From assembly GCF_014333525.1 (NCBI RefSeq), contig NZ_JACSCX010000002.1:682001-746000 (forward strand): DNA of 64,000 bases, read 5' to 3'. Numbering within the stretch: position 1 is the stretch's first letter; each line of letters starts with the position of its first letter. Under the pieces are notes generated by a model, which was given only the letters and a program-made list of their open reading frames with translations, ran no database searches and had not been told where the DNA came from. A program made the translations under genes and the position numbers. This DNA is from Hymenobacter puniceus. GTDB taxonomy: Bacteria > Bacteroidota > Bacteroidia > Cytophagales > Hymenobacteraceae. Positions 1-64,000 of this stretch are shown piece after piece.

Positions 1-1
1 G

Positions 2-2056
2 CACGTATTTGTGAACGGCCGCGAGGTAGGCCACTGGCCCTACGGCTACAACTCGTTTTCCTTTGACATCACCAGCTTTCTGAAACCAACCGGCTCCGAC
101 AACGTGCTGGCCGTGCGCCTGCAAAACCAACCCGAAGCCTCACGCTGGTACCCCGGCGCCGGCCTCTACCGCAACGTGCACCTTATCGTGACCGACGAAG
201 TGCACATTTCGGTGTGGGGCACCTACCTGACTACGCCCGAAATCAGCGCCACCCAGGCTACCGTGCAGCTGCGCACGCAGGTTGCCGGGGCCGGTACGGC
301 CTCCAATCTGCGGCTGGAAACCGAAATCCGCGACGCGGCCGGCCGGGTTCTGACTACCACTTCCACGCCGCTGGCGGCGGGTGCGGCAGCCGTGGAGCAG
401 CGCCTGCTGGTGGCTTCTCCTAAATTATGGTCGCCGGAAACACCGGTGCTCTACACGGCTTCGTCGAAGCTTTTTGCCGGTGAAACGCTGAAGGACACCT
501 ACGTGACGCGCTTCGGGATTCGCTCTTTCAAATTCGAGGCAAACAAAGGCTTCTCGCTGAACGGGCAGCCCCGCAAGTTCCGGGGCGTGTGCAACCACCA
601 CGACCTGGGCCCGTTAGGTGCGGCCGTGAACGTGGCCGCATTGCGTCGCCAGCTTACCCTGCTCAAAGATTTGGGCGCCGATGCCATCCGCACCACCCAC
701 AACATGCCGGCGCCGGAGCTGGTGAGCCTGGCCGACGAAATGGGCTTCATGCTGATTCTGGAGTCGTTTGACGAGTGGAAAAAGCCCAAGGTGAAAAACG
801 GCTACAGCCAGTATTTCGATGAGTGGGCCGAGAAAGACCTGGTGAATATGGTGCACCGCGACTGGAACCACCCGTCCGTAATTATGTGGAGCATCGGCAA
901 CGAAGTGCCCGACCAGTGGGCGCCGGGCGGCGTGGCCATTGCCCAGCGCCTCCAGGACATCGTGCACCGCGAGGACCCCACGCGCCCCGTTACGGCCGGC
1001 ATGGACCAGTTTGATGCCGTTGTGAAAAATGGTTTCGCCGCGTTGCTCGACGTGCCTGGTTTCAATTACAAGCCCAGCCGCTACCCCGAGGCCCGAGCCA
1101 AGCTGCCCCAGGCGTTAATGCTGGGCTCTGAAACGGCTTCTACCGTGAGCAGCCGGGGCGTGTACAAGTTTCCGGTGGAACTGGCCAAGCAGAAGAAATA
1201 CCCCGACAACCAGTCGTCGTCCTACGATCTGGAATCGTGCGTATGGTCGCAGACGCCCGACGAGGAATTTGTGATGCAGGATTCGCTGAACTACGTGCTG
1301 GGTGAGTTCGTCTGGACCGGGTTCGACTATCTGGGCGAGCCCACGCCGTATGATGAAGCCTGGCCGTCGCACAGCTCGTATTTCGGGATTCTGGATTTGG
1401 CGGGCCTGCCTAAAGACCGGTTCTACCTGTACCGGGCCCGCTGGAACCCCACGCCCACGCTGCACCTGTTGCCCCACTGGACCTGGCCCGGCCGCGAAAA
1501 CCAGACCACGCCCGTGTTCTGCTACACCAATTACCCTGAGGCCGAGCTGTTCGTGAATGGCCAGAGCCAGGGCCGCCGCCGCAAAACCACCACTGGCAGC
1601 CTGCAGGCCCGCTACCGCCTGATGTGGAACGACGTGAAATACGCGCCCGGCACGCTGAAAGTAGTGGCCTACGATGCAGCCGGTAAGCCCGTAGCTACCG
1701 AGGAAGTGCACACCGCCGGCGCACCTCACCACATCCGCCTAACTACTGACCACGCTACCCTCCGCGCCGATGGTGAGGACCTGGCTTATGTGACGGCCCG
1801 CGTAGAAGACGCCAAAGGCAACCTCTGCCCCGAAGCTACCAATCAGCTGCAGTTTGCGGTGCGCGGTGCCGGTCAGTTTCGGGCCGCAGCCAACGGCAAC
1901 GCCGCCAGCTTGGAGCTCTTCCATGAACCGCAAATGAAGGCGTTCCAAGGCCAACTCGTGGTGCTGGTGCAAGCCACTGATAAAGCCGGCAAGGCACGGC
2001 TGCAAGTCAGCAGCCCCGGCCTGAAAAGCGCTGTAGTAACTCTAAAGGTGAAATAG
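2..2056 (+). CDS. Glycoside hydrolase family 2 protein (beta-galactosidase-like), 5' end missing
   Basis: The reading frame is open from base 2, so the gene begins before the window and 684 residues are visible. The first residues (HVFVNGREVG) belong to the jelly-roll sugar-binding domain of GH2 enzymes. An Ig-like domain, a TIM barrel and C-terminal beta domains follow. The barrel shows SIGNEV (candidate acid/base Glu at codon 901-903) and GSETAS (candidate nucleophile Glu at 1130-1132). GH2 enzymes of this type hydrolyse beta-galactosides or related glycan ends, usually in the periplasm; the signal peptide would lie upstream. The true substrate cannot be read from the sequence. It ends about 600 bp before the prophage boundary and looks like an ordinary host gene. 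Confidence 0.9.
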   Translation, partial: HVFVNGREVGHWPYGYNSFSFDITSFLKPTGSDNVLAVRLQNQPEASRWYPGAGLYRNVHLIVTDEVHISVWGTYLTTPEISATQATVQLRTQVAGAGTASNLRLETEIRDAAGRVLTTTSTPLAAGAAAVEQRLLVASPKLWSPETPVLYTASSKLFAGETLKDTYVTRFGIRSFKFEANKGFSLNGQPRKFRGVCNHHDLGPLGAAVNVAALRRQLTLLKDLGADAIRTTHNMPAPELVSLADEMGFMLILESFDEWKKPKVKNGYSQYFDEWAEKDLVNMVHRDWNHPSVIMWSIGNEVPDQWAPGGVAIAQRLQDIVHREDPTRPVTAGMDQFDAVVKNGFAALLDVPGFNYKPSRYPEARAKLPQALMLGSETASTVSSRGVYKFPVELAKQKKYPDNQSSSYDLESCVWSQTPDEEFVMQDSLNYVLGEFVWTGFDYLGEPTPYDEAWPSHSSYFGILDLAGLPKDRFYLYRARWNPTPTLHLLPHWTWPGRENQTTPVFCYTNYPEAELFVNGQSQGRRRKTTTGSLQARYRLMWNDVKYAPGTLKVVAYDAAGKPVATEEVHTAGAPHHIRLTTDHATLRADGEDLAYVTARVEDAKGNLCPEATNQLQFAVRGAGQFRAAANGNAASLELFHEPQMKAFQGQLVVLVQATDKAGKARLQVSSPGLKSAVVTLKVK

Positions 2057-2657
2057 GGTTGGTAATACCAGCATAATTACAGGGCTAATAGTACCGCCGA
2101 GCAGAGTACTTGTAAGTGAGAAAACCACGAGGGCTAGCCTATATAGGGCTGGCCTTTGTGCGTTAGGCAGTTTTAGGATCTGTTACGCTACGCCCAAATC
2201 AACCTGCAGGAACGTAGCCGGCTTTGCGCCTAGTGCATCAGCGCACTTCGAGCACCAAACCCGAGCCCGGCATTGGCCTGACTTGAATGCTAGATACCGA
2301 TTCCCAGGGCCACCGCCGGATGTCTCACAATGGCAACTCCATTGGCTACAACACCCGGCTGGTGCTTTAACCAGAAATAGCTGCAGCAGTGGCGCTGGTC
2401 AATAAAAATTCCAGCCAGGAACGTTTCAATGAGTTGGGAATACGACTTATCCGCAGCCTACCGCAGCCGATGGTAGTAGGTCGTAAATTCAGTAGCCACG
2501 TTGCCAATCCATGACAGGGTAGTTTCTTTTTAACTAAACTTATTTATTGTGTTAATTTTTCGTGAAGTATTAAAATAACTCATAAACTGAAAAAGGCCCT
2601 AAAAACTCCATTTGCGAACAAATTGGGAGCTTTTAGGGCCTTCCGTCAGTAATTCTT
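2057..2657. other. Non-coding stretch between the GH2 gene and the prophage edge
   Basis: About 600 bp with no ORF I would defend. It contains a strong inverted repeat near its end (2593-2642) and is otherwise featureless. A short stretch near 2250-2300 faintly resembles the glycine-rich end of a histidine kinase but is broken by stops. This may be decayed host sequence. Confidence 0.5.
2593..2642. terminator. Inverted repeat, likely bidirectional terminator
   Basis: The arms AAGGCCCTAAAA (2593-2604) and TTTTAGGGCCTT (2631-2642) match perfectly, and an inner ctcc/ggag pair extends the stem. The A and T runs at the stem base allow termination on either strand. It lies just outside the left att core and would insulate the prophage from host transcription. 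Confidence 0.6.
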
Positions 2658-2673
2658 AGTACCCAGAGCCGGG
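2658..2673. repeat. Left att core (attL/attR copy)
   Basis: AGTACCCAGAGCCGGG is identical to 46917-46932, where it forms the acceptor and T-arm end of tRNA-Leu. A 16-bp identity 44 kb apart, with one copy in a tRNA 3' end and an integrase beside it, is the standard signature of tyrosine-integrase insertion. Confidence 0.93.
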
Positions 2674-2711
2674 TTGCTAGTCGGCGCTGAGTATCAGCAA
2701 GAAAGACGGCA

Positions 2712-2726
2712 ATGGGTAAACAAATG
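2712..2726. repeat. Candidate integrase arm-binding repeat, left
   Basis: ATGGGTAAACAAATG occurs here and again at 46808-46822 in the same orientation, each copy followed by NGGG. The copies sit about 40 bp inside the left core and 95 bp inside the right core. In the excised circle they would flank the core, as arm-type integrase sites do. Function is inferred from position only. Confidence 0.55.
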
Positions 2727-2756
2727 CGGGCCTTACTAGAAAAACCGCAGTCTTAT

Positions 2757-2781
2757 GGGCCGCTCCGCTACGGGGCGGCCC
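2757..2781. terminator. GC-rich hairpin after the repressor gene
   Basis: GGGCCGC and GCGGCCC arms around a short loop form a strong hairpin 43 bp beyond the stop of the leftward repressor gene. The T-run on the leftward strand is about 12 bp further on, so it is an imperfect terminator. Confidence 0.35.
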
Positions 2782-2823
2782 TTCTTGTTGCACGGCAGCG
2801 CAACGAACGTGGGGAAATACACC

Positions 2824-3249
2824 TTAGGCAACTTGCTTGCTATAGCGCTTCAACATTTCGATGTGCTGTTGCTGTAGAACAATCATTGCCCGCTGCAACT
2901 GGATGAGTTCAGCCTGACACGCAGGAAGCGTATTCGGGACTTCACCTAGGACCGGCAGTTGATAACTCGCGAACTGATCACCTGGGAAAGCGCCAAAAGG
3001 CGAGGGAAATTGTGAGAAAACCTCCTTTAAAGCGGGAGCCTCGGTCACAAAATCATACTCTACATACTTGGCAATCTTACGCCAGAGGTCAATAGGCAGT
3101 ACTGCGCGACTCAAATAATTGGTCACAGTATTCGGGTGAACTCCCAACAGATCAGCCAAGAGGTTCTTTTTAAAGCCCGTTGCGTTGAGAGCTTTTCCCA
3201 GGATTTCGCCGTGGTGCGCCATACCCCAAAGCTCCCGGTAAACACTCAT
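2824..3249 (-). CDS. Helix-turn-helix repressor, CI-like
   Basis: A 141-residue protein with an HTH near residues 25-50 (FKKNLLADLLGVHPNTVTNY), which reads as recognition of XRE/phage-repressor type. The C-terminal half is helical and ends in a likely coiled coil (residues 110-138) that could give dimers. It is transcribed away from the Cro-like gene at 3362, and the 112-bp gap between them carries TTGTGA/TCACAA operators. This is the layout of a lysis-lysogeny switch, so I call it the maintenance repressor. There is no visible autocleavage (S24) domain, so induction would not follow the usual RecA route. Confidence 0.7.
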   Translation of the reverse strand: MSVYRELWGMAHHGEILGKALNATGFKKNLLADLLGVHPNTVTNYLSRAVLPIDLWRKIAKYVEYDFVTEAPALKEVFSQFPSPFGAFPGDQFASYQLPVLGEVPNTLPACQAELIQLQRAMIVLQQQHIEMLKRYSKQVA

Positions 3250-3255
3250 AAAATG

Positions 3256-3320
3256 TTGTGAGTTAATGTGAATAGTTTATTGACTTTGTCACAATAGTTG
3301 TGATACTTTGTGGCAATAGT
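3256..3320. promoter_or_regulatory. Operator cluster of the repressor/Cro switch
   Basis: The divergent intergenic region holds TTGTGA at 3256-3261, TCACAA-tag-TTGTGA at 3289-3303, and a 16-bp near-repeat ACTTTGT(CA/GG)CAATAGT at 3283-3298 and 3305-3320, exactly 22 bp (two helical turns) apart. The same half-sites recur at 7577-7592 and 7661-7678. Each near-repeat includes ACTTTG, which resembles a -7 box. The likely ligands are the proteins encoded at 2824 and 3362. Confidence 0.65.
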
Positions 3321-3361
3321 AAGGGTAGTTTTTCGAAAACATACACGCGCATTAGTATTTT

Positions 3362-3622
3362 ATGGAACAAACCGAGGATAGAATTAGACCTATCAAGGAA
3401 AACCTCTTTCAGGTTACCATTGATCGGCTGGTAGGCGAAGCCCGGGATTCCTCCCTGAGAGAGTCTATCAAGCGCCGAATCTGTAGCGAGTTGGGAATTA
3501 CCAAGCGCTACACGATGCTGTTGAACAATACGCTCCAGCCTTCGATGAAGGATCTGCTGACCTTTTCCCAGGTACTGGGCGTGCCGATGGATTCGCTCAT
3601 CGTGCTGGAGAAGGCGGTATGA
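3362..3622 (+). CDS. Cro-like/XRE helix-turn-helix regulator
   Basis: An 86-residue protein. Residues 33-75 look like an XRE fold (ESIKRRICSELGITKRYTMLL, then SMKDLLTFSQVLGVPMDSLI). It is the first rightward gene after the operator region and faces the repressor, the usual place of Cro or an early activator. Its stop overlaps the start of the next ORF (ATGA at 3619-3622), so translation is probably coupled. The upstream region is AT-rich with no Shine-Dalgarno, as expected in Bacteroidota. Confidence 0.65.
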   Translation: MEQTEDRIRPIKENLFQVTIDRLVGEARDSSLRESIKRRICSELGITKRYTMLLNNTLQPSMKDLLTFSQVLGVPMDSLIVLEKAV

Positions 3623-3792
3623 GTAACACCACCAGAACGCTCGCCCAAGGGGCCGAACTGGCTCAACATCGCCTGATTCGTGCAATGGTCTTGCTACTTG
3701 TGGTAGCCATGCTGAATACTTGCGCCGCTACCCACCCCGACCAGTATGGTCTGCATGAGCCGGGGCAGCCCCAACGCGTTGCCAACCAGTGA
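3619..3792 (+). CDS. Small protein with one membrane segment
   Basis: A 57-residue ORF starting in the ATGA overlap with the Cro-like gene. It has a hydrophobic stretch RAMVLLLVVAMLNTC followed by a polar tail; the Cys at the end of the stretch resembles a lipobox but the segment is too far from the N-terminus for a typical signal. No family recognised. Its place in an overlapping chain of early genes supports it being translated. Confidence 0.45.
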   Translation: MSNTTRTLAQGAELAQHRLIRAMVLLLVVAMLNTCAATHPDQYGLHEPGQPQRVANQ

Positions 3793-4010
3793 ATGGCGTT
3801 CAACTGCCGGCAGTTACGCACTGCCACATCCTTGATGCCTTACGCACCTGGCTTGATGTGCTGGCCGAAATGCTGACTTGGCTCATGGAGCACCGCTTAG
3901 CTTTCATAGAACAGGGGCAGGATGGTTATCTCAGCTATGTGCAAACGCAACTGCTCCAGGAGCATGACCGGTGCACCGATCTACTCGCTTTCTATTTCCA
4001 CACTGCATGA
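3789..4010 (+). CDS. Small early phage protein, unknown
   Basis: A 73-residue ORF with a GTG start overlapping the stop of the previous ORF; its own stop overlaps the next start (ATGA, 4007-4010). It is mostly helical (DALRTWLDVLAEMLTWLMEH). No domain recognised. Small helical proteins after cro in phages are often takeover or anti-host factors, but nothing here shows that. Confidence 0.45.
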   Translation: MNGVQLPAVTHCHILDALRTWLDVLAEMLTWLMEHRLAFIEQGQDGYLSYVQTQLLQEHDRCTDLLAFYFHTA

Positions 4011-4222
4011 GTACGCCCGAGAAGATTACCACGCTCCGCCGAGATAGAGATACGTTGCTCAATGAAGCCGCTGAGCTACGCCGGGAAGCCACCGCGAAAG
4101 AACAGGCTGGCGCTTGCACACATGTCGTGACCCAACTCCGTGACCAGGCACATAGGAAGGAGCAACTGGCGGTGCAGAAGCAGAGAGATATCACGCAACT
4201 GCTGACACACCCTATTCTTTAA
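4007..4222 (+). CDS. Small charged helical protein
   Basis: A 71-residue ORF (MSTPEKITTLRRDRDTLLNE...) starting in an ATGA overlap. It is rich in Lys, Arg, Glu and Ala with heptad-like spacing through residues 5-55, so probably a coiled coil. No family recognised. I prefer this start to one 12 codons upstream because of the overlap pattern shared with its neighbours. Confidence 0.45.
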   Translation: MSTPEKITTLRRDRDTLLNEAAELRREATAKEQAGACTHVVTQLRDQAHRKEQLAVQKQRDITQLLTHPIL

Positions 4223-4291
4223 CTGCACGCACCATTTCCCGCAAGTGAGCCTCGCATCCATCAATTATCCGCACTACAATCCGTTCGATCC

Positions 4292-4726
4292 ATGCCCTTC
4301 GACCCGTCCCGGTACCCGCTCAACTGGAAAACTGAAATCCGGCCGCGCATCCTCGCGCGGGAGGGATACCGTTGCAAGTTCTGCGGCATTCTCAACGGCA
4401 GCATTGGCTGGCGAGTCAAGCGCTCCGGCAGATTCTACACCCAAGAGCAAGTTGCCGCCGCCGATATCCTTACTGAAGACCGCGCATATCTGGGGTGGGC
4501 TCTGCGCAAACCGGCCTTTAGAATCATTCTCACCATCGCGCACCTCGACCATGCGCTAGTTAATCATCGTGATGAGAATCTGGTGGCACTATGCCAGCGC
4601 TGCCACCTCAACTATGATAGGCCCAGTTGCGACGCACAGCGTCAGGCTGGTAAGAAATACGGCCCCAGAACCATTCTCAAACGAATTTATGGTACTCTTT
4701 TCGATGAAGAAACTCACTCTCTATAA
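4292..4726 (+). CDS. HNH endonuclease
   Basis: A 144-residue protein with a zinc-ribbon HNH layout: C28-x2-C31, then the HNH His region with H84, D86, H87 (IAHLDH), N96, and C101-x2-C104-H105 (CQRCHLNYD). HNH enzymes nick or cut DNA using one metal ion. In phages they may assist packaging when beside terminase, but this one sits in the early region before the primase, so a role in replication, recombination or host DNA attack is equally likely. The long insert between the zinc Cys pair and the HNH His (residues 32-83) is unusual. Confidence 0.85.
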   Translation: MPFDPSRYPLNWKTEIRPRILAREGYRCKFCGILNGSIGWRVKRSGRFYTQEQVAAADILTEDRAYLGWALRKPAFRIILTIAHLDHALVNHRDENLVALCQRCHLNYDRPSCDAQRQAGKKYGPRTILKRIYGTLFDEETHSL

Positions 4727-4838
4727 CCCCTCGTGCCTGATTCTACCGCAGGGTAGGGAAGTGCCATCCGGGCAAGTGCAGACCAGCCTTAAAATATGAG
4801 CTCCGCCGCCTGATCTGCTGCCGTAACCCTCACCCTCA

Positions 4839-7268
4839 ATGTCCACCGAATCAACTATTCCATCCACTCCAGACCCGGTGCCGGCCGATCAGCCGGCACC
4901 GCAGTCTTATGCTTTGCGCCGAATCCAGGAAATCGGGATGACGCCTGAGCAAAACCATTTCTACGGCTACGATCCGACCAGCAACGACTCACACCGGAAG
5001 CGAAGTTTCAAGGTGTTTTCTGCTGACAAGGACGATAACCTGCAGATTCTGTATCCCATGCTCAGCGGCGAGGTGGAGGTGTACGACAACGGCACCAAAA
5101 ACAACCCGCACAGCATTTTCTACCGCATCCGGCTGAAGGAGCCCCGCACCTACACCGACAAGGATGGCAACCTGCAGACGCAGAAGTATGACCAGGTGCG
5201 CGGCACGCCGGCGCGGCCGTTCTACCCGCCCGGCATCGTCGAGAAGTTCATCGCCGGCACCAAGATCAAAACTCTCTATTTCGTGGAGGGGGAGCTGAAG
5301 GCTTTTTCCGGTTACGTTCGTGGCCTCGATATCGTAGGGCTGCCAGGCAATACGCTGCTCAAGGAGAAGGGCACCGGCGACATACGGCTGGAGGGTAGCC
5401 TCGTGGGCCTGATCCGCAAGTGCCAGGTCGAGGAAGTAATTCTGCTGCACGATGCCGACGCGCTGACCGTAACGTGGGCTAAGGATAAGGATCTAGGCAA
5501 ACGCCCGGGCTCGTTTGCCGCGGCTGTCATCAGCTCACGCGAGGCGCTGCAGCCGTTGCTCGATGATAAGGATTGCACGCTGGAGCGTGTGTTTTACATG
5601 CATGGTAAACGGGATTTTTGCGAGAAGGGCGCCAAAGGCCTCGACGACTTGCTCATCAGCCACCCTGACCACCACAAAGAGATTCTGGAGGATCTGGGCA
5701 AGCATGAAACCGCCAACACTTACTTCCTCGGCAAAAACATCACTACCCCGCACTACGACCGGATTCGGGAGTACTTCGGGGTAGGCCGTAAAGCTGGCAA
5801 CGAGCAGACGTTTTACGACCTGTACAAGCCCTACATCGGCAACCGGGAGTTCGTGCTTTGGAAACGTCGGTACCAGCACAATGGCGAGGCCGTGCAGTAC
5901 CTGGCACACCAGGAGTCGGGCAAATATGCCCGTGTAGGCTCCGATTGGTACAAGTGGGTGCAGCAGCCCAACGCCGACGGCGACCCCATCACCACGCTCA
6001 AAAACGCCAAGGTGGGCGAGATTCAGCGCGACTTCAAGAAGTTTCCCAACTTCCTCGACGAGTGCCCCAAATACGACGGGTTTACCGTCATGCCGAACTT
6101 CAACGGCGAGTATCAGCCGGTCATCCACGGCCACCTCAACCTCATCACCCCGCTGGCCCACGACCCCAAGCCGGGCGACTTCCCCAATACCCGCGCCTTC
6201 CTGAAGCACATCTTCGGCGGTAAGGGCACCTTCGAGGAAGGCATCCAGGCCGACCCGTTCACGGTGGCCCTCGACTGGCTCACCGTCTGCCACAACCACC
6301 CGACCCACCAGCTGCCCGTTATCATTCTGGTGTCGAAGGAAAACAAGACGGGCAAGACCACTTTCCTGAACTGGATGAACTGGATATACGGCGACAATGC
6401 CACAGTGCTCAACAACGACCAGTTCAAGATGAAGTTCAACGCACACTACGCCTCGAAATTCATCATCGGGCTCGATGAGGCTTTTCAGGATCTGGAGAAA
6501 AAAGCGGAGAAGGAGCGTCTGAAACAGATGGTCACGTCGAAAGAGATGTTCATCGAGCGGAAGGGTGTGGATCTGCAGCGCGTGCCCTTCTACGGCAAGC
6601 TGCTGATGACTAGCAACGACGAGGACAAGGTGATGAAGATCGACGACGGCGAAACCCGCTGGTTTGTCATCAAGGTGCCCCAGTTCACGAAAGAGGACGT
6701 GGATATGGAAAAGAAGCTCAAGGACGAGATACCGGCCTGGCTCGACTATCTGCACCACCGTAAGCCGTTTCATGAGCGTGAGAGCCGGCTATGGTTCAAA
6801 CCCGAGGACTTTATCACGGATCAGTTCACCAAAATTGTCGAATCGACGAAAAACCGCCTCGACAAGTCGGTGGAGACGTTCATCAAGGAAATGTTCATGA
6901 CTTACCGGCTGGAGAAGCTCAAACTGCCCCTCAAATGGCTCGTTCAGCAACTCAACGACATGAGTAAGTATCGGATGGATGAGCAGGATGTTCGCAACTT
7001 CCTCAAAGAGAAGCGCGGCATGGAGCCCGAGAAGCAGCCCCAGCGCGTGAAGGTGCCTATTGCCATCAACCCCGATAACCTCGACACGCAGGGGCGGCCG
7101 CACATTGACGAGTACTACACGGCCGTGGCCAGGCCATACGTGTTCAGTGTGCTGCAGTGGCTCAGCGATTCGGAGCTGGAGGAGTGGAACGCGCCACTGC
7201 CAACTCCTGAGCCTGCGGCGGCGGCCTCTGCCAAGGCAGCGGAGGTACGGGATGAGAAGGCTTTTTAA
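4839..7268 (+). CDS. Primase-helicase (TOPRIM plus SF3/D5-like ATPase)
   Basis: An 809-residue protein. TOPRIM-type motifs lie at about residues 146-155 (LYFVEGELKA) and 198-206 (EVILLHDAD). An SF3-like ATPase domain has Walker A at about 500-509 (KENKTGKTTF), Walker B at about 538-546 (FIIGLDEAF), and a sensor-like LLMTSNDED near 589. It should unwind and prime phage DNA. The C-terminal residues 660-780 are helical and may bind the origin or partners. It is followed by a terminator and a repeat-rich patch that could be its origin. The start is 112 bp after the HNH stop with an AT-poor leader. Confidence 0.85.
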   Translation: MSTESTIPSTPDPVPADQPAPQSYALRRIQEIGMTPEQNHFYGYDPTSNDSHRKRSFKVFSADKDDNLQILYPMLSGEVEVYDNGTKNNPHSIFYRIRLKEPRTYTDKDGNLQTQKYDQVRGTPARPFYPPGIVEKFIAGTKIKTLYFVEGELKAFSGYVRGLDIVGLPGNTLLKEKGTGDIRLEGSLVGLIRKCQVEEVILLHDADALTVTWAKDKDLGKRPGSFAAAVISSREALQPLLDDKDCTLERVFYMHGKRDFCEKGAKGLDDLLISHPDHHKEILEDLGKHETANTYFLGKNITTPHYDRIREYFGVGRKAGNEQTFYDLYKPYIGNREFVLWKRRYQHNGEAVQYLAHQESGKYARVGSDWYKWVQQPNADGDPITTLKNAKVGEIQRDFKKFPNFLDECPKYDGFTVMPNFNGEYQPVIHGHLNLITPLAHDPKPGDFPNTRAFLKHIFGGKGTFEEGIQADPFTVALDWLTVCHNHPTHQLPVIILVSKENKTGKTTFLNWMNWIYGDNATVLNNDQFKMKFNAHYASKFIIGLDEAFQDLEKKAEKERLKQMVTSKEMFIERKGVDLQRVPFYGKLLMTSNDEDKVMKIDDGETRWFVIKVPQFTKEDVDMEKKLKDEIPAWLDYLHHRKPFHERESRLWFKPEDFITDQFTKIVESTKNRLDKSVETFIKEMFMTYRLEKLKLPLKWLVQQLNDMSKYRMDEQDVRNFLKEKRGMEPEKQPQRVKVPIAINPDNLDTQGRPHIDEYYTAVARPYVFSVLQWLSDSELEEWNAPLPTPEPAAAASAKAAEVRDEKAF

Positions 7269-7303
7269 ACCCTCTCCAGGGTTTGTGAATCTACAAAAGT
7301 TAC

Positions 7304-7329
7304 AAAGCGGGCTCCGGCCCGCTTTTTTT
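7304..7329 (+). terminator. Rho-independent terminator after the primase gene
   Basis: AAAGCGGGC-tcc-GGCCCGCTTT followed by a T-run, 35 bp beyond the primase stop. It closes the early operon. Confidence 0.8.
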
Positions 7330-7420
7330 GTGGCTGGGGGTAGGGCGAAGGCTGCCGATTTAAAACCTGTTACTTCTGTTACTTTTGTTACAAATAATAT
7401 AAAAGACTGTAGTAGACCGA

Positions 7421-7450
7421 GCCAGGGCATTTTTTGCGCTGGCTTTTTTT
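7421..7450 (+). terminator. Second terminator-like hairpin
   Basis: GCCAGGGCA and TGCGCTGGC arms with a T-loop, followed by seven T. It would stop read-through before the 7690 operon. Confidence 0.5.
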
Positions 7451-7576
7451 GTAACAAAGTCGAAGGACGTTGTTACCGTTGTTACAAAATGGGGAGGAGG
7501 CTGGCTGGTTTGTAACAAAAGTCACAGTCATTACGAAGCTGTTGTAACAAGTTATTGGGAGGGTAAGGGATTGGTA

Positions 7577-7678
7577 TTGTGAATAGTTGTGAGATAAATA
7601 CAGCGTTGTAACAGAAGTAACGCACTTTTAAAATCCAGCGCATTTATTGGTTGTATATACTTGTGATAATATTCACAA
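7577..7678 (+). promoter_or_regulatory. Promoter of the 7690 operon with repressor-type operators
   Basis: TTGTGA half-sites at 7577-7582 and 7587-7592 are followed by a full inverted repeat TTGTGATAATATTCACAA at 7661-7678. TATACTTG at 7656-7663 resembles a host -7 box and overlaps this inverted repeat. The half-sites match those between the repressor and Cro genes, so the same regulator probably shuts this promoter in the lysogen. Confidence 0.6.
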
Positions 7679-7689
7679 ACGAAGGGCGT

Positions 7690-8241
7690 ATGACCTTTGT
7701 GGCACTACTTTTTCTCACTAGGTTCGAAGAAAAGTACAAGCCCGTGAAAATAGAGATACCTGTCAAGCCCTATACTCTTAAATTCCTGCAGCGGTATCTG
7801 GGCTCCAGCTATAAGCTGAGTTTCGTGGACCCCTACGGCATCCACTTATTCAACATGCTGCGAAGCCCGCGCCAGAACAAAAGGTTCGACGCGCTGATGG
7901 GACAGTACAAACAGAAATTCGTCGTTTCCATTGACCCAGTGCGGGTTATTGATGCAGGCCTGCGTGATGGCGTGGCTGGCTTCAGCTCCGCAATGGTAAA
8001 CGACTTCAATGCTTGGGTGGAATCAGTCTTCAAGCAAGACTTCCATTCGTACGTCGAGACGCATCACGAAATGGGCCTGCCCGTCTTCTCAGCCATCCGC
8101 AAGTATTGCGATAAGCACCAGCTGACAGAAGACGACATCTCGCAGGAAACCTTGCGCACCAGCTACAAACGCTACCTGAAAAAGGAGGTAAAGCGCCGAA
8201 AAATGGCTGATTCATCTTTCCCGTTGAACCAAGCCGCATGA
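7690..8241 (+). CDS. Unknown phage protein, first gene after the operator-controlled promoter
   Basis: A 183-residue basic protein. I use the ATG at 7690 because the operator lies just upstream; a start at 7651 would place it inside the coding region. The C-terminal third (residues about 130-170, AIRKYCDKHQLTEDDISQETLRTSY) is helical with an HTH-like look, followed by a Lys/Arg-rich tail (KKEVKRRKM). No family recognised. Because its promoter seems repressor-controlled and four later operons share a different promoter, it is my candidate for the late-gene activator. That role is inference. It overlaps the next gene by ATGA. Confidence 0.55.
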   Translation: MTFVALLFLTRFEEKYKPVKIEIPVKPYTLKFLQRYLGSSYKLSFVDPYGIHLFNMLRSPRQNKRFDALMGQYKQKFVVSIDPVRVIDAGLRDGVAGFSSAMVNDFNAWVESVFKQDFHSYVETHHEMGLPVFSAIRKYCDKHQLTEDDISQETLRTSYKRYLKKEVKRRKMADSSFPLNQAA

Positions 8242-8870
8242 ACCTCAACCTGATACCATCCGGCCCGGCCTTCGCGGGCCTGCTCGACATCTTCCTCGTC
8301 GAGCAACGCTACCTCGGCCAGCTGCCCATATCCGACGGACTCAAGCTGACGAACCCATTGCAGCTGCTGCAGGACCGCAAGTTCTCCGTGCTGCGCAGTA
8401 CCATCTACAGCGCCACCTTCGACAGTGAGGGCGGCACCTCGCTCCAGGGCAACAGCTACAAACAGGAGCTGGCCGGCTTCTTTCCTGGCGACGACACCGC
8501 AGCCGGCGAAATTTTCGCCTACCTCAACGGTCGGCGCTTCGTGGTGCTGGCCCGCGCCTTCGATGGCCAGCTCCGACTGATTGGCGACCGGAGCAGCGCG
8601 CTGGAGTTCAGTAGTAAATTCTCATCGGGTGGCAAGCCTGGCCAGCGCAAGGGCTGGAGCTGGAGCTTCGCGGGCATCACCCAGCGGCCGGCTTACTACT
8701 ACTCGGCTGTTTTCGAGGTCGAGGAACTCGGTACGATGGCTCCACCACCTGGTGCCGGTTCCGGCTTCGTGCAAGTGCGCGACCGTCGCGGCCGGCTACG
8801 GGCCAATATTCCCGCTGGGCGCACCCTCATCATCAGTAGCCCCTTTCGCGTGTCGCTACAAATTCAGTAA
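8238..8870 (+). CDS. Putative virion protein, unknown
   Basis: A 210-residue protein starting in an ATGA overlap. It is rich in beta-type segments with aromatic and Ser/Gly-rich turns (SSKFSSGGKPGQRKGWSWSF) and ends in hydrophobic strands. No family recognised. It lies directly before the fibre-like gene and probably belongs to the same tail-tip or fibre module. Confidence 0.6.
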   Translation: MNLNLIPSGPAFAGLLDIFLVEQRYLGQLPISDGLKLTNPLQLLQDRKFSVLRSTIYSATFDSEGGTSLQGNSYKQELAGFFPGDDTAAGEIFAYLNGRRFVVLARAFDGQLRLIGDRSSALEFSSKFSSGGKPGQRKGWSWSFAGITQRPAYYYSAVFEVEELGTMAPPPGAGSGFVQVRDRRGRLRANIPAGRTLIISSPFRVSLQIQ

Positions 8871-8872
8871 CC

Positions 8873-11113
8873 ATGGCAGTAACCAGCCCCGGCCCGGTAG
8901 GGCGCCTGCAGCTGCAGGCATTTCTTGATAAGTTCAACACGCTGTTTGCCGACAATGAGCTGGAAAACATAGCGGAAGCTACGTTCCGGATCTTATTTGG
9001 CGATATGGGCCGCACGTTCGTCAACTGGCGCGACCTGAACATGCGCAACATTCGGGGCGGCACCTACCCGCTCCGCTACACCGACGAGCTGGACACCATT
9101 CCGGAGGATATGCTGGTCATCGGGATGCAGGCCATTGCCCGTGATGGGGTAACGGGTGAGCAGGCCGCGGCCGGCGAGCGGAAGGAGCCCGTCTACTTTC
9201 AGCTCATTCCGCTCAGCGGCAATGGGCTGCGGGCCTATGTGGACGAGAAGCCGGAAACTACCGAGCGCATCGGTGCCACCTGGGTGTTGGCCAGCGGCAG
9301 CGAGGAGGATCGGGTTAACTCGTTTCCCGAGTTCGTTGAGGAAGACCACCCTTATAAAAAGGGCGACACGTTCAAATACACGTTTCCGGATGGTCCTACC
9401 CGGCTGTTTGAGGTCAAGAATGATATCGACCTGCAGTACAACCCGCTGCCTACTGAAGAGGAAGAACAGCCCTTCTACAAGCCATTCGCACCGTTTGTAG
9501 TTGAAACGCACGCACAGAATACTGACCTGGGTACCGTGCTGGACCGCTTCATCATTCAGCTGGCCAGCCAGAACCAGGAGCAGGGCGTGCAGCGCACCAT
9601 GCTCGGCTTCGGTAAGGCGCAGGGTGCCCGGCCGGCCATGCTGGCGCTGCAGTGGCAGGATGCGAACAGCGAGCCGGTGGCCAAGCTGGAGGTGTGCTAC
9701 TCGTTTACGTCGGAGGCCGAGTATGCTGCCAACCCCGCGCTGCCCGCCAACGTGTGGGTGCCGGTCGGTGGTGGTCCCGGCCCAGGTGGCGCTGACGTAA
9801 CGGCGGCTTCGGTCGGTGCCGTGTTCGACAACGACAACGGCGAATTCTTCCTGCAGGTAGTGAATGAGCTGCTGCTGCCTACCATTCGTGATGGCGCTGT
9901 GGTGCCGGATAAGCTCGAAGCTGGCTTCCTGGCTAGCATTGGGCAGGCAATTGCTGCCGTGACGTCGCAGGCCCGGCTGGTGCGGCCGCAGGCAGAGCCG
10001 TTGTTTTTTTCCAGTGTCGACGAGGCCAACGCGCAGGCGGATTATGGCGACACGGTGGAGGCGCTGGGCACGTATCAGGCGGTGCTGACGCTCAAAGGCG
10101 GCGTGACCTACGCCACCGGGGGCCTGATGGTGAACTGGAACCTGCTCACCGACGCCGGCCAGAACGTCATTACCTGCAAAGTGGTGGGCAACTCGCAGGA
10201 GGGCCGTTACGGCGGCGGCGCTATTTCCGTCACTGGTGCCGGCTCGGATATCGTAGTCGAGAAGGCGCTGTTCCCGCATGGTGGCTACGCTGTCACGCAA
10301 TCCGCCGGCCGGCTTACGCATGACGGCCTGTTGCGTGGGGACTCACCGAGCGACATCGTAGCGCAGCTCAGTGGCACGGCTACCTTCCGCCACGTGGCCG
10401 GCCCGGTGCGCATCGGTGGCAGCAAGGGCTTTGTGCTGACCGGCGCGGCCCGGGCGTTTGTCAAGTCTGATAGTGTCATCGAGCAGGGCTACCACCGGGT
10501 GGTAGAATGTTCCGGCACCGCCAAGATTCGCCTTGAGGGCGGCAGCCTGCTCACCGGCCAGGGGTTTGCTTTGTCGGAGGTGGTGTACATGGATGGCGGC
10601 GAGGTGACGCTGGCCAACGGGGCGTATGACAACACCAGCACCGGGGCACCGGGTGCCTACCTGACTGGCGGCACATTGATTCTGGACAATGCCACCCTCA
10701 AAAGCGTCGGCGGCACGGCCGGTACGGTCATTCTGCGCAACGGTGGCCAGGTGACGGGTGCTATTTCCGGCCAGCTGACCGTCATCGACGAAAACGCCAG
10801 CGGCGCCAGCGGGCCGAGTGAGCTGCACATCGGCAGCACCAGCGGCCTGCGCGTGCGGCGCATCCGCCTCACCAGCCATATCACGCTGCTGAGTATGCTG
10901 CTCGACGACAACGTAGCCAGCGTCACCTACCAGGTGGCCACCTTCAGCGGCGGCACCTGGACCGGCACGGCGGACCTAAATACGCTGGCTGAGGCGCAGG
11001 CCGCGCTGCCAGCAGCTGGCGACGCGCAGTATGCCGCTGGCGTGGCGCTGCTCGTGAAAACCAATCCGGTTACGGCCGCCAACGCCTCCAACGTGATTCT
11101 GACTTATGCCTAA
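8873..11113 (+). CDS. Large fibre/spike-like protein with beta-helix region
   Basis: A 746-residue protein. The N-terminal 200 residues are mixed and may form the attachment part. From about residue 400 to 650 there are many short Gly/Thr/Val-rich turns (AISVTGAGSDIVVEK, IRLEGGSLLTGQG, GGEVTLANGAYDN), the pattern of a right-handed beta-helix as in tailspikes. The C-terminal 90 residues resemble a capping domain. It likely binds the cell surface. Unusually it sits before the capsid genes rather than after the tape measure gene. It overlaps the next ORF by 8 bp. Confidence 0.65.
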   Translation: MAVTSPGPVGRLQLQAFLDKFNTLFADNELENIAEATFRILFGDMGRTFVNWRDLNMRNIRGGTYPLRYTDELDTIPEDMLVIGMQAIARDGVTGEQAAAGERKEPVYFQLIPLSGNGLRAYVDEKPETTERIGATWVLASGSEEDRVNSFPEFVEEDHPYKKGDTFKYTFPDGPTRLFEVKNDIDLQYNPLPTEEEEQPFYKPFAPFVVETHAQNTDLGTVLDRFIIQLASQNQEQGVQRTMLGFGKAQGARPAMLALQWQDANSEPVAKLEVCYSFTSEAEYAANPALPANVWVPVGGGPGPGGADVTAASVGAVFDNDNGEFFLQVVNELLLPTIRDGAVVPDKLEAGFLASIGQAIAAVTSQARLVRPQAEPLFFSSVDEANAQADYGDTVEALGTYQAVLTLKGGVTYATGGLMVNWNLLTDAGQNVITCKVVGNSQEGRYGGGAISVTGAGSDIVVEKALFPHGGYAVTQSAGRLTHDGLLRGDSPSDIVAQLSGTATFRHVAGPVRIGGSKGFVLTGAARAFVKSDSVIEQGYHRVVECSGTAKIRLEGGSLLTGQGFALSEVVYMDGGEVTLANGAYDNTSTGAPGAYLTGGTLILDNATLKSVGGTAGTVILRNGGQVTGAISGQLTVIDENASGASGPSELHIGSTSGLRVRRIRLTSHITLLSMLLDDNVASVTYQVATFSGGTWTGTADLNTLAEAQAALPAAGDAQYAAGVALLVKTNPVTAANASNVILTYA

Positions 11114-11651
11114 GCTCCAGTTCCTGCAGGCCAGCCGCAATGCCTTCTACCCGCCGCCGGCCGGGGGCGGGCCGCTGCTGGAGTTTGTGACCTACCGCGA
11201 CCTGTCGGCCGTCACGCAATCGGCCGGCACCATCACGGCCACCGGCCAGTATGCCTACGCCCTCGACACGAAAAAAGCCGTGCTACCGGGCCGGGCCAGC
11301 CTGGAAATGCAGCACAACAGCATCTTCGACTACGGCATTGCCGGCTGGTACAACGACAGCTACGCCGCGTTTGCCAACATCCGCTACGGCTTTTACGTCG
11401 ATTCCGCCGCTACCTGGCAGGTGTTTGTGGAAGGCAGCGGCAGTGGATACCCGACCGGCGGCTGGAACCCCTCGGATCTGCTGCGCATCGACCTGTATGC
11501 TGACCGCGTGGAGTGGCTGGTAAATGGGGGGCTGGTGTTCACGCTGCAGCAGGCACCCGCTTATGCGGAGCTGTGGGCCGGTGGCTATATGTTTTACGCC
11601 CAGTGTGCCTGGACCATGCGGGCCGGGGCAGAAAACTACGTATTGCGATAA
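11106..11651 (+). CDS. Fibre-associated beta-sandwich protein
   Basis: A 181-residue protein rich in Trp, Tyr and Gly with alternating strands (GWYNDSYAAFANIRYGFYV, TWQVFVEGSGSGYP, LLRIDLYADRVEWLVNG). The pattern suits a lectin-like beta-sandwich, often found as the receptor-binding tip or a fibre chaperone. It overlaps the previous fibre gene and ends just before the first late promoter. The exact role is unknown. Confidence 0.6.
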   Translation: MPKLQFLQASRNAFYPPPAGGGPLLEFVTYRDLSAVTQSAGTITATGQYAYALDTKKAVLPGRASLEMQHNSIFDYGIAGWYNDSYAAFANIRYGFYVDSAATWQVFVEGSGSGYPTGGWNPSDLLRIDLYADRVEWLVNGGLVFTLQQAPAYAELWAGGYMFYAQCAWTMRAGAENYVLR

Positions 11652-11656
11652 GGTCT

Positions 11657-11696
11657 ACCCTGTCCTTTTTGCCCGAGGGACCAACAGATTGCTTTG
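11657..11696 (+). promoter_or_regulatory. Late promoter element copy 1 (protease/capsid operon)
   Basis: ACCCTGTCCTTTTT starts the element and TTTG ends it at position 40. TGTCCTT occupies element positions 5-11 in all four copies and TTTG/TTCG positions 37-40. This copy differs in having the start codon 33 nt downstream and in overlapping an inverted repeat. Confidence 0.7.
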
Positions 11697-11741
11697 CATC
11701 GAATCAACTGGATCTAAGCCGGTTTCTCGATGCAAAGCAAT
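11689..11741. repeat. 15-bp inverted repeat spanning promoter and start codon
   Basis: ATTGCTTTGCATCGA (11689-11703) pairs perfectly with 11727-11741. The left arm contains the late promoter TTTG, and the right arm contains the ATG (11730) of the protease gene. It could be an operator, or an mRNA hairpin that hides the start. Confidence 0.75.
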
Positions 11742-13139
11742 TTACGTTTAATCTCCGCGCTTCAGCGCGGCTTGTGGTTTATCGAGGAGGGCTACGCGGA
11801 TGCGCAGCTGCCAGATATCAACCGAATTCTGGCCGGTGAAACTGTCGGCTTCGCCCGCGGCGACGTGCAGCGCAAAAATGCCGATGCTGCTGCTCAAGAG
11901 GACAGTATCGTATTTGCCGTTACGCCTGCCTCCGCTGCTGCCGGCGTCTTCCAGGCCAGCCCGTACCGCTCCTACGACCGGGCCCCACTAGGCTCGGTTG
12001 CCGTGATTCCGAACCACGGCATCATTATGCGGGAAGACTACTGTGGCGACATCGGCACCAACTCGCGCATCCAGCTGCTGCAGGAGGCCGCCGCCCACCC
12101 CAACATTGCCGCTATCGTCATCGACACCAACAGCCCCGGTGGTGAGGCCTCGGGCATGGCCACGTTCCACGATGCTGTAATGCAGGCCCGTACCGCTAAG
12201 CCGGTGCTTGGCTTCGTGAATGACGGTATGGCGGCCAGCGCCGGCTTTTTCCCCATTTCGGCCTGTGATGAAATCTACGTTTCGCACAGCCATTGTGGGG
12301 TTGGCTCCATCGGTTGCGTGCTGTTCCTGACCGACTCCAGCAAGGCTGACGAGGCCCGGGGCAACAAGCGCATTGCCGTTTACGCCCCCCAGAGCACCGA
12401 CAAAAACAAGGATTTCGCGGAAGCAGTAGCCGGCCGCCCTGAGCTGCTGCGCAACGGCATGCTCAAGGCCTGGTGTGCTGATTTCATCGGCAAAGTGCAG
12501 TCCGGCCGCGGCGAAAAACTCAACGCCGACGCCGGCAACCCCTTCACCGGAAAAATGTACTGGAGCGCCGACGAGTCGCAGGCCTTGGGCCTGATCGAAG
12601 GGGTGAAGTCTTTCCAGGAAGTAGTACAGCGCGCCCTCGACCTGTCGGCCGAACGCGCCTCAGCCGCTGCAGATCCAGCTGCGCCGGCTGCCGCCACCGA
12701 GCCCATGCCGCCAGTGGCCACCACCGAACCCAACAACCCTATTTTTTCCACTGAGACGATGAAACACACCCGCCTCCTGACCCTGCTGGGTCTATCAATG
12801 GCCTTGGAGACTTCCAAGGAAGGCACCCACCTGCAGGCCGCGCACCTCGACGCCATCGAAGGCGCCCTGGAGCAGAAGGAAAAGGCTGAAGCCGCCCTGG
12901 GCACCGCTACGTCAGCGCTGACTGCTGAGCAGACGGCCCACACCGCCGCTAAAACCGACCTCGCCGCGAAAGAGACGGAGGTAGCCACGCTGAAAGCCAC
13001 CATCGCCGGCTACCCAGTGGGCACTGAAGCCAAGAAGGAAGGCCAGGAAACCCAGCAGCAGGAGCAGGCTCCCGAGGTCGATGCCGACATGGCCGCCATC
13101 CTGCAGATGAAAGCGGATCTGGGCATCTCGAACTCGTAG
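11730..13139 (+). CDS. Prohead protease (S49/SppA-like) fused to scaffold
   Basis: A 469-residue protein. Residues about 85-310 are an S49 peptidase: PNHGII, then IDTNSPGGEASG, then GMAASAGFF with the candidate nucleophile Ser, then HCGVGSIG. Residues 344-460 are a Glu/Ala/Thr-rich coiled coil (EQKEKAEAALGTATSALTAE), a typical scaffold. The order protease-scaffold matches lambda C/Nu3, where the scaffold is also made from an internal start. It should cleave scaffold during head maturation. The capsid gene follows. The start codon lies in the arm of an inverted repeat. Confidence 0.85.
   Translation: MQSNLRLISALQRGLWFIEEGYADAQLPDINRILAGETVGFARGDVQRKNADAAAQEDSIVFAVTPASAAAGVFQASPYRSYDRAPLGSVAVIPNHGIIMREDYCGDIGTNSRIQLLQEAAAHPNIAAIVIDTNSPGGEASGMATFHDAVMQARTAKPVLGFVNDGMAASAGFFPISACDEIYVSHSHCGVGSIGCVLFLTDSSKADEARGNKRIAVYAPQSTDKNKDFAEAVAGRPELLRNGMLKAWCADFIGKVQSGRGEKLNADAGNPFTGKMYWSADESQALGLIEGVKSFQEVVQRALDLSAERASAAADPAAPAAATEPMPPVATTEPNNPIFSTETMKHTRLLTLLGLSMALETSKEGTHLQAAHLDAIEGALEQKEKAEAALGTATSALTAEQTAHTAAKTDLAAKETEVATLKATIAGYPVGTEAKKEGQETQQQEQAPEVDADMAAILQMKADLGISNS
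12759..13139 (+). CDS. Putative nested scaffold protein (internal in-frame start)
   Basis: An in-frame ATG (codon 344 of the protease gene) is preceded by ATTTTTTCCACTGAGACG, an AT-rich patch inside a GC-rich gene, which in Bacteroidota favours initiation. Translation from here gives a 126-residue coiled-coil protein, equivalent to lambda Nu3. The Pro/Ala-rich linker just before it separates the domains cleanly. No direct proof of initiation. Confidence 0.5.
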   Translation: MKHTRLLTLLGLSMALETSKEGTHLQAAHLDAIEGALEQKEKAEAALGTATSALTAEQTAHTAAKTDLAAKETEVATLKATIAGYPVGTEAKKEGQETQQQEQAPEVDADMAAILQMKADLGISNS

Positions 13140-13200
13140 CCTTCCTCCGCCTCAAATCCTAGCCTGAGTCACATACAACAACTTTTTACGCAATAGACGC

Positions 13201-14121
13201 ATGGCATCGAACCCCGATGTAAGCAAACTGATCGGCTACGCCGGTACGTTTCAAAAGAAACTCATCACGCAGATGATGAACGGCCTGCAGGTAGTGCAGG
13301 ACTGCACGCTCCGCGCCAACATCAAGGTGCAGGAGAACCTCACCAAAATGGTTGTCGGCGGTGAGTTGAAGCAGTACGACGGTGTGCGCGACAACAAAGG
13401 CACCATTGCCTATGAGCCCCGCGCTATCCAGGTGCACCTGGCGCAGTACGACCTCGACATCAATACCATCGAAGCCCGCAAAACGTGGATGTCGGAGGTG
13501 ATGAAGCCGGGCGTAAACCCAACCGACGTGCCTTTCGAGGCGCTGACCTTCCAGAAGGTTACTGAGCACGTCAGCAGCAAAATCAACGACGACACCGCCT
13601 GGGGCGGCGTTCGGACGGCCGGCGTTAAAACCGCCGCTGCTCTGGCTGACGGCTTCGGCACCATCATCAAGAAGGAAATTCTTGCTGGCGCCATTGAGCC
13701 GGTTATCACGGGCTCGATGCTCACCGACACGGTGGCCAAGATGGAAGCCATCTACAAGTCACTGCCCGAGCGCCAGCGCAAGCAGCAGATGACGGTGTAC
13801 GTGGCGCAGAACGTGTACGACGCCTACTGCGAGGACTATTCGACCCGCTTCAACCAGTCGCCCATCTACGACAAGTTCGGTCAGACCGTGCTGCGTCATT
13901 CGGAAGGCAAGGCTATCCTGAAGGTGGCCAGCTGGATGGCCGGCTCGCAGCGCGTGGTTATCACGCCCAAGTCGAACCTGATTGTAGGTACCGACGCGCT
14001 GAGTGACCTGAACCGCATCCTAACCAAGGAGCAGCTCTACCATGTGGAGTGCGGTATCGTCTTCGCCGTCGGCTTCCAGATCGAAGACCTGGAGCCGCTG
14101 GCCGTCAACGACCAGGAGTAG
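13201..14121 (+). CDS. Major capsid protein (HK97-fold candidate)
   Basis: A 306-residue protein directly after protease/scaffold, the expected size and place for a major capsid protein. Features include an extended N-terminal region, a helical spine around residues 180-205 (LTDTVAKMEAIYKSLPERQRKQ), the strand pair MTVYVAQNVYDAY, and a C-terminal SNLIVGTDALSDLNRI with a P-domain-like turn. It forms the icosahedral head. A strong hairpin lies after the gene. Assignment rests on size, order and general pattern. Confidence 0.8.
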   Translation: MASNPDVSKLIGYAGTFQKKLITQMMNGLQVVQDCTLRANIKVQENLTKMVVGGELKQYDGVRDNKGTIAYEPRAIQVHLAQYDLDINTIEARKTWMSEVMKPGVNPTDVPFEALTFQKVTEHVSSKINDDTAWGGVRTAGVKTAAALADGFGTIIKKEILAGAIEPVITGSMLTDTVAKMEAIYKSLPERQRKQQMTVYVAQNVYDAYCEDYSTRFNQSPIYDKFGQTVLRHSEGKAILKVASWMAGSQRVVITPKSNLIVGTDALSDLNRILTKEQLYHVECGIVFAVGFQIEDLEPLAVNDQE

Positions 14122-14157
14122 CCTGCAGCCTGAAAACGAATCCTAAAACTCACTGCC

Positions 14158-14187
14158 TACCGGCCCGCTCGATGTAGCGGGCCGGTA
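14158..14187. promoter_or_regulatory. Perfect 12-bp-stem hairpin after the capsid gene
   Basis: TACCGGCCCGCT and AGCGGGCCGGTA flank a 6-nt loop. There is no T-run, so it may act as a 3' stabiliser or partial terminator that raises capsid mRNA above the following genes. Confidence 0.6.
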
Positions 14188-14210
14188 TCGTAGTACCACA
14201 AAGCCCTATC

Positions 14211-14642
14211 ATGGCAGAATTGACCAAAGCCCAGCTGGAGGAACAGTTGGCAGTTGAAAAAGTAGCCCGCGCCACAGCTGAATCCAATCTGGCGGCAGCT
14301 GAGCAGGCTCAGCGTGACGCAGTAGCAGAACTGGCTGAAGTGCGCCAGCAGCTCAAGGAGTCGCACGAAAACGTGCGTCAGCTGGAGGCCGAGAATGGCA
14401 CCCTCGAAAGCCGTGCCATTGATGCTGAAGGCCTGAATGAGCAGCTGGCTGAGGAGCTGGCCAATGTCGGCAGCAACAAGCCCGCCACCGTGAAGCTGGC
14501 TGAGCGTGAGTTCGAGGTGACGGCCGGCAAGTTCAAGTTCCAGGGCAAGAGCTACACCCGCGAGGATGTGAAGTCCAACTCGGACGTGCTGAGCGACCTG
14601 GTAGCGGCCGGCGCCGGCATCCTGAAGGAGGTCACGGCCTAG
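14211..14642 (+). CDS. Coiled-coil phage protein after the capsid gene
   Basis: A 143-residue protein. Residues 3-90 are a long heptad-rich coiled coil (QLEEQLAVEKVARATAESNL). Residues 95-140 form a small globular end (VKLAEREFEVTAGKFKFQGK). It may be a head-associated protein, a second scaffold, or a tail/head connector. No family recognised. Confidence 0.6.
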   Translation: MAELTKAQLEEQLAVEKVARATAESNLAAAEQAQRDAVAELAEVRQQLKESHENVRQLEAENGTLESRAIDAEGLNEQLAEELANVGSNKPATVKLAEREFEVTAGKFKFQGKSYTREDVKSNSDVLSDLVAAGAGILKEVTA

Positions 14643-14721
14643 CCGCACCCTGGAGCACCCGAAGCGCTGCACTGTAACCCTCAGTAGTAGTAAAATTTTC
14701 TCAAGCAATTAAGCCTCAGAC

Positions 14722-15258
14722 ATGGCATACGAAATCGAAGACCTCCCATACGAGGAGGAGAATGCCGCCAACATCGGTGGTATGGCGGGCAGCATCTACG
14801 CAGCCCGCCCATCGTGGATCAAGACGCTGCCTGAGCCGGTAGATGCCGCCGATGGCGGCCTGACGGTCACTACGGCCATTGTGATGGAAACCGGCAAGAA
14901 GTTCATCGACATCTACGCTACCCGCAACAGTGCCGGCTTCGAGGAAAAGCCTGCCGGTGAACTGGATGGCAAGTCCTGGGAGCAAACCCTCAGCTGGTTC
15001 CACCCCAAGATCCGCGAAGGTCTGCTCAAGGTGCGCCAGGCCATAAACAATGGCCCCTGGATCTTCCTGGCTAAGGACGCCAACGGCCTGATGCGTATCG
15101 TGGGCAGCAAAGACCTGCCCGCCTACTCGATGGAGGGTGCAATGGGCCCGGGCACGGAGCCCAAGTCGCGCAACGGGGCCAACTTCAACGTGCAGGCCGC
15201 CAGTGGTCGCCCAGCATTGATATACACGGGGCCAATTCCGCTGACGCCAAGTGTCTAA
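14722..15258 (+). CDS. Putative head or tail structural protein
   Basis: A 178-residue protein with an acidic N-terminus (MAYEIEDLPYEEENAANIGG) and a beta-rich body (LTVTTAIVMETGKKFIDIYA, WIFLAKDANGLMRIVG). Position after the capsid gene suggests a head decoration, stopper or tail tube protein. No other obvious tail tube candidate is seen before the tape measure gene, so that is possible. It overlaps the next ORF by 8 bp. Confidence 0.55.
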   Translation: MAYEIEDLPYEEENAANIGGMAGSIYAARPSWIKTLPEPVDAADGGLTVTTAIVMETGKKFIDIYATRNSAGFEEKPAGELDGKSWEQTLSWFHPKIREGLLKVRQAINNGPWIFLAKDANGLMRIVGSKDLPAYSMEGAMGPGTEPKSRNGANFNVQAASGRPALIYTGPIPLTPSV

Positions 15259-15451
15259 ACCGGCCATCAGCCCACACCTCGCCGGCCACTATCGAGTGGT
15301 CGGCGTGGCGCCCGGGCGGGTACATACGCCCAGCCACGGCATCGTGGACCTGCGCACGATGGAGTTGAGCACAGCGCAGGAGTTGATGGCAGGCGAAGGG
15401 TTCCCGTACCTGAAAGCAATTAGGAAGCGAAACACTACTTCTAGGGCTTAG
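15251..15451 (+). CDS. Small conserved-type phage protein
   Basis: A 66-residue ORF with a GTG start overlapping the previous stop. The pattern HGIVDLRTMELSTAQELMAGEGFPYL resembles small proteins near capsid genes of Bacteroidota prophages that pair an IDL motif with GFPYL. Function unknown. Confidence 0.55.
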   Translation: MSKPAISPHLAGHYRVVGVAPGRVHTPSHGIVDLRTMELSTAQELMAGEGFPYLKAIRKRNTTSRA

Positions 15452-15468
15452 GCGCTTGGGTAAGAAAA

Positions 15469-15771
15469 ATGCTAATTGGTATAGCGCTCGGCCAGTGGTC
15501 GGGCGTTATTGTTTTATTTTTTATGTACCAGCCCCTATACCCGCTTCCTCAACTAGTGTCGCTGACACATACCACAGCGCTCGATATGAACCCCTTATTA
15601 TATTATTTGCTAGATGTCTGTGAAGGAGATAAATCACGTTTGGTAGCGTGGCTTTATGAGCTAGCTGACAAGGTAGATCCTGAGTCGACAACACAGAAAT
15701 TCAACTATAGACAGCAACTGCTTGACTTGGCTGCTGCTCTAGACTCTATAAGCACCTATTACCTCGGCTAA
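15469..15771 (+). CDS. Small hypothetical protein at the start of an AT-rich insert
   Basis: A 100-residue ORF. The N-terminal 30 residues are hydrophobic (IALGQWSGVIVLFFMYQPL); the rest is soluble and acidic (MNPLLYYLLDVCEGDKSRLVAWLYELADKV). The start at 15586 would remove the hydrophobic part. Base composition falls here and continues to fall in the next gene, so both may have arrived together. No family recognised. Confidence 0.45.
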   Translation: MLIGIALGQWSGVIVLFFMYQPLYPLPQLVSLTHTTALDMNPLLYYLLDVCEGDKSRLVAWLYELADKVDPESTTQKFNYRQQLLDLAAALDSISTYYLG

Positions 15772-15880
15772 ACAATACCGCCTGTTGCAACGCATTTCAA
15801 TTTATCTGTATGTGGATGTGGTTTTTGTATAAAATTTTATTATTATAGTATTGTATTTGCAGGCCGTATATGCTATGACA

Positions 15881-16552
15881 ATGAGATACTATGTCTATAT
15901 ATCCGATGCTAAAATAGAGCAGTTTTTTAAGCAACTGCCTATCTTCACAAGAATGGTGATTAAGTTTTCTATAAAATTCAATTTAAAGTTGATAGATATT
16001 GGAGTTGAAGGTAATGGAGCTGGAGATGAAAACAATAGATATGCGAAAGTGAAAGCAATTGAAAAATTTATGATAGATAATAAATTATTGGACGATGTGC
16101 GGTTTGGTGAGAAATTTATAAAAGGTTTAGGAGATTTTATCTGGGGCGATTTCAAAGAGGAATGGTATGAAGGGGATCTAGTATACTTCTTTGCTAATAT
16201 GTCAGGATATAAACTATTAATGATAGGATCTAAAGCATTTAGTATCAATAGTGTTCCTCTGGGAAGAAAAACAGGCGATGCCTTAGCTGATGTAATACAA
16301 ACAGATCTTCAGGGTGGCTTTTCTCGGCATGGTTACTATACGTCTAGAGCTTTTATTTCTACTGTAGTAAAGTTGTTGAAAGAAAATAACGCAATAAGGG
16401 AAGGTAGTCAATCTATAGAATCCTCTTTAAGCGCAATTAATGCTCACTATGATGAAAAAAGCGGGATACACCAACGAATGGAATTTGTCGCAAAAGTCCT
16501 ATATCGAGAGGGAGAGATAATCCTAGCGACGCCAATATTTGTATCCATATAG
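15881..16552 (+). CDS. DUF7019-like protein, AT-rich cargo gene
   Basis: A 223-residue protein with the N-terminus MRYYVYISDAK, which I recall as the opening of the DUF7019 family; this comes from memory, not a search. I start at 15881 because the family begins there. The middle has FIKGLGDFIWGDF and YFFANMSGYKLLMIGS, and the end ATPIFVSI. The gene is clearly AT-rich against its phage neighbours, codes for nothing structural that I recognise, and lies between the capsid and terminase operons. It fits a cargo gene; defence or superinfection control are possible roles but unproven. Confidence 0.6.
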   Translation: MRYYVYISDAKIEQFFKQLPIFTRMVIKFSIKFNLKLIDIGVEGNGAGDENNRYAKVKAIEKFMIDNKLLDDVRFGEKFIKGLGDFIWGDFKEEWYEGDLVYFFANMSGYKLLMIGSKAFSINSVPLGRKTGDALADVIQTDLQGGFSRHGYYTSRAFISTVVKLLKENNAIREGSQSIESSLSAINAHYDEKSGIHQRMEFVAKVLYREGEIILATPIFVSI

Positions 16553-16615
16553 ATCTTGCACTCCGCCTTTCATAAATATTTATTCCGAAATATTTATTTC
16601 CGTTACATAGCCTAA

Positions 16616-16655
16616 AGCATGTCCTTGCGCCTGCAATTCCCGCCGTTCACCTTTG
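16616..16655 (+). promoter_or_regulatory. Late promoter element copy 2 (terminase operon)
   Basis: TGTCCTT at element positions 5-11 and CACCTTTG at 33-40. Between these anchors it differs freely from the other copies, yet the spacing is identical. The ATG of the 16660 gene begins at element position 45. Confidence 0.7.
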
Positions 16656-16659
16656 GGGC

Positions 16660-17265
16660 ATGTCAGCAATTGCACGTTTAAGGGGATGGCTCAACTCAGG
16701 CCAGGACTACACGGAAGGCCTGGCCCTGGCCGAGGAGCTTTGCAGTAACCAGGCACTGCTCAAGCTGCTGCGCGCGGGCGCCAATTCGTTTACCACCCGC
16801 AAGTTGGGGGAGGAGCTGGCCCGCATCAGCCAGGCGTTGCCGGACGCGGCCGTGCAGGATCTGATCCGCCTGGTGGTGGCCACGGCCGCGCCCAAGGTGG
16901 AGAAGCCGGCCGACGTGGCGGCCCTCGAAGCCGAACGGATTGCCGGCTTCAAGGAAGCCAGCCAGCTGCATGCTCAACTGCGCCGCATTCCTGCCGTTGC
17001 AGAACGCTTCGAGGTAGCTAAGCGCATTAAATCCTTGTTTCGGCGTAACGATGAAATATGGGGCCATCTGAGCCACTACCAAGAGCACGGCCACTTGCCG
17101 CCAGTGCTGCCCGAGAAGCCCGCCCTCGACCTGCAAGACCGCGCCGTTATCACCCTGCGCCGCAATACCTTGCGCACCTACCTCAGCTCGAAGCGCGGCA
17201 CGCCCGAAAAGCGTGCCCTGTGGGCAGCTGAGCGCGACGATTTAGATAGGAGGTTGGCCGAATGA
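16660..17265 (+). CDS. Helical phage protein heading the terminase operon
   Basis: A 201-residue, mostly helical protein with charged C-terminus (KRALWAAERDDLDRRLAE). It is the first gene after a late promoter and overlaps the next by ATGA. No family recognised. Its neighbours suggest a packaging-related or regulatory role. The start codon lies 5 nt after the promoter element, so the transcript may have no leader. Confidence 0.6.
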   Translation: MSAIARLRGWLNSGQDYTEGLALAEELCSNQALLKLLRAGANSFTTRKLGEELARISQALPDAAVQDLIRLVVATAAPKVEKPADVAALEAERIAGFKEASQLHAQLRRIPAVAERFEVAKRIKSLFRRNDEIWGHLSHYQEHGHLPPVLPEKPALDLQDRAVITLRRNTLRTYLSSKRGTPEKRALWAAERDDLDRRLAE

Positions 17266-17861
17266 GCCTGTTTAAGACCTCCGAATTAGCCAAGCCAGCC
17301 GTAACGGCTGCCGGCCAGCTACGTCCCGCTGTGCGGCGTTCAGGCGTCAGCACGGCCCTGTTTGGCATTAGTAGGGGCCGCAAGGAATTGCTCCAGCATT
17401 TCGGCCAGTTGGAACCCGGCCAGTGCTACCACTACGCTACTGGCGGCAAGTGGAGCGCGCACGAGCTGCTGCAGTATGTGCTGGAGCGTACCGGCCCGGC
17501 CCGGGTTTACATCACTTCCTGGACTATCACCGAGGCCCCGCTCCGAAGCCTGCGCGAACTGCGCAATGCCGGCGTCATCAAGGAACTGACGTTGCTGCTC
17601 GACCACCGCATCAAGTCCCGGTGCCCGCAGGCCTGGCAGTTGGTGCCCAGCCTGCAGGCCCGGGTGCATCTTTCGAAATGCCACGCCAAGGTTACAGTCG
17701 TCGAGAACGACGAGTGGGCCGTGGCCATCGTGAGCAGCCAGAACTATACCCGCAACCCCCGCATTGAGGCCGGCATCGTCAGCCTCGACCGGGGCGCGGC
17801 CGACTTTCACCGTAGCTGGATTGAGCGTGAGCTGGCCGGCGACAAACCCTTTGAGCAATGA
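17262..17861 (+). CDS. PLD-like (HKD) nuclease domain protein
   Basis: A 199-residue protein with one phospholipase D-type motif near residues 146-165: CHAKVTVV (H-x-K) followed by SSQNYTRNPRIEAGI, the usual S-x-N-x4-R-x2-E context. Single-HKD proteins act as dimers and include nucleases such as Nuc and BfiI. It sits in the packaging operon between overlapping genes, so it may process DNA during packaging, though cargo nuclease is possible. It overlaps neighbours at both ends. Confidence 0.7.
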   Translation: MSLFKTSELAKPAVTAAGQLRPAVRRSGVSTALFGISRGRKELLQHFGQLEPGQCYHYATGGKWSAHELLQYVLERTGPARVYITSWTITEAPLRSLRELRNAGVIKELTLLLDHRIKSRCPQAWQLVPSLQARVHLSKCHAKVTVVENDEWAVAIVSSQNYTRNPRIEAGIVSLDRGAADFHRSWIERELAGDKPFEQ

Positions 17862-18139
17862 GCACCGACCAACTAAGTGAAGTGGAGCGACTGGCCAGCC
17901 TGATGTTTTCTGCGGCTGAAGTGTGCCTGATTATGAATGTGCACTTATCAGAATCTGCATTTATCGCTGATGAGCAGGAGTTAGATGAGTTTGGTAAGGC
18001 CATGCTGCGTGGTCGGCTGAAGCAGGAGGCCGAAGTGCGCGCCAGCATCTTCGATAATGCCAAGGCCGGCAGCTCGCCCGCTCAGACGCTGGCCACCCAA
18101 TTGATTCACGCGGCACACGTCGCTGCAGCTGGAGTATGA
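17858..18139 (+). CDS. Small helical phage protein
   Basis: A 93-residue helical protein overlapping both neighbours by ATGA. Sequence such as EVERLASLMFSAAEVCLIMN has some HTH look, so a small terminase-associated DNA binder is possible. No family recognised. Confidence 0.5.
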   Translation: MSTDQLSEVERLASLMFSAAEVCLIMNVHLSESAFIADEQELDEFGKAMLRGRLKQEAEVRASIFDNAKAGSSPAQTLATQLIHAAHVAAAGV

Positions 18140-18753
18140 GTACAAAACCAAAGAAAGCGGCCGAAGTGGCCCGCACGTACGCAAAAATCACCACCCAAAG
18201 CGAGGTCGATACCATCAACCGCTACCTGCAGGGAACGGTGGCCACCATTTCGCCCAAGCTGGAGGAAATGCTGAAGCGGCTGGAAACGGCCGCCGATTTG
18301 CTGCGCAAGCACGGTAGCCGCCTCGTAGTGGCCGCTAAGCTGCGCCACCTCTACAAATACAGCACGGCCACGGCCTACCGTGACATCGACGACGCTATGG
18401 AGGCCTTTGCCCCCACGACGCGGGTAAACCGGGCGTTCTACGTCGATCTGATGCTGGAGAAGATGTTCAGTACCCACGCTAAGGCCATCGTCGCCGGCGA
18501 CCTGAAAACGGCCGCTTCCGTGGAGAAGAACATCATGGCAGCCATCGACAAGTTCATGGGTGATGCCGATTCGTTCCCCATCGACGAGCTGCAGCCGCCG
18601 CGCTTCATCATCGGCCACTTCCCCGAGCTGGTGGGCCGCAAGCTGCCCGACAACTGGGAACAGCAGGTTAAGAACATCCTGCGCGAGAAGCGTTCTGGCA
18701 ACTTTGCCGGCGCTGAGGAAGCCAAGGTAGTAGGAGAGGAGGAGCAATTATGA
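18136..18753 (+). CDS. Putative terminase small subunit
   Basis: A 205-residue helical protein immediately before the large terminase and overlapping it (ATGA, 18750-18753). A basic N-terminus is followed by RHLYKYSTATAYRDIDDAMEAF, which resembles an HTH, and then helical oligomerisation segments. Small terminase subunits recognise the packaging site and load the motor. The call rests mostly on position. Confidence 0.6.
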   Translation: MSTKPKKAAEVARTYAKITTQSEVDTINRYLQGTVATISPKLEEMLKRLETAADLLRKHGSRLVVAAKLRHLYKYSTATAYRDIDDAMEAFAPTTRVNRAFYVDLMLEKMFSTHAKAIVAGDLKTAASVEKNIMAAIDKFMGDADSFPIDELQPPRFIIGHFPELVGRKLPDNWEQQVKNILREKRSGNFAGAEEAKVVGEEEQL

Positions 18754-20411
18754 GCCGGCAGAACATACCAGATCCTGCGCCCCGCCAGAAGCACATGAAC
18801 AGGCCGCAGCGGGAGTTTTTGGCGGCTGATCCGCATACGGCCGTCCTGCTGTGGGGCCGCCGTACCGGTAAGACCGAAGGCCCGGCCGCCGTGCACACCC
18901 TGCGCCGTATTCACGAGATGCCGCGGGCCAACGGCTTCATTGCCGGCACCACCTATGAGCAGCTGCTGACGCGCACGCTCCCGCCGCTGATTGCGTCTTG
19001 GGAGTCGATGGGCTACAAGCGCGACGTGCACTTCTGGGTAGGCAGCTATGCCCCCAAGAACCTCAAGATTCCCAAGGCCCACCGGCACCCGCTGAAAGCC
19101 GATCACTACATCCACTGGTACAATGGCAGCGGGCAGTACCTGGTGAGCCAGGACCGCCCGGGCACCATCAACGGCGTGGCCACGCAATGGGGTTATGCTG
19201 ACGAGGCCAAGTTCCTGAATGTGGACCGCCTGCGTGAGGAGGTGCTGCTCACGCTCAGCGGCTTGGCTGATTTGTACGGCGACCATCCGCACTACCTCTC
19301 GATGCTCTACACCTCCGACATGCCCACCACACAGAAGGGGCAGTGGCTGCTGGAGTATGAGAAGGAGATGGATAAGGAGCTGTTCGACCTGATTTTCGCC
19401 CTGGTGGCGGAGGAGGCCCGGCTCGAAGCCAGGTACGACGAGGCCAGCCAGCGCGTGCAGTCTACCATTCGCCGGCAGCTGGGTGAGCTGCGCGAGGCCT
19501 TGGCCCAGCTGCGTAAGAACTCGGTGTACTACTCGGAGGCCACGACCCTCGACAACATCGACGTGCTAGGTCTGGAGCCCATCCGGGGCTTCCGCCGCAC
19601 GCTGACGGATTCTGTGTTCAATTCCTCGGTGCTCAACAAGCGCCGGGTCGCGGTAGAGTTTGGCTTTTATGCCATGCTCGATGAGGATATCCACGGCTAT
19701 GATGCGTTCGACTACACCCACATCGACGGCCTCGACCTGAGCCTGGCCTTATCGGTGGAGCGCGATTCGCGCTGGGATGCTGACGTACGCCGTGACCAGC
19801 CGCTGGATTTGGGCGGTGATGCCAACAACATCTTCTGCTGCTGCGTGGTAGGCCAGCAACAGGGACGCAGCTACCGCACGCTCAAGGGCATGCACGTTGA
19901 GCACCCGGACCTGCTGCCCGAGCTGGTGCAGAAGTTCATCAAGTACTACCGCCACCACCGCAACAAGCATGTCCGGTACTACTACGACCACACCATGATA
20001 CCCCGCAATGCGGCCTCTGACGTTAGCTATGCGGATATCTGGTGTGATGGCCTGATTGCAGCCGGCTGGACTGTAGAGCGCATCTACATTGGCCAGGCAT
20101 CGTCGCATCACAGCCGATACCTGCTCTGGCAGCAGACGTTCAAAGGCTCGGATACGCGCCTGCTCAAGTGGACCATCAACCGTTCCAACTGCCGTGAGCT
20201 GATTGTGGCACTGCAGAAGGCAGGCATCAAGAAGTCCGGCGAGGAGTTCAAGAAGGACAAGTGGAGCGAAACGATCCGCGACGGTAAGCCCGTCGTGCCT
20301 CCAGTAGAGGCCACCCACTACACCGAGGCGCTCGACATGCTCTGGTGTGGCGCGCACAAGTCGGTCATGCACGAGCTGACCTCCGAGTTTGCTGGCCAGG
20401 CCTATGGGTAG
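18750..20411 (+). CDS. terL: Terminase large subunit
   Basis: A 553-residue protein. Walker A at about residues 35-42 (WGRRTGKT) and Walker B at about 149-153 (YADEA) give the packaging ATPase. A C-terminal nuclease region has acidic residues near LDLGGDANN and YYYDHTMIPRNAASD. It should translocate DNA into the prohead and cut it. The gene ends a five-gene overlapping operon that starts at the 16660 promoter. Confidence 0.88.
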   Translation: MSRQNIPDPAPRQKHMNRPQREFLAADPHTAVLLWGRRTGKTEGPAAVHTLRRIHEMPRANGFIAGTTYEQLLTRTLPPLIASWESMGYKRDVHFWVGSYAPKNLKIPKAHRHPLKADHYIHWYNGSGQYLVSQDRPGTINGVATQWGYADEAKFLNVDRLREEVLLTLSGLADLYGDHPHYLSMLYTSDMPTTQKGQWLLEYEKEMDKELFDLIFALVAEEARLEARYDEASQRVQSTIRRQLGELREALAQLRKNSVYYSEATTLDNIDVLGLEPIRGFRRTLTDSVFNSSVLNKRRVAVEFGFYAMLDEDIHGYDAFDYTHIDGLDLSLALSVERDSRWDADVRRDQPLDLGGDANNIFCCCVVGQQQGRSYRTLKGMHVEHPDLLPELVQKFIKYYRHHRNKHVRYYYDHTMIPRNAASDVSYADIWCDGLIAAGWTVERIYIGQASSHHSRYLLWQQTFKGSDTRLLKWTINRSNCRELIVALQKAGIKKSGEEFKKDKWSETIRDGKPVVPPVEATHYTEALDMLWCGAHKSVMHELTSEFAGQAYG

Positions 20412-20559
20412 GGCGTCTCCCTTCGGGCCGGGCTGTTCGGGGCTCCGCTTCGCTGCGGTGCTTACGCACTAAACCCCTACCATCCCTGACGCATCGTGCA
20501 ACGCGGGCAACCCATCGGCTGAAAAGGCCGACCGGTTGCCCGCTTTCGGTTTATGTGGT

Positions 20560-20612
20560 GTCGGACTTGAAAAACGAGGCTCGGAAAATGAGCCCCGTTT
20601 TTCAAGTCCGAC
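20560..20612. repeat. 23-bp inverted repeat, 7-nt loop
   Basis: Arms 20560-20582 and 20590-20612 pair with a single mismatch (GTCGGACTTG at the outer end, GGCTC at the inner). The stem itself contains AAAAA/TTTTT. It would terminate or fold strongly in both directions. Confidence 0.75.
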
Positions 20613-20802
20613 CTGTAGTAGGGGCCGGCCCGGGCCGGCTACCCCCCCCTCTCATATATCGTCAAACCCATATAGTGCAATTGCAGCCACGCGACAGCGC
20701 GGGTCGTGGTGACTTACGTCACGGAGCGGCTACCCGCCGCCCGAAATCAGTGTAACTATTTGATAATCAAGGGCATTAATTTCAATAAATGAGAAAAGTA
20801 AT

Positions 20803-20844
20803 TGCTTTGTTGTGTACCGTATTCGGTACATTTATGTATATTTG
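20803..20844 (+). promoter_or_regulatory. Host-type promoter with embedded operator
   Basis: TATATTTG (20837-20844) is a perfect TAnnTTTG -7 box, and TTTG/TTG near 20806-20812 can serve as -33. Between them lies the inverted repeat TGTACCGTATTCGGTACA (20813-20830). A repressor at this site would block the accessory operon beginning at 20896. Confidence 0.65.
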
Positions 20845-20895
20845 TATATGGTAGTCGAGTGACAACCAGCACGTTAACCCTCAAATTTTTTAGTC

Positions 20896-21396
20896 ATGCG
20901 TAAGCAAACCAAAAACATCGCCGCCGCAGTTCAACCCGCTGCAATCGTTGAAAATGTAGCCCTGGAAGCTGCAGAATCCGCCCCAGTGATGCACGTTGTA
21001 ACCGACGAGCCCACTACCGACGAAGCCGCCAGCGCCCCCGAAACGGAGCCAGCGCAGGAGCCCGAAGCCGCCCCAGCCGAAGCAACCCAGCCCGAAGAAG
21101 TAGCGCCCCGGCTCGCGGCCGTGCTGCCGGTGGGCGAGTTGCTACAGCGCACCCGCGACCTTGAAGCCATTGCGACGAAGTTGGTTTTCTTCCAGTCCAC
21201 CGCGGCGCAGTTGGGCGAGTTCCGGCTGGGTGCTCCCGGCTTCACGGATAAGCTCACGATTCGCACCGGCACCGGCCAGGAGTGGAGCAGCAGCAAAAGC
21301 GGCATTATTCAGAAAGTGCTGGATTTGCTGCGGGCCGAGCTTGCCACCCACACCGAAGCAGCAGAGAGCGAACTCCGCTCGATGATGGCGGCCTAA
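20896..21396 (+). CDS. Accessory protein with acidic low-complexity N-terminus
   Basis: A 166-residue protein. Residues 10-75 are Ala/Glu/Pro-rich and probably disordered. Residues 80-160 form a compact domain (DLEAIATKLVFFQSTAAQLGEF, then KLTIRTGTGQEWSSSKSGII, then helices). The C-terminal pattern is like proteins I have seen in mobile elements of Bacteroidota, with no known function. It has its own operator-bearing promoter and its own terminator, so it is a self-contained unit inside the late region. Confidence 0.65.
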   Translation: MRKQTKNIAAAVQPAAIVENVALEAAESAPVMHVVTDEPTTDEAASAPETEPAQEPEAAPAEATQPEEVAPRLAAVLPVGELLQRTRDLEAIATKLVFFQSTAAQLGEFRLGAPGFTDKLTIRTGTGQEWSSSKSGIIQKVLDLLRAELATHTEAAESELRSMMAA

Positions 21397-21402
21397 ATGA
21401 AA

Positions 21403-21445
21403 AAAGGGGGCCGCGTCTGATACACGCGGCCCCCTTTAATTTTTT
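21403..21445 (+). terminator. Rho-independent terminator
   Basis: AAAGGGGGCCGCGT and ACGCGGCCCCCTTT form a perfect 14-bp stem followed by AATTTTTT, 7 bp after the 20896 gene. Confidence 0.9.
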
Positions 21446-21478
21446 GCACTTGTAACCCTCAAATGCTCCGCTAAGGTA

Positions 21479-22126
21479 ATGAATTACGAAGAAAAAAGAG
21501 CACTCGAACAGCAGCAGCGTGACCAGAAAGCCGCTGATTTTCACGCAAAAATGCACGAGGTCGCCCGCCACTTGGGCGGCTACATCTACACGCCCGAACC
21601 CGACCAAGACCGTAGTTTGTGGTACGCAGGCGGCGAGTTCAGCCACGCCGGCGAGGTAGTACGGTTTAAGGCTATACTGAGCCTACACGAACGGGGCGCA
21701 ACCTTCCGCGCCGAGGTTTCGGGTGTGTATGCCACCGGCCCGAAGAACGAGCGGATAACGCTAAGGGCCGATGCGCCGCGTATCGGCTTCTTATCTACTC
21801 GCCCAGCGGCCCAGCTGGCCAACGACCTACGCCGCCGCTTCATTCCGGACTACCGCCAGCACGCCGCCCAGGTACGCGAAGCCGCCGACCGGGCCACCTT
21901 GTACCACGAGAAAGCCGAAGGGGCGCGGGTGGTTATGAATAGCGCCGGTTTCCGCTTTGGCATTGAAACGATAGAATCCACGGCCTACCGCAACGGGCGC
22001 CGCACTACGGCCCACCTGTACGGAGACGTTGCCGACCTGAAACTGCACAGCGTACCGGTTTGGCTGGTGCCGCAAATCATGGAATTAATCGACGGGCTGA
22101 CGCCTGGCCTAGCCGTTGCTGCGTGA
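21479..22126 (+). CDS. Accessory protein, unknown
   Basis: A 215-residue protein with a charged helical start (MNYEEKRALEQQQRDQKAAD), a central beta-rich region (VVRFKAILSLHERGATFRAE) and a C-terminal helix. No family recognised. Its stop overlaps the start of the ArdC-N-like gene (TGATG at 22124-22128), so the two are probably made together. Confidence 0.6.
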   Translation: MNYEEKRALEQQQRDQKAADFHAKMHEVARHLGGYIYTPEPDQDRSLWYAGGEFSHAGEVVRFKAILSLHERGATFRAEVSGVYATGPKNERITLRADAPRIGFLSTRPAAQLANDLRRRFIPDYRQHAAQVREAADRATLYHEKAEGARVVMNSAGFRFGIETIESTAYRNGRRTTAHLYGDVADLKLHSVPVWLVPQIMELIDGLTPGLAVAA

Positions 22127-22464
22127 TGGTGAAGAAGGCCCCAACCCCCGAACAGAAGGAAATTGCACGGCAGCGCCGCGAGGACTTGAAGCAGCTGAGC
22201 AACGCCGTAAAGCCCCTAGTTGAGATGGGCGAATTTCCCACCGTAAACGCCGCAATCATTGAAACGTACCGCCGCGACGGTCACGAAACCTTCAACACCT
22301 TCTGGCAGTGGAAGACGCTCGGTAAGGCAGTAAAGAAAGGCGCGAAGGCCTTCGTAGTGTGGGCGCAGCCGGTCCAGCGGGCCGCAAATGCCGCAGAGGA
22401 CGCGCAGGACGAATACGAGTTTTTTCCTATCTGCTATCTGTTTTCTAACCTGCAAGTAGAGTAG
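22126..22464 (+). CDS. ArdC N-terminal-like protein (candidate anti-restriction)
   Basis: A 112-residue protein. The centre reads FNTFWQWKTLGKAVKKGAKAFVVWAQPV, close to the F-xx-QW-xx-G-x-VKKG pattern of the ArdC N-terminal ssDNA-binding domain, and it ends YLFSNLQVE in place of the family's FNVEQ. The ArdC metallopeptidase half is absent. ArdC-type proteins protect incoming DNA from restriction in conjugative elements. A stand-alone N-domain could coat single-stranded DNA. Start chosen from the TGATG overlap. Family call is by recalled motif. Confidence 0.55.
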   Translation: MVKKAPTPEQKEIARQRREDLKQLSNAVKPLVEMGEFPTVNAAIIETYRRDGHETFNTFWQWKTLGKAVKKGAKAFVVWAQPVQRAANAAEDAQDEYEFFPICYLFSNLQVE

Positions 22465-22530
22465 AGAGGCCCACAGCGGCCAAAAACGGGCACTTCCGGA
22501 GGCTTTCGGAGGTGTTTCCGTGCGTACGGT

Positions 22531-22584
22531 CTACTTTCTTTTTGCTCCGCCCAAAAAGAAAGTAGCAAAGAAAAAGGGCGGAGC
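22531..22584. repeat. Interlocked inverted repeats, pseudoknot-capable
   Basis: CTACTTTCTTTTT (22531-22543) pairs with 22553-22565, and its 9-nt loop GCTCCGCCC (22544-22552) pairs perfectly with GGGCGGAGC (22576-22584). The A-B-A'-B' order allows an H-type pseudoknot. Similar motifs recur as intergenic repeats in many bacteria, so this may be a dispersed repeat. Confidence 0.7.
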
Positions 22585-22613
22585 GACCTCCCCGCGTAGT
22601 CTGATTAGCCCGC

Positions 22614-22820
22614 TTACGTGGTCGGGTAGCCCACCTGCATATCCTTCAGCACCGCCAGCACCGCCTGGCGCGCATCCGGTTTCAGCCCGCGTGCACCAGA
22701 CACGAAAAACCGCAGCGTCTTCTCCGTCAAACCGGCATCACTCTCGATTCCTGAGAGATTGAGCCGGTTTTTGTTTTTCTGGAGCCATTCCAGGAGCAGA
22801 TCTGAGGCGGGTGCTTGCAT
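22614..22820 (-). CDS. Small helix-turn-helix-like protein, antisense
   Basis: A 68-residue protein (start at 22820). Sequence LSGIESDAGLTEKTLRFFVSG fits an HTH that would bind DNA, followed by a helix. It is transcribed against the late genes and its upstream region overlaps late promoter copy 3. It might repress the neighbouring promoter or the inverted repeat at 20813. No family recognised. Confidence 0.55.
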   Translation of the reverse strand: MQAPASDLLLEWLQKNKNRLNLSGIESDAGLTEKTLRFFVSGARGLKPDARQAVLAVLKDMQVGYPTT

Positions 22821-22859
22821 ACCCGAAGATACGGAGAATGTACCGAAAGCGGGACGCAA

Positions 22860-22899
22860 ACCCTGTCCTTTTTCCCGCCTGCCTGCCGCGCCAGTTTTG
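22860..22899 (+). promoter_or_regulatory. Late promoter element copy 3 (portal/lysis operon)
   Basis: ACCCTGTCCTTTTTCCCGCC opens the element and CAGTTTTG ends it at position 40. The first 20 bases are identical to copy 4 at 29939. The next gene's ATG begins at element position 45. Confidence 0.75.
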
Positions 22900-22903
22900 C
22901 AGC

Positions 22904-23230
22904 ATGGTGATTCAACTGAAAGAGGCTCTGGCACAAATGGAGGCGCGTGACGAGCGCCGCCGCCCGGTGCCGTTTTCGGTGGAGTTCTGCACCTGCGATG
23001 AGAACCGGGAGGAGGGAGGCGAAATCATTCGCCTCGACAACGTGGTGCTGGCCCGCAATACCGCGCCGGCCGCCAAGCGCGCCCCACGCTCAGCAGAGCC
23101 TACCGCCACGCGGCAGGCCAACGAGTGGGCCCAGGGCACGCGCAACTTCTACCTGCTCGACAATCAGCAGATCCGGAAGGCCGCTATCCGGCTAATCATC
23201 GGCTTCAACAACATGGATGTGGTGTACTAA
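22904..23230 (+). CDS. Small phage protein before the portal gene
   Basis: A 108-residue protein. I use the ATG 5 nt after the late promoter element, matching two other operons, rather than the upstream ATG at 22811, which lies before the promoter. N-terminal half charged; C-terminus NNMDVVY. The stop overlaps the portal start (TAATG). Possibly a head assembly factor; no family recognised. Confidence 0.6.
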   Translation: MVIQLKEALAQMEARDERRRPVPFSVEFCTCDENREEGGEIIRLDNVVLARNTAPAAKRAPRSAEPTATRQANEWAQGTRNFYLLDNQQIRKAAIRLIIGFNNMDVVY

Positions 23231-24624
23231 TGCAGGACGAAACCGAAGTACTGGTTGAGGACCAGGACATAATTGTAAACGAGGCGGCCAGCGTAGTCTA
23301 TATGCCGGGCATTTCGGCAGTGGCTACCGTAACCAGTGGCGACCCGCTGAAGGCTCCTACCACGCCCGGGCAGAAGAAGGAGGCCGAGGGCGGCCACACC
23401 AATGAGCTGATTGCGAACTGGGGCCAGAACAACCAGCTGCCCCGCGAAATCCTCAACGACATCGAGCGCAGCCCTGAGCTGTCCTCGGTGCTCGACTGGA
23501 AAAAGCGGGCGCTAATCAGTGGCGGCCTGAGCTACGGCTACCTGGAGTACAACGTAAGCACCCGCCGCAAGGAGCTGGTGCCGGTCGTAGATGAGAAGCT
23601 CGACGCCTGGTTGCGCCGCACCAACATCAAACGGTACATCCGGGAAGCCACTACCGAGTTTTACAAGCTCTGGCACGTCTTCACGGAGTTCAACCTCGAC
23701 GCGCAGCGCGACATTGCGGCCATGTCGTGCCAGGAGACGGCGTACTGCCGTCTGGGCCTGCAGGACGCCAAGGGCCGCGTCAACGACTGCTTTATCAACG
23801 CCAACTGGGAATCGGCCAAGCCGGAGGACGTAACGACCCTCAAGCTGCCGATGATTGACCCGTACTTCGACGCGGCCGTACGCCTGCGCGCTGACACCCG
23901 GAGTTTCAACTACATCTATCCGACCGCCGGCGATGCTTCGGGCTACAGCTACTACCAGCCCGCGCCCTGGCACTCGCTGCGCCTGAGCGGCTGGCTGAAG
24001 ATGCTGGAGCAGATTCCCAAGTTCAAGCTCGCCCTACTGCGCAACCAGTTCACGCTGAAGTACCACGTCCAGATTCCGGAGTGGTGGTTTGAGTGGAAGT
24101 TCAGAGACTGGCACCAAAAGCCAGCGCTGAAAAGCACCCGCATCCAGGCGGAGCTGAAGCTGTTCAACGACATGATGAAGGGCGAGGAGCAGGCCGGCAA
24201 GTCCATCCTGACCGTGCTCCGCAACGACCCGCAGAACCACGGCAAGACCTACGAGGGCTGGAAAATCGAGCCGATCAAGGATGAAATGAAGGACGGGCGG
24301 CTCATCGACGACTCGGTGGAGGCCTGCAGCCACGTCTTCTTCGGCCTGGGCATGGACCCCACGCTGATTGGGCAGACGCCCGGCAAGTCGATGGGCGCCG
24401 GCAGCGGCTCCGACAAGCGTGTGGCAACCAACATCTACATGCTGCTGAGCAAATCCGAGCAGGATATCATTCTGGAGCCCATCGAGTTTGCCGCCGAATA
24501 CAACGGTTACAAAGCCCCCAACGGGCAGCCCTATACTTTCTGGTTCGAGGCCTACCGCATCGCTACCCTGGACGAGGGGAAAGAGATTTCCAAGAAGGAC
24601 GCCAACGACGAAAAACAAGTCTAG
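23230..24624 (+). CDS. Portal protein
   Basis: A 464-residue protein, the usual portal size. It has an N-terminal clip-like region, a long central helical stem (KMLEQIPKFKLALLRNQFTLKY, TRIQAELKLFNDMMKG), and a crown segment ending near IEFAAEYNGY. The conserved-looking MDPTLIGQTPGKSMGAGSGSD resembles the tunnel-loop area of portals. Portals form the dodecameric vertex ring for DNA passage. Start chosen from the TAATG overlap. It lies 2.8 kb after terL rather than next to it. Confidence 0.8.
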   Translation: MQDETEVLVEDQDIIVNEAASVVYMPGISAVATVTSGDPLKAPTTPGQKKEAEGGHTNELIANWGQNNQLPREILNDIERSPELSSVLDWKKRALISGGLSYGYLEYNVSTRRKELVPVVDEKLDAWLRRTNIKRYIREATTEFYKLWHVFTEFNLDAQRDIAAMSCQETAYCRLGLQDAKGRVNDCFINANWESAKPEDVTTLKLPMIDPYFDAAVRLRADTRSFNYIYPTAGDASGYSYYQPAPWHSLRLSGWLKMLEQIPKFKLALLRNQFTLKYHVQIPEWWFEWKFRDWHQKPALKSTRIQAELKLFNDMMKGEEQAGKSILTVLRNDPQNHGKTYEGWKIEPIKDEMKDGRLIDDSVEACSHVFFGLGMDPTLIGQTPGKSMGAGSGSDKRVATNIYMLLSKSEQDIILEPIEFAAEYNGYKAPNGQPYTFWFEAYRIATLDEGKEISKKDANDEKQV

Positions 24625-24626
24625 GG

Positions 24627-25463
24627 ATGCTATTCGCCTACTTTTCCGATGACGCGCAGCTGCGCGCCCATCTGCCCGCCACGGCCGACGTGACGCTGGC
24701 CAAGTTCCAGAGCTACATCGACCGGGCCCGCGACCAGTACGCCCGCCACGAGCTGGGCCTACCGCTGCTGGAGTACATCGAAGGCGGCAACGCTCCGGAG
24801 GCGCTGCTGAAGGTGCTGCGCCCGGCCCTGGCCAGCTTCGGCTATTTCCTGTTTCTGCCGGTGGGCAGCGTGCTGCTGACCAGCAACGGCGCGGCCCAGT
24901 ACCAGAGCGACACCCAGAAGGCCGCGACCGATAAGCAGGTGGAGCGGGCCAGCACTTGTCTGGAGGAAGATGGGTATGCCCAGCTGGAGGCAGTGCTCGA
25001 CTACCTGGAGCTGCACGCCGCCGACTTCCCGGCCTGGCGCAATTCGGCGGCCTATACCGTGAACGAGGGCAGCTACCTACGCACGGCCACCGAATTTGAC
25101 CGCTACGTGCACATCGACAATTCCCGCAAGCAGTTCCGGGCGCTGTGGCCGTCCCTGCGCGCTTTCGAGCTGCGCTGCCTGCGCCCGGTGCTGGGTGCCC
25201 AGCTTAATGCCCGGCTGCTGCAGGAGATAGAGCAGCCGGAGCATGCCGGCGTCATCGACCTGATCCGGATGGCGCTGGCCAGCCTGTGCTACCCGGGCGA
25301 CGACTTACGCCGCGTGACGGCCGCCGCCGCGCTAGAGGAGCTGGACCAGCACCTGCACGAGCACGTCGCGGAGTACCCCGAGTTTCTCAATTCCCCTTCA
25401 TATCAGCCGGTGGCACAGCAGTACGACCAGTCTGAAAGCGGCTTCTACGCCTTCATTCCCTAG
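24627..25463 (+). CDS. Head-tail connector-type protein (DUF6712-like)
   Basis: A 278-residue helical protein directly after the portal gene. It has Tyr/Phe-rich patches (FLFLPVGSVLLTSNGAAQYQ) and a repeated DxxLE pattern. I recall similar proteins in Bacteroidota prophages under DUF6712, placed after the portal. Position suggests a head completion or connector protein. Function is not shown by motifs. Confidence 0.6.
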   Translation: MLFAYFSDDAQLRAHLPATADVTLAKFQSYIDRARDQYARHELGLPLLEYIEGGNAPEALLKVLRPALASFGYFLFLPVGSVLLTSNGAAQYQSDTQKAATDKQVERASTCLEEDGYAQLEAVLDYLELHAADFPAWRNSAAYTVNEGSYLRTATEFDRYVHIDNSRKQFRALWPSLRAFELRCLRPVLGAQLNARLLQEIEQPEHAGVIDLIRMALASLCYPGDDLRRVTAAAALEELDQHLHEHVAEYPEFLNSPSYQPVAQQYDQSESGFYAFIP

Positions 25464-25464
25464 T

Positions 25465-25773
25465 ATGACCACCAGCGAACTTCTATTCCGAATCATCACG
25501 ATAGCCCTCACAGCTATCAGCGTGACGGCCGCCGTCTACAACGTGCTGACGGCCCGCAGCACTCGCAACGACGAACAGCAAAAAGCCAAGCTCGATACCA
25601 CCGCGGAACTGGCCAAGCGCAATGAGCAGGATATCAAAAACCTGAAAGAGCGCATGGAGGCCTGCGATGAACGCACTGAAAAGCGCCTCGACCAGATTGG
25701 CAATGACGTGGCAGAGGTGAAAAAGCTCTTTACCAATTTTCTCATCGACACGCTGCGCGCCGCGCGGCCTTAA
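25465..25773 (+). CDS. Small membrane protein with coiled coil (XhlA-like topology)
   Basis: A 102-residue protein. Residues 8-30 are a membrane helix (ITIALTAISVTAAVYNVL); residues 38-92 are a charged coiled coil (EQDIKNLKERMEACDERTEK); a short basic end follows. The topology matches XhlA/BhlA-type lysis helpers. It opens a run of membrane and lysis genes, so I read it as the first lysis-cassette member. Confidence 0.6.
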   Translation: MTTSELLFRIITIALTAISVTAAVYNVLTARSTRNDEQQKAKLDTTAELAKRNEQDIKNLKERMEACDERTEKRLDQIGNDVAEVKKLFTNFLIDTLRAARP

Positions 25774-25787
25774 CCCCTTCCTCTTTT

Positions 25788-26237
25788 ATGAATACGCTCA
25801 ATTTCATTCGTGGCATCTTCCGCCGCTGGTTCCCCGCGCTGCTCGCCGTGTTACTCTGCGCAGCCTACTACCAGTACACGACTGCTCAGCAGGCGACTCG
25901 CGCCGCACTGACTACCGCAGTCAGCACGGGGCAGCTCAACGCCGACAGCCCTCTGATTGCTGCCGCCCATAACACGGAAATCCCGCCATTCGGGCTGGTG
26001 ACCGGCAAGTTCATCTTCGCGCTAGGCCTGTTCTTTGGCGGGCTGGCCGCCGTGTGGTTTGTGCTGCGCTTCGTGGTGCCGGTGCTGCCTCGCTGGGCCA
26101 CCAATCCGCTGACCGGCTACAAGACCGCTTTTATGGGCCTGGATACTGCTGATCAGTTGCGCACCTTCAACACGGTGTGGCTCTGCCTGCTCGGCTACTT
26201 TGCCTTTTGCGTCCTCTCTGCCTGCCTCGTTTCGTAA
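25788..26237 (+). CDS. Putative holin with three membrane segments
   Basis: A 149-residue protein. Hydrophobic segments lie at about residues 14-27 (FPALLAVLLCAAYY), 72-97 (KFIFALGLFFGGLAAVWFVL) and 129-148 (WLCLLGYFAFCVLSACLV). Position directly before the endolysin, with a TAATG overlap, supports a holin that opens the inner membrane. It has no sequence family that I recognise. Confidence 0.6.
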   Translation: MNTLNFIRGIFRRWFPALLAVLLCAAYYQYTTAQQATRAALTTAVSTGQLNADSPLIAAAHNTEIPPFGLVTGKFIFALGLFFGGLAAVWFVLRFVVPVLPRWATNPLTGYKTAFMGLDTADQLRTFNTVWLCLLGYFAFCVLSACLVS

Positions 26238-26812
26238 TGCGGGCCTTGCTACTTGGCTGCTGGCTGCTGCTCACCAGCCTGGCCTGCCCAGCGCAGATTG
26301 CCTCCCGCGCTAAGCCGGCCGCCATTGAGTGTCAGCTGCAGGCCTCCGCCGAGCGGATGCATGTCCGGGAACGGACCGGCCGCAATGACGGCCCCGAAGT
26401 GGAGGCGGCGCAGAAGGCTGCCGGGGCCAAGAAGTTTGATCCGTGGTGTGGCTGCGAAATGTTCGTTCAGCAGCAATCGTGTGGGCTGCCTTCGCCCAAG
26501 TGGCCGGCCGCCGCCCGCAACTGGAGCCAGCTCACAAGCACCCGCACCTTCTTCATTCGCGGCTTGCGCGGCTCGGTAGACAGCGTGCGGCTGGGCACCA
26601 TTGTCACTTTCTACTATGCCAATCTGGGCCGCGTGGGCCACGTCGGCAAAGTAGTCGGTGTCGGCCGACCGCTACGGGCTGGCCGTGCGCCGCGCACCTT
26701 CCTCGTCAACAGCGGCAACACTGGCCGGGGCGGGGGCCGTGACGGAGCCGGAGTCTATAACGTCAACTATCCTGCCTATCAGATCTACGGCGGGGCAAAC
26801 TGGAGCTACTGA
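26237..26812 (+). CDS. Endolysin with signal peptide (CHAP/NlpC-type)
   Basis: A 191-residue protein. Residues 1-20 are a signal or signal-anchor (RALLLGCWLLLTSLACPAQ). The catalytic part has R-xx-GRNDGPEVEAAQKAAG, then PWCGCEMFV (candidate nucleophile C71) and GRVGHVGKVV (H135), the layout of Cys/His peptidoglycan amidases. It should cut cell-wall peptides in the periplasm. The signal suggests export independent of the holin, which would then trigger rather than gate it. Start chosen from the TAATG overlap with the holin gene. Confidence 0.75.
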   Translation: MRALLLGCWLLLTSLACPAQIASRAKPAAIECQLQASAERMHVRERTGRNDGPEVEAAQKAAGAKKFDPWCGCEMFVQQQSCGLPSPKWPAAARNWSQLTSTRTFFIRGLRGSVDSVRLGTIVTFYYANLGRVGHVGKVVGVGRPLRAGRAPRTFLVNSGNTGRGGGRDGAGVYNVNYPAYQIYGGANWSY

Positions 26813-26816
26813 TTCG

Positions 26817-26957
26817 ATGAAGACTCGCCTGCTAATTCTTATAGGTGCCCTGCTGCTGAGCAGCTGCATCACCCACTCGCCGACCGTTGCCGGCACCACG
26901 GCCAAGAAGGGCATGAACAACGTGCCGATTGTAAAGCGTGAAAAACGGCACTTCTAA
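26817..26957 (+). CDS. Small lipoprotein in the lysis cassette
   Basis: A 46-residue ORF. MKTRLLILIGALLLSSC is a clear lipoprotein signal with lipobox LSSC; the mature part is about 29 residues and basic. It overlaps the next lipoprotein gene (TAATG). It resembles Rz1-type outer spanins in size, though the mature part is not Pro-rich. Confidence 0.6.
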   Translation: MKTRLLILIGALLLSSCITHSPTVAGTTAKKGMNNVPIVKREKRHF

Positions 26958-27325
26958 TGCGTAGTCGCTATTTCATTCTGTTCGTGGCCCTGCTGAGCAG
27001 CTGCGCAACGCCCCGCATATTCGCGCCTGATCCGGAACCGGCCCCACTAATCGTGAAACTCGACTCCACCGGCATGGCGACCGGTATCTCCATCTCCGGC
27101 AAGATCAAAGGCGACGTGTACCTGCAGCAGGGTCAGGGCAATTCCGTAGCCAACAACACCAAGGCCGACCAGCGCGACCAGACGGCTCAGAAAGCCGACC
27201 AGCGCGACCAATCCGACCACAGCGAAGGCATCAAGAGCAGCCACGTCGTAGCGGGTGCGGTAGTGCTCGTGGTGCTTGTGGTGGGCCTCGTCTTACTATT
27301 TATCCGAACCCGGCCCGCCACATGA
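26957..27325 (+). CDS. Candidate unimolecular spanin (lipoprotein with C-terminal membrane helix)
   Basis: A 122-residue protein. The N-terminus ILFVALLSSC is a lipoprotein signal; residues about 95-116 (VVAGAVVLVVLVVGLVLLFI) form a C-terminal membrane helix. Between them is a periplasmic linker with the repeat KADQRDQ at two places. A lipid anchor in the outer membrane plus an inner-membrane helix is the definition of a u-spanin such as T1 gp11, which fuses the two membranes at lysis. It follows endolysin. Overlaps the next gene by ATGA. Confidence 0.7.
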   Translation: MRSRYFILFVALLSSCATPRIFAPDPEPAPLIVKLDSTGMATGISISGKIKGDVYLQQGQGNSVANNTKADQRDQTAQKADQRDQSDHSEGIKSSHVVAGAVVLVVLVVGLVLLFIRTRPAT

Positions 27326-28152
27326 GCCAAGCCACCATCAAAGGCCGCACCTATACGGTGGCCGGCACCTGGAACGACCTCACGGGCAAGCAGCTCGTGC
27401 AGGTCGTTCGTTTGCTTTTCGCCCCGCGTGAAGTGTTGGATCTGCGCATGCGCCTCGTGCTCGTGCTGCTGCAGGCCCGTTGGAAGCTGCGGCTGAGCAA
27501 GCACCTGATGGGCCTGAGTGAGGAGTGGGCGGCTGAGCTGCTGCCGCTGGCTGACTTTTTACTGGAGGCCAGCCAGCTCACCAAGCAGCTGCTGCCGCGG
27601 CTGCGGCCGTCGTGGCTTGGGCCCGTGCTACATGGGCCCACCGACCGGCTGGCTAAAGGCGACCTGGGCGAGTGGATTGAAGCGGAAGCCGCCTACCACG
27701 ACTACCACAAAACCAAGGATGTGCGCCACCTGAACATGCTGGTGGCCGTGCTCTACCGCCCCAAGCGCACGCACAAGCCTGATAATCCGGCCGACGATAA
27801 CGGCGACGTGCGCGAAGTATTCAACGGCAACACGCTGCCGGCGCGCGCGGAGCTGGTGGCGCGGCTGCCGCTGGCCGTGCGCCAGGCCGTGCTGCTGTTT
27901 TATGATGGCTGCCGGCGCCGCATCATCCGGGCCTACGAAGAAACCATCTTCGCCTCCGACCCTGAAAACCCAGGCAAGAACAAGGGCCAGCACCCACGCC
28001 AGGCCTTCCTAGGCATCGCCGCCGAACTGGCCACGACGCCTGACCGCTTCGATGCCATCATCCGCCTGCCACGCGGCACCGTCTTTTTCGACCTGGACCG
28101 CCGCATCAAGCAGAACCAGGAGCGCGAGGCTGAGCGGGCCCGCAATTCTTAA
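27322..28152 (+). CDS. Helical phage protein, tail assembly region
   Basis: A 276-residue basic, helical protein starting in an ATGA overlap with the spanin gene. N-terminal 20 residues are strand-like (ATIKGRTYTVAGTWNDLTGKQ). The rest has repeated leucines and arginines. Its place before tail completion and tape measure genes suggests a tail chaperone or assembly factor. I saw no frameshift site between it and the next gene. Confidence 0.55.
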   Translation: MSQATIKGRTYTVAGTWNDLTGKQLVQVVRLLFAPREVLDLRMRLVLVLLQARWKLRLSKHLMGLSEEWAAELLPLADFLLEASQLTKQLLPRLRPSWLGPVLHGPTDRLAKGDLGEWIEAEAAYHDYHKTKDVRHLNMLVAVLYRPKRTHKPDNPADDNGDVREVFNGNTLPARAELVARLPLAVRQAVLLFYDGCRRRIIRAYEETIFASDPENPGKNKGQHPRQAFLGIAAELATTPDRFDAIIRLPRGTVFFDLDRRIKQNQEREAERARNS

Positions 28153-28170
28153 CTTATAAGGTAAGTTCTC

Positions 28171-28656
28171 ATGAGCACCGACGACATCGAGGAGTATTTC
28201 GAGCTGATGGCTACGAAGCTGAAGGAAATCCGGCACACGCCGGCACTGCCTCGTTTCGTGCGCTTCAACATCGAGGAGGTACTCAAAGGCCTGCGCCATA
28301 ACCTCAACATGACCAGCTATTGTCTGCTGCTGGAGGCACCGGAGGGCGTTATCGACGACAACCAGGCCGATCAGTTCTGGGACAACCAGGTAGTGTCGTA
28401 CATGGTGCTGCGCCAGGTCGAGTTGAACGACTTCGCGGCCGAGCGGGCCACCGTGGCGGAGGCCCGCAAAATCGGTGTCAAGATCCTCACGCGCATCCTG
28501 TCTGATGAGCGGTTTGGTGAGGTGAACCTGGCGGAAGATCCGGTCGAGTACGAAAAGGTGGGCCCGGTCTTCAACAATGCCTTCGGCTACCGCATCAGCT
28601 TTACGGCCAAAGACCCGATCAGCCTGGCGTACAAATCGTCGGACTGGGATGCCTGA
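28171..28656 (+). CDS. Tail region protein, unknown
   Basis: A 161-residue acidic protein (IEEYFELMATKLKEIRHTP; WDNQVVSYMVLRQVELNDF; FNNAFGYRISFTAKDPISL). The order suggests a tail or head-completion protein. No family recognised. It overlaps the following gene by 8 bp. Confidence 0.6.
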   Translation: MSTDDIEEYFELMATKLKEIRHTPALPRFVRFNIEEVLKGLRHNLNMTSYCLLLEAPEGVIDDNQADQFWDNQVVSYMVLRQVELNDFAAERATVAEARKIGVKILTRILSDERFGEVNLAEDPVEYEKVGPVFNNAFGYRISFTAKDPISLAYKSSDWDA

Positions 28657-29143
28657 TACCAACACGTCGGAGGTGCTGCAGGTAGTGCAGCAGTGGGCCA
28701 AGCGGCTGGAGGGCATCCTCGACCAGGAGTTCGACAAGCTGGGTATAGGTCAGAACGACGACCTGCGCCCCTCGGTGCGCCACAAGGTGTACCAGATGGC
28801 CGGCGACATGATCGGCTACGACCTAAGCTTTCTGGGCTACGGGCGGTTTGTCGATATCGGCACTGGTAAGGGCAACGGCCGCGCTGAGCGCGACCTGAGC
28901 GTGGGCGGCATCCTCACCAAACTGGAAAGCCAGGACACCAACGGGCGCATCCTGAAGCGCCGGCGCGGCAAGGGCGGCCAGTTCAAGAAAAACAAGCGCG
29001 AGAAGAAGGGCCGCAAGCCGAAGAAATGGTACTCCCGGGCCTTCTATGGGCAGCTCAACCGGCTGATGGGCGTTGTATCGGCAACGATGGTGGAGTCTGC
29101 GGTAATTTCTGTAAAAGCTGGTTTACAGAATCTGAATGCATAG
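28649..29143 (+). CDS. Tail completion protein (HK97 gp10/virion morphogenesis-like)
   Basis: A 164-residue protein. The DIGTGKGNGRAERD stretch with a nearby basic helix (LKRRRGKGGQFKKNKREKKG) is like virion morphogenesis proteins (gpS or HK97 gp10 class). Start chosen where it overlaps the previous stop. The last 30 codons are overlapped on the other strand by the end of a membrane protein gene. Confidence 0.6.
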   Translation: MPDTNTSEVLQVVQQWAKRLEGILDQEFDKLGIGQNDDLRPSVRHKVYQMAGDMIGYDLSFLGYGRFVDIGTGKGNGRAERDLSVGGILTKLESQDTNGRILKRRRGKGGQFKKNKREKKGRKPKKWYSRAFYGQLNRLMGVVSATMVESAVISVKAGLQNLNA

Positions 29144-29897
29144 CAGCTTTGTATTGATTAAGTCGAGCCTCTTGAACTGAATCACCCAATATGTAATAGC
29201 CGAGTTCGAGTTTCTCTATTTTTTCTTCTGCAATTATGGTCCGAACAGAATTATTGTTACTGAGAAAGAAGTGATGGTTGCCGGCTTTGCCTAGATACTT
29301 AGTTAGATTGATACTGCTGTTTTGTGAGCTTGGTATCACGTAATCGTATACGTAGTTGTTTTCTATCTGCCAAGCGTCCTTTCTGCCTTCAATGAAGGCG
29401 TTCACAACTAGAAAATTGACGAAAAACAGTACCCCGAGTGTGCCTTCTTTACGCCAGTATCCGGCGTTTTCCGGAATGATAAGCTTCCCAATAAGACTGG
29501 AAACAATGAAATTCAGGAACATGAATCCGATAAAATACACATCCCAGTTTGTTCTCGCTTCAATGACCAATCTTTCAGTATCTGAAGTAACAGGCCGTAA
29601 GTTCAGGTAGTAGTAAGCGCCACAACTGATAATCACAACTACCAGTACAAACCATCCACTGATGTTGCCTAAACGCTCAAGAACGGCTTTACATAGCATA
29701 TGGAAGATCGAATTGATTAGTGTTACTACGACAGTAGACACGAGTGGTGCCGTCACTCCTTTTACTAGGTCTTGTATTGGGTAATAATTGAAAGCGTCAA
29801 TGCCAAAAGTTCCCCAATATCCAGTGTTATAGGCAACGGAGACCAAGTACAAATAGGGCAATATCCAGAAGGCTAATCGGTCAAATGAGATTTTCAT
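29055..29897 (-). CDS. Multi-pass membrane protein, antisense cargo gene
   Basis: A 280-residue protein with hydrophobic segments at about residues 8-25, 45-68, 80-98, 118-140 and 150-170, then a soluble C-terminal half (SSQNSSINLTKYLGKAGNHH). The gene is AT-rich, runs against the late genes, and lies between tail completion and the tape measure promoter. Its 3' end overlaps the tail completion gene. This is the pattern of a moron expressed in the lysogen. Superinfection exclusion or phage defence at the membrane is a guess. No family recognised. Confidence 0.65.
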   Translation of the reverse strand: MKISFDRLAFWILPYLYLVSVAYNTGYWGTFGIDAFNYYPIQDLVKGVTAPLVSTVVVTLINSIFHMLCKAVLERLGNISGWFVLVVVIISCGAYYYLNLRPVTSDTERLVIEARTNWDVYFIGFMFLNFIVSSLIGKLIIPENAGYWRKEGTLGVLFFVNFLVVNAFIEGRKDAWQIENNYVYDYVIPSSQNSSINLTKYLGKAGNHHFFLSNNNSVRTIIAEEKIEKLELGYYILGDSVQEARLNQYKAAMHSDSVNQLLQKLPQTPPSLPIQRPSAG

Positions 29898-29938
29898 AAG
29901 GCGTTATTTTGTCAAAGTTATAGCCTTATATCCTTAAA

Positions 29939-29978
29939 ACCCTGTCCTTTTTCCCGCCTCCAGACCGCCGCAGTTTCG
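29939..29978 (+). promoter_or_regulatory. Late promoter element copy 4 (tape measure/tail operon)
   Basis: The first 20 bases are identical to copy 3 and the end reads CAGTTTCG. TTTG is replaced by TTCG here. The ATG at 29983 begins at element position 45. Confidence 0.75.
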
Positions 29979-29982
29979 CGGC

Positions 29983-32900
29983 ATGAGTGTTCGGAAAGAT
30001 GAAGTCCAGGTGTCCGTCATCGTCGATGGCAAACAGGGCATAAACGAGCTGGGACGGCTCGAAATGGAGGCTGCCGAGCTACGGCAGCAGATGAAAGGCC
30101 TGAAACGCGACTCCGAGGAGTTTGCCCAGGCCTCCGAGAAATACGCCCAGGTGAAGCAACGTACCCGCGAACTGCGCGAGGAACTCGGCGTCACGGGCAT
30201 GACCATGCGCCAGCTGCGCACCTACTCCAATGAGCTGAAGCGGGAGATGGACAACCTCACGGCGGGCACGCCCGAGTGGGAGCGTCTAAATGGCAAGCTG
30301 CAGGAGGTGAATGGCACCATGGGCAAGCAGAAGGAGCAGATGCAGGGGCTGAGCAAGTTCTGGGAGCAGATCAAGGGCGAGGTGAAATCCTTCGGCATGT
30401 TGGCCGTGGGCTTCCTGGGCTTTCAGTTTCTCTCGCAGGAAATCGGCAACGTCATCAGCAAAAATGCCAAGTTGAGCGACTCCTTTTCTGATATCCAGAA
30501 GACGACGGGCATGACGGCCGGCGAGGTCCGGGCGCTGAATAAAGACCTCAGCCAGGTCAATACCCGCACCAAGGGCGACGAGCTGCGCAAAATTGCTGCT
30601 GATGCTGGCCAGCTGGGTATTGCCAAGAATGACATCCTCGCTTTCACGGTGGCCACCGACAAGCTGTATGTGGCGCTGGGTGATGAGTTCGGCAGTGTCG
30701 AGGAGGTAACCAAGCAGACGGGCGCCCTGCGCAACATCTTCTCTGATATCAAGTCGCAGAAGGTCGATGAGGATATGCTCCACATCGGCAACGCCATCAA
30801 CGTCTTGGGGAGTGAGGGCGCGGCCACCGGGCCCGTAATTGCCGATTTCGCCAACCGTATCGGCGGCGTCGGCATCAGCATGGGCCTGACCAGTGGCCAG
30901 GTGCTCGGCCTATCTGCCACGATGCAGGAGTTGAATATCAACGCGGAGCGCGGTGGTACCGCTACCGTGAAGATTCTGCAGGGTATGGCTTCGGAGCCAG
31001 CCAAATTTGCGCGTGTCGCCGGCATGGAGGCCGCTAAATTCAAGAAGCTGGTGGATACCGACCTCTACGGAGCGTTGGTGAAGGTGATGGAAGGCACCAA
31101 GCAGTCCGGTGCTTCGGCCACGGCCCTGGCCGGCATCTTGAATGACTTGGGCGTAGATGGCGCCGGTGCCTCGGAGGTGATGGCCAAGCTGGGCAGCAAC
31201 ACCGACATGCTGCAGGCCAAGGTGAAGCGGGCCAGCGGCGCGCTCAGCGAAACGTCGTCGATTATGGGCGAGTTCGACACCAAGAACAACAACTTCGCGG
31301 CGAAGCTGGAGCGCATCGGCAAGGCATTGAACTCCTCTTTCGTCAATTCTGCCATTATGGATGGGCTGGAGGGCATTGTGGATGGCCTCGACAGCATGAT
31401 TGGCAAATCTGATGAAGTGGAGCAGCTTACGCTGTCCTTCGAGCGCCAGAAGCAGGCCGTAGCAGATCTGGCCAAAAATACCGAGCCGCTTATCGACCGG
31501 TATGAGCAGCTGAAGGGCAAAACCAGCCTCAACAAAACGGAGCAGGCGGAACTCGACACCATCGTGGGCAAGCTGGCCGACACCATTCCATCGGCTGTAA
31601 CCGAGTGGGATAAGTACGGCAAGGCGCTGGGCATCAACTCCGGCTTGGCCCGCGAGTTCCTGGCCGAGCAGAAGGCACTGCTGCGCGTGATGAACGAAGA
31701 TGCCATCGAAGGGGCTGAAACCAAGCTCACGCGCATCCAGGGCAAAATTATCAATGCTACCCGCGAGCTAAACCAGAAGGATGAACAGGGCCGCACTGGC
31801 TACCGTCAGGAAGTAAATGAGGATGGTTCAACATCCTACTACCGGCGTTCCACTGGCGAAATTGCGCTGATGCGCGCCGCCCTGAAGCGCCTGCAGGAGG
31901 ATGAAGTGGCCGCACGTGGCATCCTGGCTAACCTGAAAGGGGAGAAGACTCCGGAGCAGATCAAGTCCGAAATGGATGCCAAGTGGCTGGCCTACGTTTT
32001 TGGTGACCAGAAAGGCCTCAAAGCCGTTGAGGAGCAGCACTTGGGCTTGCTGCAGGAGATTGATGAAAAAATCAAGCGCCTCACGGAGCAGCAGTTGGCT
32101 ACGCGTAGTAAGGCGGAGATTCTGCAGCTGAAGAAGCAGATCGAGGAGCAGCAGAACTACCGGCTGCGCCTACTCGGAGAGTTTCGTGACAAGGAAGCCG
32201 AGAAGGACGCGGCCCAGCTGGAGAAGGATAAGGCTGCCGCCCTGAAGAATTTCCGGGCGCTGCAGGAGGTGGCCATGCAGGAGCAAGCCAAGCTCCGCGC
32301 CACCGATGCCGACGCCGACCAGCAAGCCATCAACCAGCTGGAGGCCCACTATGAAACGCTGATGCAGCGGGCCACCGAGTTTGCCGCCAGCACGCTGCTT
32401 TCGGAGGCAGAGCACCGGGCGGCCCTGGCCACGGTGAACCTGCTGGCCGACACCCGCGACGAGGCCCGCGACAACCTGAAGAAGCAGCAGGCCGAAAAGC
32501 GGGCCGCTGAGGCGCTCAAATTCGAGTACGACCACGAAATGGCGCGGGTGAACCTGCGCATTCTGCTGGCCAAACGAAACCAGAAAAACGACCCCCAGGA
32601 GTTGGAGGACGCCATGGTGGAGAAGGTGGAGAAGCAGCGCGACTTCGAGCTGAAGAACACCAAACTCACCGAGGAGCAAAAGCAGCTCATCATCCGCGAG
32701 TCGGAAGATGCTATTGCGGCCATCCGGGCCAACGGTGCTGACCGGGCACTGGAGAAGCTGCAGGAGACTGTACGCGAGTTTGCGGGCTACATGCAGGACG
32801 CCGCGCAGACGATGGCAGCCTATATGAAGCAGCAGAACGAGAATGAGCTGAAGCGCCTGCAGGAGGGCCAGAACAAGCGTTTGCGGTCACTCGACCAGGA

Positions 32901-33606
32901 AAACAAGGCCGGCCTCATGGGCAAGGCCGAGTATGAAACCCGGAAGCTGAATCTGGAGGAGCAGTTCGAGCAGAACTCTGCGAATATCAAACGGCGCCAG
33001 GCTGAGCGCGATAAGGAGTTTCAGATGTTCGAGGCCATCACGCGCACGGCTGTTGCCGTCGTCGAGGGTCTTATCCAGGGTGGGCCAGCGCTGGCGGCCT
33101 TCTATGGTTTGCTGGGCGGTATTCAAATTGCCACCATTGCCTCCGCTGAAATTCCGGCATTTGCCGAGGGCGGTTTCACCGCCGCCGAGGTGGCGGGCAT
33201 GGAGCATGTCAACCTTTCGCGCTCTACAGGTGGCATGCTGCCCAACAGCGGCCCGTTCCTGGCCACCGTGAATGAGGTAGGCGCGGAGTACTTCGTGCCG
33301 CACAACCTGCTTTCGCAGCCGGTCGTGGCCAACCACGTCGCCGCCATCGAAGCCATCCGCACCGGTGCAATGCCGGCATTCGCCCAGGGTGGATTCTCCG
33401 CCACGCCGCCGCCGAGCTATAGTGCGCCAACCAGTAGCGCCCCAACCGGCATGAGTGAGGCTACCGCGCAGCAGATGCTTGCCGAGTTCACCACCCTGCG
33501 CCAGCTCTGGCAAGCTGGCGCCGTGGTAAGGGCTGAAGTAGTGCCGGAGGCGCTGGCCAAGACCACACAAACCAATACATCCATCTATCAGGATTCCTCA
33601 GTGTAA
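29983..33606 (+). CDS. Tail tape measure protein (TP901-like core)
   Basis: A 1207-residue protein, the longest in the prophage. Residues 20-110 are coiled coil. Residues about 165-460 match the TP901 tape measure core pattern (KTTGMTAGEVRALNKDLSQV, DAGQLGIAKNDILAFT). Residues 700-1030 are a very long coiled coil. A small hydrophobic region follows (AFYGLLGGIQIATIAS) and Gly/Pro-rich AEGGF repeats end it. It sets tail length and may help DNA entry. It starts 5 nt after late promoter copy 4. Confidence 0.9.
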   Translation: MSVRKDEVQVSVIVDGKQGINELGRLEMEAAELRQQMKGLKRDSEEFAQASEKYAQVKQRTRELREELGVTGMTMRQLRTYSNELKREMDNLTAGTPEWERLNGKLQEVNGTMGKQKEQMQGLSKFWEQIKGEVKSFGMLAVGFLGFQFLSQEIGNVISKNAKLSDSFSDIQKTTGMTAGEVRALNKDLSQVNTRTKGDELRKIAADAGQLGIAKNDILAFTVATDKLYVALGDEFGSVEEVTKQTGALRNIFSDIKSQKVDEDMLHIGNAINVLGSEGAATGPVIADFANRIGGVGISMGLTSGQVLGLSATMQELNINAERGGTATVKILQGMASEPAKFARVAGMEAAKFKKLVDTDLYGALVKVMEGTKQSGASATALAGILNDLGVDGAGASEVMAKLGSNTDMLQAKVKRASGALSETSSIMGEFDTKNNNFAAKLERIGKALNSSFVNSAIMDGLEGIVDGLDSMIGKSDEVEQLTLSFERQKQAVADLAKNTEPLIDRYEQLKGKTSLNKTEQAELDTIVGKLADTIPSAVTEWDKYGKALGINSGLAREFLAEQKALLRVMNEDAIEGAETKLTRIQGKIINATRELNQKDEQGRTGYRQEVNEDGSTSYYRRSTGEIALMRAALKRLQEDEVAARGILANLKGEKTPEQIKSEMDAKWLAYVFGDQKGLKAVEEQHLGLLQEIDEKIKRLTEQQLATRSKAEILQLKKQIEEQQNYRLRLLGEFRDKEAEKDAAQLEKDKAAALKNFRALQEVAMQEQAKLRATDADADQQAINQLEAHYETLMQRATEFAASTLLSEAEHRAALATVNLLADTRDEARDNLKKQQAEKRAAEALKFEYDHEMARVNLRILLAKRNQKNDPQELEDAMVEKVEKQRDFELKNTKLTEEQKQLIIRESEDAIAAIRANGADRALEKLQETVREFAGYMQDAAQTMAAYMKQQNENELKRLQEGQNKRLRSLDQENKAGLMGKAEYETRKLNLEEQFEQNSANIKRRQAERDKEFQMFEAITRTAVAVVEGLIQGGPALAAFYGLLGGIQIATIASAEIPAFAEGGFTAAEVAGMEHVNLSRSTGGMLPNSGPFLATVNEVGAEYFVPHNLLSQPVVANHVAAIEAIRTGAMPAFAQGGFSATPPPSYSAPTSSAPTGMSEATAQQMLAEFTTLRQLWQAGAVVRAEVVPEALAKTTQTNTSIYQDSSV

Positions 33607-35438
33607 TGGCAAAGATTCTGCTGAAACGCGACTACGAAAACCGTAACATCCCAAATCAGCCCGCACTATGGCTGCTGCAGTGGTTTTTCAATACCGAAGC
33701 GGAAGCCGATGAGTACGAGGAAATAGGCGTTATCACGGGCGGGCCAAATTCTAATTTCGCCCAGTATGGCAATCTGCCTCTATTCGAGCGTGGTGCTGCC
33801 GAAGTAATCTGGTCGCGCTGCGGGCCAACCGTAGCCGACCAGAGCCGGGCGCGCACGACGAAGACGACCTGGTTGTACGTGGCCAACCCACGCGGCACCA
33901 CCACCATCACAGTAACGCCTAACTCAACGGATTGCGGCTTTGTAGCGCCTTCCGTATTGCTATGCCGCATCCTGATTCCCCGCGTGACCGTCGCCGGCAC
34001 TACGGCGACCGTTACCACGGCTGAGGCGGCCGGCCAGGTTGAGTACCAGCTGCTCAACCAGGGTGGCCAGATTGTACGGCCACGCCAAACCAGCAACGTC
34101 TTCGCGGGCCTGGCCCCGGCCATCTACACCGTCGAGGCCTTCGACACCGGCAGCCAGGTGCCTGGCTGCAAAGCCACCTCGCAGTTTACTGTTTCGGTGC
34201 AGTCGTCGGGCGTGGCCACGCTCTCGCCACTACCGGAGTTGAGCTTTGCCGGTAACCCGATCATTGTGCGGGCTACGGCCTCGCTGGCCGGCCGGCCGCT
34301 GCTACTGCGCGTGTACCTGGAAACCTCACATGGCAGCAACAACTTCAAAATGGTGTATGAGGCAGTGCGGCCGACCAACGAGGCGGCCGTGGCCACGCTC
34401 GACGTGCGCGACATGCTGCGGTCGGACCTGCAGCCGGAGCTAAAAACCGCCCCGGGCTGGCACCAACTCACACGCCCGATCCGGCGCTGGTACGTGTCGG
34501 TGTGCGAGGTGCAGAATGGCGCCCTGGGACTCCTCAATACCTCGCCTTTTGTGACCGTGCTGCTAGGTGGGCTACCCCAGGAAATGTTGGCGGAAGGGGT
34601 GCAATTCTTCCTGGATGCACCGCTGCAGGGTTCGGTGCGCCGTGAGTTGGGTTTCTTCAGCTGGCAGCCGACGGATAAGCAGGTAGGAGCCGGCCACCTA
34701 GAAGTGCTGCAGGTGCTGCACCGGACTGGTGATGAGCCTGAGCTTCAGGTAGCGCACAATCCTATTGGTGCAGATCCTGCTCTAATCCAGCTATTTCCGC
34801 ATCCTGCGCTGGAAGACATGGGTATCGGCGTAGGTGATGGAAGCGGTAGCCCTATTCAGGATGAGGCCGACCGGCCCGACTGGCAGCTTTCGCAGTTTAT
34901 ATATAGTGTGCCACTGCAGGCACCGCTTTCCACGCGCCTGCAGCTGCAGCTGCGTTACCCAAACTCCGACTACCTGGTGTTTCGCCGCAAGTCCATCGAC
35001 ATTGAGCGCGACCCGCTGATCGAGCCGCGCCAGTTCGTGTACGAAAACAGCCTGGGTGGCTTCGATACCATGGCCGCTTTCGGCCAGCTTCGGGCTTCGC
35101 TCAGCACCGAGCAGCAGCTAGTCAGCCGGTATGAGCCCGTGGTCGGCGTGGAAACCGCACGCGAGATGAGCTGGCCGGCCAACGGCAACCGGCTCACCAT
35201 GGCGTTGGGCACCGGCTGGCTGACGGCCCACTGGCTGGAGTATCTGCAGGAGCTTTTCAAGCCGGGCCGCGAGGTGTACGAGGTAGTGAATGGGCAGCTG
35301 CGCCCCGTGGTGCTCACGACCAAGGAACTGGCCACCTACCGCGACAATAACAACGACATTTTTGCCGTGCTGGAGTACCGCTCGGCTTACTCCAGTAATT
35401 ACTACGCTGACTATGCCCGCAATACGAATCGGAGCTAA
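33606..35438 (+). CDS. Tail-associated protein with SprB-like/Ig-like segment
   Basis: A 610-residue protein whose ATG overlaps the tape measure stop. Residues about 140-205 (VEYQLLNQGGQ, then FAGLAPAIYTVEAFDTGSQ) follow the pattern of SprB-type repeats of gliding Bacteroidota adhesins: YxxxN/DG, FxGLxxGxYTVxxxD, C. The rest is beta-rich, with tandem Ig-like strands. It probably sits at the tail tip and may contact host surface. The resemblance to a host adhesin repeat is notable. Confidence 0.6.
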   Translation: MAKILLKRDYENRNIPNQPALWLLQWFFNTEAEADEYEEIGVITGGPNSNFAQYGNLPLFERGAAEVIWSRCGPTVADQSRARTTKTTWLYVANPRGTTTITVTPNSTDCGFVAPSVLLCRILIPRVTVAGTTATVTTAEAAGQVEYQLLNQGGQIVRPRQTSNVFAGLAPAIYTVEAFDTGSQVPGCKATSQFTVSVQSSGVATLSPLPELSFAGNPIIVRATASLAGRPLLLRVYLETSHGSNNFKMVYEAVRPTNEAAVATLDVRDMLRSDLQPELKTAPGWHQLTRPIRRWYVSVCEVQNGALGLLNTSPFVTVLLGGLPQEMLAEGVQFFLDAPLQGSVRRELGFFSWQPTDKQVGAGHLEVLQVLHRTGDEPELQVAHNPIGADPALIQLFPHPALEDMGIGVGDGSGSPIQDEADRPDWQLSQFIYSVPLQAPLSTRLQLQLRYPNSDYLVFRRKSIDIERDPLIEPRQFVYENSLGGFDTMAAFGQLRASLSTEQQLVSRYEPVVGVETAREMSWPANGNRLTMALGTGWLTAHWLEYLQELFKPGREVYEVVNGQLRPVVLTTKELATYRDNNNDIFAVLEYRSAYSSNYYADYARNTNRS

Positions 35439-37191
35439 GCCCTTGCTGCTACCCGCCGACGTCCAGCTGGCGCTGGAGCGCAACAGCTCCTGGCTGGCCC
35501 CACGTGAGCAGAACGGCAGCTTCTCGCTGCCGTTCAAAGCTCCCCTCACCGACAACCGCCACAATAACGCCCTGCTGGGCTTCCCGGAACGCTTCGACCA
35601 CGCTGGCCGCCCGCCCCGGCGCTACGACCAGGTACAGGCTTTCGACGACACCGACAACCGGGTGGCAGCCGGCCAGCTCGTGCTGCAGGGAATCGAGCAG
35701 GATGGTTACTCCCTTAATCTGGTATGCGGCCTCTCAGCCGTGATGACCCGCCTGAAGCAGAAGTCCCTCCGCGAATTCTGGTTTGGCGGCCCGCGCCAGG
35801 TCTGCGCCGGTACCGTCAACAACTGGGGCGAGTTGAGCGACCTGATCGGGCAGCACATGCTCGATGTAGTGGATGACGTGGACGCCTATGACTACGTTTT
35901 TGCGCCATTCTGCAACAACGACGCCTACGCTGACCATGACGACAAGCTGCCCCACTGGCCCAATATGAACAACTGGGTAAACGATGGCTTCCAAATTCAC
36001 AACGGCTACAGCCCGCCGGCCCCGGGCGCAACTGATCCGTCGATGGTTTTTGACCCAGCCACGGTTACGTCGTGCGTTCCGCTGCCGAAGCTGGCGTATG
36101 TGCTGGCCATGATTTTCGAGGAACTCGACATTCCTTTTGAGCAGGATCTGTTCACCGACCGGGAGTTACGGCAGATGGTGGTGCTCAGCACCACGCCCAT
36201 CGAATACAACACGGATTGGTATGATTGGACCACTTCAGCAGATATCAACCTGACGTTCCGGATTGCCAACCAGCTGCCGGATATATCGGCCGCTGAATTT
36301 GTGCGCCTGATTGCTGATACCTACTACCTGGATCTGGACTTGTCGCCGGCCGGCGCCGTACGCCTCCGGCGCACCAACCGCCTGAGCACGGCCCGGCCCG
36401 CGCAGGATCTGACCAAATTAGTAGGCCCAGGGTTTACCCGCGACTTCGCGGAACTGGCAGTACGCGCCACCTACCTCACGGAGGATACTGTGGCCGGCAA
36501 GCTGACGCAGGAGGTAGAGCCACCGTTGCTGGCTGAGCCGGTGCAAAGCAGCCTGAATCTGCCCACACCCAGCCGGCCCAATGAAATCCGGTTGGCCACC
36601 TTCGACAACTTGTATTACCAGCACGATGGCGAGGAGTGGCGGCCGTACGCCGTGAACCTGCCGCCCGTAGTGGTTGGGAATGGGGAAAACCCGCAGGATG
36701 TTCCCCAGGGCATCCTGTTATCGGTTGAGTTGAATGTGCCGGCTACGCCCTCTGACGGCGTGAGCCTGCGCGTCCCGGTCATTGGCCAGCGGGCCTATTT
36801 GCCCCTGCTCAACCAGCTGGAGCGCGGTAAAGGTCTGCGCCTGGCTTTCTATCGGGGTATCCAACCGGGCTACGGCAGAAGTTACCCCATGGTGAGCATT
36901 AGCAATCAGAACATCAACCGGGGCCGCATCGGCAATTACTCGCTGTATCTGGATGGCGAGGACGGACTCGTGGCCAAGTTCGGCCAACTCTACCTGCAGA
37001 TGCTGGCTGAGCAGCCGGCCAAATTTCCAGCTTACCTGACTGGTTATGACTTCGACACGCTGAATTTTGGAGAGCCAGTGAGCGTCAGAGGCGACATCTT
37101 CCTGATTCGCCGGGCCAACGTAGTGCTGCCGATCACGAGGCCTGGCACACTGGAGCTGGTGCCGCGCCGCAACTACGGCAACACGATATGA
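35413..37191 (+). CDS. Distal tail protein, unknown family
   Basis: A 592-residue protein. I use the ATG at 35413, which overlaps the previous gene by 26 bp; earlier starts overlap far more. The sequence is beta-rich with acidic aromatic patches (NNDAYADHDDKLPHWPNMNN), a helical middle (KLAYVLAMIFEELDIPFEQ), and a C-terminal LRLAFYRGIQPGYGRSYPM. Large tail proteins at this place are tail-tip or tail-associated lysin-type proteins, but I see no hydrolase motif. A terminator follows, closing the tail operon. Confidence 0.6.
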   Translation: MPAIRIGAKPLLLPADVQLALERNSSWLAPREQNGSFSLPFKAPLTDNRHNNALLGFPERFDHAGRPPRRYDQVQAFDDTDNRVAAGQLVLQGIEQDGYSLNLVCGLSAVMTRLKQKSLREFWFGGPRQVCAGTVNNWGELSDLIGQHMLDVVDDVDAYDYVFAPFCNNDAYADHDDKLPHWPNMNNWVNDGFQIHNGYSPPAPGATDPSMVFDPATVTSCVPLPKLAYVLAMIFEELDIPFEQDLFTDRELRQMVVLSTTPIEYNTDWYDWTTSADINLTFRIANQLPDISAAEFVRLIADTYYLDLDLSPAGAVRLRRTNRLSTARPAQDLTKLVGPGFTRDFAELAVRATYLTEDTVAGKLTQEVEPPLLAEPVQSSLNLPTPSRPNEIRLATFDNLYYQHDGEEWRPYAVNLPPVVVGNGENPQDVPQGILLSVELNVPATPSDGVSLRVPVIGQRAYLPLLNQLERGKGLRLAFYRGIQPGYGRSYPMVSISNQNINRGRIGNYSLYLDGEDGLVAKFGQLYLQMLAEQPAKFPAYLTGYDFDTLNFGEPVSVRGDIFLIRRANVVLPITRPGTLELVPRRNYGNTI

Positions 37192-37231
37192 AGAAGAAGC
37201 CCCGGCGTCATGCTGGGGCTTCTTCTTTTCA
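37192..37231 (+). terminator. Terminator after the tail operon
   Basis: AGAAGCCCCGGC and GCTGGGGCTTCT arms around a 5-nt loop, then CTTTT, directly after the last tail gene. Confidence 0.85.
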
Positions 37232-37492
37232 GGTGCTGGAGTAGTGCGTGAATAGGTGTCCAAAAAAGGGTGTGAAAATCGGGCCTCGAAAACCGCGTTT
37301 TTAGGACCATGAGATGGGGTGGAAAAAGTGTCCAGAAACCGAGCCTTTTTTGGAAGGAGCTTATATGTTAAATCCTGACCGTGACTATGAAAACATAGAT
37401 TGATCAAAAAGTAGGCTTTTTTGGACACGTTAGTAGAAAAGGCCAAAGGCTTTCGGTTATTTGCGGCCCCTCTAAATCATACTTTCTCATAC
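37232..37492. promoter_or_regulatory. Leader of the cargo island with GTGTCC repeats
   Basis: Non-coding. GTGTCCAAAAAAGG (37256), GTGTCCAGAAACC (37328), CCTTTTTTGGA (37344) and GCTTTTTTGGACAC (37415-37428) are four related sites, two per strand, spread over 170 bp. An operator cluster for the island is the likeliest reading; terminal repeats of an insertion are another. Confidence 0.5.
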
Positions 37493-40258
37493 ATGGCTAT
37501 TAAAACTAATGCTCCAGATACTAGCCTCCTTAATCGATATATCAGTGAAGACGCACCTGAGTCTTCGAAAAGCCATCTTGCTAAACAGTATTTCGACCAA
37601 CTCTTCAAAGGCAACGTTAGCCATGAAGCAAAGGCACTGGGAGCAGACATATATGTGAAGGACCGGCTGGTTGTCGAACTGAAGAATCGGCAACAGGATT
37701 GGCTGGCTGGCTTTTACCAAGCCTTACATTATAGCAAGAAGGGGCTCACTTATGGCTCAGTTTGTGTCATTGCGCATCGATTCATCGGCCTATGGCGCCT
37801 TGATAAGATACCAAGTAAAGCCCTTGAGTTAGCTAGGCAGGCAGGTCCCATTCTGGCCGCCAGTGAAGTAGGAGTCTACAATGCTGCCAAGTCCAGCAAA
37901 GATCTGAAACTCGCCATTCTGGAAGCAGCATCCTACCGGTTCGACAATCTAGGGGATGGGGGAGAGGATTTTGCTCAAGGTCCTACCATGGCTGTGTATG
38001 CGTTGACCAAGCATCTGCGCAATCTTGATACAGGCCGCTTTCAGATCAATCCCCACAACTTCATCTCTATCATCGAGGAGATGAAACAGTATTTTGAACG
38101 GCCTATTGACGCGGTTCATACTTTCTATGACATGGTTGGCTTCTGGGATGCCACGTCAACAGTACCAGAGCCTAAGTCCAGTCAGCCGACTCGCCTCAAT
38201 ATCATAGCTGAAAATGGGGGGAGACAGAGCGAAGACTTTGTAGTCAGCCAGGAGCACCAGAAGAAATTCCGCGCCTTCGTTGGCCAACATTATCTATTTA
38301 CGAATGAGCGCTCAGGCCTGACAGCGGATTACTACTTCAGTCGGTTCGATGAAGTAATGTCCAAGATTGATCCGGAGTATACCAAACAGCACGGCATCTT
38401 CTTCACGGATAATGGGCTGAGCAAATTTGCGCTATGGTTTGTACGGCACTACTTCGATGCCAAGCTCAGTGACAACTATGTGGTGTTTGATGCAGCAGCT
38501 GGTTCAGGGAACTTGGTGAGCAGTTGGCGTGGACACCTAAAGCATAAGATCATATCGGAGCTGCAGCCTGACTTGCTTCGCATCATTGATCGGCGTTTGA
38601 GTACTGATCCGCTGAACGCAATTGAAGGCTTCACAATTATCCCGAAAGTCAGTGAAGACCGAGGGCTTAATTTTCTGAGCATCTCAGCTGGCGAATACTA
38701 TCAAGTGCTGAAAGACCACTTGTCGAAGGAGCATGTAGCCCTAGATAAGCCGTTTGCCTTCTTGATGAATCCTCCTTACAAGAACACGGATGAGAATTCA
38801 AATAAGCGCGAACGAACAGATTCAGGCTATGATATTCACCCCTCCATTCTCTCGTTAACAGGTGCAGACGCAGGGAAAGAGCGATACTTAGCTTTCCTAG
38901 GCCAGATCCTAAGAATGGCTCAGGTACAGGTTGCTGAATATCCTGATTTCCGGCCTGTGATGCTTATTTTTACGCCCACTTCTTGGCTTATTCCTCGGCC
39001 TACATATGCGGGCTTCCGCAAGCTATTCGACGAACACTTCGAATATGGCGACGGGTTCGTAGTAACCAGCAACGCCTTTTTCAAACTGAAAGGGACGTGG
39101 CCACTGGCCTTTACTGTTTGGACCTATCGAGGTGAAGCGGTACCAGGGGCGACGAATGAAATCAAGCTTCGGGATTTTACGCACCTCACCAAGCAGAACT
39201 TTGATTTCAACTGGGAAGTAGCGGAGGATGTCGCGCAGCATGAACTGGAAAAGACAGTTAACAAAGCTCCGATAATCAACTTAAGCGCTAAGAGAGGAGA
39301 TATCCGTACGTTGCTGCCTAGCTTACTCGACAATAAGGGTAAGCTTGTTCGTCAGCCAAGAGTGAATATTTATAGGCCTTTACGGGTCAGCGAGAGAGGA
39401 CAAACTATCGTGAGTGGGTTTCCTCTCACTGACACTCGTCATCGCACTGTAGCTACCCCATACGGCTTTGCCGAGGGGAAGTATATAGGCTTTATGGATG
39501 ACCTGACTCCCGTCAGAGTAAATCAGGATACGTGTAACCGTCTGTCGAATAAGCCGGACAGAGTATGGTTTCAACTGCGGCCTGCGTTCATAGATATCAA
39601 CCTCAATAAAGTACACAACGGCCCACCTGACAAGTATGGCTATTGTGCCTATGACTTGCCTTCTGCTCGCGCAACATTTGCTTGGTTCACGCTAAGCAAA
39701 GTGCTGAACGCTGGCTACCCGGTTTGGGCGAACCAATATGACCTATGGGCTCCTAACTTCTCGGATGAGGCCCAGGCTTCTAGATTCTACCGTCTTTGCT
39801 ACGCTTATGTATTGGCTGAGAACCGGTGCATAGTGCTGACATTCGAAGCAGATAATCCAGTGGTTGGGGCGCCAGAAATCTTCTTGGATAATCCACTATG
39901 TCCGTTAAATCCTGAGTCGTTCTGGGCAAGAACAATAGCGCCAGAATTTTTTCAGCAACCGGCAGACGCTGCAACTCATCTGGTCGAAGCCGTGGAGAAT
40001 TTATACAGGCAGTGGACGGTGACTCACTGCAAGGGGCACTTCAAGTATTATAGTGGACTGCAGACCGAAACCTACTTTAAGCACTTCACTCAACCTGATT
40101 ATTTGACACCAAGATCAGGCCTGCTTCAGATTCGGCGTTACGCTGAGCAGCATGCCCAGCCGGATCTATTAGCACTTCTGCAGAAAATTAGTCTCCACAC
40201 TAAAGCTGTGCGTGAGGAATTGCAGCAGATACTGAAGCTCACTGAATACTTTGCTTAA
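37493..40258 (+). CDS. Restriction-modification fusion: PD-(D/E)xK nuclease plus NPPY adenine methyltransferase
   Basis: A 921-residue protein. A PD-(D/E)xK candidate lies at residues about 50-64 (GADIYV then VVELKNRQ). The methyltransferase has motif I near 331 (FDAAAGSGNLV) and motif IV near 425 (FLMNPPYKN), which mark N6-adenine MTases. The C-terminal 350 residues are probably target recognition. One polypeptide with nuclease, MTase and specificity parts is the type IIG arrangement. It would protect the lysogen's DNA and cut unmodified DNA. I start at 37493 because the upstream frame lacks recognisable sequence. The next gene is 2 bp away. Confidence 0.8.
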   Translation: MAIKTNAPDTSLLNRYISEDAPESSKSHLAKQYFDQLFKGNVSHEAKALGADIYVKDRLVVELKNRQQDWLAGFYQALHYSKKGLTYGSVCVIAHRFIGLWRLDKIPSKALELARQAGPILAASEVGVYNAAKSSKDLKLAILEAASYRFDNLGDGGEDFAQGPTMAVYALTKHLRNLDTGRFQINPHNFISIIEEMKQYFERPIDAVHTFYDMVGFWDATSTVPEPKSSQPTRLNIIAENGGRQSEDFVVSQEHQKKFRAFVGQHYLFTNERSGLTADYYFSRFDEVMSKIDPEYTKQHGIFFTDNGLSKFALWFVRHYFDAKLSDNYVVFDAAAGSGNLVSSWRGHLKHKIISELQPDLLRIIDRRLSTDPLNAIEGFTIIPKVSEDRGLNFLSISAGEYYQVLKDHLSKEHVALDKPFAFLMNPPYKNTDENSNKRERTDSGYDIHPSILSLTGADAGKERYLAFLGQILRMAQVQVAEYPDFRPVMLIFTPTSWLIPRPTYAGFRKLFDEHFEYGDGFVVTSNAFFKLKGTWPLAFTVWTYRGEAVPGATNEIKLRDFTHLTKQNFDFNWEVAEDVAQHELEKTVNKAPIINLSAKRGDIRTLLPSLLDNKGKLVRQPRVNIYRPLRVSERGQTIVSGFPLTDTRHRTVATPYGFAEGKYIGFMDDLTPVRVNQDTCNRLSNKPDRVWFQLRPAFIDINLNKVHNGPPDKYGYCAYDLPSARATFAWFTLSKVLNAGYPVWANQYDLWAPNFSDEAQASRFYRLCYAYVLAENRCIVLTFEADNPVVGAPEIFLDNPLCPLNPESFWARTIAPEFFQQPADAATHLVEAVENLYRQWTVTHCKGHFKYYSGLQTETYFKHFTQPDYLTPRSGLLQIRRYAEQHAQPDLLALLQKISLHTKAVREELQQILKLTEYFA

Positions 40259-40260
40259 AT

Positions 40261-40851
40261 ATGCAAGCAGCCATCTATGCCCGCGTGAGCACTCGCGACA
40301 AGGGCCAAGACACTGAAAACCAACTGCGCGAACTGCGCACCTTCGCCGAGCGGCTGGGCTACTCTATATACAAGGAGTACACCGACCACGAGAGCGGGGG
40401 CAAAGCTAACCGCGTACAGTTCCAGCAACTCTTTCAAGATGCCCATCAGCGTCGCTTCGACGTGGTAATCTTCTGGGCACTGGACCGCTTCAGTAGGGAG
40501 GGCGTGACCGAAACGCTTAACTACTTGCAGAAGCTCTCGGTGGCTGGGGTGCAGTTCAAGAGCTTTACCGAACAATACCTTGACTCTACTGGTGTCTTCA
40601 AAGATGCTATAGTTGGGATTCTCGCGGCTATTGCTAAGCAAGAGCGCATACGGTTAGGAGAGCGAACTAAGTCTGGAATGGCAAAGGCATTGGTTAAAGG
40701 GAAAGCGATAGGTCGACCAACTGTCAATCGTGCGAAAGCCAATCAGATACAACAACTAAATGCAAATGGTCTGTCAAATAGGTCAATAGCAGCCATAGTG
40801 GGGGTTTCGCCGACAACTGTCGCAAAGTATCTTACACTCGTTGATAAATAG
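40261..40851 (+). CDS. Serine recombinase (resolvase/invertase family)
   Basis: A 196-residue protein. YARVST carries the nucleophile Ser at residue 10; LDRFSREG and the helix that follows complete the catalytic fold, and residues 160-190 (NGLSNRSIAAIVGVSPTTVAKY) are the HTH. Length fits the small resolvase/invertase class that resolves or inverts DNA at short sites. It begins 2 bp after the restriction gene, so they may share a transcript. In cargo islands it could invert, move or delete neighbouring genes. Confidence 0.88.
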   Translation: MQAAIYARVSTRDKGQDTENQLRELRTFAERLGYSIYKEYTDHESGGKANRVQFQQLFQDAHQRRFDVVIFWALDRFSREGVTETLNYLQKLSVAGVQFKSFTEQYLDSTGVFKDAIVGILAAIAKQERIRLGERTKSGMAKALVKGKAIGRPTVNRAKANQIQQLNANGLSNRSIAAIVGVSPTTVAKYLTLVDK

Positions 40852-40877
40852 ATTTTTAATAGTAGAAACAAGAAAAC

Positions 40878-43622
40878 ATGGAAAATAAACAGAAAATTGT
40901 CACAAAAAAACCATTGCAGATTCAGCAAATAGAAAAATTATATAAAATATCTCTTTATGAAATAAGAACTGCATCTCATAATATTGAGAATATTGAGCCA
41001 GTTAACCCTGTGCATTATATTGTAGATAAGAAAAATAGAGTAATTGTGCTTTCTATGCCTGAATGTCAAATTGACAATATAGATATATTAGCTAATTTTG
41101 AGCATTTAATGGAATTAAATCTTACAAGTAATAAAATTAGTGATATATCTCCGTTGTTATCTTTAAAATATTTAAAGAATTTGTATTTGGGTGGCAATAA
41201 AATAGAGAATATTGATAATTTAAATTTGGGTTTGATCAGGCTTGCAATTTGGAATAATCCAATTGTGGATCCATCCCCGTTAAGTGGCCTTGAGAAACTG
41301 AAACAACTATATTGTCAAAATATAGGATTGGATAATATTGATTTTGTACAAGGTATGATTTCCTTAGAGGAGATATCATTAACGGAAAATAGTGTAACTA
41401 GCTTAGCTAAATTATTAGATTTACCAAAGATAAAGCTAGTTGATGCTGAAGATAATGAAATAAGCGATATAAATCATCTATCAGGTGCAAGAGCCGATAT
41501 TGTATTTGACTTGGCTGAAAATAAAATTAAGGAAATTCCAGTAGAAGTTGCTGAAAAATACGATTGGTTGAGTTCAGTAATGCGTCGATATGCCAGAGGT
41601 AGTAAATTGATTATTAGAGGTAATCCTTTGGTTTTTCCTCCGAGTTCAGTTATAGCTTTGGGAAAAGAGTCAGTACATAATTATTATGATACTGTGGGGA
41701 AATTTGGGTCTGCCCCAATTTCTGAGGGAAGAATTATAGTTATAGGAGATGGAAGTGCTGGTAAATCAAGTTTAATCGAGCGCCTACTTCATGATAATTT
41801 TGAGCTAGGTAAATCGCAAACTAATGGAATCAATATTGATAACTGGAATATTAATTACGATTCTAGAGATCTGACATTTCATATTTGGGATTTTGGCGGT
41901 CAAGAGATTCAGCATGCCGTTCACAAATTTTTCTTTACCGAAGGGTGTTTATATATTTTGGTGTTAGATAATAGAAAGGAGGAGGAACCTGAATATTGGC
42001 TTCAACAAGTGGAAAGCTTAGGCGGTAGTGCGCCAGTAGTTGTTGTCTTCAACAAACAAGACGATAACATAACTGATATAGCAGATAGAAAATTTTTAAA
42101 AGAAAAGTATGCGAATATAGTTGGGTTTTATAATGTTAGCTGTAAGACAGGCTTTGGTGTAGGCGATTTAAGAAATATGTTAAAAAGTGAAGTAGTAAAG
42201 TTGAGAACTGTTGATGAACAGTTTCCTAATAATTGGTTTGAGATTAAATCGCAAATTGAAGAGTATACATCAGGTAAACAGCACTACTTAGATTTTAAAA
42301 ACTACAAAAAAATCTGTGTTAATAAAGGGGTAAAGGATATAAAAACGCAAAAATTGCTCTTAAAATATTTTACTACTATTGGTACAATTACTTGGTTCGG
42401 TGAAACGTATTTAAGCCTGCTTCATGTGTTAAGTCCTGCTTGGATAACACAGGGTGTGTATAAAATTGTTACATCAAAAAAAACAGCTCATTTGCTAGGT
42501 CATATTTCTATAGATGATTTCAGTGAATTACTATGTCCATTGGATGATAATGATTATGGGTATGAAGAAAATCATTATGACTACTTGTTGAGTATGATGA
42601 AGAAATTTGATTTATGTTACACGGAAGATGATGTGAATATCTTACTGCCTTCAGCATTTGGTAAGGAACCAAAAGTAGAGTATAGCGAATTTAGAGGACC
42701 TCACGTTCGTACTTATATAATGCAATTTAAGGATTATATGCCAATTGCATTGATACATAGGTTTATTGCCAAGAAGTTGTCTAAAGTATATGAAAGCAAT
42801 TACTGGTATTCGGGTATTGTGATTCATGATGATAAAACAGGGTCATTGACAATGGTTCAAGCTGATAAAGAAGCCAAGCGCATTTACGTAAGAATTAAAG
42901 GAAATGAACAATTAGGTGTATGGGAATATATTCGTAGAGATATCTATGAAATAGTATCTAGTTACGCAAACATTAACTATGATGAACTGGCTTTGTTGGA
43001 GGAAAATACAAATAGTACTGTAAAATACGATGATTTAGTTAGTTATATTCAGTCCAATAAGCCATTGTATTTCCACCCTAGATTGCAAAGGGATTTTAAT
43101 GTTGGGTATTTGCTCGGTTTGTTTGAAAGTAAAGAAGTTACTCTTGATAAAATGCGTGCTGGGGTTATTGATCTTGGTGAAAATCATGTGGGTCAGGTGA
43201 GAATACCAAACTCAATAATAAATATTCTTAATACAAACAATTCTTCAGTTAATAACGTGAATACTAATAATGTAGATATAGATATAGATTTTAGATTGGT
43301 TAAAGGATTGAGCAATGATATTAGGGGTGATATTAATTATCTTTTAGATGAACTTAAGGGTGATAGTGAGCTGAAAGAAAATTTGAAAAAAATACTTCAG
43401 TTTTTGAAAGATGTTGAAAAGAGTAAAGAGGTTGGTGATATAAAAAGTAAAGGCTGGATTAGAAAGCTAAAAAGTATATTTCCTGTATTAGTTAATTCCA
43501 GTGATCAAATAAAAAAGCTAAGTGACGGAGGTGAAGTCGTTAAGTCAATATTTGACAAAATGCAAGAGCTAACATCTAATATAGACTTAGATGACATAGC
43601 AGAATTTATTGGTTCCTTATAA
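40878..43622 (+). CDS. Roco protein: LRR, Roc GTPase, COR and helical C-terminus
   Basis: A 914-residue protein. Residues about 50-230 are leucine-rich repeats of the LxxNxIxxI type. A Roc GTPase follows: P-loop at 290-298 (GDGSAGKSS), switch II at about 337-341 (DFGGQ), NKQD near 391 and SCKTG near 421. COR spans about 440-700. Residues 770-800 form an Asn-rich linker (NTNNSSVNNVNTNN), and the last 100 are helical. Roco proteins are nucleotide-switched dimers. The gene is very AT-rich against all neighbours, so recently acquired. No enzyme effector is recognised. Confidence 0.88.
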   Translation: MENKQKIVTKKPLQIQQIEKLYKISLYEIRTASHNIENIEPVNPVHYIVDKKNRVIVLSMPECQIDNIDILANFEHLMELNLTSNKISDISPLLSLKYLKNLYLGGNKIENIDNLNLGLIRLAIWNNPIVDPSPLSGLEKLKQLYCQNIGLDNIDFVQGMISLEEISLTENSVTSLAKLLDLPKIKLVDAEDNEISDINHLSGARADIVFDLAENKIKEIPVEVAEKYDWLSSVMRRYARGSKLIIRGNPLVFPPSSVIALGKESVHNYYDTVGKFGSAPISEGRIIVIGDGSAGKSSLIERLLHDNFELGKSQTNGINIDNWNINYDSRDLTFHIWDFGGQEIQHAVHKFFFTEGCLYILVLDNRKEEEPEYWLQQVESLGGSAPVVVVFNKQDDNITDIADRKFLKEKYANIVGFYNVSCKTGFGVGDLRNMLKSEVVKLRTVDEQFPNNWFEIKSQIEEYTSGKQHYLDFKNYKKICVNKGVKDIKTQKLLLKYFTTIGTITWFGETYLSLLHVLSPAWITQGVYKIVTSKKTAHLLGHISIDDFSELLCPLDDNDYGYEENHYDYLLSMMKKFDLCYTEDDVNILLPSAFGKEPKVEYSEFRGPHVRTYIMQFKDYMPIALIHRFIAKKLSKVYESNYWYSGIVIHDDKTGSLTMVQADKEAKRIYVRIKGNEQLGVWEYIRRDIYEIVSSYANINYDELALLEENTNSTVKYDDLVSYIQSNKPLYFHPRLQRDFNVGYLLGLFESKEVTLDKMRAGVIDLGENHVGQVRIPNSIINILNTNNSSVNNVNTNNVDIDIDFRLVKGLSNDIRGDINYLLDELKGDSELKENLKKILQFLKDVEKSKEVGDIKSKGWIRKLKSIFPVLVNSSDQIKKLSDGGEVVKSIFDKMQELTSNIDLDDIAEFIGSL

Positions 43623-43653
43623 TATATGCTTGTGATATAGAAGATGTTATTAC

Positions 43654-43812
43654 ATGTCTAAACGCCTAGGCCTCTCACGCATCTGGGATAAACTGGTGAT
43701 GCGCTTTCCTAAACTCTACTACGTGGAGATGGCAGTTGGCTTAATCATCTGGGCTTTCATATTGCTAGGACTAACAGTTCTAGCCTGGAAAGGGTACCAC
43801 GGCACCTTATAA
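43654..43812 (+). CDS. Small single-pass membrane protein after the Roco gene
   Basis: A 52-residue ORF (atg at 43654, taa at 43810). Basic N-terminus, then a membrane segment (VEMAVGLIIWAFILLGLTVLAW), then a short tail. It is 31 bp after the Roco gene and before a terminator-like hairpin, so the two may be co-transcribed. It could be a membrane effector or inhibitor paired with the Roco protein; that is speculation. No family recognised. Confidence 0.45.
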   Translation: MSKRLGLSRIWDKLVMRFPKLYYVEMAVGLIIWAFILLGLTVLAWKGYHGTL

Positions 43813-43815
43813 TCT

Positions 43816-43855
43816 ACACGGCCCGTCAGCACTACGCTGGCGAGCCGTGTTGTTT
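43816..43855 (+). terminator. Hairpin ending the Roco transcript
   Basis: ACACGGC and GCCGTGT arms with an inner CGTCAGC/GCTGGCG pair, then TGTTTG. It follows the small membrane ORF by 4 bp. Confidence 0.55.
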
Positions 43856-43954
43856 GTATGAACTCCAAAGTCAAGAACTTTGTAATGTGGTAGCAGATCA
43901 AATGGATATTGCCATCTTCTACTTCCTAAGCTCCCAAGAGGGACGTTTGGAAAA

Positions 43955-44245
43955 GTGGCGAAGTATGTTTCTGGTTTCGTTGCCAGGCTTAAGGAGTCCG
44001 TGCTAAGACACCGGTGGGCAAAGGGGATATGGCGTTTTTGGTTATGCCTCTATGCCTTGACAACTATTTATGGTTGTTTCTCAAAAGTGAAAAGCACGTT
44101 GACTGACATCAGAACCTTAAACCAAACAACAGCTATGGGAAAAAAACATCAAGATTCGGACTCTCTAGCAAGCATGAGCACGGACACGATGAACCTGGCA
44201 GTCAGTAGAGGAACAGCACTTCGTCACTCCAAGCGTGCCATTTAG
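43955..44245 (+). CDS. Hypothetical protein, weak
   Basis: A 96-residue ORF with a GTG start. It has a moderately hydrophobic segment (GIWRFWLCLYALTTIYGCF) and a Ser/Thr-rich polar tail. No family recognised. It lies between two terminators, which gives some support to a separate short transcript. Confidence 0.3.
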   Translation: MAKYVSGFVARLKESVLRHRWAKGIWRFWLCLYALTTIYGCFSKVKSTLTDIRTLNQTTAMGKKHQDSDSLASMSTDTMNLAVSRGTALRHSKRAI

Positions 44246-44266
44246 TCCCGAGGGACTGTACATATG

Positions 44267-44303
44267 AAAAGAGGGTCACAGACATCTGTGGTCCTCTTTT
44301 TTG
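44267..44303 (+). terminator. Terminator with U-tract
   Basis: AAAAGAGG and CCTCTTTT arms with an inner CACAGA/TCTGTG pair, then TTTT. Confidence 0.8.
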
Positions 44304-44640
44304 TGATTTGCCAATGAAATTTGAAGCACTTCAGAGTGAACTGTTTGTCAGAAGAATTAAAGCAATACTTTAAAAAAATCTTGCCTGTTTCCTGACAACT
44401 CCTCACCTTTGACCCGCCAAACAATACGCGGTGCCGACTGCCGCTCCAAAAACTAGCCGGGTTTTTTCGAGCGGCAGAATTGTTTTCTGTCGATTCGTAT
44501 AGTAGTACCGTTTTTCAGGCACGGAAAAGCCTGGATAGGAACGTGGGGTCAGTAATGCCCACGAAATAACCGCGTGTTGTTTGGCAATCCTATCCAGGTG
44601 ATTCCGTGCCTTTTCTTTTCACCCTTAACCGTTTGCCCAA
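44304..44640. other. Non-coding region with structured segments
   Basis: No ORF. TGCCGCTC (44439-44446) pairs with GAGCGGCA (44469-44476), and a larger folded segment spans 44517-44611 just before the small-gene chain at 44641. Confidence 0.5.
44517..44611 (+). ncRNA. Candidate structured RNA/attenuator
   Basis: AGGCACGGAA (44517-44526) pairs with TTCCGTGCCT (44602-44611), and after a 3-nt internal loop CCTGGATAGGA (44530-44540) pairs with TCCTATCCAGG (44588-44598). The 47-nt loop has its own CGTGGG/CCCACG hairpin. A T-rich run follows. This 21-bp two-part stem could be an attenuator, a terminator or a small RNA. Confidence 0.5.
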
Positions 44641-44928
44641 ATGCCAAACAACACGCAAACAGCCCAAGAATTTCCGCTAGACCCGATTCTGGTGGTAAAC
44701 CCCATCACCAGGCAGGTGCTCAACGTGCAGCCATTGGTGGAACTGCTCCACAACCGCTATGCCTTCGACAAAGGCACCGTAGTGGAGGAACTCGATGATA
44801 TCATCGAGTACATCACCCGCGACCCGCAGACCGACGAACCCGCCCGCAAGGTGCTGGCCTGCATTCGCACTACGAAAGCGCTGCTCGTCGCCTTCGATTC
44901 GCTCACCACGCAGCCCCTGGCCCTATGA
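44641..44928 (+). CDS. Small acidic phage protein, chain member 1
   Basis: A 95-residue protein (QVLNVQPLVELLHNRYAFDKG, VVEELDDIIEYITRD). Helical and acidic. No family recognised. It overlaps the next ORF by ATGA. The three genes at 44641-45472 form one overlapping chain ahead of the integrase, so excision, integration control or host-factor roles are possible. Confidence 0.55.
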   Translation: MPNNTQTAQEFPLDPILVVNPITRQVLNVQPLVELLHNRYAFDKGTVVEELDDIIEYITRDPQTDEPARKVLACIRTTKALLVAFDSLTTQPLAL

Positions 44929-45212
44929 GCGCGCCGCTGCTAAAGCTGGCCCCAGCGTGGGAGTGCGCCCGGTTCGTGGTGGAGCTGCGCCACCATCCCA
45001 TCTTCGCCGCCGACCTGGCCATGCTCGACGAGCTGCACGAGCTGCTACGCCGTTACCCCCCCAGCCGCATTGCGCAGGCCTTCGAGGAAGCCTGCAACCA
45101 GCTGGTGGAGCAGGGGCAGTGCCCCGAGTGGCCCGACAACGGCGAAGCCGACGCTTATGTGCGCGTGCTCTCCGGCCTTTGGGATCTGGAAGATCTGTCC
45201 ACCGCTGCCTAA
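44925..45212 (+). CDS. Small helical phage protein, chain member 2
   Basis: A 95-residue protein starting in an ATGA overlap (CARFVVELRHHPIFAADLAM, DELHELLRRYPPSRIAQAFE). Helical with an HTH-like Arg/Pro stretch. No family recognised. Its stop overlaps the next start (TAATG). Confidence 0.55.
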   Translation: MSAPLLKLAPAWECARFVVELRHHPIFAADLAMLDELHELLRRYPPSRIAQAFEEACNQLVEQGQCPEWPDNGEADAYVRVLSGLWDLEDLSTAA

Positions 45213-45472
45213 TGAGCGCCCAGGATACCGAGCAGCCCATCGACAACCATTTCGATGCGCTGATGCTGCAGATTCGGGAGAACCTGCAGCCTGCCCCGTC
45301 TTTGGACCAGGCTACGCTCAAGCTCAGCACCCACGAGGTGTACGAAAAGCTCCAGGAGTTTTATCCCAGCGCCACCTACGACGCGCCGATGGTGGCCCGG
45401 GCGCTGCTGGAGCTGGGCTACAACTATGCCGACCCCTACAAAGACCTCAGCTTTGTCTGGCTGTTCTGCTAG
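45212..45472 (+). CDS. Small phage protein, chain member 3
   Basis: An 86-residue protein starting in a TAATG overlap. DQATLKLSTHEVYEKLQEF followed by YDAPMVARALLELGYNY looks like a small winged or HTH fold, close to the pattern of replicative primase C-terminal DNA-binding domains (MVARALLELGY). It ends 11 bp before a terminator. Family not certain. Confidence 0.55.
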   Translation: MSAQDTEQPIDNHFDALMLQIRENLQPAPSLDQATLKLSTHEVYEKLQEFYPSATYDAPMVARALLELGYNYADPYKDLSFVWLFC

Positions 45473-45483
45473 GTACCACAAGC

Positions 45484-45519
45484 AAAAAAGCCGCCGTGCA
45501 CGATGCACGGCGGCTTTTT
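45484..45519. terminator. Bidirectional terminator between gene chain and integrase
   Basis: AAGCCGCCGTGCA and TGCACGGCGGCTT, a perfect 13-bp stem with 3-nt loop, A-run before and T-run after. It serves the rightward chain and the leftward integrase gene. Confidence 0.92.
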
Positions 45520-45537
45520 CATGGGGTAGGGGCGGGC

Positions 45538-46809
45538 TTAGACTACCACGTTCATCGGCCGCTCCGGCAACTGCGCATCTAGGGCCGCAATGGCGTCCCG
45601 CTTCATGGCGTCATCGACGTGCACGTATTTCATGGTCGTCGTAATCTTGGAGTGGTCCATGAGCTTCTGCAGCACCTGCACCGGCCCCCCAGCCCGCGTA
45701 AATTCCGTGGCAAACGTTTCACGCCCGATGTGGTGGTGCAGCTTGGCCGTCAGCTCCAGGTGCTGAGCGATGCGCTTGAGCATCCGGTTCGAGTACTGGT
45801 CGGTGTAATTGAAGAAGCCCGCCCCGCCGTTCTCCTCCTGCGCATCGAGTAGGTAGCGCAAGGCCCGCCGCGTAAGCGGCAGCATCGTTTCGCGCAGCTT
45901 CTTGGCATAGGTCTTCTGAATCCGGAACGTCAGCTCCTGCCCATCTAGCTTGGCGTGCTGGATAGCCTTCAAATCCCCGAGACGGAGCGAGCTGAAGCAG
46001 CTGAACAGAAACCGTTGCAGTACCCGCCGCTCCGCCGTGCCCGGCTGCAATTGCAGGTAGTAGCGCTCCAGACGCAGCAGCTCAGCCGGCGGCACCGACT
46101 TCCACGAGCCTTCCCCAGCCTGGTTCACGAAGTCGGCGTAGGGGTCTTCAAACTTGATTTTCTCCTTGCGCGCCAGGTTCAGATACGCCTTCACGTCGCG
46201 GTGCCGGGTCCAGCGCGTATTCACCGACCGCACGTGCCGCACCAGGTGCTCGTGAAAGGCCTCCACCAGCTGCGTTGTCAGCTCGTAGAAGGGAATCACC
46301 TTCCGGAAGCGTTTCAGCTCGTTGAGCGTGCTGAAATGGTTCTTGCGCGTACCGTCCTGGATCTTCCTGCGCCGGTGCCGCTCGATGATCTTGCGCTCCA
46401 TCCAGGCCACGAAGTCGTTGCTACTGCCCGCCGTGCTGTAGCTGTAAAGAAACTCGTCCCGCGTCAGGTTGCGCTTACTCAAGTGGTAGTCCACAAATAT
46501 CTCGTTGGCCCGCGCCCGGGCCTGCCCGATAATCAGATTGTAGGCTTCGGCCCGCGCCGCCAGCAGCTCCGGAGTACCCCCGGCCCAGGTAACGGCCGTT
46601 TGGAGCACCTGCTCGTAACCCGCGGGCCGTTTGGCTTTCGGCAGGCTGGTCAGGCACATACCCCGCCCTTTATCGAATAATTCCGCAAACCAGGTAATTC
46701 CCAGCTTTATCGGTACCACGGTGCGACGAATAATAATCTGCATTCGCACCAGGTAAGTCCCATCTTTTCGGGCCGGCGTGCGCAGTGCAATTGAGCTTGA
46801 AAAAATCAT
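45538..46809 (-). CDS. int: Tyrosine integrase
   Basis: A 423-residue protein. The N-terminal arm-binding part begins near RKDGTYLVRMQIIIRRT, typical of Bacteroidota integrases, followed by a SAM-like core-binding domain. The catalytic domain shows SSLRLGDL (first Arg), HHIGRETF (H-x2-R), DHSKITTT (second His) and Tyr in KYVHVDDA. It cuts and joins att sites. I start at 46809 because the longer frame runs into the tRNA gene. It faces away from the tRNA, so tRNA read-through enters it. Confidence 0.93.
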   Translation of the reverse strand: MIFSSSIALRTPARKDGTYLVRMQIIIRRTVVPIKLGITWFAELFDKGRGMCLTSLPKAKRPAGYEQVLQTAVTWAGGTPELLAARAEAYNLIIGQARARANEIFVDYHLSKRNLTRDEFLYSYSTAGSSNDFVAWMERKIIERHRRRKIQDGTRKNHFSTLNELKRFRKVIPFYELTTQLVEAFHEHLVRHVRSVNTRWTRHRDVKAYLNLARKEKIKFEDPYADFVNQAGEGSWKSVPPAELLRLERYYLQLQPGTAERRVLQRFLFSCFSSLRLGDLKAIQHAKLDGQELTFRIQKTYAKKLRETMLPLTRRALRYLLDAQEENGGAGFFNYTDQYSNRMLKRIAQHLELTAKLHHHIGRETFATEFTRAGGPVQVLQKLMDHSKITTTMKYVHVDDAMKRDAIAALDAQLPERPMNVVV

Positions 46810-46822
46810 GGGTAAACAAATG
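46808..46822. repeat. Candidate integrase arm-binding repeat, right
   Basis: Second copy of ATGGGTAAACAAATG, overlapping the integrase start codon on the other strand. Integrase binding here could also repress its own gene. Confidence 0.55.
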
Positions 46823-46843
46823 GGGTATTCTGGAATGCAAAAT

Positions 46844-46890
46844 GCCCGAAAACGACCTTTGCCAGCGAACTGGAAAAGCCGTTTTCGGGC
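46844..46890 (-). terminator. Hairpin between tRNA-Leu and the integrase start
   Basis: GCCCGAAAACG (46844-46854) pairs with CGTTTTCGGGC (46880-46890) around a 25-nt loop that holds a ccag/ctgg pair. On the leftward strand a T-rich ATTTTG follows. It probably ends the tRNA transcript before int. Confidence 0.6.
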
Positions 46891-46916
46891 TGTTTGGCGA
46901 GGTTTTACTACCTCAA

Positions 46917-46932
46917 AGTACCCAGAGCCGGG
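46917..46932. repeat. Right att core within tRNA-Leu
   Basis: AGTACCCAGAGCCGGG, same as the left core. It covers the 3' acceptor strand and part of the T-arm of the tRNA gene, so insertion rebuilds an intact tRNA. Confidence 0.93.
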
Positions 46933-47000
46933 GTCGAACCGGCACATCTTTCGATATCGGTGTTTGAGACCGACGCGTCTACCGATTCCGCCATCTGGGC
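46919..47000 (-). tRNA. tRNA-Leu (anticodon CAA)
   Basis: 82 nt read on the minus strand: acceptor GCCCAGA pairs with TCTGGGT (one G-T pair), discriminator A. The anticodon arm is TCGGT-CTCAAAC-ACCGA, so the anticodon is CAA. A long variable arm, typical of class II tRNAs, and the T-arm GCCGG-TTCGACC-CCGGC are present. CCA is not encoded. It is the phage attachment target. Confidence 0.95.
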
Positions 47001-47026
47001 ATTTTTCAACCGTTGCTGCCGGTAGG

Positions 47027-47566
47027 TCAGGAACGGGTGGCAAACTTAGCCAGAGTTTCTTGAATGCGCAATAGGTAGCGCTTTTTGAGATAATAGGTTT
47101 GTACCTGGGCTAGGGCCTGAGGACGCATTTCGGCAGGCAGCGCGGCATACCCGGACAGCACCTGACTGATGCCAGTTTCTAAGTTGTGCGTGAGGGTATT
47201 AACCTGGTTTTTTAGCTGGTTGATAAGGGTAGGATCAGCATCAAACTCCAACTCCATCAGCTGCTCATTCAGCTCCATTACTTCCATCAAAAAATCAGCA
47301 GGAAGTTCCTGCTTTCCTTCATCGAGCAGTCCATGGCGCTGCAGAATATAGGCCATTCGGCGGTCAGCGTCGGAGAGTGTACGATACGCGTTAGTATTGA
47401 GAGTAGCCAGCGTCAGAATTTCCTGTTGTCGCGCCGGGCTTGCCGTGGCATGAAAATCGGGGTGGTATTCGCGGCTCAGGGCGTAGTATTTACTTTTGAT
47501 GGCTTTTTCGTCTGGAAGAAACGATTCGGGAAGCTCATAAAAAGCAAAATAGTCGGTTGTAGGCAT
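47027..47566 (-). CDS. hscB: Fe-S protein assembly co-chaperone HscB
   Basis: A 179-residue protein. The J-domain (residues 1-75) has the HPD motif in REYHPDFH, and YRTLSDADRRMAYIL follows; the C-terminal half (ELPADFLMEVMELNEQLMEL) matches the HscB three-helix domain that binds IscU. HscB directs the HscA/DnaK chaperone to move Fe-S clusters from IscU to targets. I start at MPTTDYFAFYELP. Its stop lies only 27 bp from the tRNA. Confidence 0.88.
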   Translation of the reverse strand: MPTTDYFAFYELPESFLPDEKAIKSKYYALSREYHPDFHATASPARQQEILTLATLNTNAYRTLSDADRRMAYILQRHGLLDEGKQELPADFLMEVMELNEQLMELEFDADPTLINQLKNQVNTLTHNLETGISQVLSGYAALPAEMRPQALAQVQTYYLKKRYLLRIQETLAKFATRS

Positions 47567-47637
47567 AAGTAGGAAGAAGAGGGGCCGAAGCCAGCAAACT
47601 CTGTACGTGTACTTCAGCAAAAACAAGCCGGAATGGC

Positions 47638-47964
47638 TTAAAAATGTTCCTGCTCGTTGGGAGTTTCGGCTGAGCCAAACAAGGCCGGCGCAACTGAAAA
47701 GGCCAGCGGTGGCGCTGCAAATAATGCCTTGGTAGCCGGCCATACCTGGCCAAATAAAGCAGAGCGGCGGTAGGCATTCAGCGCATCGGTCGAGTCCCAA
47801 TGGCTATGGGTGCAATACACGTTCGGTTGGTCTGCATCCTGCCACAGTTCCAGAAAGCGGCAACCGGGCATGCTGCGGATCTGATTCTCCGATGCCTGAA
47901 ATAGCTGTAGAAAGTTTGGCACATACTTCGGAACAAAGGTCATGCGCACTATGCGAGTCAGCAT
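47638..47964 (-). CDS. ABM-fold (antibiotic biosynthesis monooxygenase-like) protein
   Basis: A 108-residue protein. The N-terminus ML-TRIVRMTFVPKYVPNFLQ with PGCRFLELWQDADQPNVYCT and HWDSTDALNAYRRSALF is the dimeric ferredoxin-like ABM layout. Members are small monooxygenases or heme-binding proteins; many have no known substrate. It lies between hscB and the SAM hydrolase gene, all leftward. Confidence 0.75.
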   Translation of the reverse strand: MLTRIVRMTFVPKYVPNFLQLFQASENQIRSMPGCRFLELWQDADQPNVYCTHSHWDSTDALNAYRRSALFGQVWPATKALFAAPPLAFSVAPALFGSAETPNEQEHF

Positions 47965-48070
47965 ACAAATGAACAGAGGTGAGAAGAATAGTATACGAAA
48001 TAACTTAACATAATAAAAAGATAGAGCATAAAACTGCGTCTGCAGTCTTTCAAGCCGGATTATGCCTGTG

Positions 48071-48847
48071 TTAATTATCCGGCGCAAATCGAATATCCAC
48101 CTGCGAGTCGAAGTGCAGACCCAACAGTTCCGATGCATTGCCTTGGTTGATGCCGATGCACAGCTGGTCTTGGCTGTTGAAGATGCAGACGGCCTCGCCC
48201 GGGTCGGCATCCTGGAAATGGCTGGCAATACTGCGCACGGTTTCGCGGGCGAAGTGAATAGCACACGCTCTATCGCGGCCGATAACTTCCACCGCCGACC
48301 GGGTGATGTTGGTAATGAGGTTGCCGTAGTGGTCCACGTGCACCACGTGGCCCGTAATGCGGTGGTCCTGCAGCCGAACCTGACGGTTGAGCAGAGAATA
48401 GAGGTCGGTGGTAAGGGAGCCCAGGTCTTGCAGCATTCCTCCCTGAGCCAGATGCACCGCAGCTGGGGCCAGCAGGTCGCGGGTGGGGGAGGCGGTGGGG
48501 CGAGCGAGTGGGGCCAGGGCTACCAACTCGTCGGGCTGGCCGTCGCAAAGTAGGGCAAGCAAGCCGTTATCGGCCGCCACAAAATAGTGGTCCTGGAAGC
48601 GCGCCGCCTGCCAGGCCGCGCGCGAACCGCCTAAATCATTCACGCCAACCAGGTGTACTGTGCCCGCCGGAAAATCACGAAATACAGCCTGGAGAACGTG
48701 CAGCGCGTGCGCGATGTTGAAGGGTTCGATGGCGTGCGTGATGTCCAGCACCGGAACGGCGGGTGCCAGCTGCAGAATCCGCGCCTTCACTGCCGCTACA
48801 TAATGGTCGCGGTAGCCAAAGTCAGACAGAAACGTAATCAACCCCAT
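48071..48847 (-). CDS. S-adenosyl-L-methionine hydrolase (DUF62, SAM hydroxide adenosyltransferase)
   Basis: A 258-residue protein. It opens MGLITFLSDFGYRDHYV, the family signature, and continues DITHAIEPFNIAHALHVL and HVDHYGNLITNI. DUF62 enzymes attack SAM with hydroxide to give adenosine and methionine; the fluorinase belongs to the same fold. The usual length is about 260. A short upstream extension is ignored because homologues start at MGLIT. Divergent from phoH. Confidence 0.88.
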   Translation of the reverse strand: MGLITFLSDFGYRDHYVAAVKARILQLAPAVPVLDITHAIEPFNIAHALHVLQAVFRDFPAGTVHLVGVNDLGGSRAAWQAARFQDHYFVAADNGLLALLCDGQPDELVALAPLARPTASPTRDLLAPAAVHLAQGGMLQDLGSLTTDLYSLLNRQVRLQDHRITGHVVHVDHYGNLITNITRSAVEVIGRDRACAIHFARETVRSIASHFQDADPGEAVCIFNSQDQLCIGINQGNASELLGLHFDSQVDIRFAPDN

Positions 48848-48980
48848 TGCCGTAAATCCTGCGTTCTTCGTACTATTGCTTAGACGCCCTAAGGGCGGCA
48901 AAAGTAGGCTATTTAGCCGAACTGTACCGTTTTCATGGTGCGCCTTTTTCCTAACTCTCTAGCTACAAAACCCCCACAGA

Positions 48981-50096
48981 TTGGTCGAGAAAGTCATCAC
49001 GCTCGAAAACGTGTCCCTGATTGATTTCCTGGGACCCGAAAACCAGAATATCCGCCAACTTGCGGCGGCCTTTCCGGGCAGCAAAATTATTTCACGCGGC
49101 AATGAGATTAAAATCCAGGGCCAGACCGTGGTTATCAGCCGCATCAACGACATTCTGTCGGCCCTCATTGAGCACTACCACCAGTACGGCCAGATCAGCG
49201 AAAAAACAGTTTCCCAGTATTTGTCGACGGCCGATGAAGACCAGCAGGACCGCATTCTGGCGGCCTCGCCCGATGTTATTCTGTTCGGCGACAAAGGCGG
49301 CGTTATAAAAGCCAAAACAGCTAACCAGCAGCGGTTGGTGGATGCTGTGCTGAAGCATGACTTGGTATTTGCGCTTGGGCCGGCCGGCACCGGCAAAACA
49401 TACATATCGGTGGCGCTGGCCGTGCGAGCCCTTAAAAACAAGGAAGTAAAGCGCATCATCATTTCGCGGCCCGTAGTGGAGGCCGGTGAAAGCCTCGGCT
49501 TCTTGCCCGGCGACATGAAGGAAAAGGTAGACCCTTACCTGCGCCCGATTTACGACGCGCTGGAAGACATGCTGCCGGCCGAAAAGCTGAAGCTGTATCT
49601 GGAAAACAAAACCATCGAAATAGCCCCGCTGGCCTACATGCGCGGCCGGACGCTCAACAATGCGTTTGTGTTGCTGGACGAAGCCCAGAACACCACTCCC
49701 TCGCAGCTGAAGATGTTTCTGACGCGCATGGGCCCTTCGGCCAAGGTGATGGTGAACGGCGACCGGAGCCAGATCGACTTGCCCACCAAGGTGAAGTCGG
49801 GCCTGATGCAGGCGCTGGATATTCTGCGCGACGTACCGGGCATCGGGTTTGTAGAGATGAGCGCCGAGGACGTAGTGCGCCACCGTTTGGTGAAGCAGAT
49901 CGTGCTGGCCTACGACAAGTTTGACGTGGAAACCCAGCACGAGCAGGCCAATCAGGCGAACCGGCCCATCCGGCAGGCGCAGCCCTACCGCCGGCCTGGC
50001 GGCCCCGGCTCTGCTGATTCCGACCCCTCCCGCCATCCGGATGCCCGTCGTGAAGACGATGGCATGAAGGCGCTGCCCGTCAACCATGAGCAGTAA
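48981..50096 (+). CDS. phoH: PhoH-like ATPase/RNase-associated protein
   Basis: A 371-residue protein with a TTG start (MVEKVITLENVSLIDFLGPEN). Walker A is GPAGTGKTY and Walker B LLDEAQN, flanked by ISRPVVEAGESLGFLPGDM, all PhoH hallmarks. The C-terminal tail is Gln/Arg/Pro-rich. PhoH family members bind ATP and relate to RNA processing or phosphate stress in some bacteria. A terminator follows at 50144. Confidence 0.9.
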   Translation: MVEKVITLENVSLIDFLGPENQNIRQLAAAFPGSKIISRGNEIKIQGQTVVISRINDILSALIEHYHQYGQISEKTVSQYLSTADEDQQDRILAASPDVILFGDKGGVIKAKTANQQRLVDAVLKHDLVFALGPAGTGKTYISVALAVRALKNKEVKRIIISRPVVEAGESLGFLPGDMKEKVDPYLRPIYDALEDMLPAEKLKLYLENKTIEIAPLAYMRGRTLNNAFVLLDEAQNTTPSQLKMFLTRMGPSAKVMVNGDRSQIDLPTKVKSGLMQALDILRDVPGIGFVEMSAEDVVRHRLVKQIVLAYDKFDVETQHEQANQANRPIRQAQPYRRPGGPGSADSDPSRHPDARREDDGMKALPVNHEQ

Positions 50097-50143
50097 AGGG
50101 TAAACCAGCAGCTGATGTTACTGATGCAGTTAGTGGTATATGC

Positions 50144-50176
50144 AAACGGCGGTCCTCGCAGGGCCGCCGTTTTGTT
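50144..50176 (+). terminator. Terminator after phoH
   Basis: AAACGGCGG and CCGCCGTTT arms, then TGTTT. Confidence 0.8.
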
Positions 50177-50274
50177 TGGCCGTTGACCGGGTAATGCGCT
50201 CTGTTGGCTACTTTCGCCGCAGCTTCATCCGCGTAGCGCGGAGAACTTATTTTTTCTGTTTAGAACTCACTACC

Positions 50275-50721
50275 ATGGAATCTGCGCGCGTACACCGGGC
50301 TATTTCCGCTGCGGATCTGGCGGCGGCCTTTGCAGTTCGGCACACGGTGTTTGTGCTGGGCCAAAACGTGCCCGCCACCTTGGAGCAGGACATCCACGAC
50401 CACTCCGATGCCACCCACTACCTGGCTGTGGCAGCCGACGGTACGCCTTGCGGCGCCGCCCGCTGGCGCCCCACTGAGAAAGGTGTGAAGCTGGAGCGTT
50501 TTGCGGTGCTGGAAAAATACCGCAACCAACAGGCCGGGGCCGCGCTGCTCCGGCAGGTGCTACTAGACGTAGACGCCGCGCATCCTGCCGCCACGGTGTA
50601 TCTGCACGCCCAGTTGCCAGCAGTGCGCTTCTACGAACGGCATGGGTTCCGGCAGGAAGGCCCGCAGTTTGAGGAAGGCGGCCTGCAGCACTACAAAATG
50701 GTGTGGCAGCGCCCGGCATAG
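50275..50721 (+). CDS. GNAT N-acetyltransferase
   Basis: A 148-residue protein with the GNAT fold: FAVRHTVFVLGQNVP, CGAARWRP, VKLERFAVLEKYRNQQAGAALLRQ (acetyl-CoA loop) and RFYERHGFRQEG near the end. It transfers an acetyl group, substrate unknown. I start at 50275 since the longer frame lacks family sequence. A terminator follows. Confidence 0.88.
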   Translation: MESARVHRAISAADLAAAFAVRHTVFVLGQNVPATLEQDIHDHSDATHYLAVAADGTPCGAARWRPTEKGVKLERFAVLEKYRNQQAGAALLRQVLLDVDAAHPAATVYLHAQLPAVRFYERHGFRQEGPQFEEGGLQHYKMVWQRPA

Positions 50722-50750
50722 GGCACGTAGCCTAAGCAATAAGCTGGAGA

Positions 50751-50783
50751 GGTCGTCGTGCATTGCGCGACGACCCTTTTTTA
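50751..50783 (+). terminator. Terminator after the GNAT gene
   Basis: GGTCGTCG and CGACGACC arms, then six T. Confidence 0.9.
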
Positions 50784-50933
50784 TAAGGAACTAGTCGTTT
50801 CTGCATAGGCTGTTGCAGGCTTAATCTTGCGCAGAGCGGCAAGCCTTGTTTGTTGACTGCTGCCACGAAGGGTAGCGCAGGCGCTTGGTTTCTGATATAT
50901 TGGCTATCGAATACCTCTATACTATGCGCTGTT

Positions 50934-53183
50934 ATGATTCATTGGGCTTCTTATACGTTTGTGCGCCTGACCCTGGCGCTGATGGCCGGCATCCTCACGT
51001 ATCTGTATTTCGGGGAAACGCTGCCGGAGCTGTTGTGGCCGCTGGCCGGACTGGTAAGTGTGTTCCTTGTGATTCAGTGGCGCGTGTGGCGCCATCCTAA
51101 TCCTGCCGTAGCCGACAAAACGGGCCTACTGGCGCTGCTAGCCGTCTACGTGACCGGGGCTGCCTGTATGCAGCAAGCCACGGAGTCGCGCCGCCCTGAC
51201 CATCTCTACCACTTCGGGCCGGATATTGAATTTTATCGTTCTGTAGTAGACGATTACACTGTGGTGCGGCCGGCCACATACGCCACTACTGTGCGGGTAT
51301 CGGCAGTGCGGGTGGCTGGGGAGTGGCAGTCGGCAGTGGGTGGTATCCGGGTATCCATTCCGCGCGACTCGGGCGTGACAGCGCCGCAGTACGGCGACAT
51401 ATGGCTGGTGCGCGGCGCGCCGGCGCCCAGCAAGGCCCCACTCAACCCCGGTGAGTTCGACTACCGCCGCTACCTGCAGTATCACCAGGTCTACCACCAG
51501 CAATTTATCCACCCCGACCAATACCAGCGCATTGCTGTTGCGCCCCCCAGCCTGCTGAAAGCTATGGCCATGCGGGCTGCCCGGGTGCTCGACGGTGTGT
51601 TTCGGCAGTACGTGGGGGCCAAGCGGGAGTATGCACTGGCCTCGGCGCTGGTACTGGGCATTAAGGATGACGTAGATCAGGAAACCAAGCAGGCCTACGC
51701 TAATACCGGCACCACCCACATTATGGCCGTATCGGGGCTGCAGGTGGGGCTGTTGTTTGGGGCCGTGACGGTGTTGCTGGGGTGGCTGCCGGGCCGGCGC
51801 GGGCTACTGTTTCGGCTGCTCACGGCCCTGCTGGGGCTGGTCGTTATCTGGAGCTATGCCTTCCTGACGGGCCTTTCGGCCTCGGTGCTGCGGGCAGCTG
51901 TGATGTTCACCTTTATTATTGTGGCGCGGGCTTCGCAACGGCAAACCAACATGTTCAACACATTGGCGGTGGCGGCGTTCTGTTTGCTCTGCTATGACCC
52001 ATACCTGCTTTGCGACGTCGGGTTTCAGCTTTCGTTTCTGGCTGTTATCAGTATCGTGTATCTGCAGCCGCGTATTTCAGGCTGGCTGGACGTAAAAAAC
52101 TACTTCCTGGAGAAACAGCGGCCCTGGCAGCCAAAATCGGTGCAATGGCTTTGGAAATGGAGCAGCAAATTCTTCAATGGCGTCTGGCAGGCCACGGCGC
52201 TGTCGTTGGCGGCGCAGGTGGCCACGTTTCCACTGGGGCTGTTCTATTTTCATCAGTTTCCGCTCAGCTTCCTGCTTTCCAACCTCGTAGCTGTGCCTAT
52301 TTCTAGTGGTGCGGTGTATGTGGGGCTAGGGCTTTTGGCACTGAAGGGCCTAGTCGCCTCGGTTGGTTTGCTGTCGGCTACGGCGGGGCAAGTGTTGGAT
52401 GTGGTGCCGCAGGCAGTAGCCTGGGTGTTCGAGAAAATGATTTGGTTGTTCAACGAGTACATCTTCTGGATTGGGCGCACCATGCCCGGTGCCCTCATTT
52501 CCGGCATTCACGTCACGGCACCGCAGGCCTGGCTGGTGTTTGGCATCATCCTCACGCTGCTGGCCTTCCTCCGCCTGAAAAAGCTGGTGTGGCTGGGGCT
52601 GGCCTGCCTGCTGATGGGCAGCTTTGCCGGTACCCGCGTGTGGGCTGCTCACCAACTCGCCCCCAATGAACAGCTTCTGGTATACAGCATTCCGCGGCGC
52701 TCGGTGCTGGGGTTCTGGCAGGGTGCGGCCGCTCACATTGTCAGCGCCGACTCGTTGCCACTTACCGAAACCGAGCGTACCTACCGCATTGTGCCGGGTA
52801 TCATTCAGCGCGAGGGCCGCGCCGTGCGCTACCACACCCGCTGGGGTGGCTCGTCGGTGCCGGCCCTGGCCGACACGGCAGCCCATCCTGGATTGGTACT
52901 GGTTGTGTGGCGCGGCGTGCGGGTAGCTTTGGTGAGTGGGCCGTTGGCCGGCGCCAGGCTTGCAGAGCCGGCTGATGTGGTAGTGCTACGCCGCAATGCA
53001 CGGGTGTGGCCCGAAGACCTGGCCTCGGTTTTCGCTTCTACCGCTACAATAGTATTCGATTCTTCCTGCAAATCCTGGTATGTGGAATCGATGCGTAAAA
53101 AGCTGCAACCCTTTGGCTGGCAGCTACATGACGTGGCCATGCAGGGTGCTTTCGTTTGGCAGGTGCGGCCGATGACAAAGTAA
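50934..53183 (+). CDS. comEC: ComEC/Rec2 DNA uptake channel
   Basis: A 749-residue membrane protein. Residues about 1-70 are hydrophobic, then a soluble OB-like DUF4131 domain (100-200), then the competence domain with many helices (NTGTTHIMAVSGLQVGLLFG; ASVLRAAVMFTFII) and a degenerate beta-lactamase-like tail (residues 600-745). ComEC carries single-stranded DNA across the inner membrane in natural transformation. The tail lacks a clear HxHxDH metal site, so it may be non-catalytic. Confidence 0.88.
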   Translation: MIHWASYTFVRLTLALMAGILTYLYFGETLPELLWPLAGLVSVFLVIQWRVWRHPNPAVADKTGLLALLAVYVTGAACMQQATESRRPDHLYHFGPDIEFYRSVVDDYTVVRPATYATTVRVSAVRVAGEWQSAVGGIRVSIPRDSGVTAPQYGDIWLVRGAPAPSKAPLNPGEFDYRRYLQYHQVYHQQFIHPDQYQRIAVAPPSLLKAMAMRAARVLDGVFRQYVGAKREYALASALVLGIKDDVDQETKQAYANTGTTHIMAVSGLQVGLLFGAVTVLLGWLPGRRGLLFRLLTALLGLVVIWSYAFLTGLSASVLRAAVMFTFIIVARASQRQTNMFNTLAVAAFCLLCYDPYLLCDVGFQLSFLAVISIVYLQPRISGWLDVKNYFLEKQRPWQPKSVQWLWKWSSKFFNGVWQATALSLAAQVATFPLGLFYFHQFPLSFLLSNLVAVPISSGAVYVGLGLLALKGLVASVGLLSATAGQVLDVVPQAVAWVFEKMIWLFNEYIFWIGRTMPGALISGIHVTAPQAWLVFGIILTLLAFLRLKKLVWLGLACLLMGSFAGTRVWAAHQLAPNEQLLVYSIPRRSVLGFWQGAAAHIVSADSLPLTETERTYRIVPGIIQREGRAVRYHTRWGGSSVPALADTAAHPGLVLVVWRGVRVALVSGPLAGARLAEPADVVVLRRNARVWPEDLASVFASTATIVFDSSCKSWYVESMRKKLQPFGWQLHDVAMQGAFVWQVRPMTK

Positions 53184-53362
53184 AACGGCGGATAGACGAA
53201 ACTCGCTTGCCAAATAGGCCGCTATACGCTGTACTTATCGCACCATTTTTGTTAGGTTTGGTTAGTGCCGACCTTCGTATGCTGATTTAGTGGTGCCCGG
53301 CCGCTCTGCTGTGCAGAGCCAGTCCTGTACTGCTGCTCACCGTTGCAACCCCTTGGTATCGT

Positions 53363-54175
53363 ATGGATAACATGCCCACGCAAGAGCTAGAGGCCCTGCG
53401 CTTCATCCGCTACGAGGCGGCTGATGCTATTGGCTACATTACGCTCAACCGCCCTGATAAACGCAATGCCCTCAGCGCCGACATGGTAACGGAGCTGAAG
53501 CTGGCGTTTGAGTTTGCTGAAGACGACGAGGCCTGCAAAGTAGTGGTGCTGCGCGCCGAGGGCCCCGCCTTTTGTGCCGGCGCCGACCTGGCCTACATTC
53601 AGGAGCTGCAGGGCTTTGGCTACACCGATAATCTGGCCGATTCTACGCACCTGATGCAGCTGTTTCACCAGATCTACACGCTCAAGAAGGTGGTAATTGC
53701 GCAGGTTCAGGGCCATGCGCTGGCCGGCGGTTGTGGCCTTGTAACCGTCTGTGACTTTGCTTTTGGCGTGCCGGAAGCTCGTTTCGGCTATACCGAAGTG
53801 AAAATCGGGTTTCTGCCAGCCATTGTGAGCGTGTTTCTGCTGCGCAAAGTAGGGGAGGCCCGCACCAAGCAGCTGCTGCTCACCGGCGACGTGCTGCCCG
53901 CCGCGCGGGCCTTGGAGCTGGGGCTGCTGACTGAACTGGTAGAACCCACTGAGCTGGCAACTTATGTCTACGCGTTTGCTCGCCGTCTGTGCGTTGAAAA
54001 TTCCAGTCAGAGCATGGAAGTGACCAAGGAAATGCTGGCCCGCCTACCCGAAATGCCATTAGAGGAAAGCCTGCGGTATGCTGCTCACCTCAATGCCGAA
54101 GCGCGCGGCTCTGCTGACTGCCGCCGGGGCATTGCCGCCTTTCTGGCTAAAGAGAAAATAAGCTGGGACAACTAA
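53363..54175 (+). CDS. Enoyl-CoA hydratase/isomerase family protein
   Basis: A 270-residue crotonase-fold protein. RPDKRNALSADM and FCAGADLAYIQ give the CoA pocket and oxyanion hole; GHALAGGCGLVTVCDFAFG follows with the second. The usual catalytic Glu region reads ARFGYTEVKIGFLPAIV. It hydrates or isomerises enoyl-CoA in fatty-acid or branched-chain amino-acid breakdown; methylglutaconyl-CoA hydratase is one possibility. Substrate not decidable from sequence. Confidence 0.88.
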   Translation: MDNMPTQELEALRFIRYEAADAIGYITLNRPDKRNALSADMVTELKLAFEFAEDDEACKVVVLRAEGPAFCAGADLAYIQELQGFGYTDNLADSTHLMQLFHQIYTLKKVVIAQVQGHALAGGCGLVTVCDFAFGVPEARFGYTEVKIGFLPAIVSVFLLRKVGEARTKQLLLTGDVLPAARALELGLLTELVEPTELATYVYAFARRLCVENSSQSMEVTKEMLARLPEMPLEESLRYAAHLNAEARGSADCRRGIAAFLAKEKISWDN

Positions 54176-54305
54176 TCAGGCAGCAAACCCTCCACGAACG
54201 TCACATCCGGCAGCTATCAGCCGGGCTTGACGTTGTTTTTTGCAATATTACCGTGCCCAATACAGGCACCTCAAACCTTCTCCGCCAAACAGCGGTTTTC
54301 TTTGC

Positions 54306-54824
54306 ATGACGACGCTGGCAGCCTGCGCCATTACGGCAACTACTTTTCTGGGGATGGAATTTGTTGCCTGGTTTATGCACCGTTTCGTGCTGCATGGGCC
54401 GCTGTGGTTTTTGCACCGCTCGCACCATGTGCGGCACCCGCACCGCTTCGAGCGCAACGACTTTTTCTTTCTCTTCTACGGGTCCCTGTCGGCGCTGCTT
54501 ATCATATATGGCTCGCCCGGCAAGGACTGGCGCTTTTGGATGGGCGTGGGCATAGCTATGTACGGCACGCTCTATTTCTTCGTCCACGATGTACTGATTC
54601 ATGGCCGGCTGCGCTTCTGGCGTAAATCGCGCAATACGTACTTGCGGGCCCTGAACATGGCGCACAAAATGCACCACAAAGCCACCACCCGCGACGATTC
54701 CGAGGAATTTGGGCTGCTGTGGGTGTCGCCGAAGTATTTTGAGTTGGCGTTGCGCCGACCTGCTCCCACCCGCACCTTGCGGACCCGGGCTGTATCCATG
54801 GAAAAACAAGAAGGAGGGAACTAG
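54306..54824 (+). CDS. crtZ: Beta-carotene hydroxylase
   Basis: A 172-residue membrane enzyme of the fatty-acid hydroxylase family: EFVAWFMHRFVLHG, HRSHH, a loop with HDVLIHGR, and NMAHKMHHKA give the His-rich di-iron ligands. CrtZ adds 3-hydroxyl groups to beta-ionone rings, giving zeaxanthin or, with CrtW, astaxanthin. I start at 54306, the short form matching the family. It ends 2 bp before the CarH-like gene, so the two form an operon. Confidence 0.88.
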   Translation: MTTLAACAITATTFLGMEFVAWFMHRFVLHGPLWFLHRSHHVRHPHRFERNDFFFLFYGSLSALLIIYGSPGKDWRFWMGVGIAMYGTLYFFVHDVLIHGRLRFWRKSRNTYLRALNMAHKMHHKATTRDDSEEFGLLWVSPKYFELALRRPAPTRTLRTRAVSMEKQEGGN

Positions 54825-54826
54825 CA

Positions 54827-55732
54827 GTGGGACATTTTTCCATCAGTGATCTGGAGCAACTCTCCGGCATTAAAGCGCATACTATTCGGATCTGGGAGCA
54901 GCGCTATGGCATCTTGCGGCCTGTGCGCACTGCCACTAACATCCGCACCTACTGCGACGACGACCTGCGCCGGCTGCTGAACGTGGCCACTCTTTGTGGC
55001 CGCGGCTACCGTATTTCCAAGGTAGCCCAGCTAAGTGAGCAGGAAGTGGAAAAGGCTGTCATTGCCTGCAACGACGATGAAAACGACTACTGCCAGCAGG
55101 TGCACGCCCTGATGGCTGCTATGCTTTCTATGGATGAAAGCCAGCTTAACCGCTTACTCAGCGGCTCCATCCGGCGGATGGGATTCGAGGCCGCGGTCCT
55201 GCACATCGTTTATCCGTTTCTGCAGCGCATAGGCGTGATGTGGCAGGCTGGCAGCGTCAACCCTGCCCACGAACACCTGGTAACGCATCTGTTGCGCCAG
55301 AAAATGATGGCGGCCACTGATGCGCTGCCCGCTGCATGCGCCAAAAGCGGGCGTCGTTGGGTGCTGTTTCTGCCCGAAGGTGAAATGCACGAGCTGGCAC
55401 TGCTGTTCATGAACTTTGCGCTCCGGGCCCGCGGCCATCATGTATTGTATCTAGGGCAAAATCTGCCGATTGCAGGCTTAACTGATGTGTGCCAAGCATA
55501 CCAGCCGCACACAGTCTGTACTGTACTGACGGCTGTGCCCGAGCGGGACCATCTACAGAGCTTTGTCGAAGAGCTTCGGCGGGTTTGTGTGGGAGCTACC
55601 GTTTTACTTTATGGGCCGGTTGCTCAGGCCGAGCCATTGGTACTGCCGCCGAATATGGTGCGCCTGCGGCTGATGACCGACTTTCTGCACTTTGCCGAAC
55701 AGCTGCCGGAAGCTGTAGCAGAACCGGCTTAA
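54827..55732 (+). CDS. MerR-type regulator with B12-binding domain (CarH/LitR-like photoreceptor)
   Basis: A 301-residue protein with a GTG start. Residues 4-70 are a MerR winged HTH (ISDLEQLSGIKAHTIRIWEQ). The next domain holds W139-x9-E149-H150 (WQAGSVNPAHEH), the adenosylcobalamin pocket signature of CarH. The cobalamin domain follows with EGEMHELA, where His near 188 is the candidate axial ligand (usual motif ExHxxG has A here), and YLGQNLP. CarH-type proteins repress carotenoid genes in the dark and release DNA in light. It sits within a carotenoid cluster next to a sigma factor, as LitR does. Confidence 0.82.
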   Translation: MGHFSISDLEQLSGIKAHTIRIWEQRYGILRPVRTATNIRTYCDDDLRRLLNVATLCGRGYRISKVAQLSEQEVEKAVIACNDDENDYCQQVHALMAAMLSMDESQLNRLLSGSIRRMGFEAAVLHIVYPFLQRIGVMWQAGSVNPAHEHLVTHLLRQKMMAATDALPAACAKSGRRWVLFLPEGEMHELALLFMNFALRARGHHVLYLGQNLPIAGLTDVCQAYQPHTVCTVLTAVPERDHLQSFVEELRRVCVGATVLLYGPVAQAEPLVLPPNMVRLRLMTDFLHFAEQLPEAVAEPA

Positions 55733-56032
55733 CAAAAAAATAATCGGAAAGGGAGTGGTGTACCTGCTATTGGTGTAGGTACATGTAAATGCTTGTTTAC
55801 CGGGCATTTGGGGCACTATTGCCGGATAAAACGCCGCGTGCTTTCAGCCTTTTTGGACACGGGTGCTAAATTTTGTACAGTTAGATATATCCTGATTATC
55901 AGTACGTTCGTGAAGAACAGTCTCCTTATGCGTGTGTAAGCCGGCATAAAAAAAATAGTTGGTTGGTATGCATCCGAGTTCTAGAATAGCACGTATATTT
56001 GTTTAACCTTTTGCCACGAAAAGCTAAACAGC
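55733..56032. promoter_or_regulatory. Intergenic region: inverted repeat and sigma gene promoter
   Basis: TGTACCT (55759-55765) and AGGTACA (55777-55783) form an inverted repeat with an 11-bp spacer, possibly an operator. TATATTTG at 55994-56001 is a perfect -7 box for the sigma factor gene, with TTG near 55959-55965 as a possible -33. TTTTTGGACAC at about 55851 is also found in the prophage cargo leader. Confidence 0.55.
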
Positions 56033-56548
56033 ATGACCTCACTGGAATTCACCAACCAAGTACAGAAGATTTCATATTCGCTGAAGCCCGTGGCGATGAA
56101 CCTGACCCGAGACGCTGATGATGCCAAAGACTTGGTGCAGGAGACGTTGCTGAAGGCATTGCTTAACAAAGACAAGTTCAAGGCGGGCACCAACCTCAAG
56201 GCGTGGTTGTATACCATCATGCGCAACACGTTTATCAACAATTACAATAAGATAACGAAGCGCAACAGCAACATTGATTCTACGGAGTATTTCCAGTACT
56301 TCAACACCGACGAAAACTATATCACGCACAACGGAGCCACCTCCGACTTCGTAGTAACGGATATCAACCAGGCTATTGCCAGTTTATCGGCTGACTATCG
56401 GACGCCGTTTATGATGTACTACATCGGGTACAAGTACCTGGAAATTGCGGAAAAGCTGCAAATCCCAATCGGAACCGTCAAAAACCGCATTCATATTGCC
56501 CGCAAGGAGCTTAAGGATGCGTTGAAGGTATACGCCCCCGGCGTGTAG
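56033..56548 (+). CDS. ECF-type RNA polymerase sigma factor
   Basis: A 171-residue protein. Region 2 contains DADDAKDLVQETLLKALLN and NLKAWLYTIMRNTFINNYN; region 4 contains GYKYLEIAEKLQIPIGTVKNRIHIARKEL, the HTH for the -35 element. No anti-sigma gene is adjacent. Next to a CarH-like regulator and crt genes, it resembles LitR-linked sigma factors that switch on light-response and carotenoid genes. It has its own host-type promoter and a terminator. Confidence 0.9.
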   Translation: MTSLEFTNQVQKISYSLKPVAMNLTRDADDAKDLVQETLLKALLNKDKFKAGTNLKAWLYTIMRNTFINNYNKITKRNSNIDSTEYFQYFNTDENYITHNGATSDFVVTDINQAIASLSADYRTPFMMYYIGYKYLEIAEKLQIPIGTVKNRIHIARKELKDALKVYAPGV

Positions 56549-56822
56549 GGAATAGGGAGAGAGTATACCCCGCCCCGGGCGTATCACGGGCCGCGAATGA
56601 CGCCACTGGGCGCTGTTCGCGGCCCGTTTGTGTTGGTAGCTGCCAGAAAAGCTGAACATAATTTCGGCGATTTTTCGGATGGCTCACAAACCTATTACGG
56701 GGCTGGCGGTATGCATGCTGTTGGTTGCTCTGCTGTTGGGTTAGCGGGAGTGCCAACCCAAATAGACACCTTTGCGCTTTCGCTTCTGCGAAATCCTGTT
56801 CCATTCGCCCAATCTCCGATTT
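56549..56822. other. Intergenic region before crtI
   Basis: Holds the terminator of the sigma gene and the presumed crtI promoter near TAGACACCTTTG (56763-56774). No ORF of note. Confidence 0.4.
56586..56630 (+). terminator. Terminator after the sigma factor gene
   Basis: ACGGGCCGCGAA and TTCGCGGCCCGT form a perfect 12-bp stem followed by TTG. Confidence 0.8.
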
Positions 56823-58292
56823 GTGAGTAAACACGTTCTGGTTATCGGCTCCGGCTTTGCGGGGCTTTCGGCAGCCACCTCACTGGCCCAGCGCGGCTAC
56901 CGCGTCACTATCCTGGAAAAGAACGAAGGCCCCGGTGGCCGGGCACGCGTGTTCCGCACCCAGGGCTTCACCTTTGATATGGGCCCGAGTTGGTACTGGA
57001 TGCCCGATATTTTCGAGCAGTATTTCGCCCGATTCGGTAAAAAAGTAAGCGACTATTACGACCTGGTCCGGCTAGACCCATCGTATCAGGTGATTTTCAA
57101 GGGCCCCGAGGCGGTAGATATTCCGGCGGCTATGGGCGAGCTGCGGCAGCTGTTTGAGCGCTACGAGCCTGGCAGCGGCGCCCGCCTCGATGAGTTTTTG
57201 CGGCAAGCGGCCTACAAATACAAAGTGGGCATCGGCAAGTTTGTGCACATGCCGGGCCGCTCGCTGCTGGAGTTTGCCGATCCGCGCCTGCTGGTGGATG
57301 CCGTACGTCTGGATCTGCTGCAGAGCATGCACAAGCACGTGCGCAAGTTTTTCACGCATCCGCGGCTACTGGAGTTGGTGGAATTTCCGATTCTGTTTCT
57401 AGGCGCTACCTCTGAAAACACGCCAGCCCTTTACTCGCTGATGAACTACGCCGACCTGGCGCTGGGCACGTGGTATCCGATGGGTGGCATGCACAAGATT
57501 GTGGAAGGCATGGTAGCACTGGCCCAGGAGCAGGGCGTGACGCTGGAATACAACCAGGAAGTGCAGCAGATAGTGGTGGAAAACGGCCGCGCCACCGGCG
57601 TGCAGACCACCGCCGGCTTCCGGCCTGCAGATATCGTGGTGGCCGGCGCCGACTATCACCACGCCGAGCAGCACCTGCTGGCTCCTGAGTGGCGCCATTA
57701 CGACGAAGCCTACTGGGATAAGCGCACAATGGCGCCGTCGTCGCTGTTATTTTATCTGGGCGTGAACCGTCGCGTAGATAAGTTGCGTCACCACAACCTG
57801 TTTTTCGATGAGGACTTCGCACTGCATGCTGAGGAAATCTACGAAGACCCCAAGTGGCCTAGCCGCCCGCTGTTCTACGTATCGGCTCCTTCTAAAACCG
57901 ACGCTTCGGTGGCGCCTGACGGGTGCGAAAACCTGTTTCTGCTGATTCCGGTGGCTCCGGCCCTTGCCGACCCCGAGGAAACCCGGGAGCATTACTACCA
58001 CCTCATTATGGACCGGCTGGAGCGCCACTGCGGCCACAGCATCCGCGACGGGGTGGTGTACAAGCGCAGCTATGCCCACCAGGATTTTCAGCAGGACTAC
58101 CACAGCTACAAAGGCAATGCCTACGGCCTGGCCAACACGCTACGCCAGACGGCCATCCTGAAACCCTCGCTCAAAAGCAATAAGGTCAGTAACCTGTATT
58201 TTACGGGCCAGCTTACTGTGCCCGGCCCCGGCGTGCCGCCCTCGCTCATCTCGGGGCAGGTAGTGGCCGGAGAGGTTGAGAAAGAGAATTAG
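56823..58292 (+). CDS. crtI: Phytoene desaturase
   Basis: A 489-residue FAD enzyme with a GTG start. VLVIGSGFAGLSAATSLAQRG is the FAD-binding Rossmann fold, followed by ILEKNEGPGGRARVF and FDMGPSWYWMP. The C-terminal end has LYFTGQLTVPGPGVPPSLISG, the family signature. It desaturates phytoene to lycopene. It faces crtB with only a repeat element between. Confidence 0.92.
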   Translation: MSKHVLVIGSGFAGLSAATSLAQRGYRVTILEKNEGPGGRARVFRTQGFTFDMGPSWYWMPDIFEQYFARFGKKVSDYYDLVRLDPSYQVIFKGPEAVDIPAAMGELRQLFERYEPGSGARLDEFLRQAAYKYKVGIGKFVHMPGRSLLEFADPRLLVDAVRLDLLQSMHKHVRKFFTHPRLLELVEFPILFLGATSENTPALYSLMNYADLALGTWYPMGGMHKIVEGMVALAQEQGVTLEYNQEVQQIVVENGRATGVQTTAGFRPADIVVAGADYHHAEQHLLAPEWRHYDEAYWDKRTMAPSSLLFYLGVNRRVDKLRHHNLFFDEDFALHAEEIYEDPKWPSRPLFYVSAPSKTDASVAPDGCENLFLLIPVAPALADPEETREHYYHLIMDRLERHCGHSIRDGVVYKRSYAHQDFQQDYHSYKGNAYGLANTLRQTAILKPSLKSNKVSNLYFTGQLTVPGPGVPPSLISGQVVAGEVEKEN

Positions 58293-58402
58293 TAATTAAT
58301 AATTAAGAATTAAGAATTGGTAATACAGAAGAAATTCGCCGCATCAGTTTCAACTACTGCCGAGCGAGTTAATTCTTAATTACTAATTCTTAATTATTAA
58401 TT
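58293..58402. repeat. AT-rich inverted-repeat element between crtI and crtB
   Basis: AATTAATAATTAAGAATT (58294-58311) and its perfect complement (58385-58402) flank about 70 bp; further AATTCTTAATT copies are within. The element begins right at the crtI stop and ends 10 bp before crtB. MITE-like or REP-like, and in contrast to the GC-rich flanks. Confidence 0.75.
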
Positions 58403-58411
58403 CGAAAAGTA

Positions 58412-59254
58412 ATGGACCACATTGCCCTTTTCACGGAAACCAGCCGGGCGTGCAGCAAGCTGATTACGCAACGCTACAGCACCTCCTTCACGCTGGGCAT
58501 TCGCACGCTTGATGCGCGGTTTCACTTGCCTGTATATGCTGTATATGGCTTCGTGCGCTGGGCCGACGAAATTGTGGACACGTTTCATGGCCACGACAAA
58601 GTAGCGCTGTTCGCCGATTTCAAGCGCCAGACGTATGAGGCGCTGGAAATTGGGCTGAGCCTCAACCCGGTGCTGCATGCTTTCCAGGACGTAGTACGCA
58701 CCTACGGCATCGACCGGGAATTTATCGACGCCTTTCTCTACAGCATGGAAATGGACCTCGACGACCGGGCCTACAACCAGTCGCTGTACGAGAAGTACAT
58801 CTATGGCTCGGCGGAAGTGGTGGGGCTGATGTGTCTGCGCATCTTCTGCCAGGGCAACGAAGCCCAGTTTCAGCAGCTGCGCGAGCCAGCGCGGCGCCTG
58901 GGCTCGGCGTTTCAGAAGGTGAATTTCCTGCGTGATATCCGCTCCGACTACGAGGAGCGCGGCCGCGTATATTTTCCCGGTGTGCAGTACGAGCGATTCA
59001 CCGATGAGGTGAAGCGCGAAATCGAAGCCGATATCCGGGCCGACTTTGATGCTGCTTATGCGGGTATTGTGCAGCTGCCCCGCTCGGCGCGGCTGGGTGT
59101 GTACCTGGCCTATGTGTATTATCTAAAGCTGTTTCACAAAATCCGGCAGCTGCCTGCGGCACGGATTTTGGGCGAGCGGGTGCGCGTGCCCGACAACACC
59201 AAGCTGCTTTTGCTGATGGGTTCGTACTTTCGTTACCGCCTTCGGGCTATATAA
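58412..59254 (+). CDS. crtB: Phytoene synthase
   Basis: A 280-residue trans-isoprenyl synthase. Two aspartate-rich motifs are seen: DEIVD (first) and NFLRDIRSDYEERGRVYFP (second, with DxxxD). It joins two geranylgeranyl diphosphates to phytoene, the entry to carotenoids. Usual length 280-310. It follows crtI. Confidence 0.92.
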   Translation: MDHIALFTETSRACSKLITQRYSTSFTLGIRTLDARFHLPVYAVYGFVRWADEIVDTFHGHDKVALFADFKRQTYEALEIGLSLNPVLHAFQDVVRTYGIDREFIDAFLYSMEMDLDDRAYNQSLYEKYIYGSAEVVGLMCLRIFCQGNEAQFQQLREPARRLGSAFQKVNFLRDIRSDYEERGRVYFPGVQYERFTDEVKREIEADIRADFDAAYAGIVQLPRSARLGVYLAYVYYLKLFHKIRQLPAARILGERVRVPDNTKLLLLMGSYFRYRLRAI

Positions 59255-59327
59255 GCCGGCTTTTTGGGTGTCCTGCGGATCTGGCAGAATCGGAAAACGG
59301 CTTGGCTATTCATAAAACCCCAGCTGC

Positions 59328-59918
59328 GTGTACCTGTCTGTTCGCCGTTACATTTTCCCATTTATCTGCCTTCTGCTTTTACCAGAAGCGAAAGCCGGTG
59401 CTGCGTCTGCGGTCCGGTTTCTGCCGTTTGATTTCGCGCTTTTAATCGAAAAAATGCCCTATTCACTTCCTAACCTACGCCGCCAATACCAGCAAGCCGC
59501 TACCAACAAGGAAGCCGGCGAGAGATTTCACAAGCTGATGAGTGCCTACACCCAGCGCGACGCGGTGGTGCTGGCCTATAAGGCTGCTGCCGAAGCCATC
59601 CGGGCCCGCGACGCTTCGATGTTCAACAAACTCACCTACGTGCAGAACGCCACCAAGCAGTTTGATGAAGCAGTGAAGCTGGATACCAACAACGCTGAAG
59701 TGCGATTTTTGCGCCTGAGCGTGGAAAGCAATCTGCCTGCATTTCTTGGCTTAAGCACCCACGTAGACGAAGACCGTCAGTTTCTGGTGGAAACGCTGTT
59801 GCAACATCCCAAGTCCGGCCTCGATACGGAGTCGTTTGGGCTAGTGCGCGACTTTCTGGTGGAGCGCGGACATGTTTCAGGCACCGATGCCGAGAAACTA
59901 GGCCGTATCAGCTCTTAA
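59328..59918 (+). CDS. Hypothetical exported protein in the crt cluster
   Basis: A 196-residue protein with a GTG start and a signal-like N-terminus (RRYIFPFICLLLLPEAKAGA). The rest is helical with a TPR-like look (RDAVVLAYKAAAEAIRARDA; NATKQFDEAVKLDTNNAEV). No function is known to me. It sits between crtB and ispH and ends before a terminator, so it may be co-transcribed with crtB. Confidence 0.65.
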   Translation: MYLSVRRYIFPFICLLLLPEAKAGAASAVRFLPFDFALLIEKMPYSLPNLRRQYQQAATNKEAGERFHKLMSAYTQRDAVVLAYKAAAEAIRARDASMFNKLTYVQNATKQFDEAVKLDTNNAEVRFLRLSVESNLPAFLGLSTHVDEDRQFLVETLLQHPKSGLDTESFGLVRDFLVERGHVSGTDAEKLGRISS

Positions 59919-59947
59919 AGACAAGCCTGGCTTGGTGTACAAGTGCA

Positions 59948-59979
59948 AAGCGAAGCGTCTTGGGGCGCTTCGCTTTTTC
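59948..59979 (+). terminator. Terminator
   Basis: AAGCGAAGCG and CGCTTCGCTT arms followed by TTT, after the hypothetical exported protein gene. Confidence 0.88.
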
Positions 59980-60164
59980 GTAGCTCACTATCCCAACCTT
60001 AAAACGAGAAGTGCGTGCCCGCGCAGCAAGTAGGAATGAGACAAGAGCTCCGCGTCGCCAACTAAAAGAAGCGCTCTGAAAACAAGGCAGGGAAGGAGCT
60101 TGTACGATACTGTCCAGTTGAATTTCGTAACTTTTGCAACCTCTGTTGGCAGCCTGATAACCTT

Positions 60165-61043
60165 ATGTGTGCTTCTATGGTTACTTCGTCAGCTATGCCC
60201 TACCACCTGAGCGTCCGTATTGACCCCAATTCCGGCTTTTGCTTTGGCGTTATTTATGCCATTCAAATGGCAGAAGACCTGCTTGATGAGCAGGGGTATT
60301 TGTATTGTCTCGGCGACATTGTGCACAACGACGAAGAAGTGCAACGCTTGGAGAAGCGTGGCCTGCGCATCATCGACTACGAGCAGTTTGCTGCGCTTCG
60401 TGGCGAGGCCGTACTCATTCGGGCCCACGGCGAGCCGCCAAGCACCTACCAGATGGCCTTGCAGAACAACCTCACACTCATCGACGCCTCGTGTCCGGTG
60501 GTGCTGAAGCTGCAAAACCGCATCAAAACTTCCTACGACAAAAAGGACCGGATCTTCATCTATGGCAAGCACGGCCATGCTGAGGTGCGCGGTTTGCTGG
60601 GCCAGACCAGTGGCCACGCTGTGGTATTCGAGAGCTTGGATGAATTGCTTAGCCACGAGCTGCCAGCCAACATTACGCTCTACAGCCAGACCACCAAAAG
60701 CACGGATTCGTTTTACCGCATTAAAGGAGAACTTGAGGGCCGCGGGTATCAGGTGAATGCCAACGATACCATTTGCCGGCAAGTAAGCAACCGGGACAAA
60801 GACCTACGGCGGTTTGCCGATCAGTTCGACCAGATTGTGTTTGTGTCGGGCACTAAAAGCTCTAATGGCAAAGTGCTGTACCAAGTCTGCAAAGACACCA
60901 ACGAGCACACGCATTTTATTTCCAGTACCGACGAGCTGCGGGCAGAGTGGTTTCAACCTGGCCAATCGGTGGGAATCTGCGGCGCTACCAGCACCCCCAT
61001 GTGGCTGATGGAGCAGGTCCGCGACGCGCTGCTGGCTTTCTGA
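60165..61043 (+). CDS. ispH: 4-hydroxy-3-methylbut-2-enyl diphosphate reductase
   Basis: A 292-residue protein. Cluster-binding Cys lie in SGFCFGV, DASCPVV and TICRQVS; later GICGATSTP. IspH holds a [4Fe-4S] cluster and makes IPP and DMAPP, the carotenoid precursors of the MEP pathway. The length is that of the family. The start at 60165 may be a few codons early; MPYHLSVRID at 60195 is the alternative. Confidence 0.92.
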   Translation: MCASMVTSSAMPYHLSVRIDPNSGFCFGVIYAIQMAEDLLDEQGYLYCLGDIVHNDEEVQRLEKRGLRIIDYEQFAALRGEAVLIRAHGEPPSTYQMALQNNLTLIDASCPVVLKLQNRIKTSYDKKDRIFIYGKHGHAEVRGLLGQTSGHAVVFESLDELLSHELPANITLYSQTTKSTDSFYRIKGELEGRGYQVNANDTICRQVSNRDKDLRRFADQFDQIVFVSGTKSSNGKVLYQVCKDTNEHTHFISSTDELRAEWFQPGQSVGICGATSTPMWLMEQVRDALLAF

Positions 61044-61119
61044 CAGCCAGCCTCTCATCGGCCATCCGTGAATTTTTGCTTGTTCGGGGCTGTTGGCCAG
61101 ATCAGGTAGCTTTGCTTTT

Positions 61120-61863
61120 ATGCCCGCCACTATTTCTCCCCAATTCTCCGGTCCAGCCACTTCCCGGCGCGTCAAGCCTACTCCTTTGGGAAACAAAGGA
61201 GTGTGGATGGCGCTGGGTATTTTGGGGTGTTGGGGGGCTTTGCTGACGTTTCTGCTGGCTTTTTACCGTCCTGACTGGGCTACTCCGTGGCCTTACCTGC
61301 TGGCTCTGCTGCAGATGCACCTGTACACTGGCCTGTTTATTACGGCGCACGATGCCATGCATGGCGTGGTTAGCTCCAGCCAGCGCCTCAACAATGCGTT
61401 AGGTACATTGGCTGCCGGCCTGTTTGCCTACAATTGGTTTCCGCGGATGCTGCCCAAGCACCACGACCATCACCGCCATGTAGCCACTCCCGACGACCCC
61501 GACTACCACAACGGACGGCACCCGGGCTTTCTGCCGTGGTTTGGGCGCTTTGCCTGGAACTACGTGACCGTATGGCAAGTGGTGCTGATGGCTGCCACGT
61601 ACAACGTACTCAAGCTCTTCTTCCCGCAGGCAAATGTTATTGCGTTCTGGATGGTGCCGGCGGTGCTTGCTACACTGCAGCTCTTCTTTTTCGGTACATA
61701 CTTGCCGCACCGTGGAGAGCATGCTGTTGATAACGTGCACAAATCGCGCAGCCAGTTCCGCCACCATGCGTGGGCCTTTATTAGCTGCTATTTCTTTGGG
61801 TATCACTACGAGCACCACGATCAGCCCTATCTGCCGTGGTGGCGGCTCTGGCGTACCAAATAA
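61120..61863 (+). CDS. crtW: Beta-carotene ketolase (CrtW-type fatty-acid-desaturase family)
   Basis: A 247-residue membrane protein. His boxes are HDAMHG, HHDHHRH, YLPHRGEH and HYEHHDQP, the di-iron layout of CrtW. With crtZ nearby it should give canthaxanthin, adonirubin or astaxanthin-type pigments. A desaturase of other substrate is possible but the context favours a ketolase. Start at 61120 (MPATISPQF) fits the family. Confidence 0.85.
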   Translation: MPATISPQFSGPATSRRVKPTPLGNKGVWMALGILGCWGALLTFLLAFYRPDWATPWPYLLALLQMHLYTGLFITAHDAMHGVVSSSQRLNNALGTLAAGLFAYNWFPRMLPKHHDHHRHVATPDDPDYHNGRHPGFLPWFGRFAWNYVTVWQVVLMAATYNVLKLFFPQANVIAFWMVPAVLATLQLFFFGTYLPHRGEHAVDNVHKSRSQFRHHAWAFISCYFFGYHYEHHDQPYLPWWRLWRTK

Positions 61864-62185
61864 GCCCATAAGAAAAAGAGCAATAGGCCACTTATACAAC
61901 CAGTTGCAGCAACTACCATGCAACGTTTCTGCGTGGTAAGCGTTTTTCAACTGAATAGGAGGGCAACTCACAGAGCAGCAGGCACCACAGTGAAGTTGGC
62001 AAAGGCAATGCAGCGATAGGCCGTGCAAAAGCAGCGCAACGCAAACCGCCCCCGGTAACCCCTACAAGAAGGAGAGTGGGCCGACGGTACTTAACATCTG
62101 ATTTGGTATATATTTATACCTTGCCCGTAACTGCCTGGGAACTAATGCTTGTTAGCGGTACGTATTTCATACTCATCGAGCAACT
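61864..62185. other. Intergenic region before the histidine kinase gene
   Basis: About 320 bp with no ORF I accept. It contains the near-palindrome GGTATATATTTATACC at 62105-62120, about 65 bp before the kinase start, which may be a promoter or operator. Confidence 0.5.
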
Positions 62186-64000
62186 ATGCTATTTGGCCTC
62201 TTACATGCGCTGCTTGCCATTCGGAGGCGGATGCTATGGGGGCTTCTGTGGCTGCTAGCAACTACTGCTGCACCAGCGCAGCCGGTAAGTGGTTCAAAGC
62301 AAAGCACAACGGCTGTTGCGCAATACCTGCGGAAAAGCGAGGAATTGCTGCCGCTGAATCCGGCGGCAGCATTGCTGCAGGCAGAGCAGGCGCTGCACTT
62401 GGCCGCTGTCAGTGGTCCGTCCGTCGAGGTGGGAGCTGCTTATCTAGCCATTGGGGCAGCATATCAGGCCCAGCAACACCACGAGCCGGCCTTGCGCTAC
62501 TGCATGCGGGCATTGCGCCTGTATCAGCAATTACGCAATAAGCCCGGCCATGTACGGGCGCTACGCTTATTGGGCCGGGCTCAGTATCTGCAAGGCGACA
62601 CAGGCCAGGCACATGACACATACAGGCAGGCGTTGGCACTAACGCTGGCTTTGCAGGACCCTAGCGCAAAAGCACTGCTATATGGCAACTTGGGAGAGCT
62701 GTATGGTGCCGGAGAGCAGTGGCGGCGGGCCCTGCGCAGCCACGAGCAGGCATACACAGAGTGGCAGCAAGCTGGCAGCCTTCCCGGACAGGCTCAGGCC
62801 CTGAATGCCATCGGGCTGGCACATCACCAGTTGCGGCAATATAGTCGCTCGTTGTATTACCTGCGTCTTTCGTTGCAGCAAGCCCAGCAACTCAGTGACA
62901 GTACCAGCACCGGTGAGGCGCTGGCCAGCACCGGGCGCGTATACCAGGACGTAGGCAACTATGAAATGGCTATGAGTTTTTACAACCAGGCCATCAGCCA
63001 ACTGCCACAGCAAACGCCGCCAGTGCGGCGGGCGGCGGCCTTACAATCCTTGGCGCTGGTGCAGGATTCGCTTTCCTATCGGGTAGCCGCCATCCGTACC
63101 TTAGAACAAGCCCTGCCATTAGCTCAGCAAGCCGGCTCTCCGGTTCAGATTAGCGCCATATACCAAAAGCTCGCCAGCCTATACCAGCGCGAAAACAACT
63201 ACCCGCAGGCGCTGGCGGCGCTACGCCGCTATTCCGATTTGCAGGATAGCGTGTTTGCCGAACAACGCTCGGCCCAGATTGCAGAGTTGCAGACGCGCTA
63301 TGAAAGTGAGAAGAAAGGGCGCGAGATTCAGCTGCTGCTGAAAAACCGGCAAATCCAGGATGCCAGTCTGCACCGCCAGAAACTGTTGCGCAATGCCATG
63401 GCAGTAGGAGCCTTGCTGCTGCTGCTGACAGTGGCGGCCCTGTACCGGGGCCGCCGCGAGCAGGCCCGCATCAACCGGCTGCTGCAACGAAAAAACCGGG
63501 CCATCAACCGGCAAAAACAGGAGCTGAGCCACCTCAACCGCACCAAGGATACGCTGTTCTCTATCATTTCGCACGATCTGCGTAGCCCGCTCAGTTCACT
63601 CTATTCCATGCTCACGCTGCAGAGCATCGGCAACCTGCCGCCCGAGCGGATGGCAACGCACACGGAACGACTAAGCCGCACACTCGATGTAACCTTACGG
63701 CTGCTTGATAACCTGTTGAACTGGTCGGCAGCGCAAATCCAGGGCGACAAGGCGCGCCCCGAAAGAATTGAACTGCAGACTGCTGCCGACGAGGCATTGG
63801 CACTGCTTGCGGGGGATGCTGAGCGCAAAAATATCGGCTTGCACACCCAGCTACCAGAGCAATGCCTGGTGAGTGCCGATGTGAACATGCTGCGTCTGGT
63901 ACTGCGCAACCTGATAGGCAATGCCATTAAGTTTACGCCGGCCGGTGGTACCGTAACCCTGGCTGCTCGTCTTCAGCAGGCAGGAGTGTGGGAAGTATCA
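62186..64000 (+). CDS. TPR-containing sensor histidine kinase, 3' end missing
   Basis: The frame is open from ATG 62186 to the window end (605 codons), so the gene continues. It begins with a signal-like segment (LWGLLWLLATTAAPAQP), followed by about seven TPR-like repeats (residues 45-370), a membrane helix near 410-425 (AVGALLLLLTVAALY), a coiled linker, and the kinase. H-box FSIISHDLRSPLSSL and N-box NLIGNAIKFTPAGG are seen. This TPR-TM-kinase layout is common in Bacteroidota. The signal sensed is unknown. A nearer start at 62231 is possible. Confidence 0.88.
   Translation, partial: MLFGLLHALLAIRRRMLWGLLWLLATTAAPAQPVSGSKQSTTAVAQYLRKSEELLPLNPAAALLQAEQALHLAAVSGPSVEVGAAYLAIGAAYQAQQHHEPALRYCMRALRLYQQLRNKPGHVRALRLLGRAQYLQGDTGQAHDTYRQALALTLALQDPSAKALLYGNLGELYGAGEQWRRALRSHEQAYTEWQQAGSLPGQAQALNAIGLAHHQLRQYSRSLYYLRLSLQQAQQLSDSTSTGEALASTGRVYQDVGNYEMAMSFYNQAISQLPQQTPPVRRAAALQSLALVQDSLSYRVAAIRTLEQALPLAQQAGSPVQISAIYQKLASLYQRENNYPQALAALRRYSDLQDSVFAEQRSAQIAELQTRYESEKKGREIQLLLKNRQIQDASLHRQKLLRNAMAVGALLLLLTVAALYRGRREQARINRLLQRKNRAINRQKQELSHLNRTKDTLFSIISHDLRSPLSSLYSMLTLQSIGNLPPERMATHTERLSRTLDVTLRLLDNLLNWSAAQIQGDKARPERIELQTAADEALALLAGDAERKNIGLHTQLPEQCLVSADVNMLRLVLRNLIGNAIKFTPAGGTVTLAARLQQAGVWEVS

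What the first reader, a model, noticed from the sequence alone, without database searches (positions are those of the whole stretch)
11657..29983. A four-copy phage late promoter that may make leaderless mRNAs
Elements at 11657, 16616, 22860 and 29939 share TGTCCTT at positions 5-11 and (c/t)nnnTTTG (TTCG once) at 33-40, with identical spacing but free sequence between. Each heads a late operon: protease/capsid, terminase, portal/lysis and tape measure. The end resembles the Bacteroidota -7 box (TAnnTTTG), while the normal -33 TTG is replaced by TGTCCTT. In three copies the ATG starts 5 nt after TTTG, where transcription would be expected to start, so those mRNAs may lack a leader. This suggests a phage activator plus the host sigma factor.
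Basis: partly seen in the sequence, partly recalled or inferred. Interest (0 to 1): 0.88.

Follow-up and report, generated by a model that had tools for sequence, protein, structure and literature searches.

The report
Phage late promoters with shared activator box
Four switches of identical layout in this Hymenobacter prophage belong to a late-gene control system that recurs in phages across the bacterial phylum Bacteroidota, together with one uncharacterised phage protein that is probably its activator, and the messages it makes probably often start exactly at the start codon.

Summary
In detail: four copies of TGTCCTT-N25-TT(T/C)G lie on one strand (0.09 expected). The promoter reading survives a wide comparative test. 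The element recurs, mostly 2-5 copies per phage at fixed spacing on one strand, ahead of late operons in Hymenobacter prophages, other Cytophagales, two Porphyromonas gingivalis phages, gut phage contigs and, in part, Polaribacter phage Leef. Some distant phages have another box (TGTCTTTT, TGTCGCGG, CGTCATAG) at the same distance. An unnamed ~165-aa family, A (window 7744-8241), goes with it: loci found by A alone carry the element in 21 of 21 close and 18 of 20 distant cases. A's own promoter usually joins a similar box to a normal TA at -12/-11; late promoters have C/G at -12. Half the elements follow a terminator-like hairpin. ATG sits exactly 4 nt after TTYG in 44 of 140, which predicts leaderless mRNA. 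The head-protease copy instead pairs the -7 region with the start codon, which could silence read-through RNA. Best explanation: A, perhaps a ribbon-helix-helix protein, binds the box at -40 to -31 and directs the host's main sigma to weakened -7 boxes. No RNA or binding data exist, and co-variation does not single out A.

The parts
11661..11696 (+). late promoter element 1 (head protease/capsid operon), leadered copy
16620..16655 (+). late promoter element 2 (operon with endonuclease and terminase subunits); ATG at 16660
22864..22899 (+). late promoter element 3 (portal operon); ATG at 22904
29943..29978 (+). late promoter element 4 (tape measure); ATG at 29983
7691..7726 (+). element-like promoter of gene A (TGACCTTT ... 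TAGGTTCG), with TA at -12/-11
   Evidence: an element-like sequence at this score lies ahead of A in 25 of 33 loci, against 3.2% of random stretches
7744..8241 (+). gene A, 165 aa, GTG start (start chosen by alignment): candidate late activator
8238..8870 (+). gene B, overlaps A by 4 nt, conserved, strand-rich by eye, probably a virion protein (inferred)
11688..11702 (+). left arm of a 15-bp perfect inverted repeat; contains the -7 TTTG of element 1
   Evidence: sequence, arms read by eye; part of the stem
11727..11741 (+). right arm of the inverted repeat; contains the ATG (11730) of the head protease gene
   Evidence: sequence; folding
11730..13139 (+). head maturation protease (phrog_53), first gene of late unit 1
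16660..17265 (+). first gene of late unit 2 (unknown, 201 aa)
18750..20411 (+). terminase large subunit in late unit 2
   Evidence: phrog_2
22904..23230 (+). first gene of late unit 3 (108 aa), followed by portal 23125-24624
29983..33606 (+). tail tape measure gene, first gene of late unit 4
22729..22778 (+). terminator-like hairpin with T-run upstream of element 3
   Evidence: read by eye
4007..40258 (+). likely extent of the prophage as held in IMG/VR (36,252-base record with the same A gene and first two elements)
   Evidence: offset 4006 (L096); only the first 14,232 bases of that record were held, the far end assumes colinearity

Best explanation
The four elements are late promoters of a temperate tailed prophage, members of a control system found in phages across Bacteroidota. 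Numbering from the host -7 box (G of TTTG = -5), each has an activator box at -40 to -31 (here mostly TGTCCTTTTT), a free spacer of about 18-21 nt, and a weakened host -7 box, (C/G)A(G/A)(C/T)TT(T/C)G. The phage protein A, perhaps a single-chain ribbon-helix-helix DNA-binding protein with an extra helical part, binds the box in place of the missing -33 contact and directs RNA polymerase carrying the host primary sigma to late genes. A's own promoter usually joins a similar box to a normal TAnnTTTG, so it could fire first and then feed back on itself; late promoters, with C or G at -12 and often G at -10, would fire only once A is present. RNA then starts 4 nt after TTTG, so many late mRNAs begin with AUG. 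Where a leader exists, as at 11661, a hairpin between the -7 region and the start codon would block translation of read-through RNA but cannot form in RNA started at the promoter. Shown by computation: recurrence, spacing, co-occurrence with A, base preferences, ATG position, upstream terminator-like hairpins. Inferred: binding by A, sigma used, start sites, role of the hairpin.
For: Window 4 vs 0.09 expected. 58 elements in 14 prophages, 0 on the other strand; TGTCCTT-to-TTTG gap is 25 in 54 cases and 0 or 1 at any other gap from 15 to 39. Hymenobacter: 115 exact elements in 48 of 120 genomes against 13 reversed controls in 12; 16 of 28 genomes with a strong A have 3 or more, 0 of the other 92. 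Loci fetched by A alone: 21 of 21 have a strict element downstream on the same strand, 0 strict on the other. 20 distant loci chosen by A alone: strict elements in 10, some box at the same register in 18. Two P. gingivalis phages, 4 copies each. A at -11 in 130 of 140 though not selected. -12 is T in 19 of 25 A promoters and in 9 of 136 late elements. ATG exactly 4 nt after TTYG in 44 of 140 vs 1.5% background; Flavobacterium johnsoniae starts often lie 4-5 nt after the -7 box (PMC6847099, passages). Terminator-like hairpin just upstream in 71 of 140 vs 1.9% of random places.
Against: No transcript, 5' end or binding data. Box similarity among 30 phages follows terminase and portal distances at least as well as A distances; the partial test for A given terminase or portal is not significant (r 0.10 p 0.10; r 0.12 p 0.07). 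Gene B is also found in all 14 prophages next to A. A has no significant match to any solved structure (Foldseek E above 1) and no informative Pfam, PHROG or NCBIfam match, so its DNA binding rests on topology. Two of 20 distant A loci (G127a, G489) show no late element; several distant boxes rest on 2-3 copies, while unrelated dyads on the other strand reach 3-6. In Leef the -7 box does not keep the exact spacing. In one prophage (G006) an element lies about 12 kb upstream of A. In this window's own 11661 copy the start codon stays mostly paired even in the short transcript (0.05).
Confidence: 0.68

Rival explanations
1. The elements are late promoters, but the box is read by another phage protein (for example B or an unrecognised early protein), and A is only a passenger of the same module.
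For: B is present in all 14 prophages too; co-variation does not single out A.
Against: B looks like a strand-rich virion protein with no sign of DNA binding (by eye). A alone retrieves loci that carry the element, relatives of A occur with it in Bacteroidales and Flavobacteriia phages, and A's own promoter usually carries the box.
Confidence: 0.19
2. A phage- or host-encoded alternative sigma factor reads both boxes, with TGTCC as its -35 and ANNTTTG as its -10.
For: Two boxes at rigid spacing are what a sigma factor would need; -35-like position.
Against: The downstream box is a variant of the host primary sigma -7 box with A at -11; A shows no sigma domain in Pfam; boxes differ between phages, in flanks within Hymenobacter and in the core in other genera, which one host sigma would not explain. 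Not every early protein of these phages was scanned for sigma domains.
Confidence: 0.08
3. The conserved sequence works in RNA (processing, anti-termination or translation control) and transcription starts further upstream.
For: Hairpins that include TTTG and the start codon occur in leadered copies; in 44 of 140 TTYG lies just before the ATG.
Against: Free sequence but rigid length between the boxes fits DNA-protein contact; half the elements follow a terminator-like hairpin; the -7 box resembles a promoter box; one layout serves both ATG-adjacent and leadered genes.
Confidence: 0.05

Closest known systems
Bacteroidota primary-sigma (sigma-ABfr) promoters, -33 TTTG / -7 TAnnTTTG (PMC6847099, PMC7366714, PMC9723704: passages)
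   Same: A at -11, TTTG at -8 to -5, start predicted 4 nt later
   Different: -12 T mostly replaced by C or G, G common at -10, -33 box replaced by the TGTCC box
Phage T4 middle promoters with MotA box (recalled)
   Same: an activator box takes the place of the -35 box while the -10 box is read by the host sigma; several copies per phage
   Different: box sequence and position differ; no likeness of A to MotA was found, and no AsiA-like partner was sought
Phage Mu late promoters with activator C / Mor (recalled)
   Same: a small phage protein made before the late phase switches on several late operons of one strand
   Different: no Mor model among the Pfam matches of A; the box here is asymmetric and overlaps -35
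TraY of F plasmid, tandem ribbon-helix-helix (fold recalled; chains of PDB 9f0x, 9f0y, 9f0z, 9f10 taken to be TraY by elimination)
   Same: strand-helix-helix twice in one chain; top two Foldseek rows for the N-terminal 103 residues
   Different: E-values above 1, Z 2.3-3.1 and tied with unrelated chains; A has a further C-terminal helical part
T4 gene e / soc / 49 hairpins (recalled)
   Same: start codon hidden in read-through RNA and free in RNA started inside the hairpin
   Different: here inferred from sequence and folding only

Membership tests
Bacteroidota primary-sigma promoter | T at -12 and A at -11 of the -7 box | tested here: not met
   A at -11 in 130 of 140 but T at -12 in only 9 of 136 late elements; 19 of 25 A promoters have TA
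Bacteroidota primary-sigma promoter | start site 4-5 nt after the -7 box | not testable with these tools
   no RNA data; ATG position fits
Activator-dependent phage late/middle promoter | conserved box at fixed spacing upstream of a weak -10/-7 box, repeated before late operons | tested here: met
Activator-dependent phage late/middle promoter | dependence on a phage protein that binds the box | not testable with these tools
   needs binding and deletion experiments
Mor/C family of Mu activators | Mor domain in the activator | tested here: inconclusive
   no Mor model among the Pfam matches of 14 A members up to E 1; distant likeness not excluded
Sigma factor (A as a phage sigma) | a sigma-70 region 2 or 4 domain detectable by Pfam | tested here: not met
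   no such Pfam match in 14 A members up to E 1; one of 22 members had a stray NCBIfam sigma-70 match at best E 0.025
Ribbon-helix-helix (TraY-like) | two strand-helix-helix units forming one two-strand ribbon | tested here: inconclusive
   model has strands 2-7 and 57-62, each followed by two helices; TraY-type chains are Foldseek ranks 1-2 of 13 for the N-terminal part (E 1.8, 2.8) and ranks 2, 5 and 11 of 17 for the whole; Z 2.3-3.1, tied with unrelated rows
Leaderless mRNA | AUG at or almost at the 5' end | not testable with these tools
   predicted only (PMC6847099)

The most novel reading that the evidence does not exclude
A phylum-wide phage system: a new family of single-chain ribbon-helix-helix activators, each reading its own phage's box at -40 to -31, steers the Bacteroidota primary sigma to purposely weakened -7 boxes, with a two-step design (activator gene: box plus good -7; late genes: box plus bad -7), leaderless late mRNAs, and promoter-overlapping hairpins or terminators that silence any transcript not started at the late promoter.
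Probability: 0.42. Interest if true: 0.86.

Novelty: new variant of a known kind. Interest (0 to 1): 0.77.

Why it matters
In the listings and passages of my nine searches of open papers I saw no described late promoter or late activator for Bacteroidota phages; some of these searches were narrow and most subscription papers are not in that library. If true, these promoters mark late operons in phages of gut, mouth, soil and sea Bacteroidota, give an unknown gene family a likely task, offer phage-specific activator/promoter pairs for expression in bacteria where few tools exist, and make leaderless translation directly testable in a phylum that does without Shine-Dalgarno sequences.

Tried and rejected
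Co-variation to prove that A reads the box: Mantel r with box distance 0.59 for A, 0.73 terminase, 0.78 portal, 0.53 protease, over 30 phages; partial A given terminase 0.10 (p 0.10), given portal 0.12 (p 0.07), given protease 0.45 (p 0.0005); terminase and portal keep r 0.54 and 0.64 given A. So A is not singled out.

Named fold for A: no PDB sequence match up to E 10 and no significant PDB fold match for the whole model or its first 103 residues; the only significant predicted-structure match is Polaribacter phage Leef_1 (E 2.5e-7, TM 0.75-0.78), itself unknown. Weak PHROG matches of single members (best E 0.0039; phrog_21888 in 5 of 14, best E 0.012) name nothing.

A known gut phage as relative of the gut loci: the DNA search with L178 found only two unannotated fecal records; hankyphage was not compared directly. 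Passages of PMC12135933, PMC10367356, PMC9723704 and PMC7366714 were read for phage promoter maps; none seen.

Sigma-54 and ECF readings of the boxes were considered from memory and dropped because neither fits ANNTTTG.

Limits of counts: the 12 prophages from other genomes used were picked because they had element clusters. The 21 loci are about 17 distinct phages, 11 of them not among the 14 (my reading of contig lengths and equal sequences). The 140 elements were required to have [TC]GTCCTT, or the phage's own box found on the same data, and TTYG, so those columns are fixed by selection; G127a and G489 gave none. The first ATG is in any frame. G133 was left out. Some of the 25 element-like A promoters may be chance. 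The lists were typed. With a looser box, 5 of the 20 distant loci have one match on the other strand.
Full report
What was checked. The four elements exist as described. TGTCCTT-N25-TTYG occurs four times in the 64-kb window, all on the + strand; 100 shuffled windows give 0.09 on average and never more than one. Downstream genes are a head maturation protease (11730), an operon with endonuclease and terminase (16660 onward), the portal operon (22904 onward) and the tape measure (29983) by PHROGs. Many of the other genes scanned had no family. In three copies the ATG follows TTYG after 4 nt; the 11661 copy has its ATG 33 nt after TTTG.

Recurrence. The same genome holds a second prophage with four more strict copies on one strand. 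In 120 Hymenobacter-genus genomes the exact form TGTCCTTTTT-N22-TTTG occurs 115 times in 48 genomes, against 13 times in 12 genomes for the reversed pattern. Fourteen prophages (the two here, twelve from eleven other genomes picked because they had clusters, one of them of another genus) hold 58 copies, 3-5 each, none on the other strand. The gap from TGTCCTT to TTTG is 25 in 54 cases; every other gap from 15 to 39 has 0 or 1.

Gene A. All-against-all comparison of the 14 prophages (BLAST, E 1e-6, frames of 50 aa or more) shows several structural families in all, and two families in all that lie together just before the head genes: A (window 7744-8241, GTG start, 165 aa) and B (8238-8870). Elements are mostly downstream of A; in G006 one lies about 12 kb upstream and in G132 one lies between A and B. 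B is strand-rich by eye and resembles a virion protein; A is mostly helical. A has no informative Pfam, PHROG or NCBIfam match. Scans with A alone returned 9 genome and 12 viral loci; 21 of 21 have at least one strict element downstream on the same strand within the fetched DNA and no strict one on the other. About 17 are distinct phages and 11 of these had not been picked by element. By genome, 16 of 28 genomes with a strong A (E below 1e-20) have three or more exact elements, against 0 of the other 92. By my reading there are 23 clusters of two or more; 19 have A on the same contig, and 4 lie on contigs of fragmented genomes that have A elsewhere.

Distant phages. A occurs in 43 of 390 genomes drawn from the order. 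I fetched 20 distant loci chosen by A only. Ten have strict elements, none on the other strand. A de novo count of six-base words at fixed distance from TTYG found other boxes at the same register: TGTCTTTT (4, 4 and 3 copies in three loci), GGGTGTCGCGG (5 copies), CGTCATAG/TGTCATAG (3), CGTCCTA (3 and 2), TGTCCTGTAT (2). In all, 18 of 20 show a box; G127a and G489 do not. The long shared boxes are secure; those with 2-3 copies are weak, since unrelated dyads on the other strand reach 3-6 copies. Two P. gingivalis phage records hold four GTCCTT...TTYG copies each, ahead of prohead protease, the portal operon, the neck or tape-measure operon, and a gene of unknown function before tail genes; one has in addition an opposite-strand match to the looser pattern. 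Fecal record MT835542 has three GTCCTTTAT copies and one GTCCTAT copy. Gut contigs L178, L181 and L187 have three, three and two GTCCT copies, of which one each in L178 and L181 lies upstream of A and may be chance. Polaribacter phage Leef_1 has GTCCTTTT ahead of 6 of 13 gene starts inspected, protease/capsid among them, but its -7 box is at a less exact distance (read by eye). Their A proteins are linked to the family by profile comparison: P. gingivalis probability 95.0, gut 98.4, Leef 97.9.

Anatomy. Over 140 elements in 32 loci, the third base before TTYG is A in 130, although it was not selected. In Flavobacterium johnsoniae many starts lie 4-5 nt after the -7 box, with T at -12, A at -11, G at -5, and G almost never at -10 or -9 (PMC6847099, passages); in that numbering the box spans -40 to -31. 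Late elements carry C or G at -12 in 119 of 136, T in 9; G at -10 in 63 of 136. Ahead of A itself an element-like sequence scores 8.5 or more in 25 of 33 loci (3.2% of random stretches do), and 19 of these 25 have T at -12, which was not part of the score; the window's is at 7691-7726. In two phages (G065, G006) that promoter looks like a plain host promoter, GTACTTTG ... TAAGTTTG. ATG (any frame) lies exactly 4 nt after TTYG in 44 of 140, 3-5 nt in 56, against 1.5% and 5.1% of all 13,093 TTYG on the same strand of the same loci. Leaderless mRNAs are reported as 5.5% in Flavobacterium psychrophilum, and leaders under 10 nt as about 3.7% in Bacteroides thetaiotaomicron (PMC9723704, PMC7366714, passages). 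A terminator-like hairpin whose T-run lies within 32 nt upstream is found for 71 of 140 elements, against 1.9% of random places.

Hairpins. Among 74 elements without an ATG within 7 nt, stems of 5 bp or more whose left arm starts at one of the four TTYG bases or the next two occur in 19-35%, against 3-4% after shuffling; for the 64 ATG-adjacent ones the figures are 0-12% against 3-6%. In 23 of 73 leadered elements the start codon is almost wholly paired (unpaired probability at most 0.05) in RNA that reads through from upstream, against 2 of 73 in RNA starting at the predicted +1 and 0 of 73 for shuffled upstream sequence; the means are 0.37, 0.50 and 0.43. In a fixed register over 42 elements, pairing exceeds re-dealing of arms at positions 4, 6, 7 and 8 after TTYG, is borderline at 5, and shows no excess at the one variable TTYG base (related phages are not independent). 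The window copy has a 15-bp perfect repeat, 11688-11702 with 11727-11741, that joins the -7 box to the ATG; here the short transcript also folds (0.05). Two elements (G100 at 32792, G053c7 at 30954) have the -7 box in the left arm of what looks like a terminator (by eye). I infer that these structures shut off transcripts that did not start at the late promoter, as recalled for T4 genes e, soc and 49.

Protein A. AlphaFold2 gives mean pLDDT 85.4 (pTM 0.76) with two six-residue strands, 2-7 and 57-62, each followed by helices, then a long helix and two more. The first 103 residues alone give the same order at pLDDT 76.7. F-plasmid relaxosome chains that I take to be TraY by elimination are the top two Foldseek rows for this part, at E 1.8 and 2.8, and ranks 2, 5 and 11 of 17 for the whole; VIA-align gives Z 2.3-3.1, tied with unrelated chains such as PpnN. 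This suggests a single-chain ribbon-helix-helix but does not prove it. An asymmetric box would suit a single-chain binder.

Against. Box similarity does not track A better than terminase or portal. No experiment exists. B is not excluded. Leef's spacing and two box-less loci are unexplained.

Verdict. The elements are real and, at about 0.9, late promoters; A as their activator about 0.7; leaderless start for the ATG-adjacent copies about 0.7; the read-through lock about 0.5. The kind of system (a phage activator box in place of -35) is known elsewhere from memory; this family, its breadth and its two-step -7 design were not seen in the papers I could search.

Noticed in passing
L012 8026 and 12411 (G000:C8:498026 and 502411): Two further TGTCCTTTAC ... 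TTTG matches 4.4 kb apart on one strand of another contig, next to genes that match phage families of unknown function (phrog_18374, phrog_20966); perhaps a different phage or a satellite using the same promoter.
   Followed up: partly
window 40261-40851: Serine recombinase/resolvase right after the tail genes; found in 13 of the 14 prophages and 73-76% identical in five of them, where structural genes are mostly 25-50%; in several phages an element follows it.
   Followed up: no
window 40878-43622: Large protein with leucine-rich repeats, Roc GTPase and COR domains just beyond the prophage end; role unknown.
   Followed up: no
G000:C10:801341-829282 (loci L009-L011): A second, distinct prophage in the same genome with its own A (23% identical to the window's) and the same box; the two might cross-activate.
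   Followed up: partly
L189 10115-10585, L190 10317-10790, L188 29520-29993: Annotated 'hypothetical protein' genes of two P. gingivalis phages and Polaribacter phage Leef_1 belong to the A family by profile comparison.
   Followed up: yes
elements G100 32792 (L169) and G053c7 30954 (L171): The -7 box of these promoters lies in the left arm of a terminator-like hairpin, so RNA coming from upstream might stop there while RNA started there would not.
   Followed up: partly
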